This document shows, piece after piece, positions 1 through 64,000 of a stretch of 64,000 nt of DNA. A program made the position numbers and the translations under genes. The stretch spans positions 2,914,001 to 2,978,000 of the forward strand of contig NC_085852.1 of assembly GCF_020906515.1 (NCBI RefSeq), written 5' to 3'. Source of the DNA: Vanrija pseudolonga. Lineage: Eukaryota > Basidiomycota > Tremellomycetes > Trichosporonales > Trichosporonaceae. The notes below the pieces were generated by a model. That model was not told the origin of the DNA and did no database searches. It worked only from the letters and a program-made list of their open reading frames with translations. Within the stretch, counting starts at the first letter, position 1. Every line of letters begins with the position of its first letter.

Positions 1-75
1 GGCCCAGCGGGGTGCCCTCGACTTCCGCTTCCCAAGAAGGGTTACATCGGTCCCGAGAAGGGTCACTTCAACTAA
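1..75 (+). CDS. OPT-family oligopeptide transporter, 3' end only
   Basis: Only the last 24 codons and the TAA stop lie in the window. They encode a tail ending KGYIGPEKGHFN, which is nearly identical to the C-terminus of the complete OPT transporter that ends at 4720 and very close to the one at 5043-8027 (PEKGYFGPEKGHFR). The fragment is therefore the end of a third OPT paralog in the same cluster, transcribed rightward. Proteins of this family are proton-coupled importers of small peptides in the plasma membrane; the tail lies after the last membrane segment. Nothing can be said about the rest of the gene. Confidence 0.8.
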   Translation, partial: GPAGCPRLPLPKKGYIGPEKGHFN

Positions 76-1705
76 GTGCCGGCACACCAAGATATGGCCT
101 CACCTTCTTCCTTCTCTTCTAACTGAACTACCTTCTTCCCACGGGTGTCCAAAGTATTGTGAGGATCTAATATGAATCCAGAATGACGCGTACTCGATGC
201 AGTAGGACCTTGAGGCTAGGTCAGGATACAAGATCGTTCCAGAAGTCTCCCCCAGTCCATCATCAAAAACAATCACGTGACATCAGGTCTGACTGAAGTC
301 GTAAATTCCGTCGTCTCCCAGTTCTTCATGCCCAACAACACGGGATGGACAGGACCTGCTTTCGGATCATCTTCGATCGGCTTCTACGAAGCATCAGGTG
401 AGTGAACTCGCACGGAACAAGAGTGGTGGGAAGTCAGTGCTGTTGCCTCGGCAGCTCACCGCGCCGGTGACGTCGCTTCGGTGAATTGTGGGGCACCAAC
501 GGGCTTGGTGCGAGTTTGAACGCACCACCGAATCAACTTGTCTCTTCACATTCCCACATTCGTCAACCGACCGCAATCCTTCAACACTTTGCATTCCGCT
601 CGCCCGTCTCTGACCCTTATCAAGGGGAGCTCGACAGCGATCATGTGGATCCTCGTGACCGGCCCCTCGCGGGGCCCGCAGACACACTGCGGCACACAAC
701 TTGGAGACCACATCCCGTCAAACAATGGCGACTCCTTGCGCAACAGCACGCTAACGGGAGCTAACCCCAAACTTGTGCCTGCACCATGTGATGACTTGTG
801 TCACCAGGTGCAAGTCGGCAAATAACATTCACTCATTCGACTGACTACATGCATACGACAGCCTAGACCACATGCATACGACGACTGACACGCACGATAA
901 CGCGCATCCAACGATGATCACGCGATGCTTGCCAAGAGGCGAGAGAATGAAAATAGAAGCCAAGAGCAGCCGTGCCACGCGGTGCACAAGCCACCTCGAG
1001 CTCGAACACTGGCCACAACTGCGGGTCGAGAGCCAGCGTTACTGGCAGGCGGGGGCGGGCCCGCCTCCATCGGGTCAACTCCCATTCGCCGGACCCGCAC
1101 CCACATGGACCTGGAGCACATCAATACCTGGGCTGTGGACGCCGACCGGCACTCGGGTCCGAGAGATAACCCGCACAGACATTGCGCATTGTCAATCAAC
1201 CATGTACTCATCTCTCCCGTGATTGCCACAACTTGCGGCTTACGGCCGACAGAGACTAGTGGGAATGCACCCACGGAGCCTGCGGCACCCCGTGGCACTA
1301 GTCTTTCTGGCCATTCTCGGACTGCGCATCGTCGTGCTTATGGCTTCAAAGCACTCACCTCCTCGTCCTCGGACCACCAGGCTTCAGACCTGAGCTACTC
1401 ATTCGACAGCTCGTGCACCACATGGAGATCAAGGCACCGCTAGCGGGCGTGCTACCCAACTGCCGGATGGACCGTGGTACTTGCCTGGGGAGTCACGCCG
1501 ACTCCGCTGCAGCGGAGAACTGTAGCTCGCTATCACCTGCCCACGACAACAGGTGGCCAAAATAACCCGGCCCGACCGGGGGTCCGGCCCAAGTGGCACC
1601 GTCGCTGCAGGTTAGCCCATGATCTTGCGACATGGGGTCGCACTGTATAAATCCCTCAGTGTCAGTTGCCCACTAGCCTGTCAAGCCCTCGGCGATCACA
1701 CAAAG
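76..1705. other. Gene-poor intergenic stretch between OPT genes
   Basis: No convincing gene was found in these 1.6 kb. The part next to 1705 should hold the 5' regulatory region of the following OPT gene. A short open stretch around 280-405 on the plus strand reads like protein (it contains SQFFMPNNTGWTG) but has no clear start, splice partner or known match, so it is only a possible relic. A 12-bp direct repeat, CATGCATACGAC, occurs twice near 849 and 871. Nothing else stands out. Confidence 0.5.
1646..1651 (+). promoter_or_regulatory. TATA box of OPT transporter gene
   Basis: TATAAA followed by TCC lies about 55 bp before the ATG at 1706. The convergent paralog has the same hexamer in the same TATAAATCC context at nearly the same distance from its start, which supports it as a real core-promoter element. 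Confidence 0.6.
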
Positions 1706-4700
1706 ATGGTTGACTCCCACCATGACAGGAAGGTCAGCGATGAGCTCAAGGAGAAGCACTTGGTACGTGATACATCAGGTTCCGCTTTCTGACATTCTAG
1801 GACGACGGCTTCGACGTCAATGTCCTCGCGCCGAACAAGCTGGAGCAGGACGATGTGATCGGTGACCTCGTCAGGCATGGCGATGTCACTCGCAACGAGC
1901 TGGTCGAGCTCGAGGAGCGCCTCGACACTATGCCTCTTGAGCGCACGATTCCTGTGAGAGGCCCGTGGCTTTCAACGTCTAACACCGCCACAGATCATTC
2001 GCCAGCTCTACAAGCTCAACAAGAATGACCAGAACTTTGACAGTGATGCCGTGTTCAAGATGGAGGACTTTCTCCACCCCGACGTGCTCCAGCACCCCGA
2101 GCTTCATGCGGAGCTTGTCCATGAAATGAGGTTGGAGGCCCTGCTCGCCACTACCAACTCGCCCTTCGCCATTGTCCGCGCCGTCGCCGACCCGACCGAC
2201 GACCCGACGCTCCCTGCCCTCACCTTCCGCGTGTGGGTCATTGGCATCGTCTTCTCCGGTATCGGCGCCTTCGTGAACCAACTGTTCAGCATTCGCCAGC
2301 CCAGCGTTTCCATCTCGGTGTCGACTGCACAGCTCGTTGCTTGTAAGTGACGACTGCATCGACTCGTGCTCATGCCGCAGTCCCCGTGGGAAAGCTGTTC
2401 GAAAAGGCTCTCCCGGACTGGGGGTTCACGCTTTTCGGCAAGCGCTACAGCCTCAACCCAGGGCCGTTCAACCTCAAGGAGCACATGCTTATCACCATTA
2501 TGGCCAACGCGTCGTTCGGCACGTCGTATGCCTCTGAGATTATTCTGACCCAGGCCATGCCATTCTACTTTGACCAGCCTTTCGCCAGGCAGATTGGGTA
2601 CCAAATTGTCAACACCCTCGGCGCCAACTTTGCTGGCCTCGGCATGGCAGGTCTCACCCGCCGCTTCATCGTCTTCCCCTCGTTCTGTATCTGGCCCCAG
2701 ACCCTGGGAACGCTTGCACTCAACAAGGCCTTCCACTCGGACGACTCATACTCGGTTCCCGGGCCGTTCGGGCGAACCTACAACTGGAGCCGCCTCAAGA
2801 CCTTCTTGGTGCTGTTCGTCGCCATGTTTGTGTAAGTTGTGCCGGTGTGTTGCTCCTGCTGACAGAAAGCTGGTTCTGGTTCCCGGACTTCATCTTCCAA
2901 GCCCTGTCTCAGTTCAACTGGATGGCATGGATCGCTCCCAACCACGCGGCTTACACGGCAATCGTTTCCATGGGCTTTAGCTCCGGTCTCGGCTTGAACC
3001 CATGGCCGACCTTTGACTGGAACTGGATCGGCTTGTACCCCGACACGCCACTCTTTGCCGCCTCCAATCTCATCTTTGGCATGTTCCTCGGCTTTATCAT
3101 GATTGTTGGCATCTACGTGAGTTGCAGATACGAATGTGGCACTTTCGAATGTGGCACATTTTTGACTGACTTTTTTTCTTCTTTGTTTGCCAACCACTCT
3201 TCATGTGTCGCTTTCCTTTCAAAAACAGTTCTCGAACGCGTTCGACACAGCCTACTTCCCCATCAATTCCAACAGAGTGTTCGACAACCGCGGCAAGTCG
3301 TACAACGTCTCGAGGATCCTCACCCCTGAGAAGGTCTTTGACCACGACAAGTACGAGCAGTACTCCCAGCCGTACATGGCAGCGGGTAACCTCGTCAACT
3401 ACTTCTGGTTCTTTGCCCTCTACTCGGCCAGTGCGTCTTTGTGTTGTGTTCCATCTGACCAGCAGCCCTCACATACGCCATCATCTTCCACCGCCACGAG
3501 ATCGCGTATAGCTTCCGCTCAGCGTATCGCGGCATCAAGGAGCAGCTGTTCAAGAAGAAGTCGGCGGAGGAGAAGGACGACACGCCGAACGACGACCTCG
3601 CTGAAGACATTCACTATCGCCTGTCAAAGCAGTACAAGGAGGTTCCAGAGTGGTGGTACTTTATCATCCTGCTCTTCGGCCTTGGTGTCGGTATGGCGGG
3701 TGTCGGAGCTTGGCCGACCAATGTGAACATGGCAGTTGTCATCTTTGGCATCATCCTCACGGCCATCTTCATCATCCCCATTGGCCTGATCAACAGTATC
3801 ACGTCACTGGAGACGACGCTGAACGTTCTTGCCGAGTTCATCGGTGGAGCCCTTGTCCCTGGAAACGCCCTGTCGATGAACTTTTTCAAGATGTACGGTG
3901 TCATGACCGCGGACCAGGCGATCGGTTTCGCAAAGGACCTCAAGCTCGCCCATTACTCCCATATCAACCAGCGGCTCACTTTCATCGCTCAGATCGTGGC
4001 GACGCTGGTGGCCTCATTTGTCGAGGCGGGTATCTACAACTTTATGATGAGCTTCAAGGGCGTTTGCACGGCCGACGCCTCCTTCCAGATGGTCTGCCCG
4101 GGTAGTGAGTGCCTGCACCCAACCTCCACCCGACCGAACACCCACACCTATCCCACCCCTGCCACCCCTCTCATCCCTGCCACCCCTCCAAACAAAATTC
4201 TGACAATCCAGCGAACACTTTCTTCACTGCGGCGGTGTTCTGGGGCACCCTGGGTCCACCCCGTGTGTTCGGTCTCCACGGCCCGTACCGCACCATCCTC
4301 ATCGGCTTTGCTGTCGGGTTCCTCATCGTGCTCGCCGCGCTTGGCCTCAAGAAGCTTTTCCCTCGCAGCAGGCTGGTGCGCAACCTGCACCCCGTCGCCA
4401 TCTGCTACGGCGGCATCCAGTGGGCGCCGTACAACTTTTCCATGTACATCCCCGGGTTCTACCTCGTCCTCATCTCGTGGGGCTTCATCAAGCGCCGATA
4501 CCTTGCCTTCTGGTCCCGTTACAACTATATCCTTGTCACGGCGTTCAACGCCGGCGTGGCCGTCTCCATCATCATTATCTTCTTCGCCGTTCAACTCCCC
4601 GGTGTCGAAATTGACTGGTGGGGCAACGCCGCCGACACGGGCTGCCAGGCCGCCGGCTGTCGCTTGAAGCCCATCCCGGAGCGGGGCTACATCGGTCCTG

Positions 4701-4720
4701 AGAAGGGCCACTTCAACTAG
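1706..4720 (+). CDS. OPT-family small oligopeptide transporter
   Basis: Predicted plasma-membrane, proton-coupled importer of short peptides (OPT family, peptide-transporter branch). I join exons 1706-1762, 1801-1953, 1994-2342, 2381-2831, 2870-3116, 3229-3430, 3466-4104 and 4212-4720, giving one frame of 868 residues, the usual size for fungal OPT proteins. The protein has a hydrophilic acidic N-terminus, then many hydrophobic segments. The family hallmark LNPGPFNLKEH follows the first membrane pair, and a conserved NSPFAIVRAV stretch precedes it. The C-terminus ends GPEKGHFN. The fifth exon uses the acceptor ending GAAAG at 2869 rather than the nearer CAG, because only that keeps frame and matches the paralog. 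It is convergent with the paralog at 5043-8027. Substrate cannot be told from sequence. Confidence 0.92.
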
Positions 4721-5042
4721 GGGGGATATGTTGTGATTATCGTTGCGCGCTGCTGCCGACAGCCAAGGACTACTCTCAGTGGGGCTGCAGTAGGATCAAA
4801 TGGTTCAGGAATGCGATCAATGCCTCGTCGCACTGCCAGCGGGCAGTCACTCACGAGCCTCACCCTGATACAGGAGGTGTCCACCTTGACTTGGACTGCT
4901 CACGGTAACTGATTTGCAACAAGCATTCGATTCATCACTGCAGCACCCTAGCGAAGTGCTCCAATACTCGACCTCGACTCCTTACAATTTATCCACTGGC
5001 CCTCCTCCTTGCCACATTAGATCGACAGTCCATAAACACCAC

Positions 5043-8027
5043 CTAACGGAAGTGACCCTTCTCGGGGCCAAAGTAGCCCTTCTCCGGAATTGCCATATAC
5101 CTACACCCGCCCCTATCGGCGCAGCTGCCGTCCTTGTTAGGGCTGTTTCCCCACCAGTTAATGTTGACGTCGGGGATGGAGAGGGCGAAGAAGATGATGA
5201 CTGCGAGAATGGCGATCGCGGCGTTGAGCGAGGTGGCAAGGATGTAGTTGTAGCGCGACCAGAAGGCAAGGTAACGCTTCTTGAGCCAGCCCCAGGAGAA
5301 CAGGGAGACGTAAACAGCCTGGGTCATGTGCGCGAGGTTGTACGGCGACCACTGCTGACTGCCCGAGGCGAGGACGGCAGGGTGGATGGCGCGGATGAAC
5401 TTGCTCTTGGGGAATGCCTTCTTGAGGCCCCAGTAGACTGGATTGTTAGCACCATGACATGAAAACTGAACTCACTGATGACCATGATGAAGCCGACGGG
5501 GAAGCCAATCAGAAGAGTCTTGTAACGACCGTTGGAACCGAACACGCGCTTGGGACCCAGGGTGCCATAGAAGACCGCCGCAGTGAAGAAGGTGTTGACA
5601 CCAGGGCACGTCATGCCGAACGAGGCCTCGTTTGTGCAAACGTTCTTGAAGCCCATGACAAAGTCAAAGATGCCGGCCTGGAGCAGACTAGTGACGATGG
5701 TGGGGATGATCTGAGCCCAGAAGGTCAGACGAGGGCCGATGTGCACGTAGTGTGCAAGCTTGAGGTCGCTGGCAAAGGCAATGGCTTGAGCGGTGGTGAT
5801 GTAGCCGTACATCTTAAAGTAGCTCATGGCCAGAGCGTTGCCGGGAATCAGGGCACCACCAATAAACTCGGCGAGGACGTTGAGCGTGACCTCGTTGGAG
5901 GTGACGGCCGTAACAAGACCGATGGGAACCATGAAGATGAGGGCGAGGATGACACCGTAGATGACAACGGCCATGGTGACACCCGTGTCGTACGCACCGA
6001 CGCCGGCCATGCCCATCGCGAGCGCGGCACAGAGTACGATAAAGTACCACCACTCGGGCACCTCCTTGTAAGCAGTCATGAGGCGGTAGTGGATGTCCTC
6101 GGCAATGTCGTCGACGTGCTCGTCGCTCTCCTCGTTGCCGGAGTTCTTCCTCCAAATAATGGACTTGATGTCACGGAAAACCATGCGGAAGCTGTAGGCA
6201 ATCTCGTGGCGGTGGAAGATGGCGACGTAGGTGATGGTTGCCGAGTAGACGGCGAAGAACCAGAAGTAGAGGACCATGTTACCGGCTGCCATGTACGGCT
6301 CCGAGTAGTCTTGGTACTTCTGCTCGTCAAACAGCCTCTGGGGGCCCGAAAGGATCCGGGTAACGTTGTATCTCTTGCCATTGTTGGCCCAGACGTGGTT
6401 GTCGTTGATAGGGAGGTACGCCGTGTTGAAGGTGTTTGTGTACTGCACAGCGGAAGCCCAGAATGAGAGACAAAGGAAGGACGAACGAAAAGGAGATATA
6501 AAGTCAGCGATCAAAGTGGCACATTTGTGAATTGCCACTCACGTAAATACCACAAATCATAAAGAGACCGAAGAACATGCCGATAAACTTGTTAACGACC
6601 GTGTAGAGCGGGGTAACGAGAGGGGTGACCTGCACACCGATGAAGTTCCAGTCAAAGGATGGCCAGGGGTTGATGCCGAGGCCCGCGTTGAGGTTCGAGG
6701 AGACCATCTGGGTGTAGACGACGTTGTTGGGTGCAATCCACTCCATCCAGTTGAAGTACGAGAGGTTCTGCCAGATGAATCCGGGGAACCACCAGTAACT
6801 GGGCGCGTTAGAAACAAGGAGACGCTTTGCCGAGGACGCTTACACAAAGGCGATGATGAACACGATGAGGAAAAAGCGACGCATGGTCCAGCGATACATG
6901 CGGTTGAAGGGGCCGGGGATCGGGGACGAGTCGTTGGTGTGGAACGCCTTGTTCATGGCAATGGTCGAGAGCGATGCAGGCCACACACAGTAGCTGGGGT
7001 ACACGATGAAGCGACGAGTGAGGCCAGCAAGACCGCAGCCGATGAGGTTTGACCCGATCGTGTTGAGCGCCTGGTAACCGAAACCGCGGGCGTACGCCTG
7101 GTCAAAGTAGAAAGGCAGAGCCTGCACAAAGACAATATCGGCGGTGTAGGCGGAGCCGAAGGACACGTTGGCCATGATGGTGATGAGCCTGGACGGTGAG
7201 TCAGCTGCTCCCTGCATCCGCGACCCACATGTGCTCCTTGAGGTTGAAGGGGCCAGGGTTGAGCGAGTGACGCTTGCCGCCGATGGTGACGCCCCAGTCG
7301 GGAAGGATCTTCTCGAACAGCTTGCCGGCGGGGTCTGACATCAGTGGCGTTCACCGGGTGGGACATACAAGCCAGCAGCTGCGCAGTCGAGACGGAGAGC
7401 GACACGGGCGGGTTACGGAACACGAAGAGCTGGTTGACGAAAGCTCCGATACAGGCGTAGACGAGGCCAATGACCCACGCGCGGATGGTGAGCGCAGGCA
7501 TGTCGGGGTCGTCGGTGACGGGGGCGACGGCACGGACGATGGCGTACGGCGAGTTGGTGGTGGCGATGAGCGCCTCCAAGCGCATCTCGTGGATCAGCGC
7601 ACCATGCTGGTCGGGGTGCTGCAAGACCTCGGGGTCGTTCAGGAACTTCTCCATTCGGAACAGGAGGTCAAAGTCAAAGTTCTGGTCCGACTGGTGCAGC
7701 TTGTACAGCTGGTTGATGACCTGATCGACTAGTCAGGCACTGTACTGCACGGACGACGCGTCGATCACAGAAGCAAACATACCGCCACGGTGCGGACGAG
7801 CGGCATCGAGTCGAGGCGCTCCTCGGCATCGATAAGCTCATCGGCCGTCACATCTCCATGCTTGGTGAGGTCCTCGATGGCACCATCGTCGGGGTAGAGA
7901 ACCTCGGTGACGCCCTAGTAGGCTGTCAGCAACTGGCGCTGCCACCGGCGCGGCACGGACTCACGACAGTCTTCTCCTTCTCCCCAATCTCCTCGTTGCT
8001 AGACTTCTCGTGCTCAGTGATCCCCAT
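5043..8027 (-). CDS. OPT-family small oligopeptide transporter, convergent paralog
   Basis: Paralog of the transporter at 1706-4720, on the opposite strand, with stops about 320 bp apart. The start is the ATG at 8027 (MGITEHEKSSNEE), followed by the same acidic N-terminus, an NSPYAIVRAV stretch, the OPT signature LNPGPFNLKEH and a tail ending GPEKGHFR. Exon-intron joints match those of the other copy, but this gene has one extra intron: a 40-nt intron at 7189-7228 splits the ATG codon after KEH, where the paralog is continuous. Between the two copies the hydrophilic cytosolic loops differ most. The function is peptide import by family membership, with substrate unknown. Confidence 0.92.
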
Positions 8028-8083
8028 GATGAATGGCAGCGCGATAGCCTTGGGGAAAGCCTAACGCGGCAAGTCGCCGAGGA

Positions 8084-8089
8084 TTTATA
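8084..8089 (-). promoter_or_regulatory. TATA box of convergent OPT gene
   Basis: On the minus strand this reads TATAAA followed by TCC, about 57 bp before the ATG at 8027. Context and spacing match the TATA element of the other OPT gene. Confidence 0.6.
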
Positions 8090-8099
8090 GTAGCCAGAG

Positions 8100-11000
8100 A
8101 GAAAGGTGCCACGGGAGACGGCGACTTGGGGGCAATGGATCCACCCCCCGGCGATCGGTGCCGGGTGCGGTGCGGTGGCGCGTGGTTCGTCGCTTGTCAT
8201 GTCACGACGGCGCACAGGTATCCTTGAAACCCCATTGCTCCAGCCGTCTCGTGACTGCTATCACTCGTGCCTTTGGACCCGAGGACGTGTTGGCCAGGCG
8301 CGGTCCACCCCGGGATATTCTGGGCTCCCGAGGAGGAGCTGGAGATAGGCGGCGAGTTCACCGCATGGCCACTAGCCACAGGCCCGATTGCCAGGATAGC
8401 CAGGATTGCCTCACGGTGGCAAGCCCTTGTGTGCTCCGCATCGGCAGCCCGGCAGTGAGCGACCCACTCTGGTTGGTGAACACCGCGCTAGCCGGTGCGT
8501 ATTACCCGGGCCTGGTCCGCACAGAGGCGTGTCACTGTCTTTAGCAGTTTGCGGAGCCGGCCCACCACTGGTACTGACTGTGTGTGGCTACTTGCGTCGG
8601 TTGAGCTTGGGTTAGTGCCTAGCCACACAGTCACCAACTGAAGTCGGTTCTTGTGACCGCGTTGACGGACCCCGCGCCTTCGACCACGTCGCTGTTGGGG
8701 ACACAACTGACAAGCTTACCGACGCCAGCCAATGCCAGGCCCCAGCATTGCACGTACCGTGTTCCTACTGGACGGATAAGTCATCGTATGGGGCCACACG
8801 ACACATGCAGCACTAGCGGCGTGTGTGCGCACATGTCGACTTGTTGTTATGATTGTTCCTGGTTCCTGTGTGTCTTGGCCCGTGCTCGAAATAAACACGT
8901 CCATCGTGCTAAGAGCATCGAGTGGAGCACCACGAGCGCCGTGTTCGCCGTATCCGATGATTGCCGCGGCGAGCCACGACGTCGACCTCCGCGCTGGCGC
9001 CTGCGCCGCCGAGGTCGGTGGTCGGATGGTCGGGTTTCTGTGGCATGAGCAGGCACTAAGCCACGAGGCCACCAGGGCGGCGACGGCGGGGGATCCACGA
9101 TCCACAATTCCTCGCACACGGCCATGATGCTATCACGTGGCGAGTGTGGAGCCACCGTCGTCATCGCTAGCGAGCAGCGCATGTATCAAGCGGACCAGGT
9201 CAGGCGTGGAGAGCGAGCGGCCGTGTGGTGACCCGCAGGGCAGGGTTGGCGATGTGCGGATGGCAGCACATGGTGTCAAGGTTAGCGTGCGACTAGCCTT
9301 GGACCTTATCACGCATTCAACGGCGTGGCTGCAAATACCCCCTACCTTTGGCTGCGTGTGTCCCGCGAGCAATCAATCATTGGAAAAAAAGCGCGTGGTG
9401 CATGGAGCACACACCCATGGTTCGGACTAGTTGCGACAATCGGTTCTCGGTGCGGAGGAGGAGACAGCAGCCGAGGCAGGCCAGGGAAAGCCGAGCCACG
9501 CCGGCGCATTTACTCGCCGCTGACCCGTTGCACCGGCCCGTTTGTGTCGTGTCTGACGGCGATAGTTTTCCCGACTCAACGGAGCGCCCGTTAGCGGCGG
9601 CCGCGGGGCCCGTCCATCCCGCGCTCTCGACAATGTCACCGCGTGGTACGAGCGCCAGCAGGCACAGTGAAGTGATTGGTGAGACGCGGAAGTGTGGTGC
9701 GGGGAGATTGTGGACGAGTATAGCTGGTTGGGGAGGGGGTGACTTTTGGTCTGTCCCCCCGGTCGCAAGCACCTCTCACTCCCAACTCGGCGCACCCATA
9801 TCCCATGAACGAAAGCATCCAGCATTGTCAGCGGTGACAGAGGTGGCCACTTACCGACTCGTCCAGGCTGGTCGCAGGATGAAGCAGCGGTGGGAGGCAG
9901 GGGCGTCGCTTATCATCGGTCACACAGGTGACAACGCGCTCATCACCGTCGATCTCAGCGATCCAAGCTTCATCTCATCTAATCTCATCGCGACGACAGC
10001 GAGCCGGAACCGAGAGATAATTCATCGGTGGATTCGCGACACGACGCCCTGTGATGGATGAAGGGCACATCGCCCGGAGCCGGACTGGGTAGCGAGCGCA
10101 GCGTCGGTCGGAACATGACGGCGTGGGGTCCCAACCATTCCCATCGGCCTAGAGACCAGCATCCATGGGGGCCCAGAGAGCGAGGAGGCCCTCAGGGAGG
10201 TATGCAGCGTGCGCAGAGCATGCGCAGCGAACTGAAGTGGTTTGAGGTGTCGCTCGGTAACCTCGCTGTGGATGTCGAGGTTACGGCTTGAAAGGAATGG
10301 AGCGGCAGACCGCCATGGCGGAACCAGTTCATGGCAGCGGCGACGTCCGATGATGCTGATGCTGATAACGAAGCTCGGTATTCACTCCCAGATCTGGTGC
10401 TGCGGCGGGCAACGCCGCGCAATCGGGATCTTGGCCGCGACCTGTATAGCCAGGAGGAGCCACCACAGTCGCGGAGGGAGCTGCTCCGGTAACTCGAGGC
10501 CCGAAGCAGCCATGACCTTCCGGCACAGGGTGAGGGTGTGAGCCAGCTTGACTTCCGCCCTGGACTTCGGCGCTGTATCGCTCGCACCTCAACAGCGGGC
10601 TGGCAGGTGGTCCTCGCCCGCCCTCGCCAGCCTGGTCATTCGCCATGTCTGCCGCCGGCGCCAAGTAGCCCCCACAGCCTCCTTTATCAGTTGCGAGCCT
10701 CACCGGCCAGCAGGGAGGCGAAGCCTAGGAAATGGCGAAAGTGGCCTGTACGACGTGAGCGGCGGCATGAGGGCGATTGCCAGATACATAGATACCGCGT
10801 GCGCGACATATGTAGAACTGCATGAATCGCCGCAATCAATGTCGACAACAGCGGACAGACCAGACCACATACGTGAGCGTCAGTCTGCCCCTAATCGCTC
10901 TGCACGCCCTCCACTCTGGATGCGCTCCACTGCACTCCAGGCTAGCCGGTGGACCCGTGAATCGTGTGTGCCTCAATCTCCTAAGACAGTGGCAAGTCGA

Positions 11001-11160
11001 AGGCGGCCCGACAAGGCACTTGTCTAGTTCACTGTCTCGAACCGTAGTCCCGCACGTAAATACGAGCCTCTATACAAATAGCACCACCATGACTAGGCCG
11101 GCCCCCGCCCCCTCTCCATTCTCACACATCTCAGCATCTCCAACGAGCCACCAGCCCTCA
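8100..11160. other. 3-kb gene-poor region
   Basis: Open frames here are short, overlap on both strands and show no recognisable protein, no family motif and no splice-joined exons that I could extend. The right end, with TATACAAATA at 11071-11080, probably serves the small gene that starts at 11168. A hairpin-forming inverted repeat lies at 8575-8632. A non-coding RNA or a decayed element cannot be excluded by eye. Confidence 0.45.
8575..8632. repeat. Imperfect inverted repeat
   Basis: The left arm at 8575-8590 (TGACTGTGTGTGGCTA) is nearly the reverse complement of the right arm near 8620-8633 (TAGCCACACAGTCA), with a loop of about 30 nt. It lies in the gene-poor region. It could be a structured transcript element or chance. 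Confidence 0.4.
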
Positions 11161-11167
11161 GCCCAAG

Positions 11168-11453
11168 ATGACAAAGTATCTCCTCACCACGACTTTAGGC
11201 GTCGAAACCGGCCCAAGTGAGCCGCCCCCCTCCCAAGTCAGCCTGACACGCAGCCGCGACCCCGTCAACCAAGCGCTTCACCATCGGCATCCCATACCTC
11301 TACGCCGTGGTATTCGAGTACCACACGCGTGAAGCGCACCCGTGGCTCGAGCCGTTCGCGGAAGAGACCGAACAGGTGTCGGAGGCCGAGTTGGAGCGGC
11401 GCGGGGGGTATAGCGATGTCGCGCCCGGCGTGAAGGCGCGCTCGAGGGACTGA
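11168..11453 (+). CDS. Small hypothetical protein, 82 aa, two exons
   Basis: Exons 11168-11216 and 11254-11453 join across a 37-nt GTGAG...CGCAG intron with a CTGAC branch site and give an 82-residue frame. The product begins MTKYLLTTTLGVETGP and has one moderately hydrophobic stretch (IPYLYAVVFEY) followed by an acidic, charged C-terminus. A TATA-like TATACAAATA lies about 97 bp upstream of the ATG. The small gene at 42089-42388 has the same plan: an 11-14-residue first exon ending in GP, a phase-1 intron, then TPxxxR and IPY. I infer distant paralogy. No function recognised; a single membrane anchor is possible. Confidence 0.5.
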
Positions 11454-11889
11454 CGGGCGCGGAGGTTGTGCGGTTGTTTTGTGGGTCGTTGGAGCGCAGT
11501 GCGACACCGTGTCGCTCGGACCATGTATCCTTGTCTGAGGCGTCTGCACAAGGCAGCAACTCACGATCCAATGTCTGACCGAAGGGCACCCTCACAGCAG
11601 CGGCAGATCACGTCTGGGGACATGCCCCCTGCCACAGTGGCCGGGGTCGCCACCGGCCGCCGACACACTCGTCGTCCGCCTGCTATTGTCCTCAAGAGGA
11701 GCAACAAAGGGCTCACACCCCGAACGAGGCCCCGCGGCTGGTTACCAGCATCCTTCGTTCAATGGATGACTAACCCCTCGAGGTCAATGCGCGCACAGTG
11801 CGCGACCAGGCAGTCACGTCGTCGCCACCGGCCCCACACCTTCTCTTCGATGCGCACTCATCGTCACCGCGTCACCCCATCACCTGCTC

Positions 11890-12849
11890 ATGCCCCGACC
11901 TCGCGATGATGGTGAGCCTCGCCTAACCACCTGCCTGGTGGCTTCATCGCCTCGTGTCGACTGACAAAGACCAGTGGACACCCTCACGGCAACGCACACG
12001 CCTGTAGCGTCAGACCTGGCATGGGATCCTCCTCCCCGGCGGCGCAGACGATCCCTCTTCTCCGCCCCACGCCGCCCCGACACCTTGGCAGACGTGATGG
12101 GCGTGATCAACGCGCAACCTGCCTCCTCCCTCTCCGTCGCGCTGCCACCACACCTCGCACCGGCGTTCTTCGAGTCCCTCCGCCACGTCGACGTGCTCGA
12201 GCTGCGCGTGTCCGCTGCTGGCCGGGACGCGGTGCAGCCGTTCGTCGGATACTTGAGCCGCTGTGGGCGCCTGCAGCGGCTGGTCGTCGCCTTCTCACCT
12301 GGGGTCGACATCGCGCCCGTCCTCGCTGCCGTGAAGGGGACCCGGCTCAAGCGCGTCTGTTTGTGTGGCCTCGGCTTTGTGGAGTGCAAGTGCCGCGTCC
12401 AACCCATCGGCGCGTCCACCCTCGGCGGGGTGCTCGACGCGCACTGCGCGGCGTCGTACAGGCAACGCTGCGCCGCGCTGCGCGTGCTCGTCGTCGCTCG
12501 TGTCCTGCTACACGCGCGGGCGAAGCGTACCCGCCGGTGGAGTCGTGCCCTGCCGGAGACACAAGGGCATGGGAACGAAGGCTGCGCGCCAGCGGTGTTC
12601 CGCCGGCCCCGCGTCCCGGCCGCCCCGCTCCTCTCCCTGCCGTTCGAGCTGCGCGCGCTCATCGCGTCGTTCGTCGCTGACCCCGACGAGGTGGGCATCG
12701 ACGGCGTGCGGAGGCTCATTCGGCTCGCGCGGGATCGTGGGTCGTTGCGGCGGGTCGCGAGGGGGCTCGGGCGGCTGGTCGACTCGCGCGAGGTCTCTTC
12801 TTGGGCTGAGGCGCGGGACGAGTGGCTTGCCATGGGTGGGTTTGGGTAG
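11890..12849 (+). CDS. GGFW-family protein, short form
   Basis: Member of the tandem GGFW family. Exons 11890-11911 and 11975-12849 give 298 residues; the first intron is in phase 1 as in most members. The N-terminal domain is reduced to a short DLAWDPPP segment with an arginine run, and the second, phase-0 intron is absent. The repeat-like region follows (DTLADVMGVINA), then a cysteine motif LCGLGFVECKC, the segment RVLVVARVLLHAR, and the C-terminal module beginning LLSLPFELRALI near residue 225. The protein stops at WLAMGGFG. Function unknown. It is convergent with the next member at 13130-14535. Confidence 0.72.
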
Positions 12850-13129
12850 AGGGATACCTTGGACCTTGGAGACACATGGGCGACAAAAGCGATACCTGTA
12901 GACAATGTATGTAGGTGATTCTTGCCAAGACGGCGGGCTGTGCGCATCAGTCACCTCCACACAGTCACCACGGACACGATACAATCTCCCGGCCACATGC
13001 GGCGGGTCTACAACTCTAGTATTGGTGGTGGTGGTACAAGCAGACAAACACTGCGGGGCGTCGTCGTCGGCGCCAACATGCTTCTCTCTCAACAAACGCT
13101 CTGCAGACTCTCAACAGACTCCCCCAACG

Positions 13130-14535
13130 CTACACCGTCCAGTCACGCCACGCGACCGGCACGCGGTGCTTCCACCAGAACCCGCCGTTCCCGAGCCACT
13201 CGCCGAGCGCGAGGGGGAACGTGATGCCTGCGGTGCGTGCCTCGCAAACGCCGGCGGCGAGGCGCCCGAGCGAGGCCGGGTCCTCGACGTGGCTCAACAG
13301 CTTGGACCACTGCTCATCCGTTAGGGCCAGGGGGTCGGCAGACGCGTGGCGGATGATGTTGGCGCGGAGGTGTGGTGGGAGCTCGAGGAGGGGGAACGGG
13401 GCGGCGCGGGTGTGGGCGTCGGCGTCGGCGCCGGCGCCGTTCGTCGCGGCCTTGTGGATGTCGTTGCCCGTACGGTTCGCGACGCTGCCGTTCGCACCGT
13501 TAACCTCATCGCCGGCACTACCGTTCGCCACGCCCCCCACGCTGCGTCCACCTGCGACGACACGCGCCAGGACGAGCGAGCGCACCGCCGCGCGCCTCAC
13601 CCTCTTGGTAAGGATGGCGTTGCGCTCGAGGTACACGGCCAGCCGGCGCACCTGGCGGTCCCACGCCTCGCCGTCGTCCCCGAGACCATGGCACGCGCAC
13701 GAGGCCAGGCGCTTACTCTTACACTCGCACATGTTGACTGCGCTGAGCGTGGGGTTGAAGTCGCGCACGGCGTCGACGATGGCCGACAGGTCGGCGGCAG
13801 TGAGGCTGCGCCCGGACATGACGAGCGACTCGAGGCCAAAGCTGCGGGGCGACTTGAGGAACTCGACTATCGGCGGGACGTGGGTCGCCTCCGGCTCGTG
13901 TAGGAACATGAGGGAGCGGGGCGGGCCGCGCGTGCCGAGCGCCCAGAACACGCGCTCGAGGTAGTATGGGTGCGGGTCGCATACCAGGCTTAGGTGGGCG
14001 AGGGGGCAGGCGTCGACGGCGCGCAGGATGGTCGGGAGCTTGAAGGCCTAGGTGGGAGAGCGAGAGTCAGCGTGAGAGCGAACAGGTGCGGTGCAGAGGC
14101 AATGTGGGGTGCGCCGACTCACTGGAAACGCCCACGCCTTGATCACAAAGAGCAACCCCGGCCCATTGTCCAGCACGGCCATGCCCTCGACCTTGAGGCT
14201 GTACTCGGCCGCAGCGAGGGGCACCTTGGCGCCGAGGATAGTGAGGGGGTGGGCGTCGACGAGCGCGAGGAGGGGGGCGAGGGGGTGGTGGGTGGGGGCG
14301 GGGGTGACAACGGCGACCTCATCGGCGGCGGTGGTGGAGTGGCCGTCGACGTCCTCGACGGCGGCGACGGCGGCGGTGACCGGCTCATCGTCGACACAGC
14401 GACGTTCAACCGTGACGCTCTCCCACAGCAGCGACGGACGCAGCTCGGCGGCCTGGATCCACACGTTGGCGACTGCGTGTGAGCTTGCTCTTGGGTGGTT
14501 GGCAACTCACTGGTAGGCTCGGCGCTGGGCACCAT
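13130..14535 (-). CDS. GGFW-family protein
   Basis: Exons 14511-14535, 14123-14472 and 13130-14047 give 430 residues, with the family's phase-1 and phase-0 introns. The N-terminal domain carries an Asp/Glu/Ala/Val-rich insert and HHPLAPLLALVDAHP; it is followed by the repeat-like region (ILRAVDACPLAHLSL). The cysteine motif is MCECKSKRLASCACHG, then RSLVLARVV. A linker of about 70 residues precedes the C-terminal module LLELPPHLRANIIRHASADP near residue 344, with LTDEQW, HVEDPASL and EWLGNGGFWW. Unlike some members it continues 13 residues beyond GGFWW. Function unknown. Confidence 0.78.
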
Positions 14536-15523
14536 GGCCGGCCGGGGTATGAACAGGTTAGAATGAAGGAGAGGAACGGAGAGGAAGGAGGGGTGAGGGT
14601 ATGTACAAGAGGAAGGAGGAAGGTGCGAGTGATGACTGCCTCCACCGGTACTGCCGTGTCCTGTTGTTGGACACACTGTGACTGACGGGGGCGAGAGGCC
14701 CGGCCGCCTGGCGTAAAGTTAATCTCGACGCCTCCTCAATGGAACCAAACAATGGCAGCAGGTGGGCATGGTCATTCGCTGGGACTAGTCGGATCGTCGC
14801 GTCTCAGCATTGTCAAGGGCGACGAGGCTGTGCAGGATGACCTTGAGAGACGGCCGGTTTACGGTACATGTGTGCTGCGCACCGTAGATGTAGCTGGGGT
14901 GGTGGGTGGTGGCGGTGGTGGTGGTGAGCGGAACCGACATCAGGCGGCGGCACTAGCTCGCCCAGGCAGCGGGTGCGTGACATGCGATACCGGCGCGCGA
15001 TGGCCAAGTGCCGCGCGCCCATCCTCGGCCGGCGGGTACTGGCTGGGTAGGCTGTATGTACGGGGTCAAGGTCACATCGTGGGGTGTGGTGCAACGGAGA
15101 GGAGAGCAATGTTGACGTCAAGCTCACAAGATCGCAACGAGCACCACCGACAAAGCACGTGACCTCCTACTAGTAGATCGGTGTCTTCATCGTCGCCACA
15201 GTAATCAAAGCCCCTCTCCCGCTCAACAAGCATGTGCCCAGGAACTGGAACTCATGCACACATCCGTAAGCACCGACGCACGACCAGCCCCCCGGCTCTA
15301 GAAGAAGAAGACCACGAGGCAGAACAAAACTGGGTGTGGCACGGCCCGGGCGGGAGATCAGCAAGCATAAGCGGGAAGAGGGCGGGAGTGTAGTCCCACC
15401 ACATGTCGACTACAGCGATGTGGTACGGTTTCGGGGGGTACGTGTCACCGGGGCCTGAGATAAGGCAAGCTCGACAAGCTCAGGCCGCTGGAGCAGTGCG
15501 CCGGCGTGCAGTATGTAGTTGAT

Positions 15524-15557
<34 letters not shown>

Positions 15558-15717
15558 GCCGACCCCGCCGCCACCTCGGCGCACGGCCGACTGGGCCCCC
15601 GCCCCCGCGCCGCGCCCGTGCCTGGGCTCGGAGCCCATCCGATGATGTCGCCGGGAGGCTCATCAACCTCCCGCGACTTTTCTTCTCTTGTTGTTGTTGT
15701 TGTTCTCGCCATCCACC
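14536..15717. other. Intergenic region between divergent GGFW genes
   Basis: No gene found in 1.2 kb. The two flanking family members diverge from here, so it must hold both promoters. Near 15520-15575 there is a tract of GAC/GCC hexamer-like repeats (GCCGACGCCGAC and GACCCCGCCGCC units). A TTG trinucleotide run sits just upstream of the ATG at 15718. Confidence 0.5.
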
Positions 15718-17172
15718 ATGGTGAGCGAGCAGCGGTACTTGGAGGGTGAGTAGTCTCTGCGCCGTCACTGCCCGCCGTCGCTGGCCTGACTCGCTCGCTC
15801 GCAGCCTCCCACGTCCACATCCAAGCGTACGGCTACAACCCCTCCTCGCCGACATGGGACTCTACCCCCGTCCCCCGCCGCGCCGCCTTCGCGCCCCTCA
15901 AGGCCATGGTCGACGAGGCGCCGCTCACCCTCGACGGGGTGAGCATCGCCGTGCGCCAGATGCCGACGTCGCGCGAGGCGGAGCTGAGTGGGTTTGCGGT
16001 CATCAAGGAGATTCCGGGCGTGGGGGTGACTATTAATGGGTACACTGTGCCGGTGAGTGAAGCGAGTGGGCGCAGCCGACGAGCAGGCGCAGAGCGTGCA
16101 GAGGGAGGGGGCAGCAGGAGGCGCAGGAGGACAGGCGTAGAAGCTCGAGAGGAGCATTCTTGGGCCAAACCATCATCCCCCGGCCCACCCACGGCGAAAA
16201 TCCACTTCCTCCCAGATCTCACACCTGCCGCGGGTTCCAACTCGGGTATCGCCCCGCGCCGTAGTAATACCCACCCTCTAGCGTCCTCGGCGTGACGTAA
16301 CAACCTGACGCTGACGCCACTCCCAGCACATTGCCATGCCCATTGTCCTCGAACGCATCCACGCCTGCGCGCTCTCGGCAGTCAACCTGAGCTTCACGCC
16401 GAGCCCCGTGTCGCTGCGGCAAGTGATGCTAGGGCTCCTGCGCCCTGCGTTTCCTCTGCGGTCAGTGCGGCTCAGCATCCCCCTGTCGCCGGGGGAGGTG
16501 CCGGCGCTGTGTGACTTCCTGCGCACTCGCGCGCGCGGGCTAGAGCAGCTCGAGCTCAACGGCGGGTTGCTGGCCGCAGACGACATTGGCGCAATCGCCG
16601 TGGCGCTGCACGCAAACGGCACAATCACCCGCCTCGACCTGTGCGCCTGCCGTCGCTTGGCGGGGCCAGACGCAGGATGTACCTGTGAAGGCTCGCTGGC
16701 GCACGACGCAACCCAACCCCACCGCGCGCAGATCGCCGCTGTCGAACAGCGTAACAGGCGTGCAGGCGCCAGGGTGGGCTCGGCGGCGATACGTGCCTTG
16801 GTCGTGGCTAGAGTATTGCTGCATGCGTGCGCGCCAAACCAGGAAGAGCATACCCCGACGACAACCACGGCGACGACTAGTCCTCCTCGGCAAACAGAGC
16901 CCACACCAACAACGCCACCCTTTCGCATCCTCGACCTTCCGCCGGAAATCCTGGCGCACATCCTCGCATTCAGCTTTGACAGCGGCGCGCTCACGCGACT
17001 CCAGTGGATCAAGGTGCTCCGCCGCGCGCAGGACCGCGGGCGGATCGCCGTCGAGGCGAGACAGTTTGCAAAGTACGCCCCCGGGAGTGGGAGTGAGGAG
17101 ATCTCGGCGGCGCTCGCAGAGTGGGCGATCAGCGGCGGGTTTGTGTGGGCGCACGAGTATGCGCCGGTGTGA
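15718..17172 (+). CDS. GGFW-family protein
   Basis: Exons 15718-15745, 15805-16052 and 16327-17172 give 373 residues. Introns are in phases 1 and 0 at the family positions; the second, 274 nt, is unusually long. The N-terminal domain reads HVHIQAYGYNPSSPTWDS and then FAPLKAMV. The third exon starts the repeat-like region (VLERIHACALSAVNL). The cysteine motif is LCACRRLAGPDAGCTC, followed by RALVVARVLLHAC. After a Thr/Pro linker the C-terminal module begins ILDLPPEILAHIL near residue 292 and includes LTRLQW and AQDRGRIAV, ending EWAISGGFVW plus eight residues. Function unknown. Confidence 0.78.
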
Positions 17173-18005
17173 GGCGTGCATTGACGGGGTGCTTGCGGTA
17201 GCAGCCGAGACCAGTAGAACATTACGGCCCCGGCGCGCTACGCTACGTACCCCGGCGACAGACAGTGTTGTACATTAGCCATTAGCTAGCTAACTGGATA
17301 CAGACAGTGGTGGTATACGTCATGCGAAGAGGTGTGCCGTGGTGCGTTACGCACGCTCACTGTCGTGCTAACAAGAGCCGTGCTACATGGCCATGGGCTT
17401 GGGCTGGGGCTGGGGTGTGGATGTGGTCGGTCGCCGTAGTGGCGCTGGGCTGTAAGCGATCTGGCGGCGCCGTGGGCTTTGAGTGTGGGGATGGTGGGCA
17501 TGATATGCGGGGTGTGGTCGGGCGTGCACAACGACCCAGTGTAACCGCTGGAATGTTCCGAGTCCCTGTGGTCTTGCAGCCCTGGGTGCCCAATGTTGCT
17601 GATGCCGCTGGCCCAGTGCCTGCATAATGTTGCCTGTCATGTACCCATTGCCGAGTGGCCTAGCCGCGAGCGTGCTCGAGTGCAGCACCAGCGCGTGACT
17701 GGCGACTCCTCTGGTGTTGCCCCGCACGCGATTGCCGTTAATCGGGCTTCTAAAAGTGCACTAGCGCCACTTTGTCTAGTGTCTGTTCCTCCTCTCGGCC
17801 AGGTTACATCGACGACACCTTTCTACTTGCAGCTCTCCATAGCCGCGAGAGTGGTGGCTTCATATGCATGGCGGTGTGTACGGGTCACAACGCGCTGCTC
17901 GTCGCCGCTGTGATCATTTACACACTCACTCACACGCTCACCTTCGTCGCCACCACCAGCACCACTCCCACCGCCGCCTGACCCCCCCGCCAAACCCCCA
18001 CCGCC
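17173..18005. other. Intergenic region
   Basis: Nothing gene-like seen in about 830 bp between two rightward family members. The right part should hold the promoter of the gene at 18006. Confidence 0.5.
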
Positions 18006-20024
18006 ATGTTCGGTATGCTCGACTTTGGCCTGGCCAAGGTCTTCGCCGTAAAGGAAGAACAGTACCTGCTAGCCCCAGTGACGATAAAACCCAAGTTTAA
18101 CGCGCTCCGCCCCGCCCCGCCGCCGCCAGCGCCGGTCGCGCTGCGCCCGCCCTCGCCGGAGGAGGAGCTAGAGGAGCCGCAGTACACTGACAACCCGGAG
18201 GACTTTTACGATTATCTCGAGGACGCCGAGCCAGAGGACACGATTTCAGAGCCCTCGTCGAGCGCAACGAGTGTGCAGGATTTCCCGGCGCGTGAGTGGG
18301 CTCGGGGGGAAGGAGTAGGTGGAGGTGTGGGTGCCGCTTGGGGATAGCGGAGCAGTGGAGGGGTGGGTGCCAGACTAGGGGAGGCGGAGCCGGTGGAGGG
18401 GTGGGTGGTGGCATTCTTCTTGATAGCGCAGCGATCATAGGGGTGGGTGGGCGGGCCATTTCTCGCGCACAGCGCGTAGGGGTGGGTGGGCGGAAAAAGT
18501 ACCACTCGCGTAGCAGGGTGGGTGGGTGGGCGAGATGAGTAGCGAGCGACAGCTCGAGGGTGGGTGGGTGGGTCACCTTCCTCGCGAGCAATGCTCTCGA
18601 GGGAGGCAAGGGGGAGTGCCACCTTCCTTCCACCTTCCTTCCACCTTCCTTCCACCTTCCTCGACGGCAACCGGCGGGCGATTAGTATTCTCTGTGCAGC
18701 CCTAACACCCCCAGAACAAGCCCACGTCAAGTTCAAACTCCTCAACCACTCCCCCGTGCCGCTGCACTCCCGCGTCGACTCCTACTCAAACCCGTACCTC
18801 TCCGACCTGCGCTGCATCGACGGGGCAGTCGACGAGGGCGGGTTCGGCGGGTCGCGCGACCCCGACCAGCGGATATGGATTCTGGGCGTGTACGACGGGT
18901 ATATTACGCGTGCTGTTGGCTTGGAGGCCGTCGTGCGCGTGTTTAAAGAGCGCCTAGTGGACCACGGGACAGTGTATTTCGGCTGGCGCGACGACAACCG
19001 CGCAATCTTTGACATCTTCTTCAACATCCTCCCCGCGTTCACACTGCGCACGCTCGACATCCGCTTCCCGGACCCGGCGTACGTGCCTGCGTCTTTACTT
19101 TCCTTCCTGTCCGGGCACCGCGCAAACGGCCTCCAGAGCATCTACGCGACGGGCGTACACTCGTCCCCGCGCCTGCTGGAGAACCTCTCAAGCGCTCTGA
19201 TTGAGGGCCAGGGAACGCCAAAGCGCATCTGTTTCGGCTGGTGCGGCGAGCTCACAGACGACCACGGATGCCCAGGCCACCGGCCGCCGTGGTCGTGCGC
19301 GCGCATCGCCGAGCGCGTAGAGGACGCCGTGGCTACCAACTTCATGCAGCAGTCGTCCGTGCGCGAGGCGTTCAAGGACTCGTTTGTCGTCGCCCAGGTC
19401 ATCCTGCTCGCCCGCCCCGGGCCGTTCGTGCCGAAGCCAATCCACAGGGCGCCGTCCACCCCGCCCCGCGCCGTCTCCTCCGGCACTGGCGTCGGCGTCG
19501 GTGCCCCGCCGCCCACGCCGCCGATCACGCCCGACGGGCCGAGGCGGACAAAGTCGGTGCGGTGGCGTATCGGCGCCGACATGCGCCGCGTGCCCGCGCG
19601 CCCCATGTCCATGGCGGGCGGGACGGTCGCGCCGCTGACCCCAACCACGTCCAACTCGTCGGCGAGCAGCGGCGGCTCGGTCCGCTCGCTGGGCCTGACG
19701 CGCGAGCTGACGCTCCCGTCGTCGTCGAACGGCTCGGTACGCTCAGCGTCCATCCGGAGTAACGCCCAGCGCGTGCCGCCCCGCCCGCGCCGTCGCGCGC
19801 CAGCGTCCCTCGCTACCCTGCCCCGCGCGCTCCAGATCCGCATCATCAAGACGGCCGCCGACGCCCCCGACGACCTCCAGCCCTCCCAGTGGGCGCGCTT
19901 GCTCGAAATCGCTGGCGATAGGGAGTATCTTGGCCACCGGACCCGCGACATCGCCGAGCGCGAGGCCAAGGGAGACGAGTTTGCAGAGCTCATGACGGAG
20001 TGGATGACTTCGGCCGGGTTCTAA
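18006..20024 (+). CDS. GGFW-family protein, large divergent member
   Basis: Exons 18006-18291 and 18715-20024 give 531 residues. The phase-1 first intron is kept but is 423 nt and full of short tandem repeats; the second intron is missing. The first exon is much longer than in other members and codes an acidic, Pro/Glu-rich N-terminus. The central region keeps family spacing (VFKERLVDHGTVYF, then TPKRICFGWCGELTDDHGC), but the C-x-C is altered to CPGH...C. A long Ser/Pro/Gly linker (residues about 290-455) precedes the C-terminal module LPRALQIRIIKTAAD near 460, with LQPSQW and AGDREYL, ending EWMTSAGF at the stop. Function unknown. Confidence 0.72.
18292..18714 (+). repeat. Minisatellite-like repeats inside an intron
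   Basis: The intron holds many GGGGTGGGTGGG-type blocks at about 18310-18570, then four to five copies of an 11-bp unit CACCTTCCTTC at about 18618-18661. Neighbouring introns are mostly 35-60 nt, so the length gain comes from repeat growth. The G-rich strand is the transcribed-sense strand and could form G-quadruplexes; that is inference. Confidence 0.7.
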
Positions 20025-20644
20025 GTAGGTAGGCAGGCGGCGGGTGCGTGTTAGCCGGCACAAGCGCCGCGCCGCGCCGCGCGCCATGTCGCTTCCGAGA
20101 ATCGGCGTTTGGGTTTTCTGGTGCGGGGGTGCATATGCAGAGCTGTGCGTAGCCCGCATGAGTGCTGGCCACTGTCGTTGTGCTGGTCACCTTTAGTATC
20201 ATGTTGTAGGAGTAGGATGTATCGTGTGAGAAGAGCAAAGCCTGGCTGGGGTCGGGTTGATTCCGCCCGTTGTCAACAAGGTCGAGTCTGTAACGTCATC
20301 ACTCCGCATCGTACATTGCGACTTGTTACTTCTCTGGTCAATCCAACTACCACACTAGCATCGCTCACATACCCACGACTCGTGGCCGCGTAAACAAAGA
20401 CACATATCGCACACACGCAGGCGTAGTTCATCGTTACTGGACACTCACGGCAGCTGCTGCGCCCGCCCACACGAGCAGACCAGCAAGCCACCACCGGGCA
20501 GCAGAGCCCCGTAAACAGGCGAGCGACCCATCACGCCGCGCCCATTGCCCACTCCGCCGACTCGTCTCTCAACACCGCGCGCGCCCTTCAGCTTCCTTGG
20601 TCTTCTACCCCGCGCCCATCCACCCCCTCCCCCTCCACACCGGC

Positions 20645-22162
20645 ATGAGCCTCGCCGACACGCGCATGCCGCGCGGCCCCACCCCGCCCCCCGACATCCC
20701 GAAGGGTAAGTCCGCACCTCTGCGCCCCGAGCTCACACATACACACTCAGGCTTCAAAGGCAACGTCTACGCCACGCTCAGGCTGTACACCTACCGCCCG
20801 GCCGACGGGCTGCAGTGGGCCGCTGACCTGGTGCATCTCGACGACGACCCGCTCGCGCCGCTGCGCGCGCTGGGCTCGCGCGACGGCGAGCGCAGATACC
20901 CGCTCCTGTCGGTCATGGACATGTCGGACCCGCGCGACGGCAAGGACAAGCACGCGCCGTTTAGCGATGCGCAGGTCGAGTGCCTCCACGTGCCCGAGGT
21001 CGCTAGGTCCAGCCTGCGGGACGACTTTACGGCCGTCATGAGCGCGGTCAATGCGTGCCGGGTCGACCGGTTGAGTCTGACGCTCGACCACGATAACCAG
21101 GACGGCAGCGGCGCCGCCGACACCGTCGCGACGCTGGGCGCCTTCTTCGAGCTGCTGGATAACCCGCACGTGCGGGCCGTCGACGTCCGCGTGGTAGACC
21201 GCTCAGCTACGCCCGACCCCGAGTTTTGCGCGTACGCTGGCGCACCGGCGCTCGTGCGGCGCGCGCACGGCCTCACGACGCTCGAGCTCCACAAGGACGT
21301 GCTCCATGGCGTTTCTCGCGCGATGGACGCCGAGACGGTGGTCGCGATCGTCGACGCGGTAGGCAAGCACAACAACACGCTGCTCCGCGTGCATCTCGGC
21401 GTGTGCAGCGCAATCGGGTTCAACTGCGACACGCACTTCTCGTGCTGCTTCGACCTGTCGCGCTTCAGCGACGGGCTGAAGGTCGACGGGCGGTGGGACG
21501 AGCTCGCGCGGCTCAGCAGAATACTCAAGCGCAACGAGACCGAGACGGTGCGCCTGCGCACCGCGGCGAAGAAGGTGCTCGTGCCGGCTAGGATACTCCT
21601 CCGCGGGCGGGCGCGCACGCCGCACGACCCGCCGTCGCCGCTCGACACGGTGCGCGCGCCGCCAATAGCGCGGCAGCTGCGGTTCCGGCGCGAGTCGGCC
21701 ATCCTGACCAACGTGGATGGCATCGCCACGTCGTCCCCAGAAGCCAAGGCCAGCCCGCTGCAGCTGCGCCGCATGTCGGCGACGCTCCTGACGATGAAGA
21801 GCGCGCTCAAGCCAAAACACAAGGCGCCGACGTCGCCCAGGCTCGACGAGTCGCGCCCGTTCCCCATCCTCGAGCTGCCGGCGAACGTCATCCGCCTCGT
21901 GCTGCAGCAGCTCTCGGCCGACCCCGGCGCGCTGACCAACGCGCAGTGGACGGCCCTGTTAGACCAGGCGCAGGACCCGAGAAGCCTCGGCCTGCTCGCC
22001 ACGGCAACCCGCGACGCGTCGCACAGCCACAACGCGATCGTCGACAAGATGGACAGCCTGAGGAAGATCTCGAAGGAGAAGTTTAACAAGGCGATGAACG
22101 ATTGGATGGCGAATGGGGAGCTGTGGTGGGAGCGGGCGCCTGTCAAGATTGAGGGGGGGTAG
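20645..22162 (+). CDS. GGFW-family protein
   Basis: Exons 20645-20705 and 20751-22162 give 490 residues. The 45-nt phase-1 intron has a GTAAGT donor; it contains no stop and is a multiple of three, so retention would only add 15 residues. The N-terminal domain is the clearest in the family: LRLYTYRPADGLQW, then DDDPLAPLRALGSRDGE. The second intron has been lost. The repeat-like part includes FTAVMSAVNACRVDRLSL; the cysteine motif is GVCSAIGFNCDTHFSCC; next comes KKVLVPARILLRGR. After a basic linker the C-terminal module starts ILELPANVIRLVL near residue 393, with LTNAQW and AQDPRSL, ending WMANGELWW plus nine residues. Function unknown. Confidence 0.78.
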   Translation: MSLADTRMPRGPTPPPDIPKGKSAPLRPELTHTHSGFKGNVYATLRLYTYRPADGLQWAADLVHLDDDPLAPLRALGSRDGERRYPLLSVMDMSDPRDGKDKHAPFSDAQVECLHVPEVARSSLRDDFTAVMSAVNACRVDRLSLTLDHDNQDGSGAADTVATLGAFFELLDNPHVRAVDVRVVDRSATPDPEFCAYAGAPALVRRAHGLTTLELHKDVLHGVSRAMDAETVVAIVDAVGKHNNTLLRVHLGVCSAIGFNCDTHFSCCFDLSRFSDGLKVDGRWDELARLSRILKRNETETVRLRTAAKKVLVPARILLRGRARTPHDPPSPLDTVRAPPIARQLRFRRESAILTNVDGIATSSPEAKASPLQLRRMSATLLTMKSALKPKHKAPTSPRLDESRPFPILELPANVIRLVLQQLSADPGALTNAQWTALLDQAQDPRSLGLLATATRDASHSHNAIVDKMDSLRKISKEKFNKAMNDWMANGELWWERAPVKIEGG

Positions 22163-22435
22163 GCATGGCTAGCGTTGCGCGGAGCGTAACGCGAGGCGCA
22201 TCTCTACTTGGCCGGCCTCACTCGTGTGGACAATGAGGAAGCGGACGCCACACATACTTGTATGCATATGTTCAGCATTGCGTCAGTGGGGTACGTGCGG
22301 GTGTGCTCGCGCGTAGGCGTCAATCAGCCACTGCATAATGTTACAACAGGGTACAAGGTGTGGGTCGTGAGGGGGACAAGGTGGACAACTATAAAGCTCG
22401 TTCTAAGCCACAACAGGCCATCTACGCCGCGGCCA

Positions 22436-23647
22436 CTACGCATTCCTGCGGTCCAGACGGCGGTTAATACCGCCCAGGAGCACCTTGACGATCATCTCGG
22501 CCGTCATCGCGCCGGCATACGGCACCGTGTCGACGATATCGCGGATATTGTACCTGTTCTCGAGGGCGTCGTCGAGGTCCTGGAGCGCTTCCGTCGCCTC
22601 GGGGTCGCTGCCGATCTGGAACATCTGGATGCCGCACTGCGAGAGCGGGAAGTCGTACTTGTCGAGATACTTTGCAAAGCTGACGATCGCCGACTCGGGG
22701 TCGTCGGTCGGCGCGCCGTCGGTGATAACCAACAAATTGAGCGGCTTGACAGTGTACATGTCGCCGCCGGAGCGCTTGCCGGCCTCGTACGCGGCGTCCA
22801 GCTCGCGCTTGTACTCCTTCAACAGCTTGTCGAGCCGCGCGCCGGTCGGCGTCGCCCCGCTAGGCCGGACGCGGTTGAAGAGCGCCTCGACCTCGCCGAC
22901 GGACTTGACGCCCTTGGCGGCGCTGCGGTCGTTGAGGAAGTAGATGTCGATGCCGTCCTCGTCGTACTTGATCGCATGCGCGACCACGCCCTGGATCGCC
23001 GCGCGCGCCTCGCGCCACAGCGAGCCCGCCATGGAGCCCGAGTCGTCGACGAGGAACACCGTGTCGTAGTCGCGCAGCATGGCGAGCTGCTCCTCGCCAT
23101 TGAGGATGAGGGCGGCCGGCGAGCCCGCGCGCGCAGGAGGAGCCACAGCGGCGTAGCTTGGTGCTGCTGGCGCTGGTGCGGCGGCGTACGTCGTCGGAGG
23201 GGACGGCGGCGCGGCGGCGCGGCTCACGCTGCCGACGCGCACCGGCGCAGCGGGGACAGGCGGCGGCGGGGCAGCGTACGCCGGGTACGCTGGCGGCGGG
23301 GCGACTTCCGGCGCTGGAGCGGCCGCGCTCGGGAACAGCTTGGAGCGGGGCAGGCCCTTGTCGTCGCGGATCTTGGCGAACGTGCCCGCCGTATCGGCGG
23401 CGAGCCGTTCACTGACCTTGGCGAGCGCGCGCTCGAGGTCGTCGAGCTTGGTGTTGACCTCGGCGACGCCCTTGCCCCGCCGCTTCTTGCTCTCGACGTA
23501 CTCGCTCACGGCGATATAGTGCGCCGTGGAGTCCTTTGTGCTCCCGAGCCGGGAGATGACGCTATCGACCGAGGGGCCGGAGGAGAAGAGGGGCTGGGCG
23601 TGGGTGAGTGGGGCTGGGCGGGGTGGCGGGTCGACTCGACTTACCAT
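22436..23647 (-). CDS. von Willebrand factor A domain protein
   Basis: Predicted metal-binding, protein-interaction protein of the intracellular vWA type common in basidiomycetes. With a 51-nt intron directly after the ATG (GTAAGT...CCCAG) the product is 386 residues, starting MPLFSSGPSVDSV; the intron is stopless and in frame, so an unspliced form would also be read. Residues 1-90 are charged and partly helical (a short coiled-coil candidate at 45-65), 90-165 are Pro/Ala-rich, and the vWA domain runs from about 175 to the end. The metal-ion-dependent adhesion site is intact: DDSGS at 184-188, with TDGAPT downstream. No signal peptide or membrane segment. Cellular role unknown. It separates two blocks of GGFW genes. 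Confidence 0.85.
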   Translation of the reverse strand: MVSRVDPPPRPAPLTHAQPLFSSGPSVDSVISRLGSTKDSTAHYIAVSEYVESKKRRGKGVAEVNTKLDDLERALAKVSERLAADTAGTFAKIRDDKGLPRSKLFPSAAAPAPEVAPPPAYPAYAAPPPPVPAAPVRVGSVSRAAAPPSPPTTYAAAPAPAAPSYAAVAPPARAGSPAALILNGEEQLAMLRDYDTVFLVDDSGSMAGSLWREARAAIQGVVAHAIKYDEDGIDIYFLNDRSAAKGVKSVGEVEALFNRVRPSGATPTGARLDKLLKEYKRELDAAYEAGKRSGGDMYTVKPLNLLVITDGAPTDDPESAIVSFAKYLDKYDFPLSQCGIQMFQIGSDPEATEALQDLDDALENRYNIRDIVDTVPYAGAMTAEMIVKVLLGGINRRLDRRNA

Positions 23648-24520
23648 TGTTGTTGTGTGGATGTGTGTTGGTGGAGCTGGTGTGTGCTTGTCGCTGTGTG
23701 GATGGATGAGAGCAATGACAACACGAGGATGCACAGAAGCATCCAGTATATATGTGCTTCGTGCGAGTCGAGCCAGCCCACCTAGGCCCCGGGCCCCGCC
23801 GTCACATGCTCCTTGCCGTTCTCCGTCGCCGCCCGTCCGTGCCAAGAACCCCGCTGTGGCCGTCACCGCATTGCGGTGCAAGTCTCCGCGTCTATCTAGC
23901 CGACCAAACCGAATGACGTCGTGGTGAGTCCAGTCCCCCTTGCACCCACCGCATGCTGTGCGCCGTCGCGCGTGTCAACATGAGTCAACCTTGTTGATGT
24001 GCATCGCCCCGACGTCGCCGGCCGCGGAGGGCACGGAGGGGTGCAGGGGTGGATGGATGCATCCGAGCGAAGATGATAGCCGGCCGTGCACTTTGTGCTA
24101 CTGGGGGTGACAGCCCTCACCGCGCTTGGCACCACCCATGTCTTAGGGACTAGACCTGGAGGGGGGCTTGTCGCCCGCTGCCTATCTCTCGGAGACATGC
24201 AGATCTCTGCAGCCATGTAGATCTCCTTCGTCACATTATCAATACATTCATGGCCCTACAATACTACACAACACGAGCACAACTCGTTGCGCGTTGCCTC
24301 ACTGTTGATCCAATTCAGTCGCCAGCCGCCGCCGCCGATCGCGTCGAGGCCAGGCCACGCAGGCAGGCTCGATCGCTCACCAGACTAACCACAACTAAAC
24401 ATGAGTGAGGTGCGGCTAGTACCGTCGTCGCTCACTCACTATGGACATGCACAATATCGACGTCGACGCGTTCGTCGACGTGTCCACCGCACATATCTCA
24501 CTGATGCCTGCCTTACCACG
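23648..24520. other. Divergent intergenic region
   Basis: About 870 bp between the vWA gene and the next GGFW gene, which point away from each other. No gene was found; it should carry both promoters. Confidence 0.5.
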
Positions 24521-25629
24521 ATGGGCCGTCCACTGCCAACCTGTAAGCTCGCTGTTGCTTGGCCATCAAGAGCTCACGCGCCCAGTCCACACCGTCGTCC
24601 TCGAGGCCACGCCGTTCCTCCTCATCTGGACGCCGAGCGACGGCCTCCGCGGCCTGCGCGAGCTCGGCGAGCCCTGGGTCTTGTCGCGGGACAGGAAGAC
24701 GCACGTCCTGATTCTGACAGGGCACGGGGTGCCGGTGAGCCCAACCAAACCCTTATGCCCACATGACTGACCCCCACACCCAGTCTCACGACCTCCCGGC
24801 CCTCGTCTCGTCCATCTCCGCGTCAAGTCTAAGCATAACCATCACATCGTCGTCCGCGTCCCACCCCGCGCCGGAACCCGAGCTCTTCAACACGCTCTAC
24901 CTGTCGCGGCTGCGCAGCCTGTCCCTGTCCTCGTCGGGCCCAGCCAGCGCCGACACATTCACCTTCCTCGCCGCGTTCCTCCGTCTCTCCTCCTCGCGCG
25001 GGCTGGAGCGGCTGGCGCTCGACCCGGGCCCGTTGACGGCAGGCGAGGTCCAGGTGCTCGCGGACACGGTCGAGCGGCACAATGCCAGCCTGTCCGAGCT
25101 GTGCGTTGCTGGCTGCCGGCCGCAACGGGCCCGGTGTTACTGCCGCAGCGGGTGGGGTCTCGGCGCCATGCTCGACGAGAGCAAGCGCCTCGGGGCCGCA
25201 CTGCGGCGGAACGAGCGCCTGCGTGTCCGCGCCGGCCGGGCAGCGATCCGCGCCCTCGTGCTCGCCTGCGTGCTCTTCCACGCCAGAGACGACCGCCGCG
25301 GCGTAGTGAAAGCCATGGCGTCGATGTGGGGCACGCGTGTTCGCCCAGCCAAGCCCGCCGGGCCGCCGTTCCCTGTCCTCCGGCTGCCCCGCGACGTCGT
25401 GGTGCGCATCGTGCGCTTCGCCACCGGCGACCCAGGCGCCCTCGCGCCCGACCAGTGGGAGCGCGTGTTCGCGCTCGCTGCCGATCGGCAGGGGCTGCGC
25501 CGCGTCGGCACGGCGTTTGGCGGCGCGCGCACGAGCGAGGTCATTGCCGAGTGGCTTGCTGAGGGGGGATTCTTCTGGGACCGCGCTATTCCACCCTCGG
25601 CGCGGAGCGACCTGCGCCGGGTGTCGTAG
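24521..25629 (+). CDS. GGFW-family protein
   Basis: Exons 24521-24542, 24586-24734 and 24784-25629 give 338 residues with the phase-1 and phase-0 family introns. The first exon is only seven codons (MGRPLPT). The N-terminal domain is VVLEATPFLLIWTPSDGLRG. The repeat-like region contains LVSSISASSLSITI and LRSLSLSSSG. The cysteine motif is LCVAGCRPQRARCYC, followed by RALVLACVLFHARD. The C-terminal module starts VLRLPRDVVVRIV near residue 255, then GDPGALAPDQW and AADRQGL, ending EWLAEGGFFW plus 18 residues. It is convergent with the next member, with stops 55 bp apart. Function unknown. Confidence 0.78.
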
Positions 25630-25683
25630 GGCGTAGCATCGTAGACTGTGTCATTATGCTCTCACATGCAATTGTCGTCGTCG

Positions 25684-26780
25684 TCACCAAAACCCGCCGT
25701 TGACGAGCCACTGAGCTCGCGCCTCATCCACGCTGCGCCCGTCGATAAGCGCCGCGCGCACCCCGTTCGCGACGAGGCCGAGCGACTCGGGATCCTGCGC
25801 GTGCGTGAACAGCTTGAGCCACTGCGCGGCGGTGAGCGCGCCAACGTCGGCAGAACAGTGCTTGACGACCAGCGCGACGAGCTCGCCGGGCATCTCGAGC
25901 AGCGGAAACGCTTCTGGGTCCACCTCGTCGCTTGGCCTCGCGCGCAGGAGTATGCGCGTGGGCACGATAGCGGCCCGTACGGTCGCTTGGGCGCGGCGTA
26001 CGTGCTCCCCATGTGCCGCCAGTGCCGGCGCCGCCGCGCACGCGCACCCGCACGCTCCGTTCGAGAGACATACTGAGCGCGCGACGCAGATATGCGACAG
26101 CGTGTCGCTTCCCTCTGCGGCGGCGAGCAGCGCGCCAATGTCGTCCTGGACTAGCCGCAAGCCCTCCAACACGACGCTGTGCAGCCCTTTCGACCGGCGC
26201 AGGAACGACGACAGCGCGGACACGTTGTCCCGCTCCACTGGCGTCGTGATGGTCAGCCGTTGAAGATAGGGGACTGCCAGCCTTGCGCAGAGACGCGAGA
26301 GGTACCGCTTGTCGACGGCCTGCGAGGAGCTGGTGGGGAGGATCGAGATGGTCAGGTCGGCGATGCGCGCCGCGTTGATGTGGGCTATGACCGAGTCGAG
26401 TTCGTCGAGCTGCGCGAGTGTCCGAGCGAAGCGAGGGCGCGGCGTATGTACACATGCAGGCAGGCGGTAGCGGGCAGGCGTCAGCTCTACCTTCCTTCCC
26501 CCACCACGCACGCCAACTCACGCTGCGACACCGCGTCTGTACCCTCAGACTCCCCCGCTCGCGCCTCCCCTCCCCGCTCATCAGCCCCGCAAACTGCTCT
26601 TCGACCGCAACGAGCGGCGCGAGCGGGTCGCCCCGCCGCCGCCCCGCGTCCCACTGTAGCCCGTTATGCTGTGCGCTCGCGCGCAGCGTCAGGTCTGTCG
26701 GCGTCGTCGACGTGCCCACGGCTGCGGGGTCAGCTTGGTCTCTCGGGCGGCTTACTGTCCGCTACGCCGGGGGTGCTCAT
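25684..26780 (-). CDS. GGFW-family protein, archetypal
   Basis: Exons 26756-26780, 26522-26721 and 25684-26409 give 316 residues and stop directly after GGFW. Both family introns are present (phase 1 after MSTPGVAD, phase 0 before LDELDSVIAHINAARI). The N-terminal domain has NGLQWD and GDPLAPLVAVEE. The repeat-like region has LQRLTITTPVERDN and GLHSVVLEGLRL; the cysteine motif is SVCLSNGACGCAC; RAAIVPTRILLRAR follows. The C-terminal module is LLEMPGELVALVVKHCSADV with LTAAQW and AQDPESL, ending QWLVNGGFW. It begins a leftward run of head-to-tail copies. Function unknown. Confidence 0.8.
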
Positions 26781-26935
26781 TACGGCGAGTGAGTGACGAC
26801 ACGGAGATGGACGACGCCGACTCGGAGATCTCCGGCGCGAGACTCGGTTGGTACTGACTGCTTCCATGTTTGTCTTGTGTCTACGTTGTTGTACGGTGTC
26901 TATCTACGTCTGCTGTCTATCCATGCGTGTCTATT

Positions 26936-28031
26936 CTATCTACTACCTCCCCCCTCATCCCACCAGAACCCGCCGTTATGCAGCCACTCATCCCACGCCG
27001 CCTGCCGCCCGACGCGCGGGTCGTCCTCTGCAACGGCCATCCCGCGCGCCAACGGCGCCAGCCCGGCGGGGTCCTCCGCATGGCGATGGAGCTTGGCCCA
27101 CTGCGCCGCGCTGAGCGCACGGGGGTCGCCCGATACGTGCTCTATCACGGCGTGTAGTAGCTCGCGGGGGAGGTCGAGGATGGGGAACGGGCGGGGGTCG
27201 TGGTCGTCGTGCACTGCTGATTCTTCGCCTTCTCCTTTTCCTTCACCTTCACCTTCACCTTCGCCTTCGCCTTCTTCTGGTGGCCTCGCGCAAAGCAGCA
27301 CCCTTGCAGGGACTAACGCCCTCCTCACCGCGTCCCTCACTCTCTCCTTGCGCTCTCCATTCTCCTCAAGAACACCGACTAGGCGGCGGCGCTTGTGGCC
27401 GCCTTGCTGCGGCGCACAGCTGCCCTCAGCGAGGGCGCCCATGTCCTCCTCTGTTGTGGCAAGCGTGTGCGCGATCGCGTCCACGTCCCCTTGGGAGTGG
27501 GGCTCAAAGTCGAGCGAGAAGAAGCCGAGCCCTGCCGCGCGCGGCGAGGACAAGAACGCCAGCTCGTGCGGGAGCGTGTCGACTGTCGGCCGCGCGCCGA
27601 GCCACAGGTGCTTGAGCGCGGGGATGTCGATGAGCGCCAGGATGCGCGCGTACAGCTCGTCGTTGGGGTACGGGTCGTACAGGAAGCAAATGGACGAGAG
27701 GCGCGAGGCGTTGAGCGCAGTGAGGATGGCGTCGAGCTCGGTCGTCTGGTGGGTGTCGGTGGTGTCAGCATTGTCGCCCGGAACAGGTGGGGTAGAAGCG
27801 CACATCGGCCCAGGTAAACGTCGCAATGTACCGCGTGCGAGCGGCCTCGCCGCTGTTGCCGCCGTTGCTTGCGCCCGGCACGACCCGCAGCGCAGAGTAC
27901 ACGCCCTGCGCGCGCGCGTCCGCCGTCCACTGCAGGTCTAGCTGCCCCTCGGCGAGGACGACAAACGAGCGCGTCGTGGCAGGTGCGAGGGGGAGGGGTA
28001 TTGTCGCTGTCGGTGGTGTCGGGAGGTGCAT
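26936..28031 (-). CDS. GGFW-family protein
   Basis: Exons 27804-28031 and 26936-27745 give 345 residues. The first family intron is absent; the second, phase 0, is kept with a GTGCGC donor. The N-terminal domain reads SFVVLAEGQLDLQWTADARA. The repeat-like region starts TTELDAILTALNASRLSSI. The C-x-C motif is missing, replaced by an insert with GSCAPQQGGHKRRR. RRALVPARVLLCAR is followed by a (Glu-Gly)n low-complexity linker. The C-terminal module is ILDLPRELLHAVIEHVSGDP with LSAAQW and AEDPAGL, ending EWLHNGGFWW plus seven residues. Function unknown. Confidence 0.77.
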
Positions 28032-28802
28032 TGTGGTGGTGCGGGGGTGGGGTTGGTAGTGGCGCGCCGACGTCCATCCAACTCATACATAGTCAGTCAG
28101 TCGGCCGGCCACGACGACCTTGCATGCAGCATCCTGTCGTCGCAGCGCACACGCACCGCTCCACGCTCCTCGCCATCGATGCACGCCGCCGTGCCACCCT
28201 ATCTCCGTGGCACTGACCACGCCACCGCTCGACGTCGCCACGCACGCCAAGCCGCCCGCTCCACCCAGGATTATGACATGACGCGGGAGTGGAGCCACAG
28301 CCAGGCGACGCAACCTCCCTGTCCACATCAAACCTGCATCCGAGACAGGCCACGCGTTATGCTTAGTTTTGCATTCACCGCCGACCAACCCCCAGCGCTC
28401 CACGCCGCGTCGCTGGCGTCGTCATGCATCTGGTGCTTGGTGCTTATACCCGCCGGGGTCCGATGTCGGGGCACGTACATTCGGCCCTAGTGGAGTGAGC
28501 CGCTCCCAATCTCGGCAATGTGTCTCTCCACTCTCCTCGGGTTTTTCTTTTCGAGTGTCGCCGCTCGACTCTCCACCGACGCTGGCGGCCCATGACCGGC
28601 ACTAGGCGCTGTCTGTGGTGCTGGCTGACCCGACCCAGGCCCACCCCAGGCGCTAGCCCACCCCCATGCTATCTGATAGACCTGGACGACGCCTCGACTC
28701 GACCCGACCGACCAGCGGCATAGGCACAGCTACAACAGCGTCGTATGACGTGGTAGTAGTAGTAGTAGTAATAGTACAACATTCGCCCCTCCTCTCCCTC
28801 AC
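28032..28802. other. Intergenic region
   Basis: No gene seen in 770 bp. It lies upstream of the leftward gene ending at 26936 and downstream of the next leftward copy. A short TAG/TAA trinucleotide run (near 28756-28775) is the only visible repeat. Confidence 0.5.
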
Positions 28803-30007
28803 CTACGCCGCTCTATGCGGGCGCGTGGCGCACACCTCGCGATGCGACAATGAAAACCCGCCGTTGAACCACCACTCGTTGCGCCTGTCGCGCCGCTCGG
28901 CCTCGGCGTCCCAGCTCTGTCTCGGATCCAGCCTGTTCCACTCGGTCACGACGCGCGTGAACGCGTCCCGGTCCTCGGCGTACCGCAGCACCGTGGCCAC
29001 CTGGGCGCGGGTGAGCGTGTCGGCGACAGTGAAGCCCAGGATGCGGTGGATTATTTCCGCCGGGAGCGACGTGAACGGGCTTGCAGCTCCGCCCGGGGCA
29101 GGCAGCGCATGGAGCAGCACCTGTGCCGTGACGAGCGCGCGGGCGGCCGACGCGCGCAGGCCTGCATGCTGCCCCGAACTCGCGAGCACATACTTGCTCC
29201 ACGGCGAGTTCTCGGCCCGCATCCCCTCGTGCTTGCGGTTGTGCTCGGCCCAGTCGTAGTCGGGCTTCAAGGTACGCGTGTAGTCCATGCCGACCTCGAA
29301 CAAGCCGTCGTGCGACTTGCGTGATGTCCAGCTGTTGTCGAGTGTGGCGAGCACGCGGGCGAGGTTGCGCTCGGCTGGCCGCCCGGTCGTGGGGCCGTGC
29401 ACTGTCACTTCTTCGAGCGTCGCGCTGCACGGGCGGGCGAAGAAGCGTACCAGCGCCTGTGCCGTCATGAGCAGGTCGGCAAAGGACAGAGCCCTCGCCA
29501 CAAAGGTCAGCTTTCGGAGCTGCACGTCCAGACCGTCCAGCAGCGCCGCGGTGATCGCGTCCGCCGTGGGGAACTCGTTGCTGCTCTTCAGCGTGATGGT
29601 CAAGTTGTCCAGCGGGCCACACGCGTTGATGGCGGCAATGAACGCGTCGAGCTCGGGACGACCCTAGCGGCATTAGCGGTTGGCCGCGGCATGAAAAAAA
29701 GAAGCACTCACAATTACGTCGACCGTTCCGTACAGGTGCGGCCGTCCCGTCCGCTCCTGGTGCTTGCGCTCCGTCTTGGGCGACGTCGGGCTGCACAGCG
29801 CGCGTAAAGGAGCAAGTGGATCACTCGCGATGCGAGCGAGATGCTGCTCGGTCGAGTCAAAGTTGAGGTGGGTCGAGCAGGCGTCTGCGTGGATCTGGAG
29901 TCGTGCTGGTTTCGTCAGCGAGCACGCCCCGGAGACAGCACGCCGCACTCACTCCCAGAGTCGGGCGGCGACTTGTTGCCCCGTCGTCGCGACTGTGCTG
30001 AACCCAT
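28803..30007 (-). CDS. GGFW-family protein with myristoylation-like start
   Basis: Exons 29953-30007, 29712-29905 and 28803-29663 give 369 residues with both family introns. The first exon encodes MGSAQSRRRGNKSPP, which fits an N-myristoylation consensus (Gly2, Ser6) followed by a basic patch; membrane attachment is inferred only. The N-terminal domain includes LQIHADACSTHLNF and SDPLAPLRALCS. The repeat-like region starts ELDAFIAAINACGPLDNLTI. No C-x-C motif is visible. RALVTAQVLLHAL precedes the module FTSLPAEIIHRILGFTVAD with LTRAQV and AEDRDAF, ending EWWFNGGFS plus 17 residues. Function unknown. Confidence 0.77.
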
Positions 30008-30077
30008 TATTACGCATCGAATCGAGGTGGATTGAACAATGTCAAGTTGCTTTGTACTGCACAGGCGCGGGTTTGGC

Positions 30078-30094
30078 CGCGCGCGCGCGCGCGC
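30078..30094. repeat. Alternating CG tract
   Basis: A run of about 17 bases of alternating C and G sits 70-90 bp upstream of the leftward gene that starts at 30007. Such tracts can adopt Z-DNA. The wider interval 30008-30730 shows no gene. Confidence 0.6.
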
Positions 30095-30737
30095 ACGCCT
30101 GCTCGCTCGGTGGTGTGGTGGATGTTGACACTCCGTCCCTGCCGGCTCTTGCCTCGGCGTCAAGGCACAGCCATCGGGCCAGCGATCGGCTACCCGCACC
30201 CCTCTGCTAGTGCGTGTGCTGCTGATCTCCCGCGCCTATGTTTGGGGTCGATACGGCGAGTGAGCGACCTGCCTACCCGTGGCGCCATGCGCGGCAGTGC
30301 ATTTAGTCTGTGGCGCTAGGTGTGGAGAGCGAATAGCGCGCGTGCGTGGCGACCGACGTCGACGGGGTCGCGAGCAAGTAGCGCGCCAAGCAAGACGCGC
30401 GCCGGGCCGCCGCCGATCCCAGCAAAGTCCGTGCGCGCGCTCCACGTGTGCACCCGACAAATTACTTTGGCTTGTTCGCTTGCTCGTGCCGTCGGCATGG
30501 GTTCTCGGCACGCAACCACGCCACTATGTCCACCGCAAGCGAACAATGCATCCAAGAAACGCCAGAGCTGGAGAATGCGACTCGGCGGCCCACCGTGTAC
30601 GCCCGCGTGCGCAGCTTACCCCCGCACACCTCAATGGAGGCACCGCGGCAACAGCCTGAAGGCCCAGCGCCACGAACCGTACCTCTGCCCCTGAGATAAA
30701 GGCGGCGCCATGGTGCCTGCGTCGTTATATTGACCTA

Positions 30738-31130
30738 TCCAAGCAGCTCACTCCTCAACGTCCACTTGGCGTCAAGGCTGAACTGTAATGCGCCATTGGA
30801 AGCCACGAGCACCTCGACGCCATCCTTCTCCGTTCTTCTTCTTCTGCTGGGCTTCAGAGGACATGATGAAGAGTACCCGATGGGAGGAACCGTCGTCGAG
30901 CGGCGCCGCGCGAGCGCGACACGACCAAATTCGGTGAACATACCCCGGTTCTCGGCGTCTTGGAAGACACGTCCACTGCTTGGCAGATCATGCCCTGCCT
31001 CAGCTCGGCCGGCAGGTCGGCGATACTGGTGCCCGTCGGCGGCTCAGGACCCTTTCGCAGAGTGCCATAACGAGGTTCTCCGGTCCAGATCTGCACTTTC
31101 ACCGTCCTCTCGCGCCTCATCTATCCGTCT
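30738..31130 (-). pseudogene. Decayed relics of GGFW-family genes
   Basis: Three short segments on the minus strand match family motifs but lie in different frames. At about 30977-31028: IADLPAELRQGMICQAV, equivalent to the start of the C-terminal module. At about 30900-30966: FQDAENRGMFTEFGRVALA, equivalent to its HAEDRAAF part; the LTxxQW portion between them is missing. At about 30762-30822: GVEVLVASNGALQFSLD, like an N-terminal domain core, with an out-of-frame ATG at 30864 before it. The order (a C-terminal end, then the start of another copy) fits two former head-to-tail genes. The nearest functional relative by eye is the neighbour at 31353-32480. Confidence 0.6.
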
Positions 31131-31352
31131 TAGAGCTCTCCCCTAGACACTCCGCGGGCACCGCCACACCGTTTAACTCTCACCCCCAGCCATGGCATGC
31201 TCCAAGCTGACTGGATACACTTCTACGACGTCATCTTCGGCGCGTCAGCAGGTCTCGGGCGAGCGTCAGCGCCACGAATGGTTTGCACCTGTGCTCATCA
31301 GACGAGCTGCAACTACATGTAAAGCCCGCGATCCAAGTCCGCCTCCAAAGCC

Positions 31353-32480
31353 TCAGCGCAAGTCCAACCAGCTATCAGTATCCCCCAGTTCCGCCATCCT
31401 GGCCATGTCGACTTGGGCCAAAAACCCGCCATTGTACAACCACTCGGTGGCGATAGACGGCTCGAGTATCGACACGAGTGTGAACCCGCGGCGCTTTTCG
31501 CGGACGCGTACCTCGCGCGCGATTGCCTTGAACGCGGCCCGGTCTTCAGCATGTCCGAAAAGCACGCGCCACTGTGTGCTCGTCAATGCGTTGGTGTACG
31601 GTGCGCTCTGCTGGACAATGTCGCGGATGAGCTCGGTGGGCAGGCTGGCGATGCCCGTGCGCTGGGTGGGTTTGGCGAAGAGCAGCATGCGCGCCACGAC
31701 GAGCGAGCGCAAGACCGTGTGCCGCACCTCGGGCTGGGGCGAGACATTCGCAGAGCCGTACTGCATGATCTGCTCGCCCGCCGACGTGCCCATGCCGTAC
31801 AAGCGCTCCTCCCACAGCCCGCCTTCGAACCGGTTGTGGAGCTTCATCATTCCCGTCGCGGCGAGAGAGCCGGTGCACCCCATTACGCCGAGCTGCTGCA
31901 GCTGCGTCGTGCGCGGACGGGTCAAGTACCGCGCGATGGCTGGGATCGAGTGGTCGAGGTGGTTGAGCGGCAGGGAGGCCGTCTTGCACCATATGATCAG
32001 CTTGCACAGGTCGATGTCGAGCAGGTCGACGAAAACAGCGGCGAACATGTCCCCGTTGTCGAACAAGCCACCACCGCGCTCCAGACGGACGGCAATGCTG
32101 TCGATGGAACACCGGTCAATCGCCTCCATGAACGCGGTAAACTCGTCGACCTAACGGCGTGTGAGCAGTCTGGCTCTGGCCACGATCGAGGAGGAACTGA
32201 CCGTGGTGAGCTCGGCGACGGCGCTCAAGTGCTGGCGGCCAGCTCTCGCCTCACGCCGGTGTGCCAGCCACTTGTCGCTCACGCCTGGCCTCCGACATGC
32301 CTTTCGGAGCGGACCTAGCGGGTCGATCCCGGCGCGTTTCCGTTCAGCACGCTGGGCGGTCGTGTCCCAGTTGAGCGCGGTAGACGGCGCCTCGGCGACG
32401 ATGCTGACGCGAGCTGGGGCGTCAGCTGGGGGTCTGTAGGTCCACGAAGACATGCCCTTAACTCCAGATGAAGAGGTCAT
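31353..32480 (-). CDS. GGFW-family protein
   Basis: Exons 32202-32480 and 31353-32150 give 358 residues. The first intron is absent; the second is phase 0 with a GTCAGT donor and a TTAG acceptor, chosen because it keeps frame. The N-terminal domain has VSIVAEAPSTALNWD and GIDPLGPLRKACRR. The repeat-like region starts VDEFTAFMEAIDRCSIDSI. The cysteine motif is reduced to GVMGCTGS. RSLVVARMLLFAK precedes IASLPTELIRDIVQQSA, LTSTQW and AEDRAAF; the end is EWLYNGGF followed by 23 further residues. Function unknown. Confidence 0.75.
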
Positions 32481-32860
32481 GGTTGCAGTGGCGAGAGGGT
32501 GTTGCTTGCATCGTTGGTTGGGTTTGTTTTTAGATACCAAAACGCTCGAGATGGCAGGTGGGAGGGCGGTGACAGTGACAACAACAAACCAGGATGACGA
32601 CACCTGCGGGCTTGGCACCCCGTCGCCGCCTGACACTGCCATCAAGGCACAAGTCACAATCGAGCGAACGATATCGGGTCATGCTGGTGGTGAGTGACGA
32701 GACTGCAGTGATACGTAGCATGCAGAGTTCAGAGGTGGCCCACACCTCACATCCCTCGGTTTGCCAGTGCTGGCTCACTGGTACGGGGCCCAAGGCCAGT
32801 CACCACACCGCGCATGTCCGCCACACACAAGGGCCACCACGCTCGCCACGCCACAGTCGC

Positions 32861-33930
32861 TCATGCCGTGCCCTCGTACCAGAAGCCGCCGTTGTACAGC
32901 CACTCGTCGGCAATCTCGCGCCCGTCCATCTCCTCGAGCATCTCAAGGCGCCGGACTTCAGCGAACACGGCCGCAGACGCCGCCCGGTCGGCGACATGGC
33001 GGAGGAGGGTTCCCCACTGCCTGTCGCTGAGGTCGTCCTCCGTCATGCGCACGATATGCTGCACCACCTCGTTCGGGAGGCGCGCGAACGCAGAGGCATC
33101 ACCACCCTGCTTCGCGTGGAGGAGTACCCTCGCCGGAGAGAGCGCGCGCAACGCCGCAACCCGCACACGCTCGTTCCGCTCCTTGTTGCGCGCGAACAAG
33201 CCCTTCAGACGCACATGCTGCGCGGTACGCTCGCTGTCCTCCAACGCGTCGATGTACTCGGTCCTCGAGGCACGCGCGTCCTCGATGCACGCGTGCCGCT
33301 CGACCGCGTCGCCGAGGCGGGCGAGCTGCACGGCGTCCAGGTGCGCAGTGTACACGTTGACGACTTGTGCGCGGTTACCGCGCTCGGACAAGAGGTAGCC
33401 GAGCAGCGAGTCGAGCGACGCGTCCGAGGCCGAGTAGTACATCGACGACTCGGTGACGTGCGCGTCGAGCTCCTGTACCGGCGCGGTCAGGCCGTCGAGG
33501 AGCGCGCGGCCGAGGTGCGCCGGGTCTCCTTCGAGCGGGAAGCGGTCGTACCGCAGGTCGACGTACCGCAGCGAGCAGGCATTCAGCACGCCGATGAGGG
33601 CGGCGTAGTCGCCGTTCTGCAGCGGGCGTCAGTAGCGCCAGCCAGAGGTACACCAACCAACGCACACAGACGACGGGAAACTCGACGATAGAGCTCGTCT
33701 CGTCGTCGGCGTCCCACGGCTCCTCGCCGAGCCAGGCGCGCAGCGGAGCGAGCGGATCAGCGAGCGGCATCTCCCCCGCCTCTGATGCGGCCCAGTTGAG
33801 TCGGTTGAACGCGCCCTCAACCCACAGGACCACTGTGTCTATCAGCTTGTGTTGGGCGAACGGCTCACTCACGTCGATTCGGGCCGCGTCCTGGGCCTGG
33901 TGACTCGGGGTCATGCCGGCGGGCCAACAT
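32861..33930 (-). CDS. GGFW-family protein
   Basis: Exons 33873-33930, 33666-33832 and 32861-33616 give 326 residues with phase-1 and phase-0 introns. I choose the ATG at 33930 (MLARRHDPES) because it is the one in frame across the GTGAG...CACAG first intron; an ATG at 33915 would require that intron to be retained. The N-terminal domain is VVLWVEGAFNRLNW and ADPLAPLRAWLGEE. The repeat-like region starts YAALIGVLNACSLRYVDL. No C-x-C motif. AALRALSPARVLLHAK precedes FARLPNEVVQHIVRMTED, LSDRQW and VADRAAS; the end is EWLYNGGFWYEGTA. Function unknown. It diverges from the cysteine-synthase-type gene. Confidence 0.75.
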
Positions 33931-34254
33931 GCCGAGGGAGCTAGGCGGGGCGATGGGAAATGGAAATGCGCGGAGCTGGAAATGCGAGGCAGGCGCGCAA
34001 TCTAGCCCGTTCGGCGTGCTCACCCGCTATGTGCTCGCCCACTGTGCTTGTCCGTGCTGGACGAGTCGGGAGTGGGTTCGAGTCTGCACGCCGAGTTGGA
34101 AAGACGCAAACATGACTTGCTTGCCTTCGCGGCGCGTCATGACGACTCACTCGGCACGACGGGCGAAGCCGACGGGCGAGAGGTTAATCTTCGGAATGGT
34201 ACAAATACCGACTGCTCACCTCGGCGTCCAAGTCCCCCCAATAACCCACCCACA

Positions 34255-35298
34255 ATGCCAGTCCTCGCGTCCGCCGTCGACGCGATAGGCCACACGCCGC
34301 TCGTGCGGCTCGACCGCCTCACTGCGTCCCTAGGGCTGCGCGGCACCCTGCTCGCCAAGCTCGACAACCTCAACCCGGGCGGGAGCAAGAAGGACCGGCC
34401 GGCGCTCGGCATCCTCGACGAGGCGGCCGCAAGCGGCACCCTGGCGCCGGGGCAGACGGTCGTCGAGCTGACCTCGGGGAATACGGGGACCGGCCTCGCG
34501 ATCGTGTGCGCGGTCCGCGGGCACCCCTTCGTGGCTGTCATGTCCCGTGGCAACAGCCCCGAGAGGGCACGCATGATGGCCGCGCTCGGTGCAGAGGTCG
34601 TGCTCGTCGACCAGGCGCCGGGCAGCGTCGTCGGCCAGGTGTCGGGCACGGACCTCGCGCTCGTCGAGGTGCGCGCGCGCGAAGTCGCCGAACAGCGGGG
34701 CGCGTTCCGCGCCGACCAGTTCCTGCGCGACGGTAACCCCCAATCCCACTACGACGGGACGGCGCAGGAGATCTGGGACGACACGGCGGGCGAGGTCGAC
34801 GCGTTCGTCGACTTTGTCGGCTCGGGCGGCACGTTCGCGGGCACGTCGCGCCGGCTCAAGGAGCTCAAACCCGACATTCAGTGCTTCGTCGTCGAGCCGA
34901 CCGACGCGGCGATCCTCGCGCACCGTACCGTCGCCAATCCCGACCACCCGATCCAAGGCGGCGGGTACTCGATGCCCGACCTGCGCTTCCTGCACGGCGT
35001 GGTGCCGGACGGATACTTGCAGGTCTCTGGCGCCGAGGCGCGCGACCACGCGCGCCTGCTCGCCACGCGCGAGGGCATCTTTGGCGGATACTCGTCCGGC
35101 GCGAACCTCGCTGCTGCGGTGCAGGTGTTGCGCCGCCCAGAGATGGAGGGCAAGACGGTTGTGTTTGTCGTGTGTGACTCGGGGCTCAAGTATTTGTCCA
35201 CAGACCTGTGGGCCGAGCTGCCGGAGGAGGCGGACGAGGCGAAGCCTGCCGCCGCCGCTGCAGACACCCTCGCGGACCAGCTAGACAAGACACTATAA
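34255..35298 (+). CDS. PLP-dependent cysteine synthase-family enzyme, intronless
   Basis: A 347-residue fold-type II PLP enzyme of the cysteine synthase/cystathionine beta-synthase group. Such enzymes replace the activated hydroxyl of O-acetylserine or a related substrate by sulfide or another nucleophile. Visible motifs are NPGGSKKDR with Lys46 as the PLP lysine, TSGNTGTG near residue 80 (substrate loop), GSGGTFAGTS (PLP phosphate loop) and YSSGANLAAA near the C-terminus. There is no heme or CBS domain, so it is not a full cystathionine beta-synthase. No targeting peptide is evident. It has no intron, unlike nearly all neighbours, and lies alone inside the GGFW array, which could mean horizontal origin or retrocopying; this is unproven. 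Exact substrate unknown. Confidence 0.85.
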   Translation: MPVLASAVDAIGHTPLVRLDRLTASLGLRGTLLAKLDNLNPGGSKKDRPALGILDEAAASGTLAPGQTVVELTSGNTGTGLAIVCAVRGHPFVAVMSRGNSPERARMMAALGAEVVLVDQAPGSVVGQVSGTDLALVEVRAREVAEQRGAFRADQFLRDGNPQSHYDGTAQEIWDDTAGEVDAFVDFVGSGGTFAGTSRRLKELKPDIQCFVVEPTDAAILAHRTVANPDHPIQGGGYSMPDLRFLHGVVPDGYLQVSGAEARDHARLLATREGIFGGYSSGANLAAAVQVLRRPEMEGKTVVFVVCDSGLKYLSTDLWAELPEEADEAKPAAAAADTLADQLDKTL

Positions 35299-35320
35299 TC
35301 ATGTATACATGCTCTTTCTT

Positions 35321-36471
35321 CTACCACCCGAAGAAGATGGCCCCAGAGCGGACCACGCCGTTGCCATAGTCCGCGTCGTCGTCGTCGTCGCTGTCCGCGC
35401 GCCCCGCGTCCTCCGCTTCCTCCTTCATACCCCCGTGTTCCCAGAAGAACTGCCCGTTGGCAAACCACTCGGCACGGGCATCGCGCATGCCTGCGCCGTT
35501 GGCGGCCGAGATCGCCAACCCACGCGCTACACGCGCCGCAGAGCGCGGGTCTTCAGCGTGCGCGATGACCCTGCTCCACTGCGCGTCGTTCAGCACGCGC
35601 GCGTCGCCCGACGCGTGGCGCACCACCTCGAGCACGAGCTCGTGCGGCAGCTCGAGCAGGGGGAACGCGCACGCGTTCCCCTCCTCCCCTCTTGTCGCCG
35701 TCAAGACGACCCTCGCGACAGGCAGTACGCGCCGAACAGCGGCGCGCACACGGCGCGCGTACCGCGCGTTCCTCGCCAGAAGCGCATACAGCCTGTTGAT
35801 CGCGAGCCCCGCCGTCGTCCCCGGATCCCGCGCACGACTGCACACGCACGGCGGGAACCGCGTGCACGTCGCGCGCTGGAGGCACAGGTCGGTGAGGGAC
35901 GGGTTCCGGCGTACCCCGTCCGCGAGGCGGTCGTAGTCTGCCGTCGCGAAGCTGCTCGACAGGCGCAGCCACTCGAGCCCGCGCGCAGCGGGCGAGAGGA
36001 GGAAGTCGGAGAGCGGGGGCACGTCGGCCGACTCGAGCGGGTGGGTGATGCTCAGCTGGCGCAGGGTTCGGGCGTCGAGCCGCGAGAGGAGGCGGGAGAA
36101 GTAGTGCCGCTGTGGGGCTGCGTCGTGCAGCGCGGCGTCGAGCGAGAGGGTCAGGTCGAGCTTTGATATTCTGGCTTCGTTGAGCGCGGCCACGGTGTCG
36201 TCGAGCGCGTGCAGCTGGGTGTTAGAGGGGAGAGGGGAGGTAGGGCACGTACCGAGTCCACGGTAACTGCGCGCTCGGTGTATGCCCCATTCGCGGGCTT
36301 CGGGTCCACCATTGGACGGAGGTCGACGTACGGTGCCGGCGGTGGGGGCGGGAACGCGGCCAGAGGGGCCAGTGGCTCGCCCGTCACGGCGCGCCACTGC
36401 AGCCCGTCTGTCTGCGCCCATGCCTTGATGCCCAGCGCTAGAGGGGTGCTGGGGCCGCTGCTATCTGGCAT
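35321..36471 (-). CDS. GGFW-family protein with acidic tail
   Basis: Exons 36253-36471 and 35321-36214 give 370 residues. The first intron is absent; the second is phase 0. The N-terminal domain has IKAWAQTDGLQWRAVTGE and PLAPLAAF. The repeat-like region is LHALDDTVAALNEARISKL, then LRQLSITHPLESADV. The cysteine motif is LCLQRATCTRFPPCVC, followed by RRVLPVARVVLTA. The C-terminal module is LLELPHELVLEVVRHASGDA with LNDAQW and AEDPRSA, ending EWFANGQFFW, followed by a 37-residue acidic extension with a poly-Asp run. It ends 22 bp from the stop of the convergent cysteine-synthase-type gene. Function unknown. Confidence 0.77.
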
Positions 36472-36693
36472 TTGAGAGTGGATGGAGACTTTGTGAAGCG
36501 GGTCGGGAGAGATGGAGCTTATGACGTCGGCGTTCGCCTGGTCAGTCGGTCGGCCTTCGCCGGAGTCGCCGGATACGCTGGGCCGGCGTCGATGCCGCGA
36601 CAACTCACAGCAAGCAAGCAATATGCATGCAGATGCAGCTCTAAAGCACGACGCACAAGACAAGACAAGAAGACAAGATACTATGCCACGCCG

Positions 36694-38659
36694 CTATGCC
36701 CAGTTCCCCCGGATCTCGCCCTGACCAACCAGACGCCAGTCGTATCTCTCCTCACCCAGCTTCATCGGGCCCTCCTTGACCGGCTCATTGCCTGGCTCGG
36801 CATCGATGCCGAAGAACGGCGCAATCGACAACCGCACGACGCCCTTGAACATCTCGAGCAGGCGAGGGCGGAGCACCTCGCCCGACTGGTGGAAATCGGG
36901 CGACGCGTTGAACTCGAGCAGCGTGACATCGGGCACGGCGAGCGCTGGGAGGGTGGCGCTGAACGCGTCTCCGGGCGCAGGGACCGCCGGCGTGCTCGGC
37001 GCCGTGATGGGCGTTGGGGTCGTCGGTGTGCTTGAGCCACCCGTCGACGGCGGGTGAGACAAAATCAGGTCGACACCGAAGATCTACCAAGTCAGAAAAG
37101 TCATCACAGCCCGCACTCACCTCGAACGCATTAGGCATCAGTTGCAGCCCGAACGAGCCGCACTCGGCGCCCGCCTTGACGGCCTCGGCGACGACCTCGC
37201 CGACCTTGGCAAACGTTGCGTCGAGCCACTCGCGCGTGACGGTGCCCTTGGGCGAGTATCCGCCGTCGTTTGATGACAGCGCAGTGAGGCCTTGGAGGTC
37301 CCAGAAGAGCCGCACAAGGTTTTCCTGGGGCACGGGCGCACCAAAGCCGTCGGTCTGGGCGTCAGCTAGGCGACAAGGGCAAAGCTCACCTGGAGACACG
37401 TGTTGGTGAGGTGTGGTCTCAGGTCGATTGGCTCGCCGTCCGCCGAGCTCGTGGGCTGGGAATACAGCGCGCCGGAGAACAGCGCCAGCATCGTCCGCGA
37501 AAGGTGCACAGTGTAGCTGCCCGTCACGAGGACATAGGCGCGCAGGTGAAACTTTTGTCCCCGGGGAGGCGAACCAGGGTGCTCGAGCAGGTCGAACAGG
37601 ACCGGGCGGGGGAGGTATTCCTGTGGAATGAGCGCGTGCACAAGATCAACGGTGTGTGCGATCGTCGCGGTGTGTGCGATCGCCCCCGTGTGTGCTCGGT
37701 ACTCACCTGGATGACAAAGTGCCTGAGGTGCGAGGTCTGCACGGCCGTTCCTTCGTCCTTGTCCTCGTCGTCGTCATCATTCAAGGTGACAGCCTTGGTG
37801 GAGGATGCCAGTGCGGCGTCGTCGTGGTCCTCACCGTCCTCGGCGTCCTCAAACTCGTCCTCGGACTCGGGCTCAAACTCCTCGAAGATTTCGCGGCTGT
37901 AGATGTCAGCTGTTGGCTCTCTCCGTGCCCACTCACAGCTCGTCCTCGGTCGAAAACAACCTGATTCCCTGTGCTCTGTCCGCGAATCCCGGCTTGAGAA
38001 TGAACCACCGCTTCTCGTCCCCGTCCCCCTCGTTGAGCTGCATCGCCTGGGCAAGCTCATACAGATCGTCGAGCAGCAGCTCGTCGAGCTCGTCGGCAAA
38101 CTGGATATCAATCGTCCATCCCTTTGGCATGCCGCCGACGCCGCCATTCTCGGGGGCAGCGAGCACGCTCTTCTCGCCACGGTGGTCCGCCTTGGCGAGG
38201 TACTCCTGCACCGTGGAGTGCAGCTGGTGTTTCCGGATGAGCGCCTTGCGGTAAATGTACGACGAGATCTGGTACGACGGGTCGGCGTGCGGCTTGTCAA
38301 AGGACATGAGGTCGTAGTCTGCCCTGCGTGGTGTGAGCTCCCTCCCTCCGTTGGAGTGCATGGGCCAGCAAGCCACCGCACAAATAGACACGGCCGCTGC
38401 GACGAACGAACGTGCTGGAGAAGGAAAAGTGGCCACACTCAACGTCCTCGAGCACGCGCTCTTCGCTACACCTGCCCCGCGCCACTCACCATTGCAGCCT
38501 CGGCGGGTTCTTCTCGTCGGGCGGCAGGACGGTAATGTTAACGGCCGGCAACGTCGCAGCCAGCGCGCGGAGCAGCAGCGTCTGGGTGTATGGCGAGGGG
38601 AAGTTGACAAAGGCGGTCAGCGGGGGCTGGCGCTCGTCGTCCGAGTCGTCGCGCGACAT
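36694..38659 (-). CDS. PBY1: Tubulin-tyrosine-ligase-domain protein, PBY1-like
   Basis: Multi-exon gene starting MSRDDSDDERQPPLTAF and ending EIRGNWA. The TTL (ATP-grasp) domain is clear: RWFILKPGFADRAQGIRLF, then FHLRAYVLVTGSYTVHL, LTNTCLQ, and a C-terminal GFGAPVP...LFWDLQG...FGVDLIL...LLEFNASPD order. An acidic insert (DEFEDAEDGEDHDD, DDDDEDKDEG) sits between the ATP-binding halves. Fungal proteins of this kind are called PBY1 after the yeast P-body protein; TTL relatives ligate amino acids to proteins, but the substrate of the fungal ones is not certain. The first intron follows RLQW, joining it to ADYDLMSFD. The protein is probably cytosolic. The domain call is firm; the symbol is by resemblance. 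Confidence 0.83.
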
Positions 38660-39118
38660 GGTCGTTGGTGGAGTGAGGTGGAGTGGAGTAAACAAATGAA
38701 TGTGCGATGGAGAGCGCGCAGTTGAATCAATCACAAACACTCGAGGCGTTGCAACAAGTTTTGTCTCGGGTAACCAAAGGGCCTCGCAGTGTCGTGTCTG
38801 TCGTTGTCGTCGTGTCTAGCCCAAACGAGCAATGAGTAACGTTATCGAGTAGTTTGCGTGCAGGGATGAGTACGAGGAGGTGACTGCAAAGGAGCGAGAG
38901 ACGAGAGCACGACCAGCCGCAATCTGAAACGCGCGCTCACGCTGCCATTTCGTCGTCGCAAAACGCAAAACTGGGCCAAATCTTGGCACTTTAAAATGTG
39001 GAGGCGGGGAAACATCTAATCAGATTACAAAATGCCACGTGGGGTATTAGAAGTGATACACATGGATTACAAAGCCCTAATTGCCGGTGGCGATACCATA
39101 GCGGTGTGTGTACTCGGT

Positions 39119-39158
<40 letters not shown>

Positions 39159-39165
39159 CACCCTC
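38660..39165. other. Intergenic region
   Basis: About 500 bp upstream of the TTL gene and downstream of the next leftward gene. No gene was found; the right end contains the trinucleotide repeat listed separately. Confidence 0.5.
39119..39155. repeat. CAG/CTG trinucleotide repeat, about 12 units
   Basis: An uninterrupted GCA run begins at 39119. The leftward gene at 39166-39738 stops 11 bp away, so its mRNA would carry about 12 CTG units at the start of the 3' UTR. Confidence 0.8.
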
Positions 39166-39738
39166 CTACGCCCTGCCACTCTCCCCGCTGCGCCGCCTGT
39201 GACGATCCTTGTACCAGTCCTCGTCGCCGCGCTCCGAGTTGACAGCGGTGAGGAGGGCCGTGCTCTCCATCTCCATGTCCTCGGAGCCCGCGTTGAAGCC
39301 GGCCGTCTCGTCTCTCTTCGGCGGGCGGCTGCGCCAATCTACCGTCAGCGATACTCCAGACGCACACCTACCCAGCCATGTCCAGTAAGCAAGAGCGGCG
39401 GCGGCCAGTGCGAGCACAATGCCAACCCCGGTGAGGAGGCCGAGTATCGCGCCGCGCAGGTACCTCGTCGAGCCGGGCGCCGCGAAGCACACCTGGCCTG
39501 CGGCGGCGAGCATGTCGGTGAGCGTTTCGTTGCCTGCCGCCTCGGTCGCGAGGCACCTGTTCCAGTCGGCTAGGCGCTGGGCCATGGCGTTGTCCGATGA
39601 CCCGCTAAGGGCCGGCTGCTCACGGAACGTGCAGGTCACGTCGTTGACCCATGTCCCCGCTGCGGCGAGGCAGCAGCGAAAGCCGGCGCGCCCGATGTCG
39701 ATGGTGCAGTTGATGGCTGACTGGTCGTCCAGGAGCAT
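39166..39738 (-). CDS. Single-pass membrane protein with cysteine-rich ectodomain
   Basis: A 179-residue protein after removal of a 33-nt in-frame intron (GTAGGT...GGTAG, following YWTWL). The N-terminal half has six spaced cysteines (NCT, RCC, VTC, NRC, QVC) and no classical signal peptide. A strong membrane segment follows (ILGLLTGVGIVLALAAAALA), then a charged tail with EMESTALL, which fits an acidic dileucine sorting signal. The tandem copy at 39919-40482 shares the cysteine spacing, membrane segment and ESTxL tail, and the upstream regions are also alike, so they arose by local duplication. I infer a membrane protein with its Cys region outside the cytosol, possibly vacuolar or endosomal. 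Family not recognised. Confidence 0.7.
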   Translation of the reverse strand: MLLDDQSAINCTIDIGRAGFRCCLAAAGTWVNDVTCTFREQPALSGSSDNAMAQRLADWNRCLATEAAGNETLTDMLAAAGQVCFAAPGSTRYLRGAILGLLTGVGIVLALAAAALAYWTWLGRCASGVSLTVDWRSRPPKRDETAGFNAGSEDMEMESTALLTAVNSERGDEDWYKDRHRRRSGESGRA

Positions 39739-39918
39739 GGCGATGGTGTGGTGGTGGTGGTGGTGGAGGTGGATGATACAGCAGTGTTCAAGTCACAGCT
39801 GTGTCTTGGGTCAAGGCGGCGAGAAGAGAAGCCTGCGGGGTGCAGCTCGCACCCAGCACCGTGGCAAATGACACACTGTACATACATATCAGACTGACAA
39901 AAGCAGTGCGCAACATTG

Positions 39919-40482
39919 CTACGATTTGCCATCATGGCCCATGCTTCGCGGCTTATCGCTCTCCTTCTCGTGCCATTGCTCCTCGTCGCCCTCGGCCTCG
40001 GCGAAGAGCGGCGTGCTCTCCGCCTCGGAGGAGCGCGAGCCCGCCTCCAGCGCGGCCCTGCGTTCATCTTGTCTGTCAGCGGCCTGTCTGAACCAAGCCC
40101 ACATACGTGCCCCGCGCGTCATGCTGGTATAAAGCGAAATGAGGAAGGCCACGGCGCCGAGGAAGGTAACGGCGCCAAACACGAGCAGAAGGACCCGCAT
40201 TACCACCTGAAACTCTGTCGTCGAGCCGGGTGCCGCGAAGCACAGTTGCCCCGCGTCCGCGAGCATGTCGGCCAGCGTGTCGTTCCCCTCTGCCGCGGTC
40301 GCGAGGCACTCGTTCCATGCGCGCAGGCGGCTGCCCATCGCCGTGTTGTGCGTCATCAAATCCTCGCGGAAGGCGCAGGTGAGGTCGTTGAGCCATTGCC
40401 CGCCTGCGCGGAGGCAGCAGCGGAAGCCGACGCGCCCGACGGACACGGTGCAGTTGACGGCTGACTAGTCGTCGAGGAGCAT
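39919..40482 (-). pseudogene. Tandem paralog of the Cys-rich membrane protein, stop at codon 6
   Basis: The frame matches the neighbour at 39166-39738 from the ATG onward: MLLDD, then TAG where the neighbour has CAG (Gln), then SAVNCTVSVGRVGFRCC and an open frame of about 180 codons. The stop lies at 40465-40467. Everything downstream is well kept: six cysteines, a membrane segment (LLLVFGAVTFLGAVAFLI) and the tail motif ESTPLF. A short intron with a GTATGT donor may exist after MTRGA. The good state of the rest suggests a recent nonsense change, start at a later or near-cognate codon, readthrough, or a sequence error. The upstream region also resembles that of the neighbour (ACACTGCT element). 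Confidence 0.6.
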
Positions 40483-40670
40483 GGTGGTGGTAGTGGTGGG
40501 AGATGGAGCAGTGTTGAAGTGCCTGTTGTGGTTTGGCGGGATAAAGAGCTAAAAGGTGAGCCCACCCCGCCACCCCCACCCACAGCAGCAGCAATGACGT
40601 ATCGGACCAACCCGACAATGACCGTCTCGACCCAATGCCCATCATCCACCACCACATCGCAAAGCTCAGA

Positions 40671-41645
40671 ATGGCATCGGTCGGCGCGTCGCTCGAGCAC
40701 AGGCTCAAGGCGAGTCTGCCCATAGAGCCCGCTGACGCCAGATGCGCGACGGGCACACGATCCCGCAGTTCGGCCTGGGCGTGTACGACATGTCTAGCAA
40801 GGAGACGTACGCCGCGGTCCGCGCCGCGCTGGCGGCGGGGTACAAGCACGTCGACACGGCAGAGTGGTACTACAACGAGGCGGACGTCGGGCGTGCGCTG
40901 GCGGACCACTTGAAGGACACGGGCGCCCAGCGCAGCGACTACTTCATCACGTCCAAGCTGATGCGGAACCGGTCCTACGCCGCCGCGCTGTCCGACCTGC
41001 GCGCGTCGCTGGGGCGCGCAGGGCTCGACTACTTCGACCTGTACCTCCTCCACTCGCCGATCGGCGGCGCAGCCACCCGCAAGGAGGTGTGGCGTGCGCT
41101 CGTTGACGCGCGTAGCGAGGGCCTGGTGCGCTCGGTCGGCGTGAGCAACTTTGGCGTCAAGCACCTCGACGAGATGCAGGGCGAGCTGCCGGCGGTCAAC
41201 CAGGTCGATCTGCACCCCTGGATGCGGCACGAGGATATCGTCGCGGCATGCGAGGCGCGGGGCATCCTCCTTGAAGTGCGTTGGGTTTAGGGCTCGCTGA
41301 CACACCTCAGGCGTGGGCGCCGCTCGCGCGCGGCATCAAGTTCGACGACCCGGCGCTTGTCGCCATCGCGAAGAAGCACGGAAGGGATAAGGCGCAGATC
41401 CTCCTCCGGTGGGGGCTGCAGCATGTACGTGGGGGAGAGAACGAGCTGACACCCAGGGCTTCATCGTCATTCCCAAGTCTGTATCCCCCGCACGCATCGC
41501 CTCCAACGCCAACGTGCTCGACTTTGCCCTCGACGACGCGGATATGCAGGCGGTAAGTGTGAGCGAGATGGGGCAGCGCTGACACCAGCTCGATGCGCTG
41601 GACGAGTATCTCGTTACCGACTGGGACGTTGTGGATGTGGAGTAG
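40671..41645 (+). CDS. Aldo-keto reductase
   Basis: NAD(P)H-dependent oxidoreductase of the AKR superfamily. Exons 40671-40709, 40742-41275, 41311-41424, 41457-41552 and 41589-41645 give 279 residues, a standard short fungal AKR. The catalytic set is visible: Asp and Tyr in VDTAEWYYNEADVG, Lys in TSKL, His in LLHSP. Further AKR signatures are GVSNFGVKHLDEM, INQ-like VNQVDLHPW, and IPKSVSPARIASN for cofactor binding. The first intron would be 32 nt with a GC donor (GCGAGT...GCCAG), since no GT donor joins MASVGASLEHRLK to MRDGHTIPQFGLG; if it is not real the protein starts at the ATG at 40742. Probably cytosolic; substrate unknown. Confidence 0.88.
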
Positions 41646-42088
41646 GGAGATGCGCAATAGAGCTAGCTCATCATATGCGATTATGCCGCTTGCATTGGTC
41701 ACACACAACCAGTGGCACTACAAGGAGGATGGAGTGATAACGCCTCAGTCACCCCTCCCCGCCCCACTCACCCAAGCCGCCGTGTCTGCCCGCGCTGTCG
41801 CACCAGCACTAGCAGACGAGGCACAGGGCGATACGTGTCTGGCGATGGCTCCACTGGGCCTGCCGCACTACAGTGGCCTGTTTATAGCTCGTGCTGGACT
41901 AGTGGGAGGGCCAGGAACGATGCAAGACGGGTGCACCGCAGCAAACAGCCGCGGGAGCCTGAGGTGCAAGGTGGTGGTGGCACCGCGTGGTGTCCGCCGC
42001 AGGCATGATAAAGGCCGCCCAGTGATCGTCGCCACACAATCGCCCCGCCGAGGTCCCCACACCCACACACACCCACGACACCCACACA

Positions 42089-42388
42089 ATGGCCATCACC
42101 TGGACCATGATCCTCGAAGCCGGCGGGCCCAGTACGTCCCCAGCCCCACCCCCAGCTCACGCCGCCCCAGACTCGACGCCACGCGAGCACAGGCTCAAGA
42201 CCCCGCTCATCCCGTACGTCTTCAACATCGACTGGCAAGTACGCATCAAGCAGCAGGCGACGGCCGATGGCGAGCCACAGGAAGACGAGGGGTATGAGGC
42301 TCTCGCGGCGGGCGAGGAGCTCGCTGCGGCGCGCGACGAGACGCGTGCCGTGCGCGCCAGCGCGAGGGTGCGGGCGTGGCGCGACTAG
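42089..42388 (+). CDS. Small hypothetical protein, 86 aa
   Basis: Exons 42089-42131 and 42171-42388 (39-nt GTACGT...CCCAG intron, phase 1) give 86 residues: MAITWTMILEAGGP, then STPREHR and IPYVFNIDW, then an Ala/Glu/Arg-rich tail. The intron is in frame and free of stops, so an unspliced 99-residue form is possible. The plan matches the small gene at 11168-11453 (first exon ending GP, same intron phase, TPxxxR then IPY). No domain recognised. Confidence 0.45.
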   Translation: MAITWTMILEAGGPSTSPAPPPAHAAPDSTPREHRLKTPLIPYVFNIDWQVRIKQQATADGEPQEDEGYEALAAGEELAAARDETRAVRASARVRAWRD

Positions 42389-42933
42389 CTGGCCGAAGCC
42401 GAGCCGAATGGAGCCGTACTTTACCTTGCCCAAGAGTAAGAGGTATGCAGTGTGTCGTCGATCTCGTTGGCCGTTGTCGGTCGACAACCTACTAGCGTCG
42501 GCCCGAAGGTAGGAGGCATGTTTAGCCGTGTGCCCGGCGGTGGAGATCTGGCGGCGCTGTGGGTGGCGGGTGGCGGGTGGCGCGACGCGGCGCGGCGCTC
42601 CTTGTCGGCTCAAGTGTCTCTCGATCAATCGATCGACGTGCTCGTTTGCTCTCAGACAAAGCGACAGGCAATGCTCGTATTGGTTAGCGAGCTACGCAAC
42701 GAGATCTGCAGCGAGTGGCAAGCAAGCGAATGCACGCTGCACAGCGAGTTGCTGCAGAACTTGGCGGCCTGCAGACCTCCTCCCACCCCCGCGCCACAGC
42801 GCCGCGCCGCAGCGCCCCGCGCGCACTGGGCGCACAGCGAGAATCGAGAGCACAAGTGCGTACTTACTTGCAAGTTGGTCGTCAGCATCCTTCCGCCGTC
42901 TGGCTTCACTCTCTCACTCTACTCACTCACGCC
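42389..42933. other. Intergenic region
   Basis: About 545 bp with no gene seen; upstream region of the RING-finger gene that starts at 42934. Confidence 0.45.
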
Positions 42934-45037
42934 ATGATGGAGCACCCGGAAGTCGTGTACAACTACACCGAGACGGTCGACCCGAACCTGGTGAGTGTGG
43001 TGACGGGGGTGGTGAGGTCGTGCGTGCACTGACCGTGAGCGTGTGCTTGTCCCGGCGGCTCAACTGTCTCCATCGCAAACCGACCACCATCTCGTGCTGC
43101 TCTCGCCCCTCGCGCCGCCGCTCCGCTCCGGCGCTCTAGACCTGCGCAATATGCCAGTCGGCCCTAGTCGACCCCGTCACGACCGCGTCGTGCAAGCACA
43201 CGTTCTGCCGGGACTGCATCACGCGCGCACTGGCGCACAACCCCTCGTGCCCGATCGACAGGAGCGCGCTGACGCTCGCGTCGCTGCGCGCGTCCGAGCC
43301 GCTTGTGCAGCTCATGCTCGACGAGCTCAAGGTACGCTGCGACGCCGACTCGTGCGGCAAAGTAATGGAGCGCGGCTTGCTGCTCGCGCATATCCGGTCG
43401 TGTGCGAGCGGCGTCGTGACCTGCGGCGACGAGGCGTGCGGGTTGTCTGTGAGTGCTGCGTGCGCGACAAGGAGATGGTGGCGTGGCGGCGGCGGCGGCG
43501 TTGCCAAGCTCGGCGTCGGCGCCAACGCGCGCTCCAAGCTCGGCCTGTCGGCCTGACTAACGCCCCTCGCCTCAGATGACGCGACATCGCATGCCGCACC
43601 ACCGCGCGTACGAGTGCTTCCAGCGGCGCATGGAGTGCGCCAAGTGCGGCATCGTGTTCACGTTCAAGGAGGCAAAGGTACTCCCTCTCCTCGAACAGAG
43701 CTGACACCAGGATGACCACGGGCACGCGCACGGGGAGGCAGCCGCCCCGGGACAGGCAAAGTGCGAGGCGTGCTCCCAGCCGATGAGCACCCCGGCGCAC
43801 CTGCACAGATGGGTGTGCCCCGCGTCCCCCGTGCCGTGCCCACAGCAGCCGCGCGGGTGCTCGGCGATCGTGCGCCGCGCCCACCTCGAGTCGCACATGG
43901 CGACCTGCCCGTTCGAGCTGCTGTCGGGCTTCTTCGCGGCCAACGACGCGCGGATCGCGGCCCTCGAGGCGCGCGTGGACGAGCTGCACGGCGAGAATGA
44001 GCTGTTGCGCGTGCAGCTGTTTAGCGGCAGGAGCGGGGCGATGCACCGTCCCCCTGCTTTCGCGTGGGCGGGGCCGGACGAAGACACGCCGGAAACGCCG
44101 ACGTCGCCGGCGCCACCCCTCGCGTCCGCCGACTCGGACGGCAGCTCGACGCTGAGACTCCCGTTGTCAACAGGAGCAGGCGGCACGCCGCGCGCGGCAC
44201 GCCCCCCGCCGCTCGTCCTCGCGCCCACGTCGCCGGCGTTCGAGCTCCCCCCGCCGCCGATGCAGCGCAGCCTGAGCGCCGCGAGCGCCGAGTGGGTCGT
44301 TGGCAGGTTGTCGGAGAACGAGATGCGCGACGAGGCCATGGTGGCACTCAGAGACTGCGTCGTGCACCTCGCGAGCTGTCTACAGTCGAGCGACCGGCGT
44401 AACCAAGTGTACGTGGCGGTGCTGTTTCTTGCTGACAAGCGCCAGGCGCACGACGACAGAGAGCCTCCGCGTCATCGAGCAGGTCGAGTCGCTGCGCGCC
44501 ATCGTCAGCACCATGCGCCGGCGTAAGTCGAGACAGATGGCCCAGCTGACCCAGCGCAGAGGTCATGACGGAGCGGCCGGGCACGCCACGCCGCCAAAGC
44601 TCAGACCACTACCCCGCGCTGCCGACCCCGCCACTCTCGACACAAGCAAGCACGGCGGACGCCGCGTCCGAAGCCGACGCCAGCCATGACGACGACGTCG
44701 GGCTCTCGATCCGCGAGAGCGTCGTCTTCTCCGCGCAGGGGGTCCTCCAGCGCTCCGCTGATAGCTCCTTCGTCGCGACTGCCGAAGCGACGCGCACGCC
44801 GCGTAACTGGACGGGCCAGCCGTGTGCTTTTCCCCCGCCCGAGCCGACACGGCGCGCGAGTACCACCCGAGGCGGGCGCGCGAGCGCGTCCTTCTCTCGT
44901 CCTGGGCCGAGCCGTAAGTCGAGTTTGTGGGCAAGCTGACCCCCCACGCAGGCCTGCAGCAGCTCGGCGCAAACCTCCTCATACGCATGTCGCGCGACAC
45001 GACGACGACGACGACGGCCGACCGCCGGACGCCGTGA
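42934..45037 (+). CDS. RING/TRAF-type zinc-finger protein
   Basis: Product of about 550 residues from seven exons (the first three are 42934-42990, 43140-43448 and 43576-43677). A RING finger lies at about residues 20-60: CAICQSALVDPVTTASC, then KHTFCRDC and CPIDR, where the last ligand position is Asp as in TRAF-type RINGs. TRAF-like zinc fingers follow (CDADSCGKVMERGLL, CAKCGIVFTF, CEACSQPM, CPQQPRGC...HMATCPFE), then a short coiled coil (IAALEARVDELHGENELL). The second half is Ser/Pro-rich and disordered. Such proteins are usually E3 ubiquitin ligases or adaptors. The joints near 44399-44460 and 44521-44560 are less certain. It is convergent with the RNase H2B gene. Confidence 0.8.
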
Positions 45038-45175
45038 TCGCCCCTCCTCACACTCATCATCCAGGCTCGACGCCACCACCTTCACGGCTACATGCCCCCT
45101 GCCCTGCCTCTAGCATCATTCACGAGCACCTAGACGGTACACTCAGTTGTACATACATGCATTATCACTGTCACT

Positions 45176-46388
45176 TCACTTCTTGGGTTTGAAGAAGCCT
45201 GCCATCATGGACCGTTGTGCGCCGGTCGTGTTGACCTTCTTGAGCGCCTCGACGCCGCGGGATGTTTCCTTGACGGGAGCCTTGCGCTTGACGCCGCCCT
45301 TCTCCTTCTTCTCGTTTACGACGGGGGCGGCTGCTGCGGCTGCTGCCGCAGCGCGGTTGGCGTCGTGTTCTTCGAGTGCAGTGAAGCTGTCAGTGTGTCA
45401 GCTAAGGCTTTGGGGCTACCCCAGCTACCCACTCGTATGTCGCTGTGAGGGAGGGTAGCAGCGTCGAAGGGAGGTACTGCGCCACATGTTCGATCGCGGC
45501 GCGATTCCTCGCCGCCTGAACTAGCCCCTCGTCGACCCCAGCAACCAGCAGCCCGTCCCGCCCAAGCCCACGGAGCAAATGGTCAAACTTGCCAAACTGT
45601 TCCGGCGAGGCCAAGAGGTCGACTTTCCGCCTCAGCACGCGGACGATGGCATCGATCGAGGGGCGGTAGTACGTCTGTCCCTTCGTCTTGCTCTCGCCGC
45701 CTTCTGGTGGTGGGGACGGGGGCGCAGCAACGGCTGGTGGGTCAGCGTCATCGACGGAGGTTACCCACATCGCTTGTCGCAGCAGGCCTTGAAGGCGCGG
45801 CGGAACGCCTTGAGCCCGACGAGGCGCTGCACGTCGGCGTTGTACGCCTCGACGGCGGCCGAGGGGGAGAAGGCGGGCTTGAGGGCGAATGCTGACGAGC
45901 TCGACGCGGTGGCCAAGAGGTCGGGGAGGGGTTGGAACGGGGCCGGGGCTTTTGCGCTCTGGCTGTCAGCTTTGTTGAGCACTGCGTAGCTGAGGGGTAG
46001 TAGTCAGAGCAATACCCACTGGAATCAGGTCGAGTGCGATAGGAATAGCGAGGAAGAGCGCGTCAACGGGCTGGTGGACGAGCATCGATCCAGCTGGCGG
46101 GTGAGCAAAAGCGAAGCCGGCTACCCACGCGCAATCGTATCGCCGATGAACCATGTCCGCCCGTGCGCGCCAGACACCTTGGACACTTCACTCAGGCTGC
46201 CGTCGGCGTGGGGAACGTAGAGCTGCGGCTGGCCTGGGGCATGAGCTTCGCAAGGAGGTGGCAAGCTCACCAGTCCGGGGGTGCGGGAGGCGGAGGTACT
46301 CTGCCCGCGTATGGAGCAGGTCTGGCGTCAGCTAATCTCGAGGGCTCCGCAGCTCACCTTCTTTAATGACGGCAATGTACTCTGTCAT
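45176..46388 (-). CDS. RNH202: Ribonuclease H2 subunit B
   Basis: Non-catalytic subunit of the RNase H2 complex, which removes ribonucleotides from DNA and RNA from RNA/DNA hybrids in the nucleus. Small exons join as MTEYIAVIKE, then LHTRAEYLRLPHPRTGQPQ, LYVPHADGSLSEV, HGRTWFIGDTIA, GSMLVHQPVDALFLAIP and, further on, QTYYRPSIDAIVRVLRRKVD: the order typical of fungal Rnh202 (triple-barrel strands, then the helical region). The C-terminus RSMMAGFFKPKK resembles a PCNA-interacting motif, as known in RNASEH2B. Introns are about 33-50 nt. It is transcribed away from GAA1 across a 193-bp shared promoter. Confidence 0.83.
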
Positions 46389-46581
46389 GGTGTAGAGTGC
46401 AAGAACAGCAAGAATGTTGACAAGAAACAAACCTCACACCTCGACGCGTCCAACAAAGTCAATGTTCACCCACACCGACGCGCCGTGCCTGACGGGACCA
46501 AAAGACACAAGTCACTCGCGGCGGCGGTGACGATGACAGACCTCTCGACTTTGAGCTGACTCTGTACCCCTCCTCAGCGCC
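46389..46581. promoter_or_regulatory. Shared divergent promoter of RNH202 and GAA1
   Basis: Only 193 bp separate the two start codons, so core promoters for both genes must lie here. No clear TATA box is visible. Confidence 0.55.
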
Positions 46582-48254
46582 ATGAGCGATAGAATACACG
46601 TCCCCACGGCCGACTTGACGCCAGAGCAGACCAAGCTAGGGGCCAAGCTCGACAAGCGGCGGCGTATCGTCGACGCGGTGTGGGCGCGGCTATGGCAGGT
46701 ACGGTGAGTTGTCCGAGTCTCATCCCCCGACGCCCAACTCACGCCACAGCGCGCTCCTCGTCCTCATCGGCACGGCGTGGCTCCTCGCCCTCCCGTACCC
46801 CGGGCTGTGGAAGCAGACCTTCATCGACGAGCACGCGCTGCAGCCGGCCCAAGTGACGATCTACTACGACTGGGCGCAGGTGTTCCGCGCAGACAGGTAC
46901 CTCGCCGAGCTGGAGGCGCTGCGGGACGCGAACGCGACGTGGGACGAGCGGCGAGACTTCCTCAGCGCGAGTTTCCGGGCCGCAGGGGTCACGGCGCTCA
47001 ACTCGACCTCGTCGGTGTTCGCGCACGTCACCCCGCCCCGTAGCGAGGGGACAGAGGCGATCCTCGTGTCGGCCAACTGGCTCAGCCGGAACGGCGAGGT
47101 CAACGTGCGCGGAGTTGCGCTGTTGCTCAGCCTCGCCGAGTTCTTGCGAGGTGAGTTGTGGGCTGTGAAGTCGCTGACCCCAGCCCAAAACTACTGGGCG
47201 TTCGACATCTTCCTCGTCTCGGGCGACGGATACCTCGACGGCCTGAACGACTTTACCGAGACGTACGCGCCGCGCGCGAACATCTGGACGGCGCTGAACA
47301 TCGACTATCCCTACCACTCGTTCTCGCACCTGGGCGTGTTCTTCGGTGAGTGGGCTGACCGTTTCAGACCAAAGCACCAGCCTAACCCTCGCCGCAGAGG
47401 GAACCAACGGCCGCCTGCCAAACCAGGACGCAGTCAACTCGGTCCTCCATGTGGCCAAGTACGGCGTGTGGGTCGACTCTACGATCCACAACCTCGACGA
47501 GCGCCCGCAGCCAACGTACAGCTTTGGCGCCAAGGCCCTGCTCGACCACTTCAAGTACATGGCGCTCGGGCGGCCCTCGGCCGCCCACGGCCTGCTGGCG
47601 CAGCACCGGATTGACGCGGTCACGCTGTACGGCGTGCCCGGTGAAGGGCCGCACGGGTTCCACTCGATGGGACGCATGGTCGAGAGCACGCTGCGCGCGT
47701 ACAACAACCTCCTGGAACGCCTGCACGCGAGTTTCTTCTTCTACCTCCTCCCCCACCCCGACTACTTCTTGCCTGTCGGCCACTACCTGCCCGCCGCGGT
47801 GGTCCTCGGCGCCAGCGTCACCCTTGGCGGGTTCGACTGCCCCGACCCGCTTGCGGGCGCGCTGTGGGCGCTGCCGGCGTTCGCGCTCGGCCTGCTGGGA
47901 TGGGTTGCTCAGTCGTCGCTCGTGTCAGCTGCCGCGATGGCCCTCCCCCGTCCCAAGGGCGCCGCGCGGGCGTCGCTCTCGTCCCTCGCGCACCTGTTCT
48001 ACGGCGCGCTGATCCCAACCCTCGCCATGGTCAACTTCCCCCAGGCGGTGCTTCTCGCCGTTTTGGTGATCATCGCCCTCGCCCCGCTGCCCCGGCCCGT
48101 CCGCGCCGCGCTCGTCTTCCTCCATCCCGCCGTACTCGAGTACTACGGCGGCATCAACCTCCGCGCCGAGTGGGAGCAGTTTGGCAACGTGGCATGGCCG
48201 GCCATCTTTGCCATCTGGATCCCGCTCCAGGCGGTATCCGACATGCTGTCATAG
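46582..48254 (+). CDS. GAA1: GPI transamidase subunit GAA1
   Basis: Component of the ER-membrane GPI transamidase, which attaches GPI anchors to proteins. The product starts MSDRIHVPTADLTPEQ; the first membrane segment (LLVLIGTAWLLALPYPG) follows the first intron, as in all GAA1 proteins. The large luminal region includes ILVSANWLSRNGEVNVRGV, YWAFDIFLVSGDGYLDGL, TALNIDYPYHSFSHLGV and LPNQDAVN, the M28-peptidase-like fold. Then come ERLHASFFFYLLP and several hydrophobic segments, ending AIWIPLQAVSDMLS. Introns fall at about 46705, 47150 and 47345. The protein is somewhat over 500 residues, a little shorter than yeast GAA1. It is convergent with GET2, with stops about 50 bp apart. Confidence 0.9.
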
Positions 48255-48305
48255 CCACGACTGTATAGATAGACCATGCATGCGTACAAATCTAGCGGAA
48301 GGAAC

Positions 48306-49538
48306 CTACACCACACCCCTCCAGTCGAGGTATTCGGCCAGCACGATGGCCGCGCCGAGGCCAAACACGAGCAGGCACGCGTCCTTGTAGCTCTGGGACA
48401 CGACGCCGAGGTACTTGCTCCCAGTCGAGATGGCCGTGGCCAGCGGGCGCGGCAGCATGGGGAGGACGTTGGCGAGGAGGGGGTGGAGCGCGGGCGGGGT
48501 CTGGATGATCGTGACGCGGGTCGCGAGCAGGATGAGCTGGAGGGTCACGAAGGCGTAGAACACGGGCTAAGTGGTCAGTCAGCGCTGCGATACGTGTCAA
48601 CTCACAATACTCTCGACGAGCTTGGCGCCGAAGGCCACACGGCCAGCAAGCCCAGCCCAGCGGTGCGCCCAGCCGCCGAGCGTGGCCACGGCGCCGTGCC
48701 GCACCGACGCGAGCGACGGCTCCCACCAGCCCGCGATGAAGACGACCAGCGCGAGCACAGCGACAAAGTGCACGGTTGGGAAGAGGCGCTGTGCGCGCGT
48801 CGGCGGCGCGGGGGGGCCAGCCATGCCCGGCAAGCCGGCGAAGGGGTTGGCGCCGCCCAGCGCAGCGAACGGGTTCTGCCCGCCGAACGGGTCGCCCCCA
48901 GCGGCGGAAGCGAACGGGTTGGTGGGTGTGTCGCTTCCGTCGCCGATGAGCCCGGGGCCGTCGGCTCCAAGACCTCCAGGCCCGCCAGGGCCGCCGGGGA
49001 AGCCGCCGCCTCCCATGAGCGCGGCCATAAAGTTCGCCATGTCGGGCGGGGCCGCGCCGGCCTGATCAGGCCCGAGCCCGCCGAACGCCGCGCCTGCGGG
49101 ACCCGCGGGCCCGTTGGCACCGAGCATGGCCATCATGTTTTCGATCTGCTGGCGCATCGCCTCGTCTTGCGGGCCGCCTGCGCCAGCGGGGGCGTTGGGG
49201 TTGCGGCGCGGGGGGCGGAAGCGGACCGGCTCGTCTTCGACGGTGGGTGCCCAGGAGGGTTTCTGGCCGGGGCGGGCAGAGGGCGCAGAGGGGGAGGTGG
49301 CGGACGCCGAGGGCGACGTGGGCGACGCTGCCGAAGGAGACGTGGGGGAAGTGGCTGTCGCCGATGCCGAAGCGGGCGACACCGGCGTCGACCCCTCGCC
49401 GTACAGCTTATCCGCGTCCTCCCCGCGCGCGGTCTGTGCCAGCCTTGCCAGCCCGGCATTGCCACGCGCGAGGATCTTGGCCTTGCGCGCCGCGGCGCGC
49501 TTCTGCGCGTCGGTGAGTGGTGCTGCTGCGTCGGACAT
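48306..49538 (-). CDS. GET2: GET2-like tail-anchored protein insertion receptor
   Basis: ER-membrane receptor subunit that, with Get1, takes tail-anchored proteins from the Get3 ATPase. Exons 48606-49538 and 48567-adjacent to 48306 (second exon 48306-48566) give 397 residues. The N-terminal basic motif RAAARKAKILARGNAGLARL is the Get3-binding signature. A long Pro/Ser/Gly/Ala-rich linker follows (residues about 50-230, with repeated PTSPSA units). Three hydrophobic segments lie in the C-terminal third (FVAVLALVVFIAGWW; FVTLQLILLA; CLLVFGLGAAIVLAEYL). An upstream in-frame ATG at 49601 would add 21 residues; I prefer 49538 because MSDAAAPLTDAQKR matches the usual start. Confidence 0.82.
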
Positions 49539-49853
49539 GTGTGATGGGTTGGGGGGGTTGACGAGTGCCGAAAGCGTGGAAAGCGGATCGCAGTGGTTCA
49601 TGACAGCGGTCGAATGTTGTAGGCGTCATAGTGGCGCCACGTGGCTAATGACGTGGCGTTTGGCCATGCGACGCAAGGTGGATGTTTACAGTGGGTATCA
49701 CCAGCCTCACACTGTCGTTGTGTTGCGCATGAGGTGCCATCATCGCTCTCAACGTGCTTTTGTCCCCAGCTCACTCTAAACAACGCGACACCGCTCACAC
49801 ACAGCGGCCCCTCGCTCCGCTCGTGCCCACTCGTGCCCGCCCGTGACGCCGCA
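49539..49853. promoter_or_regulatory. Shared divergent promoter of GET2 and TAF8
   Basis: About 315 bp between two divergent start codons. It must contain both core promoters; no TATA box stands out. Confidence 0.5.
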
Positions 49854-50722
49854 ATGTCCCACTCGAGCGACACGCCACACACGCACCTCCCGCCCCCCGC
49901 CGCGCCGGCCTACCTCCACCGCCTGGTCGGCCAGACGCTGCAACGGCGGGGGTTTGAGGCGTGCGAGGCGGGCGCGTTGGGGGAGATGGAGAGGTTGATC
50001 GAGCATCGTGAGTGATAGCCTAGCGAGGCGAGCCGCAGGCTCGCCGAGCGGCGTCGAGCTTCGTTCGTTCATGCTGACGCGCTGCCCCTCTACTCGACTA
50101 TGCCTCCTCGTCCATGTTACGACCCCTCACAACTCCCCCGCGCCCTCGTCGCTCGCTACGCTCGCGACTCGCGCTCGACCCCACAGACATCCAACGCCTC
50201 TTCACCCTCGCACACGACTACGCCGCCCTCACTGGCCGCACAGCCCCCAACGCGCGCGACCTGCTCGCTGCGCAAGAGGCGAGCGGGTGGGGCGTGCGCG
50301 ACCTGGCGCGCGAGGCGAAGAAGCAGCGTATCGGTGGGTGTCTCGTTCGCTTTCCCACCCGCTGACACACAGGCGTCGACCTCGTCGTGGAGGAGGAGCA
50401 GCCCGAACCGACCCCTACGCCAAATATCACGAGCGTGCCCGAGGATGGCGGCGACGTCAAACCGCGCCTCGAGCGCACAATACCGCCCTACGCTTACGAC
50501 TCGGCGCCCAGCCTCCCCCCGGCGTGGACGTACAAGCCTGACCGGCCCCCTACGCCGCCATTACCCGCTGGCAATGTGACCTCTGGGGTGCTCGACTTCA
50601 TCAAGCTCACGGCTACGGAGCGCGGAGACATTCCGCCCGAGCTGGGACTGGTCGACTACCGCCGTGGCGATGGGCGCGAGGCGCGTAGGAAGTGGGGCGT
50701 GCGCGGCGTCGGCGCAGCGTAA
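49854..50722 (+). CDS. TAF8: TFIID subunit 8 (TAF8)
   Basis: Histone-fold subunit of the general transcription factor TFIID, acting in the nucleus with TAF10. Exons 49854-50007, 50187-50333 and 50373-50722 give 216 residues. The histone fold spans about 20-100: AYLHRLVGQTLQRRGFEA, then ALGEMERLIEH joined across the first intron to IQRLFTLAHDYAALTGRT, and NARDLLAAQEASGWGV. The TAF8 C-terminal part follows with IPPYAYDSAPSLPPAWTYK, the Pro-rich motif that precedes the TAF2/TAF10 region in relatives. It is short compared with animal TAF8, as in many fungi. It is convergent with the next gene. Confidence 0.82.
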
Positions 50723-50797
50723 GTTGAGTTGTAGCATTATAGACATGTATACATTATCCATGAGGTGCGTGCGGGGCGTCACTCGTCCGCGTCTTCG

Positions 50798-51666
50798 TTA
50801 CTCGTCATCCTCGTCCTCATCATCCTCATCGTCGTCGTCATCGTCGTCGCTCGAGCTCGCAAAGTGGTCCTGCACGAGCTTACGCCGCTTCTGGTTGGGC
50901 TGGAGCATGCTCGCGTTCTTCGGTGGTGGGGCCTTCTTCGTCGGGCTTCCTTTACCTCGTGGGTCAGTAGAGACGGGACAGGTGAGTACCCACTGCCAGT
51001 GGCGAAGCGGCCTCCGTCGCCCTGCCGTGCGGCCGTGGCCTTGAGGTTGAGCAGCTTGGCTTGCAGCGCAGCGATCTCGGCCTGGTGGGTTAGCGCATTA
51101 CTGCTCGGCTACCCACATCCTTGTCCTCGAGCTGGACTTGCAGCGCGCGGAGTTGGCCTGGCGTCAGCGGGGAAGGCGGGCCAGCCTACCGTCTCCTGAT
51201 GCGGCGGGGCGGGACACGAGCTGGTGGGTGAGCGGTTGTGAAGGTCATGCTACCCACGTTGAGCGCGCCGTCTAGCAGCGCGGTGGTATGCTTCCCCACG
51301 TCCTCGGCGTCAAGGTAGACGATCACAGCGGGCTTGGGGACGTGGACGAAGAGCTGGTGGGTGAGCTCAAACGCTTGTTCAACACCCACCTTGAGCCCCC
51401 CGTTCGGGCGCGACTCGGCATGCAGCATCCCCGCGCTGATAGCGTCCGCGATCTCGCTCTCGCGCCCCGTCGCCTGGTGTCAGCTGCCGCTCAACAGCTC
51501 AGCTCACATCCCCGATGCCCGCCCACGCGGACGGCGGCTTGTCCGGACTCGGACTCGCGGCGAAGACCACCACGTCCCACGCGTCGCCGTAGCTTGAGAG
51601 CACGAGGTAGCGCTTGCCTGCGCGCTCGTCGTAGATCTGCTGCTGGATGTTGTGCAGCGGGGCCAT
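50798..51666 (-). CDS. Small nuclear-type coiled-coil protein, possible XRCC4/XLF/PAXX fold
   Basis: Seven short exons join to a protein of about 218 residues. Residues 1-115 look like a beta-rich head: RYLVLSSYGDAWDVVVF, then ESEIADAISAGMLHAES, LKLFVHVPKPAVIVYLD. A short heptad segment follows (LRALQVQLEDKDAEIAALQ), then a basic motif (NQKRRKLVQDHF) that looks like a nuclear localisation signal, and an acidic tail of Asp/Glu ending at the stop. Head, short stalk, then basic tail is the plan of the PAXX/XLF/XRCC4 non-homologous end-joining proteins, and strand-helix-strand spacing resembles PAXX. This is resemblance of plan only. Introns of 33-45 nt repeatedly use GTGGGT donors. Confidence 0.6.
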
Positions 51667-52291
51667 CGTGGCGGAGGCGGCGTGTGGGGTAAGGTGGTGG
51701 TGGTGGAGGATGCCGAGGAAGGCCAGTCAAGCCAAGGCACAACAACCTGTCCCACCTCCACCAGCCATCGATCAACATTGCTTCGGCTTGGCGAATTTGC
51801 TCCCGCTCCTGGGTGACGGGGTCAGCGTCACCTGCCCAATGCCAGCCGCCACCACGCCTTGTTTGGTTCTCCTTCACCCTCGCGCATCTCCGCGCGACGC
51901 TGACCCATCGTCCACACCCTCGGACTCGCTGAGCTCGGAGCATCGGACAACGACCGTCCAGCGGCGGGGACTCCGCGCCTCGCGCAAGCTCCGGGCGTCC
52001 GCGGTGCCGGAGAAACGAGGCAAAACGTGGCAGGGCGGGAGCAAAGATGCCGGCGGTAAGCGGCGCTTAGTGCGCGTGACGTCGGTGTCCGCGGTCTCGG
52101 ACTGCGCTGGGTGGTGTTGTCGTGTTCCGTGTTGTCGGGTGGAGCGCAAGTTTCTGCAACGAGCAGCAACGAGCCGTCACATGCAGCAGCAGTAGCTGTA
52201 CAGCGCGAGCACAAGAGAACGCGACGTAACACTTCTCTTGACGTTGTATCTCATCTCACTGACGACGAACTAACCACTCGTCGCCGCCACC
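51667..52291. promoter_or_regulatory. Divergent intergenic region upstream of the LKR/SDH gene
   Basis: About 625 bp with no convincing gene; both neighbours diverge from it. The start of the rightward gene sits in a strong context (CGCCGCCACC before ATG). Confidence 0.45.
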
Positions 52292-55271
52292 ATGATTTCC
52301 TCACTCCGCACAACACGCCTCGTCGCGCCACCACTGCGCTTCGCGTCCTCGTCGCGCGCGCTCTCGACCCTCGGTATCCGCCGCGAAGACCCAGGAAGGG
52401 TATGGGAGCGCCGCGCCCCCCTCACGCCTGATGCGGTGCGCAAGCTCAACGAGATCTCGGCGGTCGAGGTCGAGAGCTGCACGCGCCGGTGCTTCCCCGA
52501 CTCGGCCTACGAGGCGGTGAGTGGCAAACTACCAAAAGCAGAGCTGACGTTCTAGGCCGGTGCCCGCATCGTCCCCTCCCTCTCGCCCAATGTCGACGTC
52601 GTGCTCGGCATCAAGGAGCCGCGCGTCAACGACGTCAAGACCCTCATCGGCTCCAAGGCTGACAAGCACCGCACCTGGATGATGTTCTCGCACACCCACA
52701 AGGGACAGGTGGGTCGTGGTGGCGGAGATAGGCGGCGCGGGTACTGACGTTATTCAGCCTTACAACACCGGCCTGTTGTCGTCGTTTTTGGCACCCACCA
52801 CGGGCCAGACATTGATTGACCACGAGCTGCTCACCGCCCCGACAGACAAGGGCGGCCTGGCCCGTGTCGCGGCGTTCGGATGGTACGCCGGTGCTGTTGG
52901 CGCCGGCGAGGCGCTGAGCCTGCTTGGCTTGGCGCTCCTCAAGCGCGGAATCGCCCACCCCTTCCTCCACCTCCCCCGTCCGTACACCTTCGACTCTCTC
53001 GCCGACTTCAAGAAGGCGCTCAACGCGGCCGGCGACCAGATCCGCAAGGGCAACGGCGCGGGCTCGCAGGGTCCCATCGTCATCGGCCTCACTGGCGCCG
53101 GCAATGTCTCCACCGGCGCCAAGGAGATGCTGGACGCGCTCGGCGTCCAGTGGGTCAGCCACGAGGAGCTCCCGACGCTCAAGGACGGCCCCGTCATCTA
53201 CGCCACCCAGCTCCCCGGCTCGGCCTACTTCCAGCGCAAGGGCGACGGAGGCTACGACCGCTCCGAGTACTTTGACTCGCCGGACAAGTACACGTCCGTG
53301 TTCGCCGAGACGGTCGCGCCATACCTCACCTGCCTCATCCACGGTGCCGGCTGGTCGGCCGCCTACCCCCGCATCCTTACCAACCTGCAGACGGACGCCA
53401 TGATCCGCAAGGCGGGCGGTGCCGGCCTCCAGAAGCTCGCGGCGGTCCAGGACGTCTCGTGCGACATTGGCGGTGCGCTCGAGTTCATGACCCGCTCCAC
53501 GACCATCGACGAGCCCTCGTTCGAGGGCCCAGGCGGCATGCTCATCGGCTCGACCGACATCCTCCCTACCGAGCTGCCGGCCGACGCGTCCGGCCACTTC
53601 TCCAAGCACCTGTACCCTTACGTCGAGCGCGCCCTCCTGCACGCCGACGGCAAGGCGTTCAACGGCGACCAGATCGACGCGACCCTCCAGCGCGGACAGA
53701 TTGTCTCCGAGGGCGTCCTCCAGAAGCCGTACGAGTGGCTCGGTAACAACGTCGCCGCATGGCGTGCGGCTCAGCCCCAGGCTGCCGCTGCCGCCCCCGT
53801 GGCGCCGATCTCGGCCCTCGCCGCCGGCTCGTCGAGCGGCTTTGGCGCCGCGTCGCAGCAGCGCGCGTCGTCGACCATCGCTGGTCGCGGGGAGAAGAAG
53901 CGCGTCCTCCTTCTTGGTTCCGGCCTCGTTGCCGGCCCCGCCGTCGACGTCTTCCTCTCGCGCCCTGGCATTGAGCTCGTGATCGCCAGCAACAACATCC
54001 AGGAGGCCAACGGCCTCGCCCGCGGCCGCGACCACGTCAAGACTGCGCTCCTCGACGTGTCGGACGACAAGGCGCTCGGCGAGGCCGTTTCCAACGCCGA
54101 CGTCGTCGTCTCCCTCCTCCCCGCGCCGATGCACCCTGCCGTCGCGAAGCACTGTATCGCCCACGGCCGCCACCTCGTCACTGCGTCCTACGTGTCGCCT
54201 GAGATGAAGGAGCTCAACGACGAGGCCGAGAAGCGCGGCGTGCTCCTCCTCGGCGAGTGCGGCCTCGATCCCGGAATCGACTCGATGGCCGCCATGCGCA
54301 TCCTCGAGCGCGTCAAGAAGGAGGGCAAGAAGGTGACTTCGTTCGTGTCCTGGTGTGGCGGCCTCCCCGAGCCAAGCGCCACGACCGTGCCCCTCGCCTA
54401 CAAGTTCTCGTGGAGCCCCAAGGCGGTACTTACCGCCGCGCTCAATGACGCCCACTACAAGCTCGACGGCAAGGTGACCCAGGTCGCTGGCGACAACTTG
54501 CTTGCGCAGCACTTCCCCAAGGTCAACCTCTGGCCCGGGCTCGCGCTCGAGGGTCTCGCGAACCGCGACTCGATGCCCTACGCCGAGAAGTACGGCCTCC
54601 CTCCCGCGAGCGAGCTCAAGGACCTGTTCCGCGGCACGCTCCGCTACCAGGGCTTCTCTACGCTCCTCGACTCGTTCCGCCGCCTCGGCCTCCTCGGCAA
54701 GAACCCCCTCGCTTCGCCCGTCGAGTCGTGGCAGGGCTTCCTCGCCGCGTCGGTGAGCCAGCAGCTCGGCGCGACCGTCAAGGAGCGCGACCTCCTCCCT
54801 GCCGTCAAGGACATCCTCGGCGCCAAGTCGTACGAGGAGGCGGTTATGGCTCTCGAGTGGTTCTCGCTCCTCCCGCCCAACATCACCAACCCGCCCGTTG
54901 CCGCCCCCGCCGTGCCCAAGCAGAACACGCCGATCGACCTCTTCGCCACGCTTCTGGCCAAGAAGCTGGCGTACGCCCCCGGCGAGCACGACACGTGTCT
55001 CCTGCACCACGCGTTCAAGCTCGTGCCCGACAACGCACCGGTCGGCACCCCCGAGCAGACGGTCACCGCGTCGCTGCTGTGCACGGGTGACGAGAAGGCG
55101 TCGGCCATGTCCACGACCGTGGGCTGCACCCTCGCCTTTGCCGCCCTCCGCGTGGCCGAGGGCAAGGTCGCCGCGCGCGGGGTTCGTGGCCCGTACGAGC
55201 GCGATGTTTGGGAGGGCGTCCTGACCGACCTCGAGGAGATTGGCGTCGACGTCAAGGAGACGTGGGCATAA
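52292..55271 (+). CDS. AASS: Bifunctional lysine-ketoglutarate reductase/saccharopine dehydrogenase
   Basis: Predicted alpha-aminoadipic semialdehyde synthase: the first half condenses lysine with 2-oxoglutarate to saccharopine, the second splits saccharopine to glutamate and aminoadipate semialdehyde. Exons 52292-52516, 52556-52708 and 52758-55271 give 963 residues. The N-terminus (MISSLRTTRLVAPPLRF, rich in Arg/Ser) looks like a mitochondrial presequence. The LKR part starts GIRREDPGRVWERRAPL and holds MFSHTHKGQ and the Rossmann loop GLTGAGNVS near 235; the SDH part starts near 500 with LLLGSGLVAGPAV and has ECGLDPGIDSM and SWCGGLPEP. Order and length match animal AASS. Fungi usually make lysine with separate Lys1 and Lys9, so this fused form points to lysine breakdown. 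Confidence 0.9.
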
Positions 55272-55755
55272 GTGTATAGAGTAGGGGTAGGAGCAGGTAG
55301 TAGTAGCAAACAGCAGCAGCAGTAGCAGTAGACCATTGGCATGTGCGCCGCGGGAGCGAGCGTCGGATTCTTCATGTATAGCATTGAGCAAGTCTGAGCA
55401 GTGTGAGTGGAAGCGGTCAGTAATCGCGCAGGGGCACGAGGCTGGGGCTGATTGAGCGCATTTAATCCATTGGCCGCCCCGCCGCTTGTTATCAATGAGC
55501 GCATTTAGCACCCAGCCAGAGATGACTTTTTCGCCACTCACTCGCCGACTGCGCGATTTAAAGATCGGCAGTGCAACCGTCGATGGAAATAACCCAGATC
55601 GGCTTCGATGCATGCGGCGGCGAGCACGAGCAAAGAGCATGAGGGGCACGCTACTCGACCTTCAGCACGGCCGCTCAGTGCATGCAGCCCAAGATGAGAT
55701 GCAGTCTACTCACGGCGAGGTCAAGTTCTAACATCCCACGTTCACGACAAACACA
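55272..55755. other. Intergenic region
   Basis: Nothing gene-like in 480 bp. A short AGC/AGT run lies just after the LKR/SDH stop, and the right end is upstream of the next GGFW gene. Confidence 0.5.
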
Positions 55756-56864
55756 ATGGCAGGTGGGTGGGATGTTGACAGCACGGCGCCGACTGACGCT
55801 CGCCGCAGCCCAGATCCAACTCCACGGCCGCCTGGACGCAACGCCAGCCTGGGCCTTGGGCCCCTCCCGCCCCCAGCGGCCCTTTCGCGCGCTGCACGCC
55901 TTCGCGGAACGGTGCGACAAGGTCCAAGTGACCTTTGCGCTGCTCGGCGCCGGGCGGCGGTTCGGCCTCGTCGGCGCGGGGCTGAGCGTGAGTCGGTGTG
56001 CTCGCCTGGCTCCCTCCTTCTCCGCTGACTACCTCCTTCCCCCAGACCGCCGAGGTCCACCTCCTCGCTGAGGCGCTCAACGCGTGTACCCTCGACACGC
56101 TGAGTATCCAGATCCAAGCCAGCGCCGAGGGCTACGCCGCGCTGCTGGCCCTCACCCTCCCGCTCCGCTCGCTCGCCATCCACGCCGTCGACGCGCGCAT
56201 CGTGCCCGCCGTCGTGCGCCTGCTGGGCCGTAATGGCCCCATCGGGAGCCTGACGCTCGATGTGCGCATGTGGCCGGACGACGAGCGCGCGATCGCGACA
56301 GCGATCCGCAGGCGCACATCGCACGCACCAATACGCAGCGTGCACCCCCCGCTCAGCGGCACCGAGGACCTCGTGCGCGCCAACCTCGCGGTCGTGCGCG
56401 GCGCGCGCAAGGCCGCGATGCGCGCGCTCGTCGTCGGCTGGGTCCTCATCCACGCGCGGGACGCTGCCACCGCCGCGCGCCGCGGATCAGCGGGTTCCCC
56501 CAAGGCGGGCAGCCCGACGGCGTGGGCGGCTGCCTTTAGCTGGTCCGTCCTCTCCGCGCGGCAGAAACACCCGGCGCTCCAGCACAGGGGGTACGAGCGC
56601 CTCGACTCGCTGCCTGCCCCCTCTGCACCGCCTAGCCCGCCGCCCACGTCACCGCGCCCTCCGGCAGCTGTGCTCCGCCTGCCTGCCGAGCTCCGCTTCC
56701 GCATCGCGCTCTTCGCTGCGGACGCCGACGGCGTGCTCAGCCCAGAACAGGAGCGCAGGCTCGCCACTGAGGCTGCTGACCGCGCCGCGCTGGCCAAGGT
56801 CTCGTGGACGGAGGCGGAGCGCGGGGCGGCGCGAGATCGCTGGTTTTGGGCCGGCGGCATGTGA
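55756..56864 (+). CDS. GGFW-family protein, dispersed copy
   Basis: Exons 55756-55762, 55809-55987 and 56046-56864 give 334 residues. The first exon is only seven bases, the smallest in the family, yet the phase-1 and phase-0 introns are both kept. The N-terminal domain is QIQLHGRLDATPAWALG and FRALHAFAERCD. The repeat-like region starts VHLLAEALNACTLDTLSI. There is no C-x-C motif. AAMRALVVGWVLIHARD is followed by a linker and the module VLRLPAELRFRIALFAADAD near residue 270, with LSPEQE and AADRAAL; the protein stops at RWFWAGGM. It lies about 19 kb from the main array, next to the LKR/SDH gene. Function unknown. Confidence 0.74.
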
Positions 56865-57551
56865 CGAGGGTGTGGACATGTGCATAGCATTACGGCGCGA
56901 GGTACTGTGGAGCAGTTGTTGACGTTGACGGCCAGTCGGCGTGGCACGAGCCGTATGCCATTTATGGCAGCAGGAACACAAGGTCGCTCGCACTCTCTCT
57001 CGCCTAATAACCCCACAAGCATGATCGTAGCATGCACAAGAGTGCGAGGTCGCCACTCACTCGCACGCTCACTCACACTTGCACTCACGCACTCATGACA
57101 TCACTGATATGCGACTGTCGTTCTTGAGGACGTTCCGGCCCAGGCACTGTCCGCGTCGTCGTCGTCGCTTCGGGTCGGGCCAGACAAGTGGCACTCACTT
57201 TGGGAGCTTGGCAACGCAACGGCCGAGGTCTGGATATTTGTGTGCATAGGCGCCAAGTCACCAGAAACGTTGCCATGCTCTTTGCTCTTGCGTGCGTGCT
57301 CCCTTCGTGGCTCTCACTTCACGCCTTGTGTTCCTCCTGCTCCTCCCCACCCTCCCCGCCATGCCTCAAGCCCACCTCCCTTCCAGCCCCGGCTTCTCGA
57401 CCGGCCGCGACGGCGCCACCGCCTCTTCCTGTGCATCATGAACACCCCCACCAAAGACCAGTGGCTAGATATAACTCCGAGCTGAGGGAAGCGACGTGTC
57501 GCGCCACCAGCTCGTCTTGCCGAGCAAACTCAACCGAAACAACACACCACA
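56865..57551. other. Intergenic region
   Basis: About 690 bp without a recognisable gene; upstream region of the repeat protein gene. Confidence 0.5.
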
Positions 57552-60425
57552 ATGGGTCTCTTCTCTTCGGGTCCCGCCAAGGCGGAGGAAAAGCTTCTCA
57601 AGTCTGGTGAGCAGCAACCGGCGACACGACACAGCAGGACACGCACGCACGCCCGCTGACGCTCGCTCTCCAGAGGCCAAGGTCGAGGACAAGGACCTCA
57701 AAGCCGCCAACGACGACCTCGCCGTCGCCCAGAAGGCCGAAGACAAGTACTTCAAGCAGGTCCACGACGCGACAAAGGAGTACAACAAGGACAAGGCGCA
57801 CAACGACAAGGCGGCCCTCGAGCTCGAGAAGGCGCAGAAGCGCTACTCTTCCAGCTCGGCCAAGCTGCAGGAGGCCGAGCGCGAGGTCGCGTCCCGCAAG
57901 ACCGAGCACGAGCGGCTCAAGGCGCGCACGAAGGAGTGCCAACAGCGCGTCGCGGAGCAGAAGGACATGGTGGGTGGCGGCGGCGCGGGAGTGCAGGCTG
58001 ACGACGGCGCCAGATGAACAAGCACGACTCGGCCCGCGAGACGCGCAAGACCGAGCTGTCGCGCCCGAGCGGCGACGACGCGGTCGACGCGGTCCCGAGC
58101 CGCTCAGAAGACCTGGCGATCATGGACGCCGGCGGCGACGGCAAGCCGTCGGGCGTGCGCGGCGTCACGGCCACGGGGGACAAGCGGTACACTGGCGACG
58201 GGCGCGTGGTGAAGGATGAGCCGGTCGGCGATCAGCACCTGGATGGCCTGGGGCGTGACGGGACGAGCGGCACGCGCGGCGTGCTGGGCGTGAACAAGAG
58301 CGGCAACAACACTGCCAACACGGCCGGCACCACCAGTGGCAACTACGCCACCAACCCGGGCAACAACACCGCGACCGGGCCCAACGCCAACACGTACGGC
58401 GCGCAAGCCGTGCCCAACACGGGCACGTTTGGCCCCGCCACGCGCACTAACATCAACAATACGTCCACGCGCGACAACAACAACACGTCGACCCTCGTCG
58501 GTGCCGGCCTCGCGGCCGGCGGTGTGGCTGGCGCCGCGGGCGCCGCAGCGCTCCACGGCAACAAGGCCAGCGGCAACGAGGTACGTACCAGCAGCAGCGG
58601 TGGCGGCGGCGGCACTGCCGACTCGTCGCGGTACACGACGCCGAGCGAGGGCCCTGGGCCGGGCGCGTACCCTTTCGGCGCACAGCGTGACACGGCCTCC
58701 ACAGCCGGCGCGACGCGGGGCGCGAACGCCGACCGGGCGGGCTTTGTCGCGCGCGACGACGCGCGGAACGGCGGGCGCGAGCGCGCCGTCAAGAGCGAGT
58801 ATGTCGAGCGCGAGGCGATCGCCACGCGCGACGGCGTGTCGGGCAAGCGCGAGGCGCACGTCGACGACAAGGGCACGTACACTTCCCGCGGGGTGCTGTC
58901 AGACTCGACGACCGGCGCGTCCGCTCGCCACGCGACTTACGTCGGCGCCGACGGGCTCGGCGAGCGCGAGCGCTTCACTACGCGCGACGGGGTCAAGGAG
59001 CACGATGTCATGGTCGGCACCGACGGGCTGTCCGCCACGCGCGACGTGCAGACCGACGCCGCGACGGGCACGTACACCTCTCGAGGGGTGCTCTCTGACG
59101 CCACGACCGGCGCGTCCGCATCCCACGCGAAGTATGTCGGCGCCGACGGCGTCGGCGAGCGCGAGCGCTTCGCCACGCGCGACGGAGTGACGGAGCACGA
59201 CACGATACTCGGCGCCGGCGGCCTGTCGGGCAGCCGCGACATGCGCACCGACGCCGCGAAAGGGACGTACGCTTCCCGCGGCGTGCTGTCCGACTCCACG
59301 ACGGGCGCGAGCGCCGCGCACGCGACCTATGTCGGTGCCGACCGCCTCGCCGAGCGAGAGGTGTACGCCTCGCGGGACAGCGTCACCGCACACGATACCC
59401 TGGCGACGAGCCGCGGGGTCGCGCAGCGCGACCTCCGCGCCACCGACGCGGGGGTGCTCGAACGCGATACCCTGTCCACCGGGCGGGGGTATGCCGAGCG
59501 CGATGTCCTCGCTTCGAGCGACGGATACGCGCAGCGCGAGGTGCTCTCCGGCCCGCGGGGGACAGTGGAGCGTAACGTGCTCGTCGGGCCGGACGGGAAC
59601 GTCGTCGCGGCGCAGTCGTACGACAGCGACCAGCGCTACGGCGCCCCTACGCAGGGCAAGGGCAGCACCAACGCTAACGCCGGCCTTGCGGCCGGTGGTG
59701 TGGCGGCAGGCGCTGCCGCACTTGGCGCCTCGGCGCTCGGCAAGGGCAGCGGAGGTGGCGGTGGTGGCGGCCTCGGCGCCGCGTCCAGCCTCCTCGGCGG
59801 TACCAATGACAAGTCCGCGCTCGGCGCCGCAGCCCTCACCTCCAACTCTGGCGGCGCGCTCGGCGGCGCCGCGAAGCAGATGTACGTCGAGCACGAGACC
59901 AAGAAGGTGCTCGACTCGACGGGCGTCAGCGGGGTCATTGGGCCGGAGGGGCAGAAGGCTGTGTCAAGGGGTGTAGGCAAGGCCGTGGTGGGCTCTGGCG
60001 CGGGCGACAAGCTTGGCGCCGCGGCCCTCGGCGGCGCCGTCGGTGGCGGCGGCGGTGGTGGCCTCGGCGCGGCCTCAGCCCTCAGCGGTGCCACCTCTGG
60101 CGGAGGCGGCGGCACCAACTCGCTCTCGGCGCTCAGCGGCGTGTTCGGCGCGGCGGGGGACAAGGCTGACCGCGACTCTGCGGAGCGAGGCAAGCAGGCT
60201 TATCACTCGCAGGTCGACGGCTCGTCTGCCGTGCGCGGCGGGCAAGGCTACGGGAACAATGCGAGCCTCGGCGCTGGCGCGGCCGCGCAGACCAACCCCA
60301 ACGCCAGCCTCGGGCAGCGCGCGCCCGGCGCGTGTACCCCCACCCGAAGCGGCCGGTCGAACGCGTACTTCAACCAGAATATGCCAGGCGGGCTGGGGAC
60401 GCACACGCCGCCTGCGATGGCGTAG
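57552..60425 (+). CDS. Coiled-coil protein with 65-residue tandem repeats
   Basis: Exons 57552-57606, 57674-57969 and 58014-60425 give 920 residues. The N-terminus MGLFSSGPAK fits a myristoylation signal (Gly2, Ser6). Residues about 20-120 form a long charged coiled coil (LELEKAQKRYSSSS, REVASRKTEHERLKA). Asn/Thr/Gly-rich spacers follow (NNTANTAGTTSGN). From about 58872 three 65-residue repeats run head to tail, each starting GTY(T/A)SRGVLSD and containing TTGASA, YVGAD, RDGV and EHD, then decay into shorter RD-rich units (ERDTLSTGRGYAERDVL). The C-terminal third is Gly/Ala/Ser-rich. No membrane segment. I do not recognise the family; a structural, membrane-peripheral or stress-related role is a guess. 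Confidence 0.8.
58872..59456 (+). repeat. Three exact-period 195-bp coding repeats
   Basis: Repeat units start at 58872, 59067 and 59262, exactly 195 bp (65 codons) apart. The first two units are very similar in protein; the third diverges in its second half, where shorter degenerate units take over. Confidence 0.85.
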
Positions 60426-61193
60426 GGAGTGTGACAGCAGTGTCCATAGTGCGACAGATAACCGAAAAGCAACGTATAGTGTAGCGTAGCCCGACTGTAA
60501 TGTATTCACGAGTCCTGGAACAGCGCTTGACGGACGACGGTGGGCCGAGGTGGGCCGGCGAACCAGCCACCCTGTGCAGCTGCCACGCCGCTGCGCCGCC
60601 GCACCCTGCAAATGACATGAACCAAACATGACCTGGGCTGGCAGGCAGGAGTGGAATGGCTGACGTCGGGTCCACATGCTCCCACCTCCTCCGATCCGAC
60701 TCTGGACGCTACCTCATTTGTACTCCTTCGCTCAGCATCGCCTTGTCGCATGCAATGGCATCTTCGGCAAACACCCCGGCAGCGTCATTGTCAGCTGCAC
60801 ATGTCGTCCGCGGCCAGCACTTACGGCATGGGCGAGGTACGGCTGAGCGACCTGCTGAGACTCTAGGGGCGGCAGGCAGCTCGTCTTTGCTGACCTCGAC
60901 GACAAGCCATCGCGCGTGATCCCAGGAATCGGACGTTGTCTCTTATTAAAACGTGGACGGGGCAGGAACACACTCGTCGTCGTCGTCGTCGCCGCCGCCG
61001 TCTCGTCTCAGTGTCCATATCCCCTTGTGCTCTCCCCTTGTCTCGCTCGTCGTCAACAAGACGGCCAGTATGCGTCGTCGCACGTCTCCCGGCCAGAAAC
61101 CTTGAGCTACAAAGTTGACGAGCAACGACCACGAGCGGAGCGACCTTCCACGACGACGACAATAACAACCACTGCAACAACGACAGCGACACC
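60426..61193. other. Intergenic region
   Basis: About 770 bp with no gene seen. A CGTCGT/GCCGCC trinucleotide run lies near 60977-61005. The right part is upstream of the next family member. Confidence 0.5.
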
Positions 61194-62878
61194 ATGTCAT
61201 ACGACCTAGGTGGACCCGGCGCAAAGTCGGCCTCGCACCTCCCGCAGCAGCAGCGCCCGAGCTCGGGCCACAGACCATCACGGAGCATGGGCAGCGTACC
61301 GACGCGCCCTCCGCCGCCGCCGGGCGGCGTGTCGCCCTCGAGCAGCGGCATTCCGAGCAGCGGCATCTCGCCCTCGAGCTCCAAATCCGCGCTCGCAGCA
61401 GCATCAGGAGCGACATCCAAGCTCGCGCCGCCGACCCAGGCCGTCCCGAAGTGTGAGTTGAGCTGTAGCGGGGGCATCGCTGACCCCAGTCAACGAGATA
61501 TACATCCAGGCTACAGAACAGAACGACGGACTGCGATGGGCGCCAGCAGAGCCGCCGACCGACACGCCGCTCGCGCCACTCGAAGCGCTCGCCGAGAGCA
61601 GCAGCTTCCGCGAGCAGCTGTGGGAGCGCAAGACGAAGCGCTGGCATCCCGACCGCCCGTCCATCTCGCTGCGGGGCAAGTGGAGGACGGTGAGTGGGCT
61701 TGGCGTTGTTGTTATTGTTTCGGCACAGTTTGATCGCCGCGCGCAACGGCACTGACACACGCGCCCAGCTCGACGAGCTCGACCGTATCGTCGCGCGCAT
61801 CAACGTCTCGCGCATCGACTCACTGCTGGTCAAGTTCTCCCCGCCGGCGCACTTTCGCTTCGCGTACAAGTTTCTCTTTATGCGCCTGCACGTCACGGGG
61901 CTGCGTCGACTTGGGATCGACGACCCCCTCCCGCCTGCAGCTATTCCTGCCCTCGCCAACTTTATCCGGAGCCCGCGGTCGCACGGGCTCGTCGAGGTTG
62001 TGTTTGACGGCTCGGCGCTGAGCTACGACGACGTCGCGCCGCTCGCCGCCGCCGTTAAGGACAACACAACCCTCGCGCGGCTGTGTGTCGGCGCATGCAA
62101 CCGCCGGCTGTACATGCCCATGCGGCAGAGCTGCCAGTGCTTCCAGCCGCTCACCAAGATGTGGGGCCACGACGGCGCGTCCGGCCACCTGGGGCACATC
62201 GCGCCCATGCTCCTCCGCAACCGCGACATGACGGCCAAGGTGCACAAGGCGGCGCTGCGCAGCCTCGTGCCCGCACGGATACTCCTGCGCGCGGCCGACG
62301 TCGCGGCGGACACGAGCTCCGAGCTCTCGGGGTCAGCGCCGCGCGTCACGGCCCAGCCGTACCGCTCCAACGGGTTCACGGTCAAGCGGCCCGTCCGGAG
62401 CCCGCCGCGCACGGCCGCCGTGCTGAGGTTACCCAGGGAGGCGCTGGCGCGGATACTGCACTTTGCGGCCGACGAGTCGGCGCTGCTGACCGACGACCAG
62501 GTCGCCGTCGTGCTCGAGCATGCCGCCGACCCCGCCGCGCTGTCGAGACTCGCGCGCGAGATTGGGAGCGGTAGGACAGATACTGTCGAGAGCAGGCAGG
62601 TGCGCGTCGAGTGGCTGTCCAAGGGCGGGTTCACGTGGGAGCGCGAGGTGGCCGCCAGGATACGGCTGCAGGCGCCGCCAGAGAAGGCGCCAGTGCCCGT
62701 CAAGCCGCTGGCTGCTGTCCGTCCACCAGTACAGGCGCGGACGCCGTCCCAGACGGGTGGGGGGACGCTGCCTCGGCGGCCATCACAGACCCAACAGCCG
62801 GCGCCGGCACCACCGCCGCCGCCAGCACAACAGCCGCTCAAGTCTGCGCTGAAGCAGCCGTCGAGCCGACTGATTTAG
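61194..62878 (+). CDS. GGFW-family protein, dispersed copy with proline-rich tail
   Basis: Exons 61194-61452, 61490-61689 and 61769-62878 give 522 residues with phase-1 and phase-0 introns. The first exon is long (86 codons, Ser/Pro/Gly-rich with repeated SSSGIPSSG units). The N-terminal domain is IYIQATEQNDGLRW and DTPLAPLEALAE. The repeat-like region starts LDELDRIVARINVSRIDSL. The cysteine motif is LCVGACNRRLYMPMRQSCQC, followed by RSLVPARILLRA. The C-terminal module starts VLRLPREALARILHFAADES near residue 370, with LTDDQV and AADPAAL and EWLSKGGFTW. Unlike other members, a Pro/Gln-rich tail of about 80 residues follows. Function unknown. Confidence 0.78.
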
Positions 62879-64000
62879 GTTTACGACCAGACGATGATGA
62901 GAGAAGGGCCAGAGGGGAAGGACGCTTCAACGAACATTTTACGTGTACATGGCATATAGTCTGTAGGTTAGGTTATGATATAGCTGTAATGTGAGAGATG
63001 CAATGCGATGCACAAGGTCGAGATGGCCGTGGCCGCGGGCACTGCCTGGCCTGCCCACTGCCCGATCAACTACTGTAAGCCGGCAGCGGTGACATTGCCC
63101 CGCCCAACGTCATACATGATCTTGCTACTGCTAGCTCGTGCGTAAAGGCCGTAAAGCGCAAAGGAGGAATGGAACGTGGCCTGGGCTGGGCGTTTGGGGG
63201 TGTCACGCTTTGGCTCCACCGACCAACCTTACAGCGGCCGTGCATGCAATTACGTGTGACTGGCAAGGCGAGTGAGGTGCAAGGTGGTGGTGTTCGTCGT
63301 CGTCGTCGCCGCCGTGCCCCTCACCACCTACCACTTGTCGCCCAAAGGCCGTGAGTGCCTGGGTGTTGTCGTCCGAGGGGTGCTTGTTTTGAACACGCCC
63401 GCTGGAGTTGTCATTGCCGTCGTCGTCGTCGTCGGCCCCCCCCCTCCTCCACCCACAGTCGATCTAATCAGCATCGCCCGCCAGGCCAGGGCAGGGGAAG
63501 GCGCGGGATGCGTGGCGTCCGGCAGCGGCGGCGGCTACGGCGTTGATGCAATGCTGCCGAACTGCACTACACTAGCCTTGCGCGGAAGAGGCCTTGGTTG
63601 TTGTTGCCAAGTCGAGGGTTGTGCCCGATGGGTAACTTGGCCCCTGTGCTCTTTTTCCCCTTCCGCTGCTAGAGTTTGCGCCGCCCCTTACCCCATCTTT
63701 GGGTTCTGCCGCAATCCTCTCGACAATCGCCAGTCCTCTGGAACGGGTAAGGCGGTGGGTGGGTGCGCGGGTGGTGTGGGCGTTGCGGGCTGAGCGGGTT
63801 GCAAGGAGGCGCAGGGGCTGGACCCCTGCCTTGTTTAGACTCGGAGTTGCTTGCTGCTGCCGAGCTGCCTGCCGCTCTGCCCACTTCCACTGCAAATAAA
63901 CAAACAAACCGCCAGGCCCTTGGACGACGTCGAGGCACGCCGCTCGTCGTCATTCTCTGGTTTCAGACTCGGGCGATATCACGTGCGGGGCGGTGATGAT
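62879..64000. other. Intergenic region to window end
   Basis: No gene that I can support. A GTC-rich open stretch around 63290-63460 is low complexity. A 20-bp segment at 63273-63292 is identical to one at 41960-41979. Confidence 0.45.

What the first reader, a model, noticed from the sequence alone, without database searches (positions are those of the whole stretch)
11890..62878. A 14-member, apparently undescribed gene family packed in one locus
Fourteen genes in this window encode proteins with the same module order: a small N-terminal domain with a DGLQW-like core, a repeat-like region starting LDELDxxIAxIN, an RALVxARVLLHAR segment, a variable linker and a C-terminal LPxEL...LTxxQW...AEDPxxL...EWLxNGGFW module. 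Twelve lie within 25 kb on both strands, two more 19-25 kb away. Sequences are strongly diverged while architecture and intron sites are kept, which fits old tandem duplication with rapid divergence, as in recognition or ubiquitin-adaptor families. I know of no named family with this full plan.
Basis: partly seen in the sequence, partly recalled or inferred. Interest (0 to 1): 0.9.

Follow-up and report, generated by a model that had tools for sequence, protein, structure and literature searches.

The report
LRR family with C-terminal F-box-like module
A probably fungal genome carries at least 62 strongly diverged members of one gene family, 14 of them in this window, each joining a short leucine-rich-repeat domain to a C-terminal F-box-like module, and they are predicted to work as a large set of adaptors that would select proteins for ubiquitin tagging.

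The parts
12073..12846 (+). g1 main exon: LRR and C-terminal F-box-like module (start set by alignment, splice site not resolved)
13133..14047 (-). g2 main exon; phase-0 donor at 14122
16333..17169 (+). g3 main exon (start set by alignment)
   Evidence: weak F-box-like_2 hit, E 0.071
18915..20021 (+). g4 main exon, the most diverged of the window members
20768..22159 (+). g5: DGLQW domain (from 20768), LRR (from 21020) and F-box-like module in one open frame without the intron
24784..25626 (+). g6 main exon
25687..26409 (-). g7 main exon, the protein modelled by AlphaFold2: LRR residues 1-120, long helix 127-155, F-box-like module 168-236
26522..26704 (-). g7 exon 2, NGLQW domain, ending at the phase-0 donor 26521; a short first exon at 26756-26780 is my reading
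26939..27745 (-). g8 main exon; phase-0 donor at 27803
28806..29660 (-). g9 main exon; N-terminal domain exon 29712-29909
31356..32150 (-). g10 main exon; N-terminal domain exon 32283-32420
32864..33616 (-). g11 main exon; N-terminal domain exon 33666-33845
35324..36214 (-). g12 main exon; N-terminal domain exon 36253-36447
56052..56861 (+). g13 main exon
61769..62875 (+). g14 main exon; N-terminal domain exon 61483-61689

Best explanation
These genes encode small proteins with a ribonuclease-inhibitor-type LRR domain followed by a C-terminal module whose profile resembles the F-box, and they likely act as substrate adaptors that would dock on Skp1 through that module and hold target proteins on the variable LRR face. 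Shown: the LRR; the profile similarity of the LPxEL module to F-boxes; the order LRR then module; at least 62 diverged members in clusters; variable exposed strand positions beside conserved LRR-core and LPxEL positions. Inferred: Skp1 binding, ubiquitylation of bound targets, and that diversity of targets drove the amplification. The N-terminal DGLQW domain and the long RALV-ARVLL helix are probably a cap of the LRR and a rigid link to the module (inferred from order and from the model).
Against: No F-box model reaches its curated cut-off. The consensus of the module hits F-box-like at E 0.036, tied with the unrelated HalOD1 at 0.037. Most of the hhalign signal is helix 1 (23.6 of 36.1 from the first 20 columns); helix 2 alone scores 12.8, in the same register, and shuffled helix-2 parts still reach 33.2. 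The profile of helix plus module has no significant PDB hit (ClpV1 E 0.94, FBXO42 E 1.3). The confident model of the module alone (pLDDT 95.2) finds no F-box by Foldseek or VIA. Only 1 of 104 F-box-like matches in the genome lies in this family, at E 0.16. No binding, expression or selection data.
Confidence: 0.55

Rival explanations
1. LRR recognition or scaffold proteins whose C-terminal helical module is a domain of its own that shares only the LPxEL helix with F-boxes; it would serve dimerisation or another partner, not Skp1.
For: The module model finds no F-box; the profile signal is mostly helix 1; a fourth helix with the conserved EWLxxGGF end (W in 56 of 62) is no part of an F-box.
Against: Helix 2 aligns in the register of the F-box and the real score beats all 100 helix-2 shuffles; the F-box-like_2 model picks only this family in the whole genome.
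Confidence: 0.33
2. A degenerate F-box that has lost Skp1 binding in most members, left as a structural cap; the LRR then acts alone as a binding or inhibitor domain.
For: Weak scores against all F-box models and an intact LRR.
Against: L and P of LPxEL are kept in 61 and 62 of 62 members although overall identity averages 24.9%.
Confidence: 0.07
3. Mostly decaying, unexpressed copies.
For: Six of 68 ORFs are fragments, some side by side in overlapping frames.
Against: 62 of 68 keep an open main exon over most of the profile although no pair exceeds 45% identity, and splice sites are kept.
Confidence: 0.05

Closest known systems
FBXL (F-box/LRR) proteins such as SKP2
   Different: Here the module follows the LRR, the LRR is short (four strands in the model; SKP2 has 10 LRRs by PMC7729025, passages), and the F-box is degenerate
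Poxviral ANKR/F-box (PRANC) proteins
   Same: Repeat domain first, truncated F-box at the C-terminus; those F-boxes bind Skp1/Cul1 (PMC9414399, passages)
   Different: Ankyrin repeats, not LRRs; viral; no sequence relation was tested beyond the Pfam scan
Ordinary F-box-like genes of the same genome (PF12937: 104 matches, 52 over the cut-off by my count)
   Same: Related profile and also grouped in places, e.g. C3:4130-4197 kb, C5:1573-1587 kb, C7:2192-2224 kb
   Different: Score far higher with the model; only one match, at E 0.16, lies in this family
Ribonuclease inhibitor and NLR-type LRR domains
   Same: LRR type by profile and fold
   Different: No full-length match; short LRR with different flanking parts

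Membership tests
RI-type LRR proteins | Repeated strand-helix units with the LxxLxL pattern and the LRR fold | tested here: met
   LRR_6 hits in 11 of 62 members, best E 4.5e-10
F-box proteins (SCF adaptors) | Sequence profile of the F-box | tested here: inconclusive
   Strong profile-profile match but no model over its curated cut-off
F-box proteins (SCF adaptors) | Three-helix F-box fold | tested here: inconclusive
   Helices follow in order in the model; no F-box was returned by fold search
F-box proteins (SCF adaptors) | Binding of Skp1 | not testable with these tools
   Needs a binding assay or a complex prediction
FBXL | F-box followed by LRRs | tested here: not met
   The F-box-like module follows the LRR in all 14 window genes and in the 62-member alignment
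Poxviral-type ANKR/F-box (PRANC) | Ankyrin repeats before the C-terminal F-box | tested here: not met
   The repeats are LRRs; no ankyrin or PRANC model is among the 25 of 28 families shown

The most novel reading that the evidence does not exclude
A fungal genome has built a diversifying receptor repertoire from a reversed plan, an LRR reader followed by a C-terminal degenerate F-box, giving more than 60 parallel ubiquitin-ligase adaptors whose LRR faces recognise changing targets such as foreign or selfish proteins: a cellular counterpart of the poxviral repeat/F-box design.
Probability: 0.2. Interest if true: 0.85.

Novelty: new variant of a known kind. Interest (0 to 1): 0.55.

Why it matters
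In the passages that I saw of a fungal survey (PMC7991009), LRR-type F-box proteins number 0 to 5 per fungus; here at least 62 genes pair an LRR with an F-box-like module, in reversed order. If the module binds Skp1, this would be an exceptionally large adaptor set for a small genome and a direct system for asking what such repertoires recognise. It also shows that an 'undescribed' diverged family can resolve into known folds once its paralogues are pooled.

Full report
Observation. The window is G000:C4:2914001-2978000 of a 24.87 Mb genome in 9 contigs. Stop-to-stop ORFs and an alignment of the main exons confirm 14 homologous genes: twelve between 12073 and 36214 on both strands, one at 56052-56861, one at 61769-62875. 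The N-terminal domain (a strand, xGLQW, then DPLxPL) is clear in 7 (six of them in the seed of the profile), weak in 2 and not found in 5. Of 9 window genes tested, 8 have one phase-0 donor before a short intron that ends at the LDEL segment; g5 is open through this place. Over 62 members an acceptor with a branch-site-like motif lies at the aligned start in 34, against 37 of 1240 random places.

Size of the family. Five single-protein searches of the genome gave 31 to 67 matches each (E limit 0.001, 1 in the others). An HMM grown from the 14 on the ORFs of the fetched loci gave 73 ORFs, 68 after removal of nested copies. Of these, 62 cover most of the profile and were aligned; six are fragments. 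Clusters: C3:974-1002 kb, C4:307-329, 2181-2193, 2405-2425, 2458-2522 and 2926-2980 kb, C7:1865-1870 kb; a pair at C1:2772 kb; singles elsewhere. This is a lower bound: only places found by the five queries were fetched, and three weak ones were not.

What the C-terminal module is. At E up to 1, Pfam hits in the 62 members are led by LRR models, F-box-like_2 (9 members, best E 0.0029) and F-box-like (5, best 0.022) (25 of 28 families shown). The whole-genome search with F-box-like_2 gave three matches, all in this family. Profile against profile, the module matches 20 of the genome's own F-boxes with 94% probability and score 35.9 over 43 columns, 91.4% with separate alignments. Column-shuffled F-boxes reach 13.5 at most in 150 trials, reversed profiles 10.8, other segments of the family 9.4. 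The F-box profile itself lists 57 PDB sequences, headed by FBXW7, FBXL2, FBXL5 and others. The alignment sets LPxELxxxI on F-box helix 1 and the QWxRLxxHAxD helix on helix 2. Most of the signal is helix 1; helix 2 alone is weak (12.8) but in the same register, and the real score (36.1) exceeds all of 100 trials with shuffled helix-2 part (at most 33.2). Against the reading: the confident model of the module alone (pLDDT 95.2) finds no F-box by Foldseek or VIA, the PDB sequence search with the module is not significant (FBXO42 at E 1.3, after ClpV1 at 0.94), the consensus hits F-box-like (E 0.036) no better than an unrelated domain (0.037), and no F-box model reaches its cut-off. I therefore say F-box-like, not F-box.

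Evolution. Mean pairwise identity is 24.9% and the highest 44.9%; 4 of 1891 pairs exceed 40%, none 50%. The nearest paralogue lies in the same cluster in 27 of 62 cases; 5000 label shuffles give a mean of 8.2 and at most 22. Duplication was thus local and old, with no recent copies among the 62. Column entropy is highest at exposed strand positions of the LRR (mean 3.47 bits, 20 positions, chosen by me from the strand pattern), low in strand cores (1.50), 2.77 in LRR helices, 2.25 in the long helix, 2.03 in F-box helix 1, 2.26 in helix 2 and 2.81 in the last two helices. This fits a variable binding face on a conserved frame; it is not a test of positive selection, and buried positions are kept in any fold.

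How it likely works. A conserved module that resembles the Skp1-binding domain, joined by a helix to an LRR with a variable face, is the plan of a substrate adaptor. The order is the reverse of FBXL proteins. A precedent for a C-terminal, truncated F-box behind repeats that binds Skp1/Cul1 is the poxviral ANKR/F-box group (PMC9414399, passages); FBXL proteins bind substrates by the LRR (PMC7729025, passages). Skp1 binding, targets and purpose are inferred here.

Literature. Seven searches listed no paper that describes such a family, judged by titles and starts of abstracts of the rows shown. In PMC7991009 (passages) the numbers of LRR-type F-box proteins that I saw for fungi are 0 to 5.

Verdict.

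Noticed in passing
52683-55271 (+): One open frame of 862 codons carries AlaDh_PNT_C, Sacchrp_dh_NADP and Sacchrp_dh_C domains, which looks like a bifunctional lysine-ketoglutarate reductase/saccharopine dehydrogenase; by recall, fungi usually keep these enzymes apart.
   Followed up: no
G000:C3:4130-4197 kb, C5:1573-1587 kb, C7:2192-2224 kb: Ordinary F-box-like genes of the same genome are also grouped in places (104 PF12937 matches in all).
   Followed up: partly
g7 residues 121 and 123 (window about 26038-26046, -): A CxC motif in the loop after the last LRR strand: C in 34 of the 38 and 31 of the 34 members that have a residue there.
   Followed up: no
G000:C3:974-982 kb: Five of the six family fragments lie here, partly in overlapping frames, which suggests decaying copies.
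   Followed up: partly
43705-44526 (+): A TRAF-type zinc-finger-like gene (PF15965 E 6.4e-5, PF02176 E 3.4e-4, both below cut-off) between the family genes.
   Followed up: no
22436-23974 (-): A gene with a von Willebrand factor A domain (E 2.9e-6) lies inside the family cluster.
   Followed up: no
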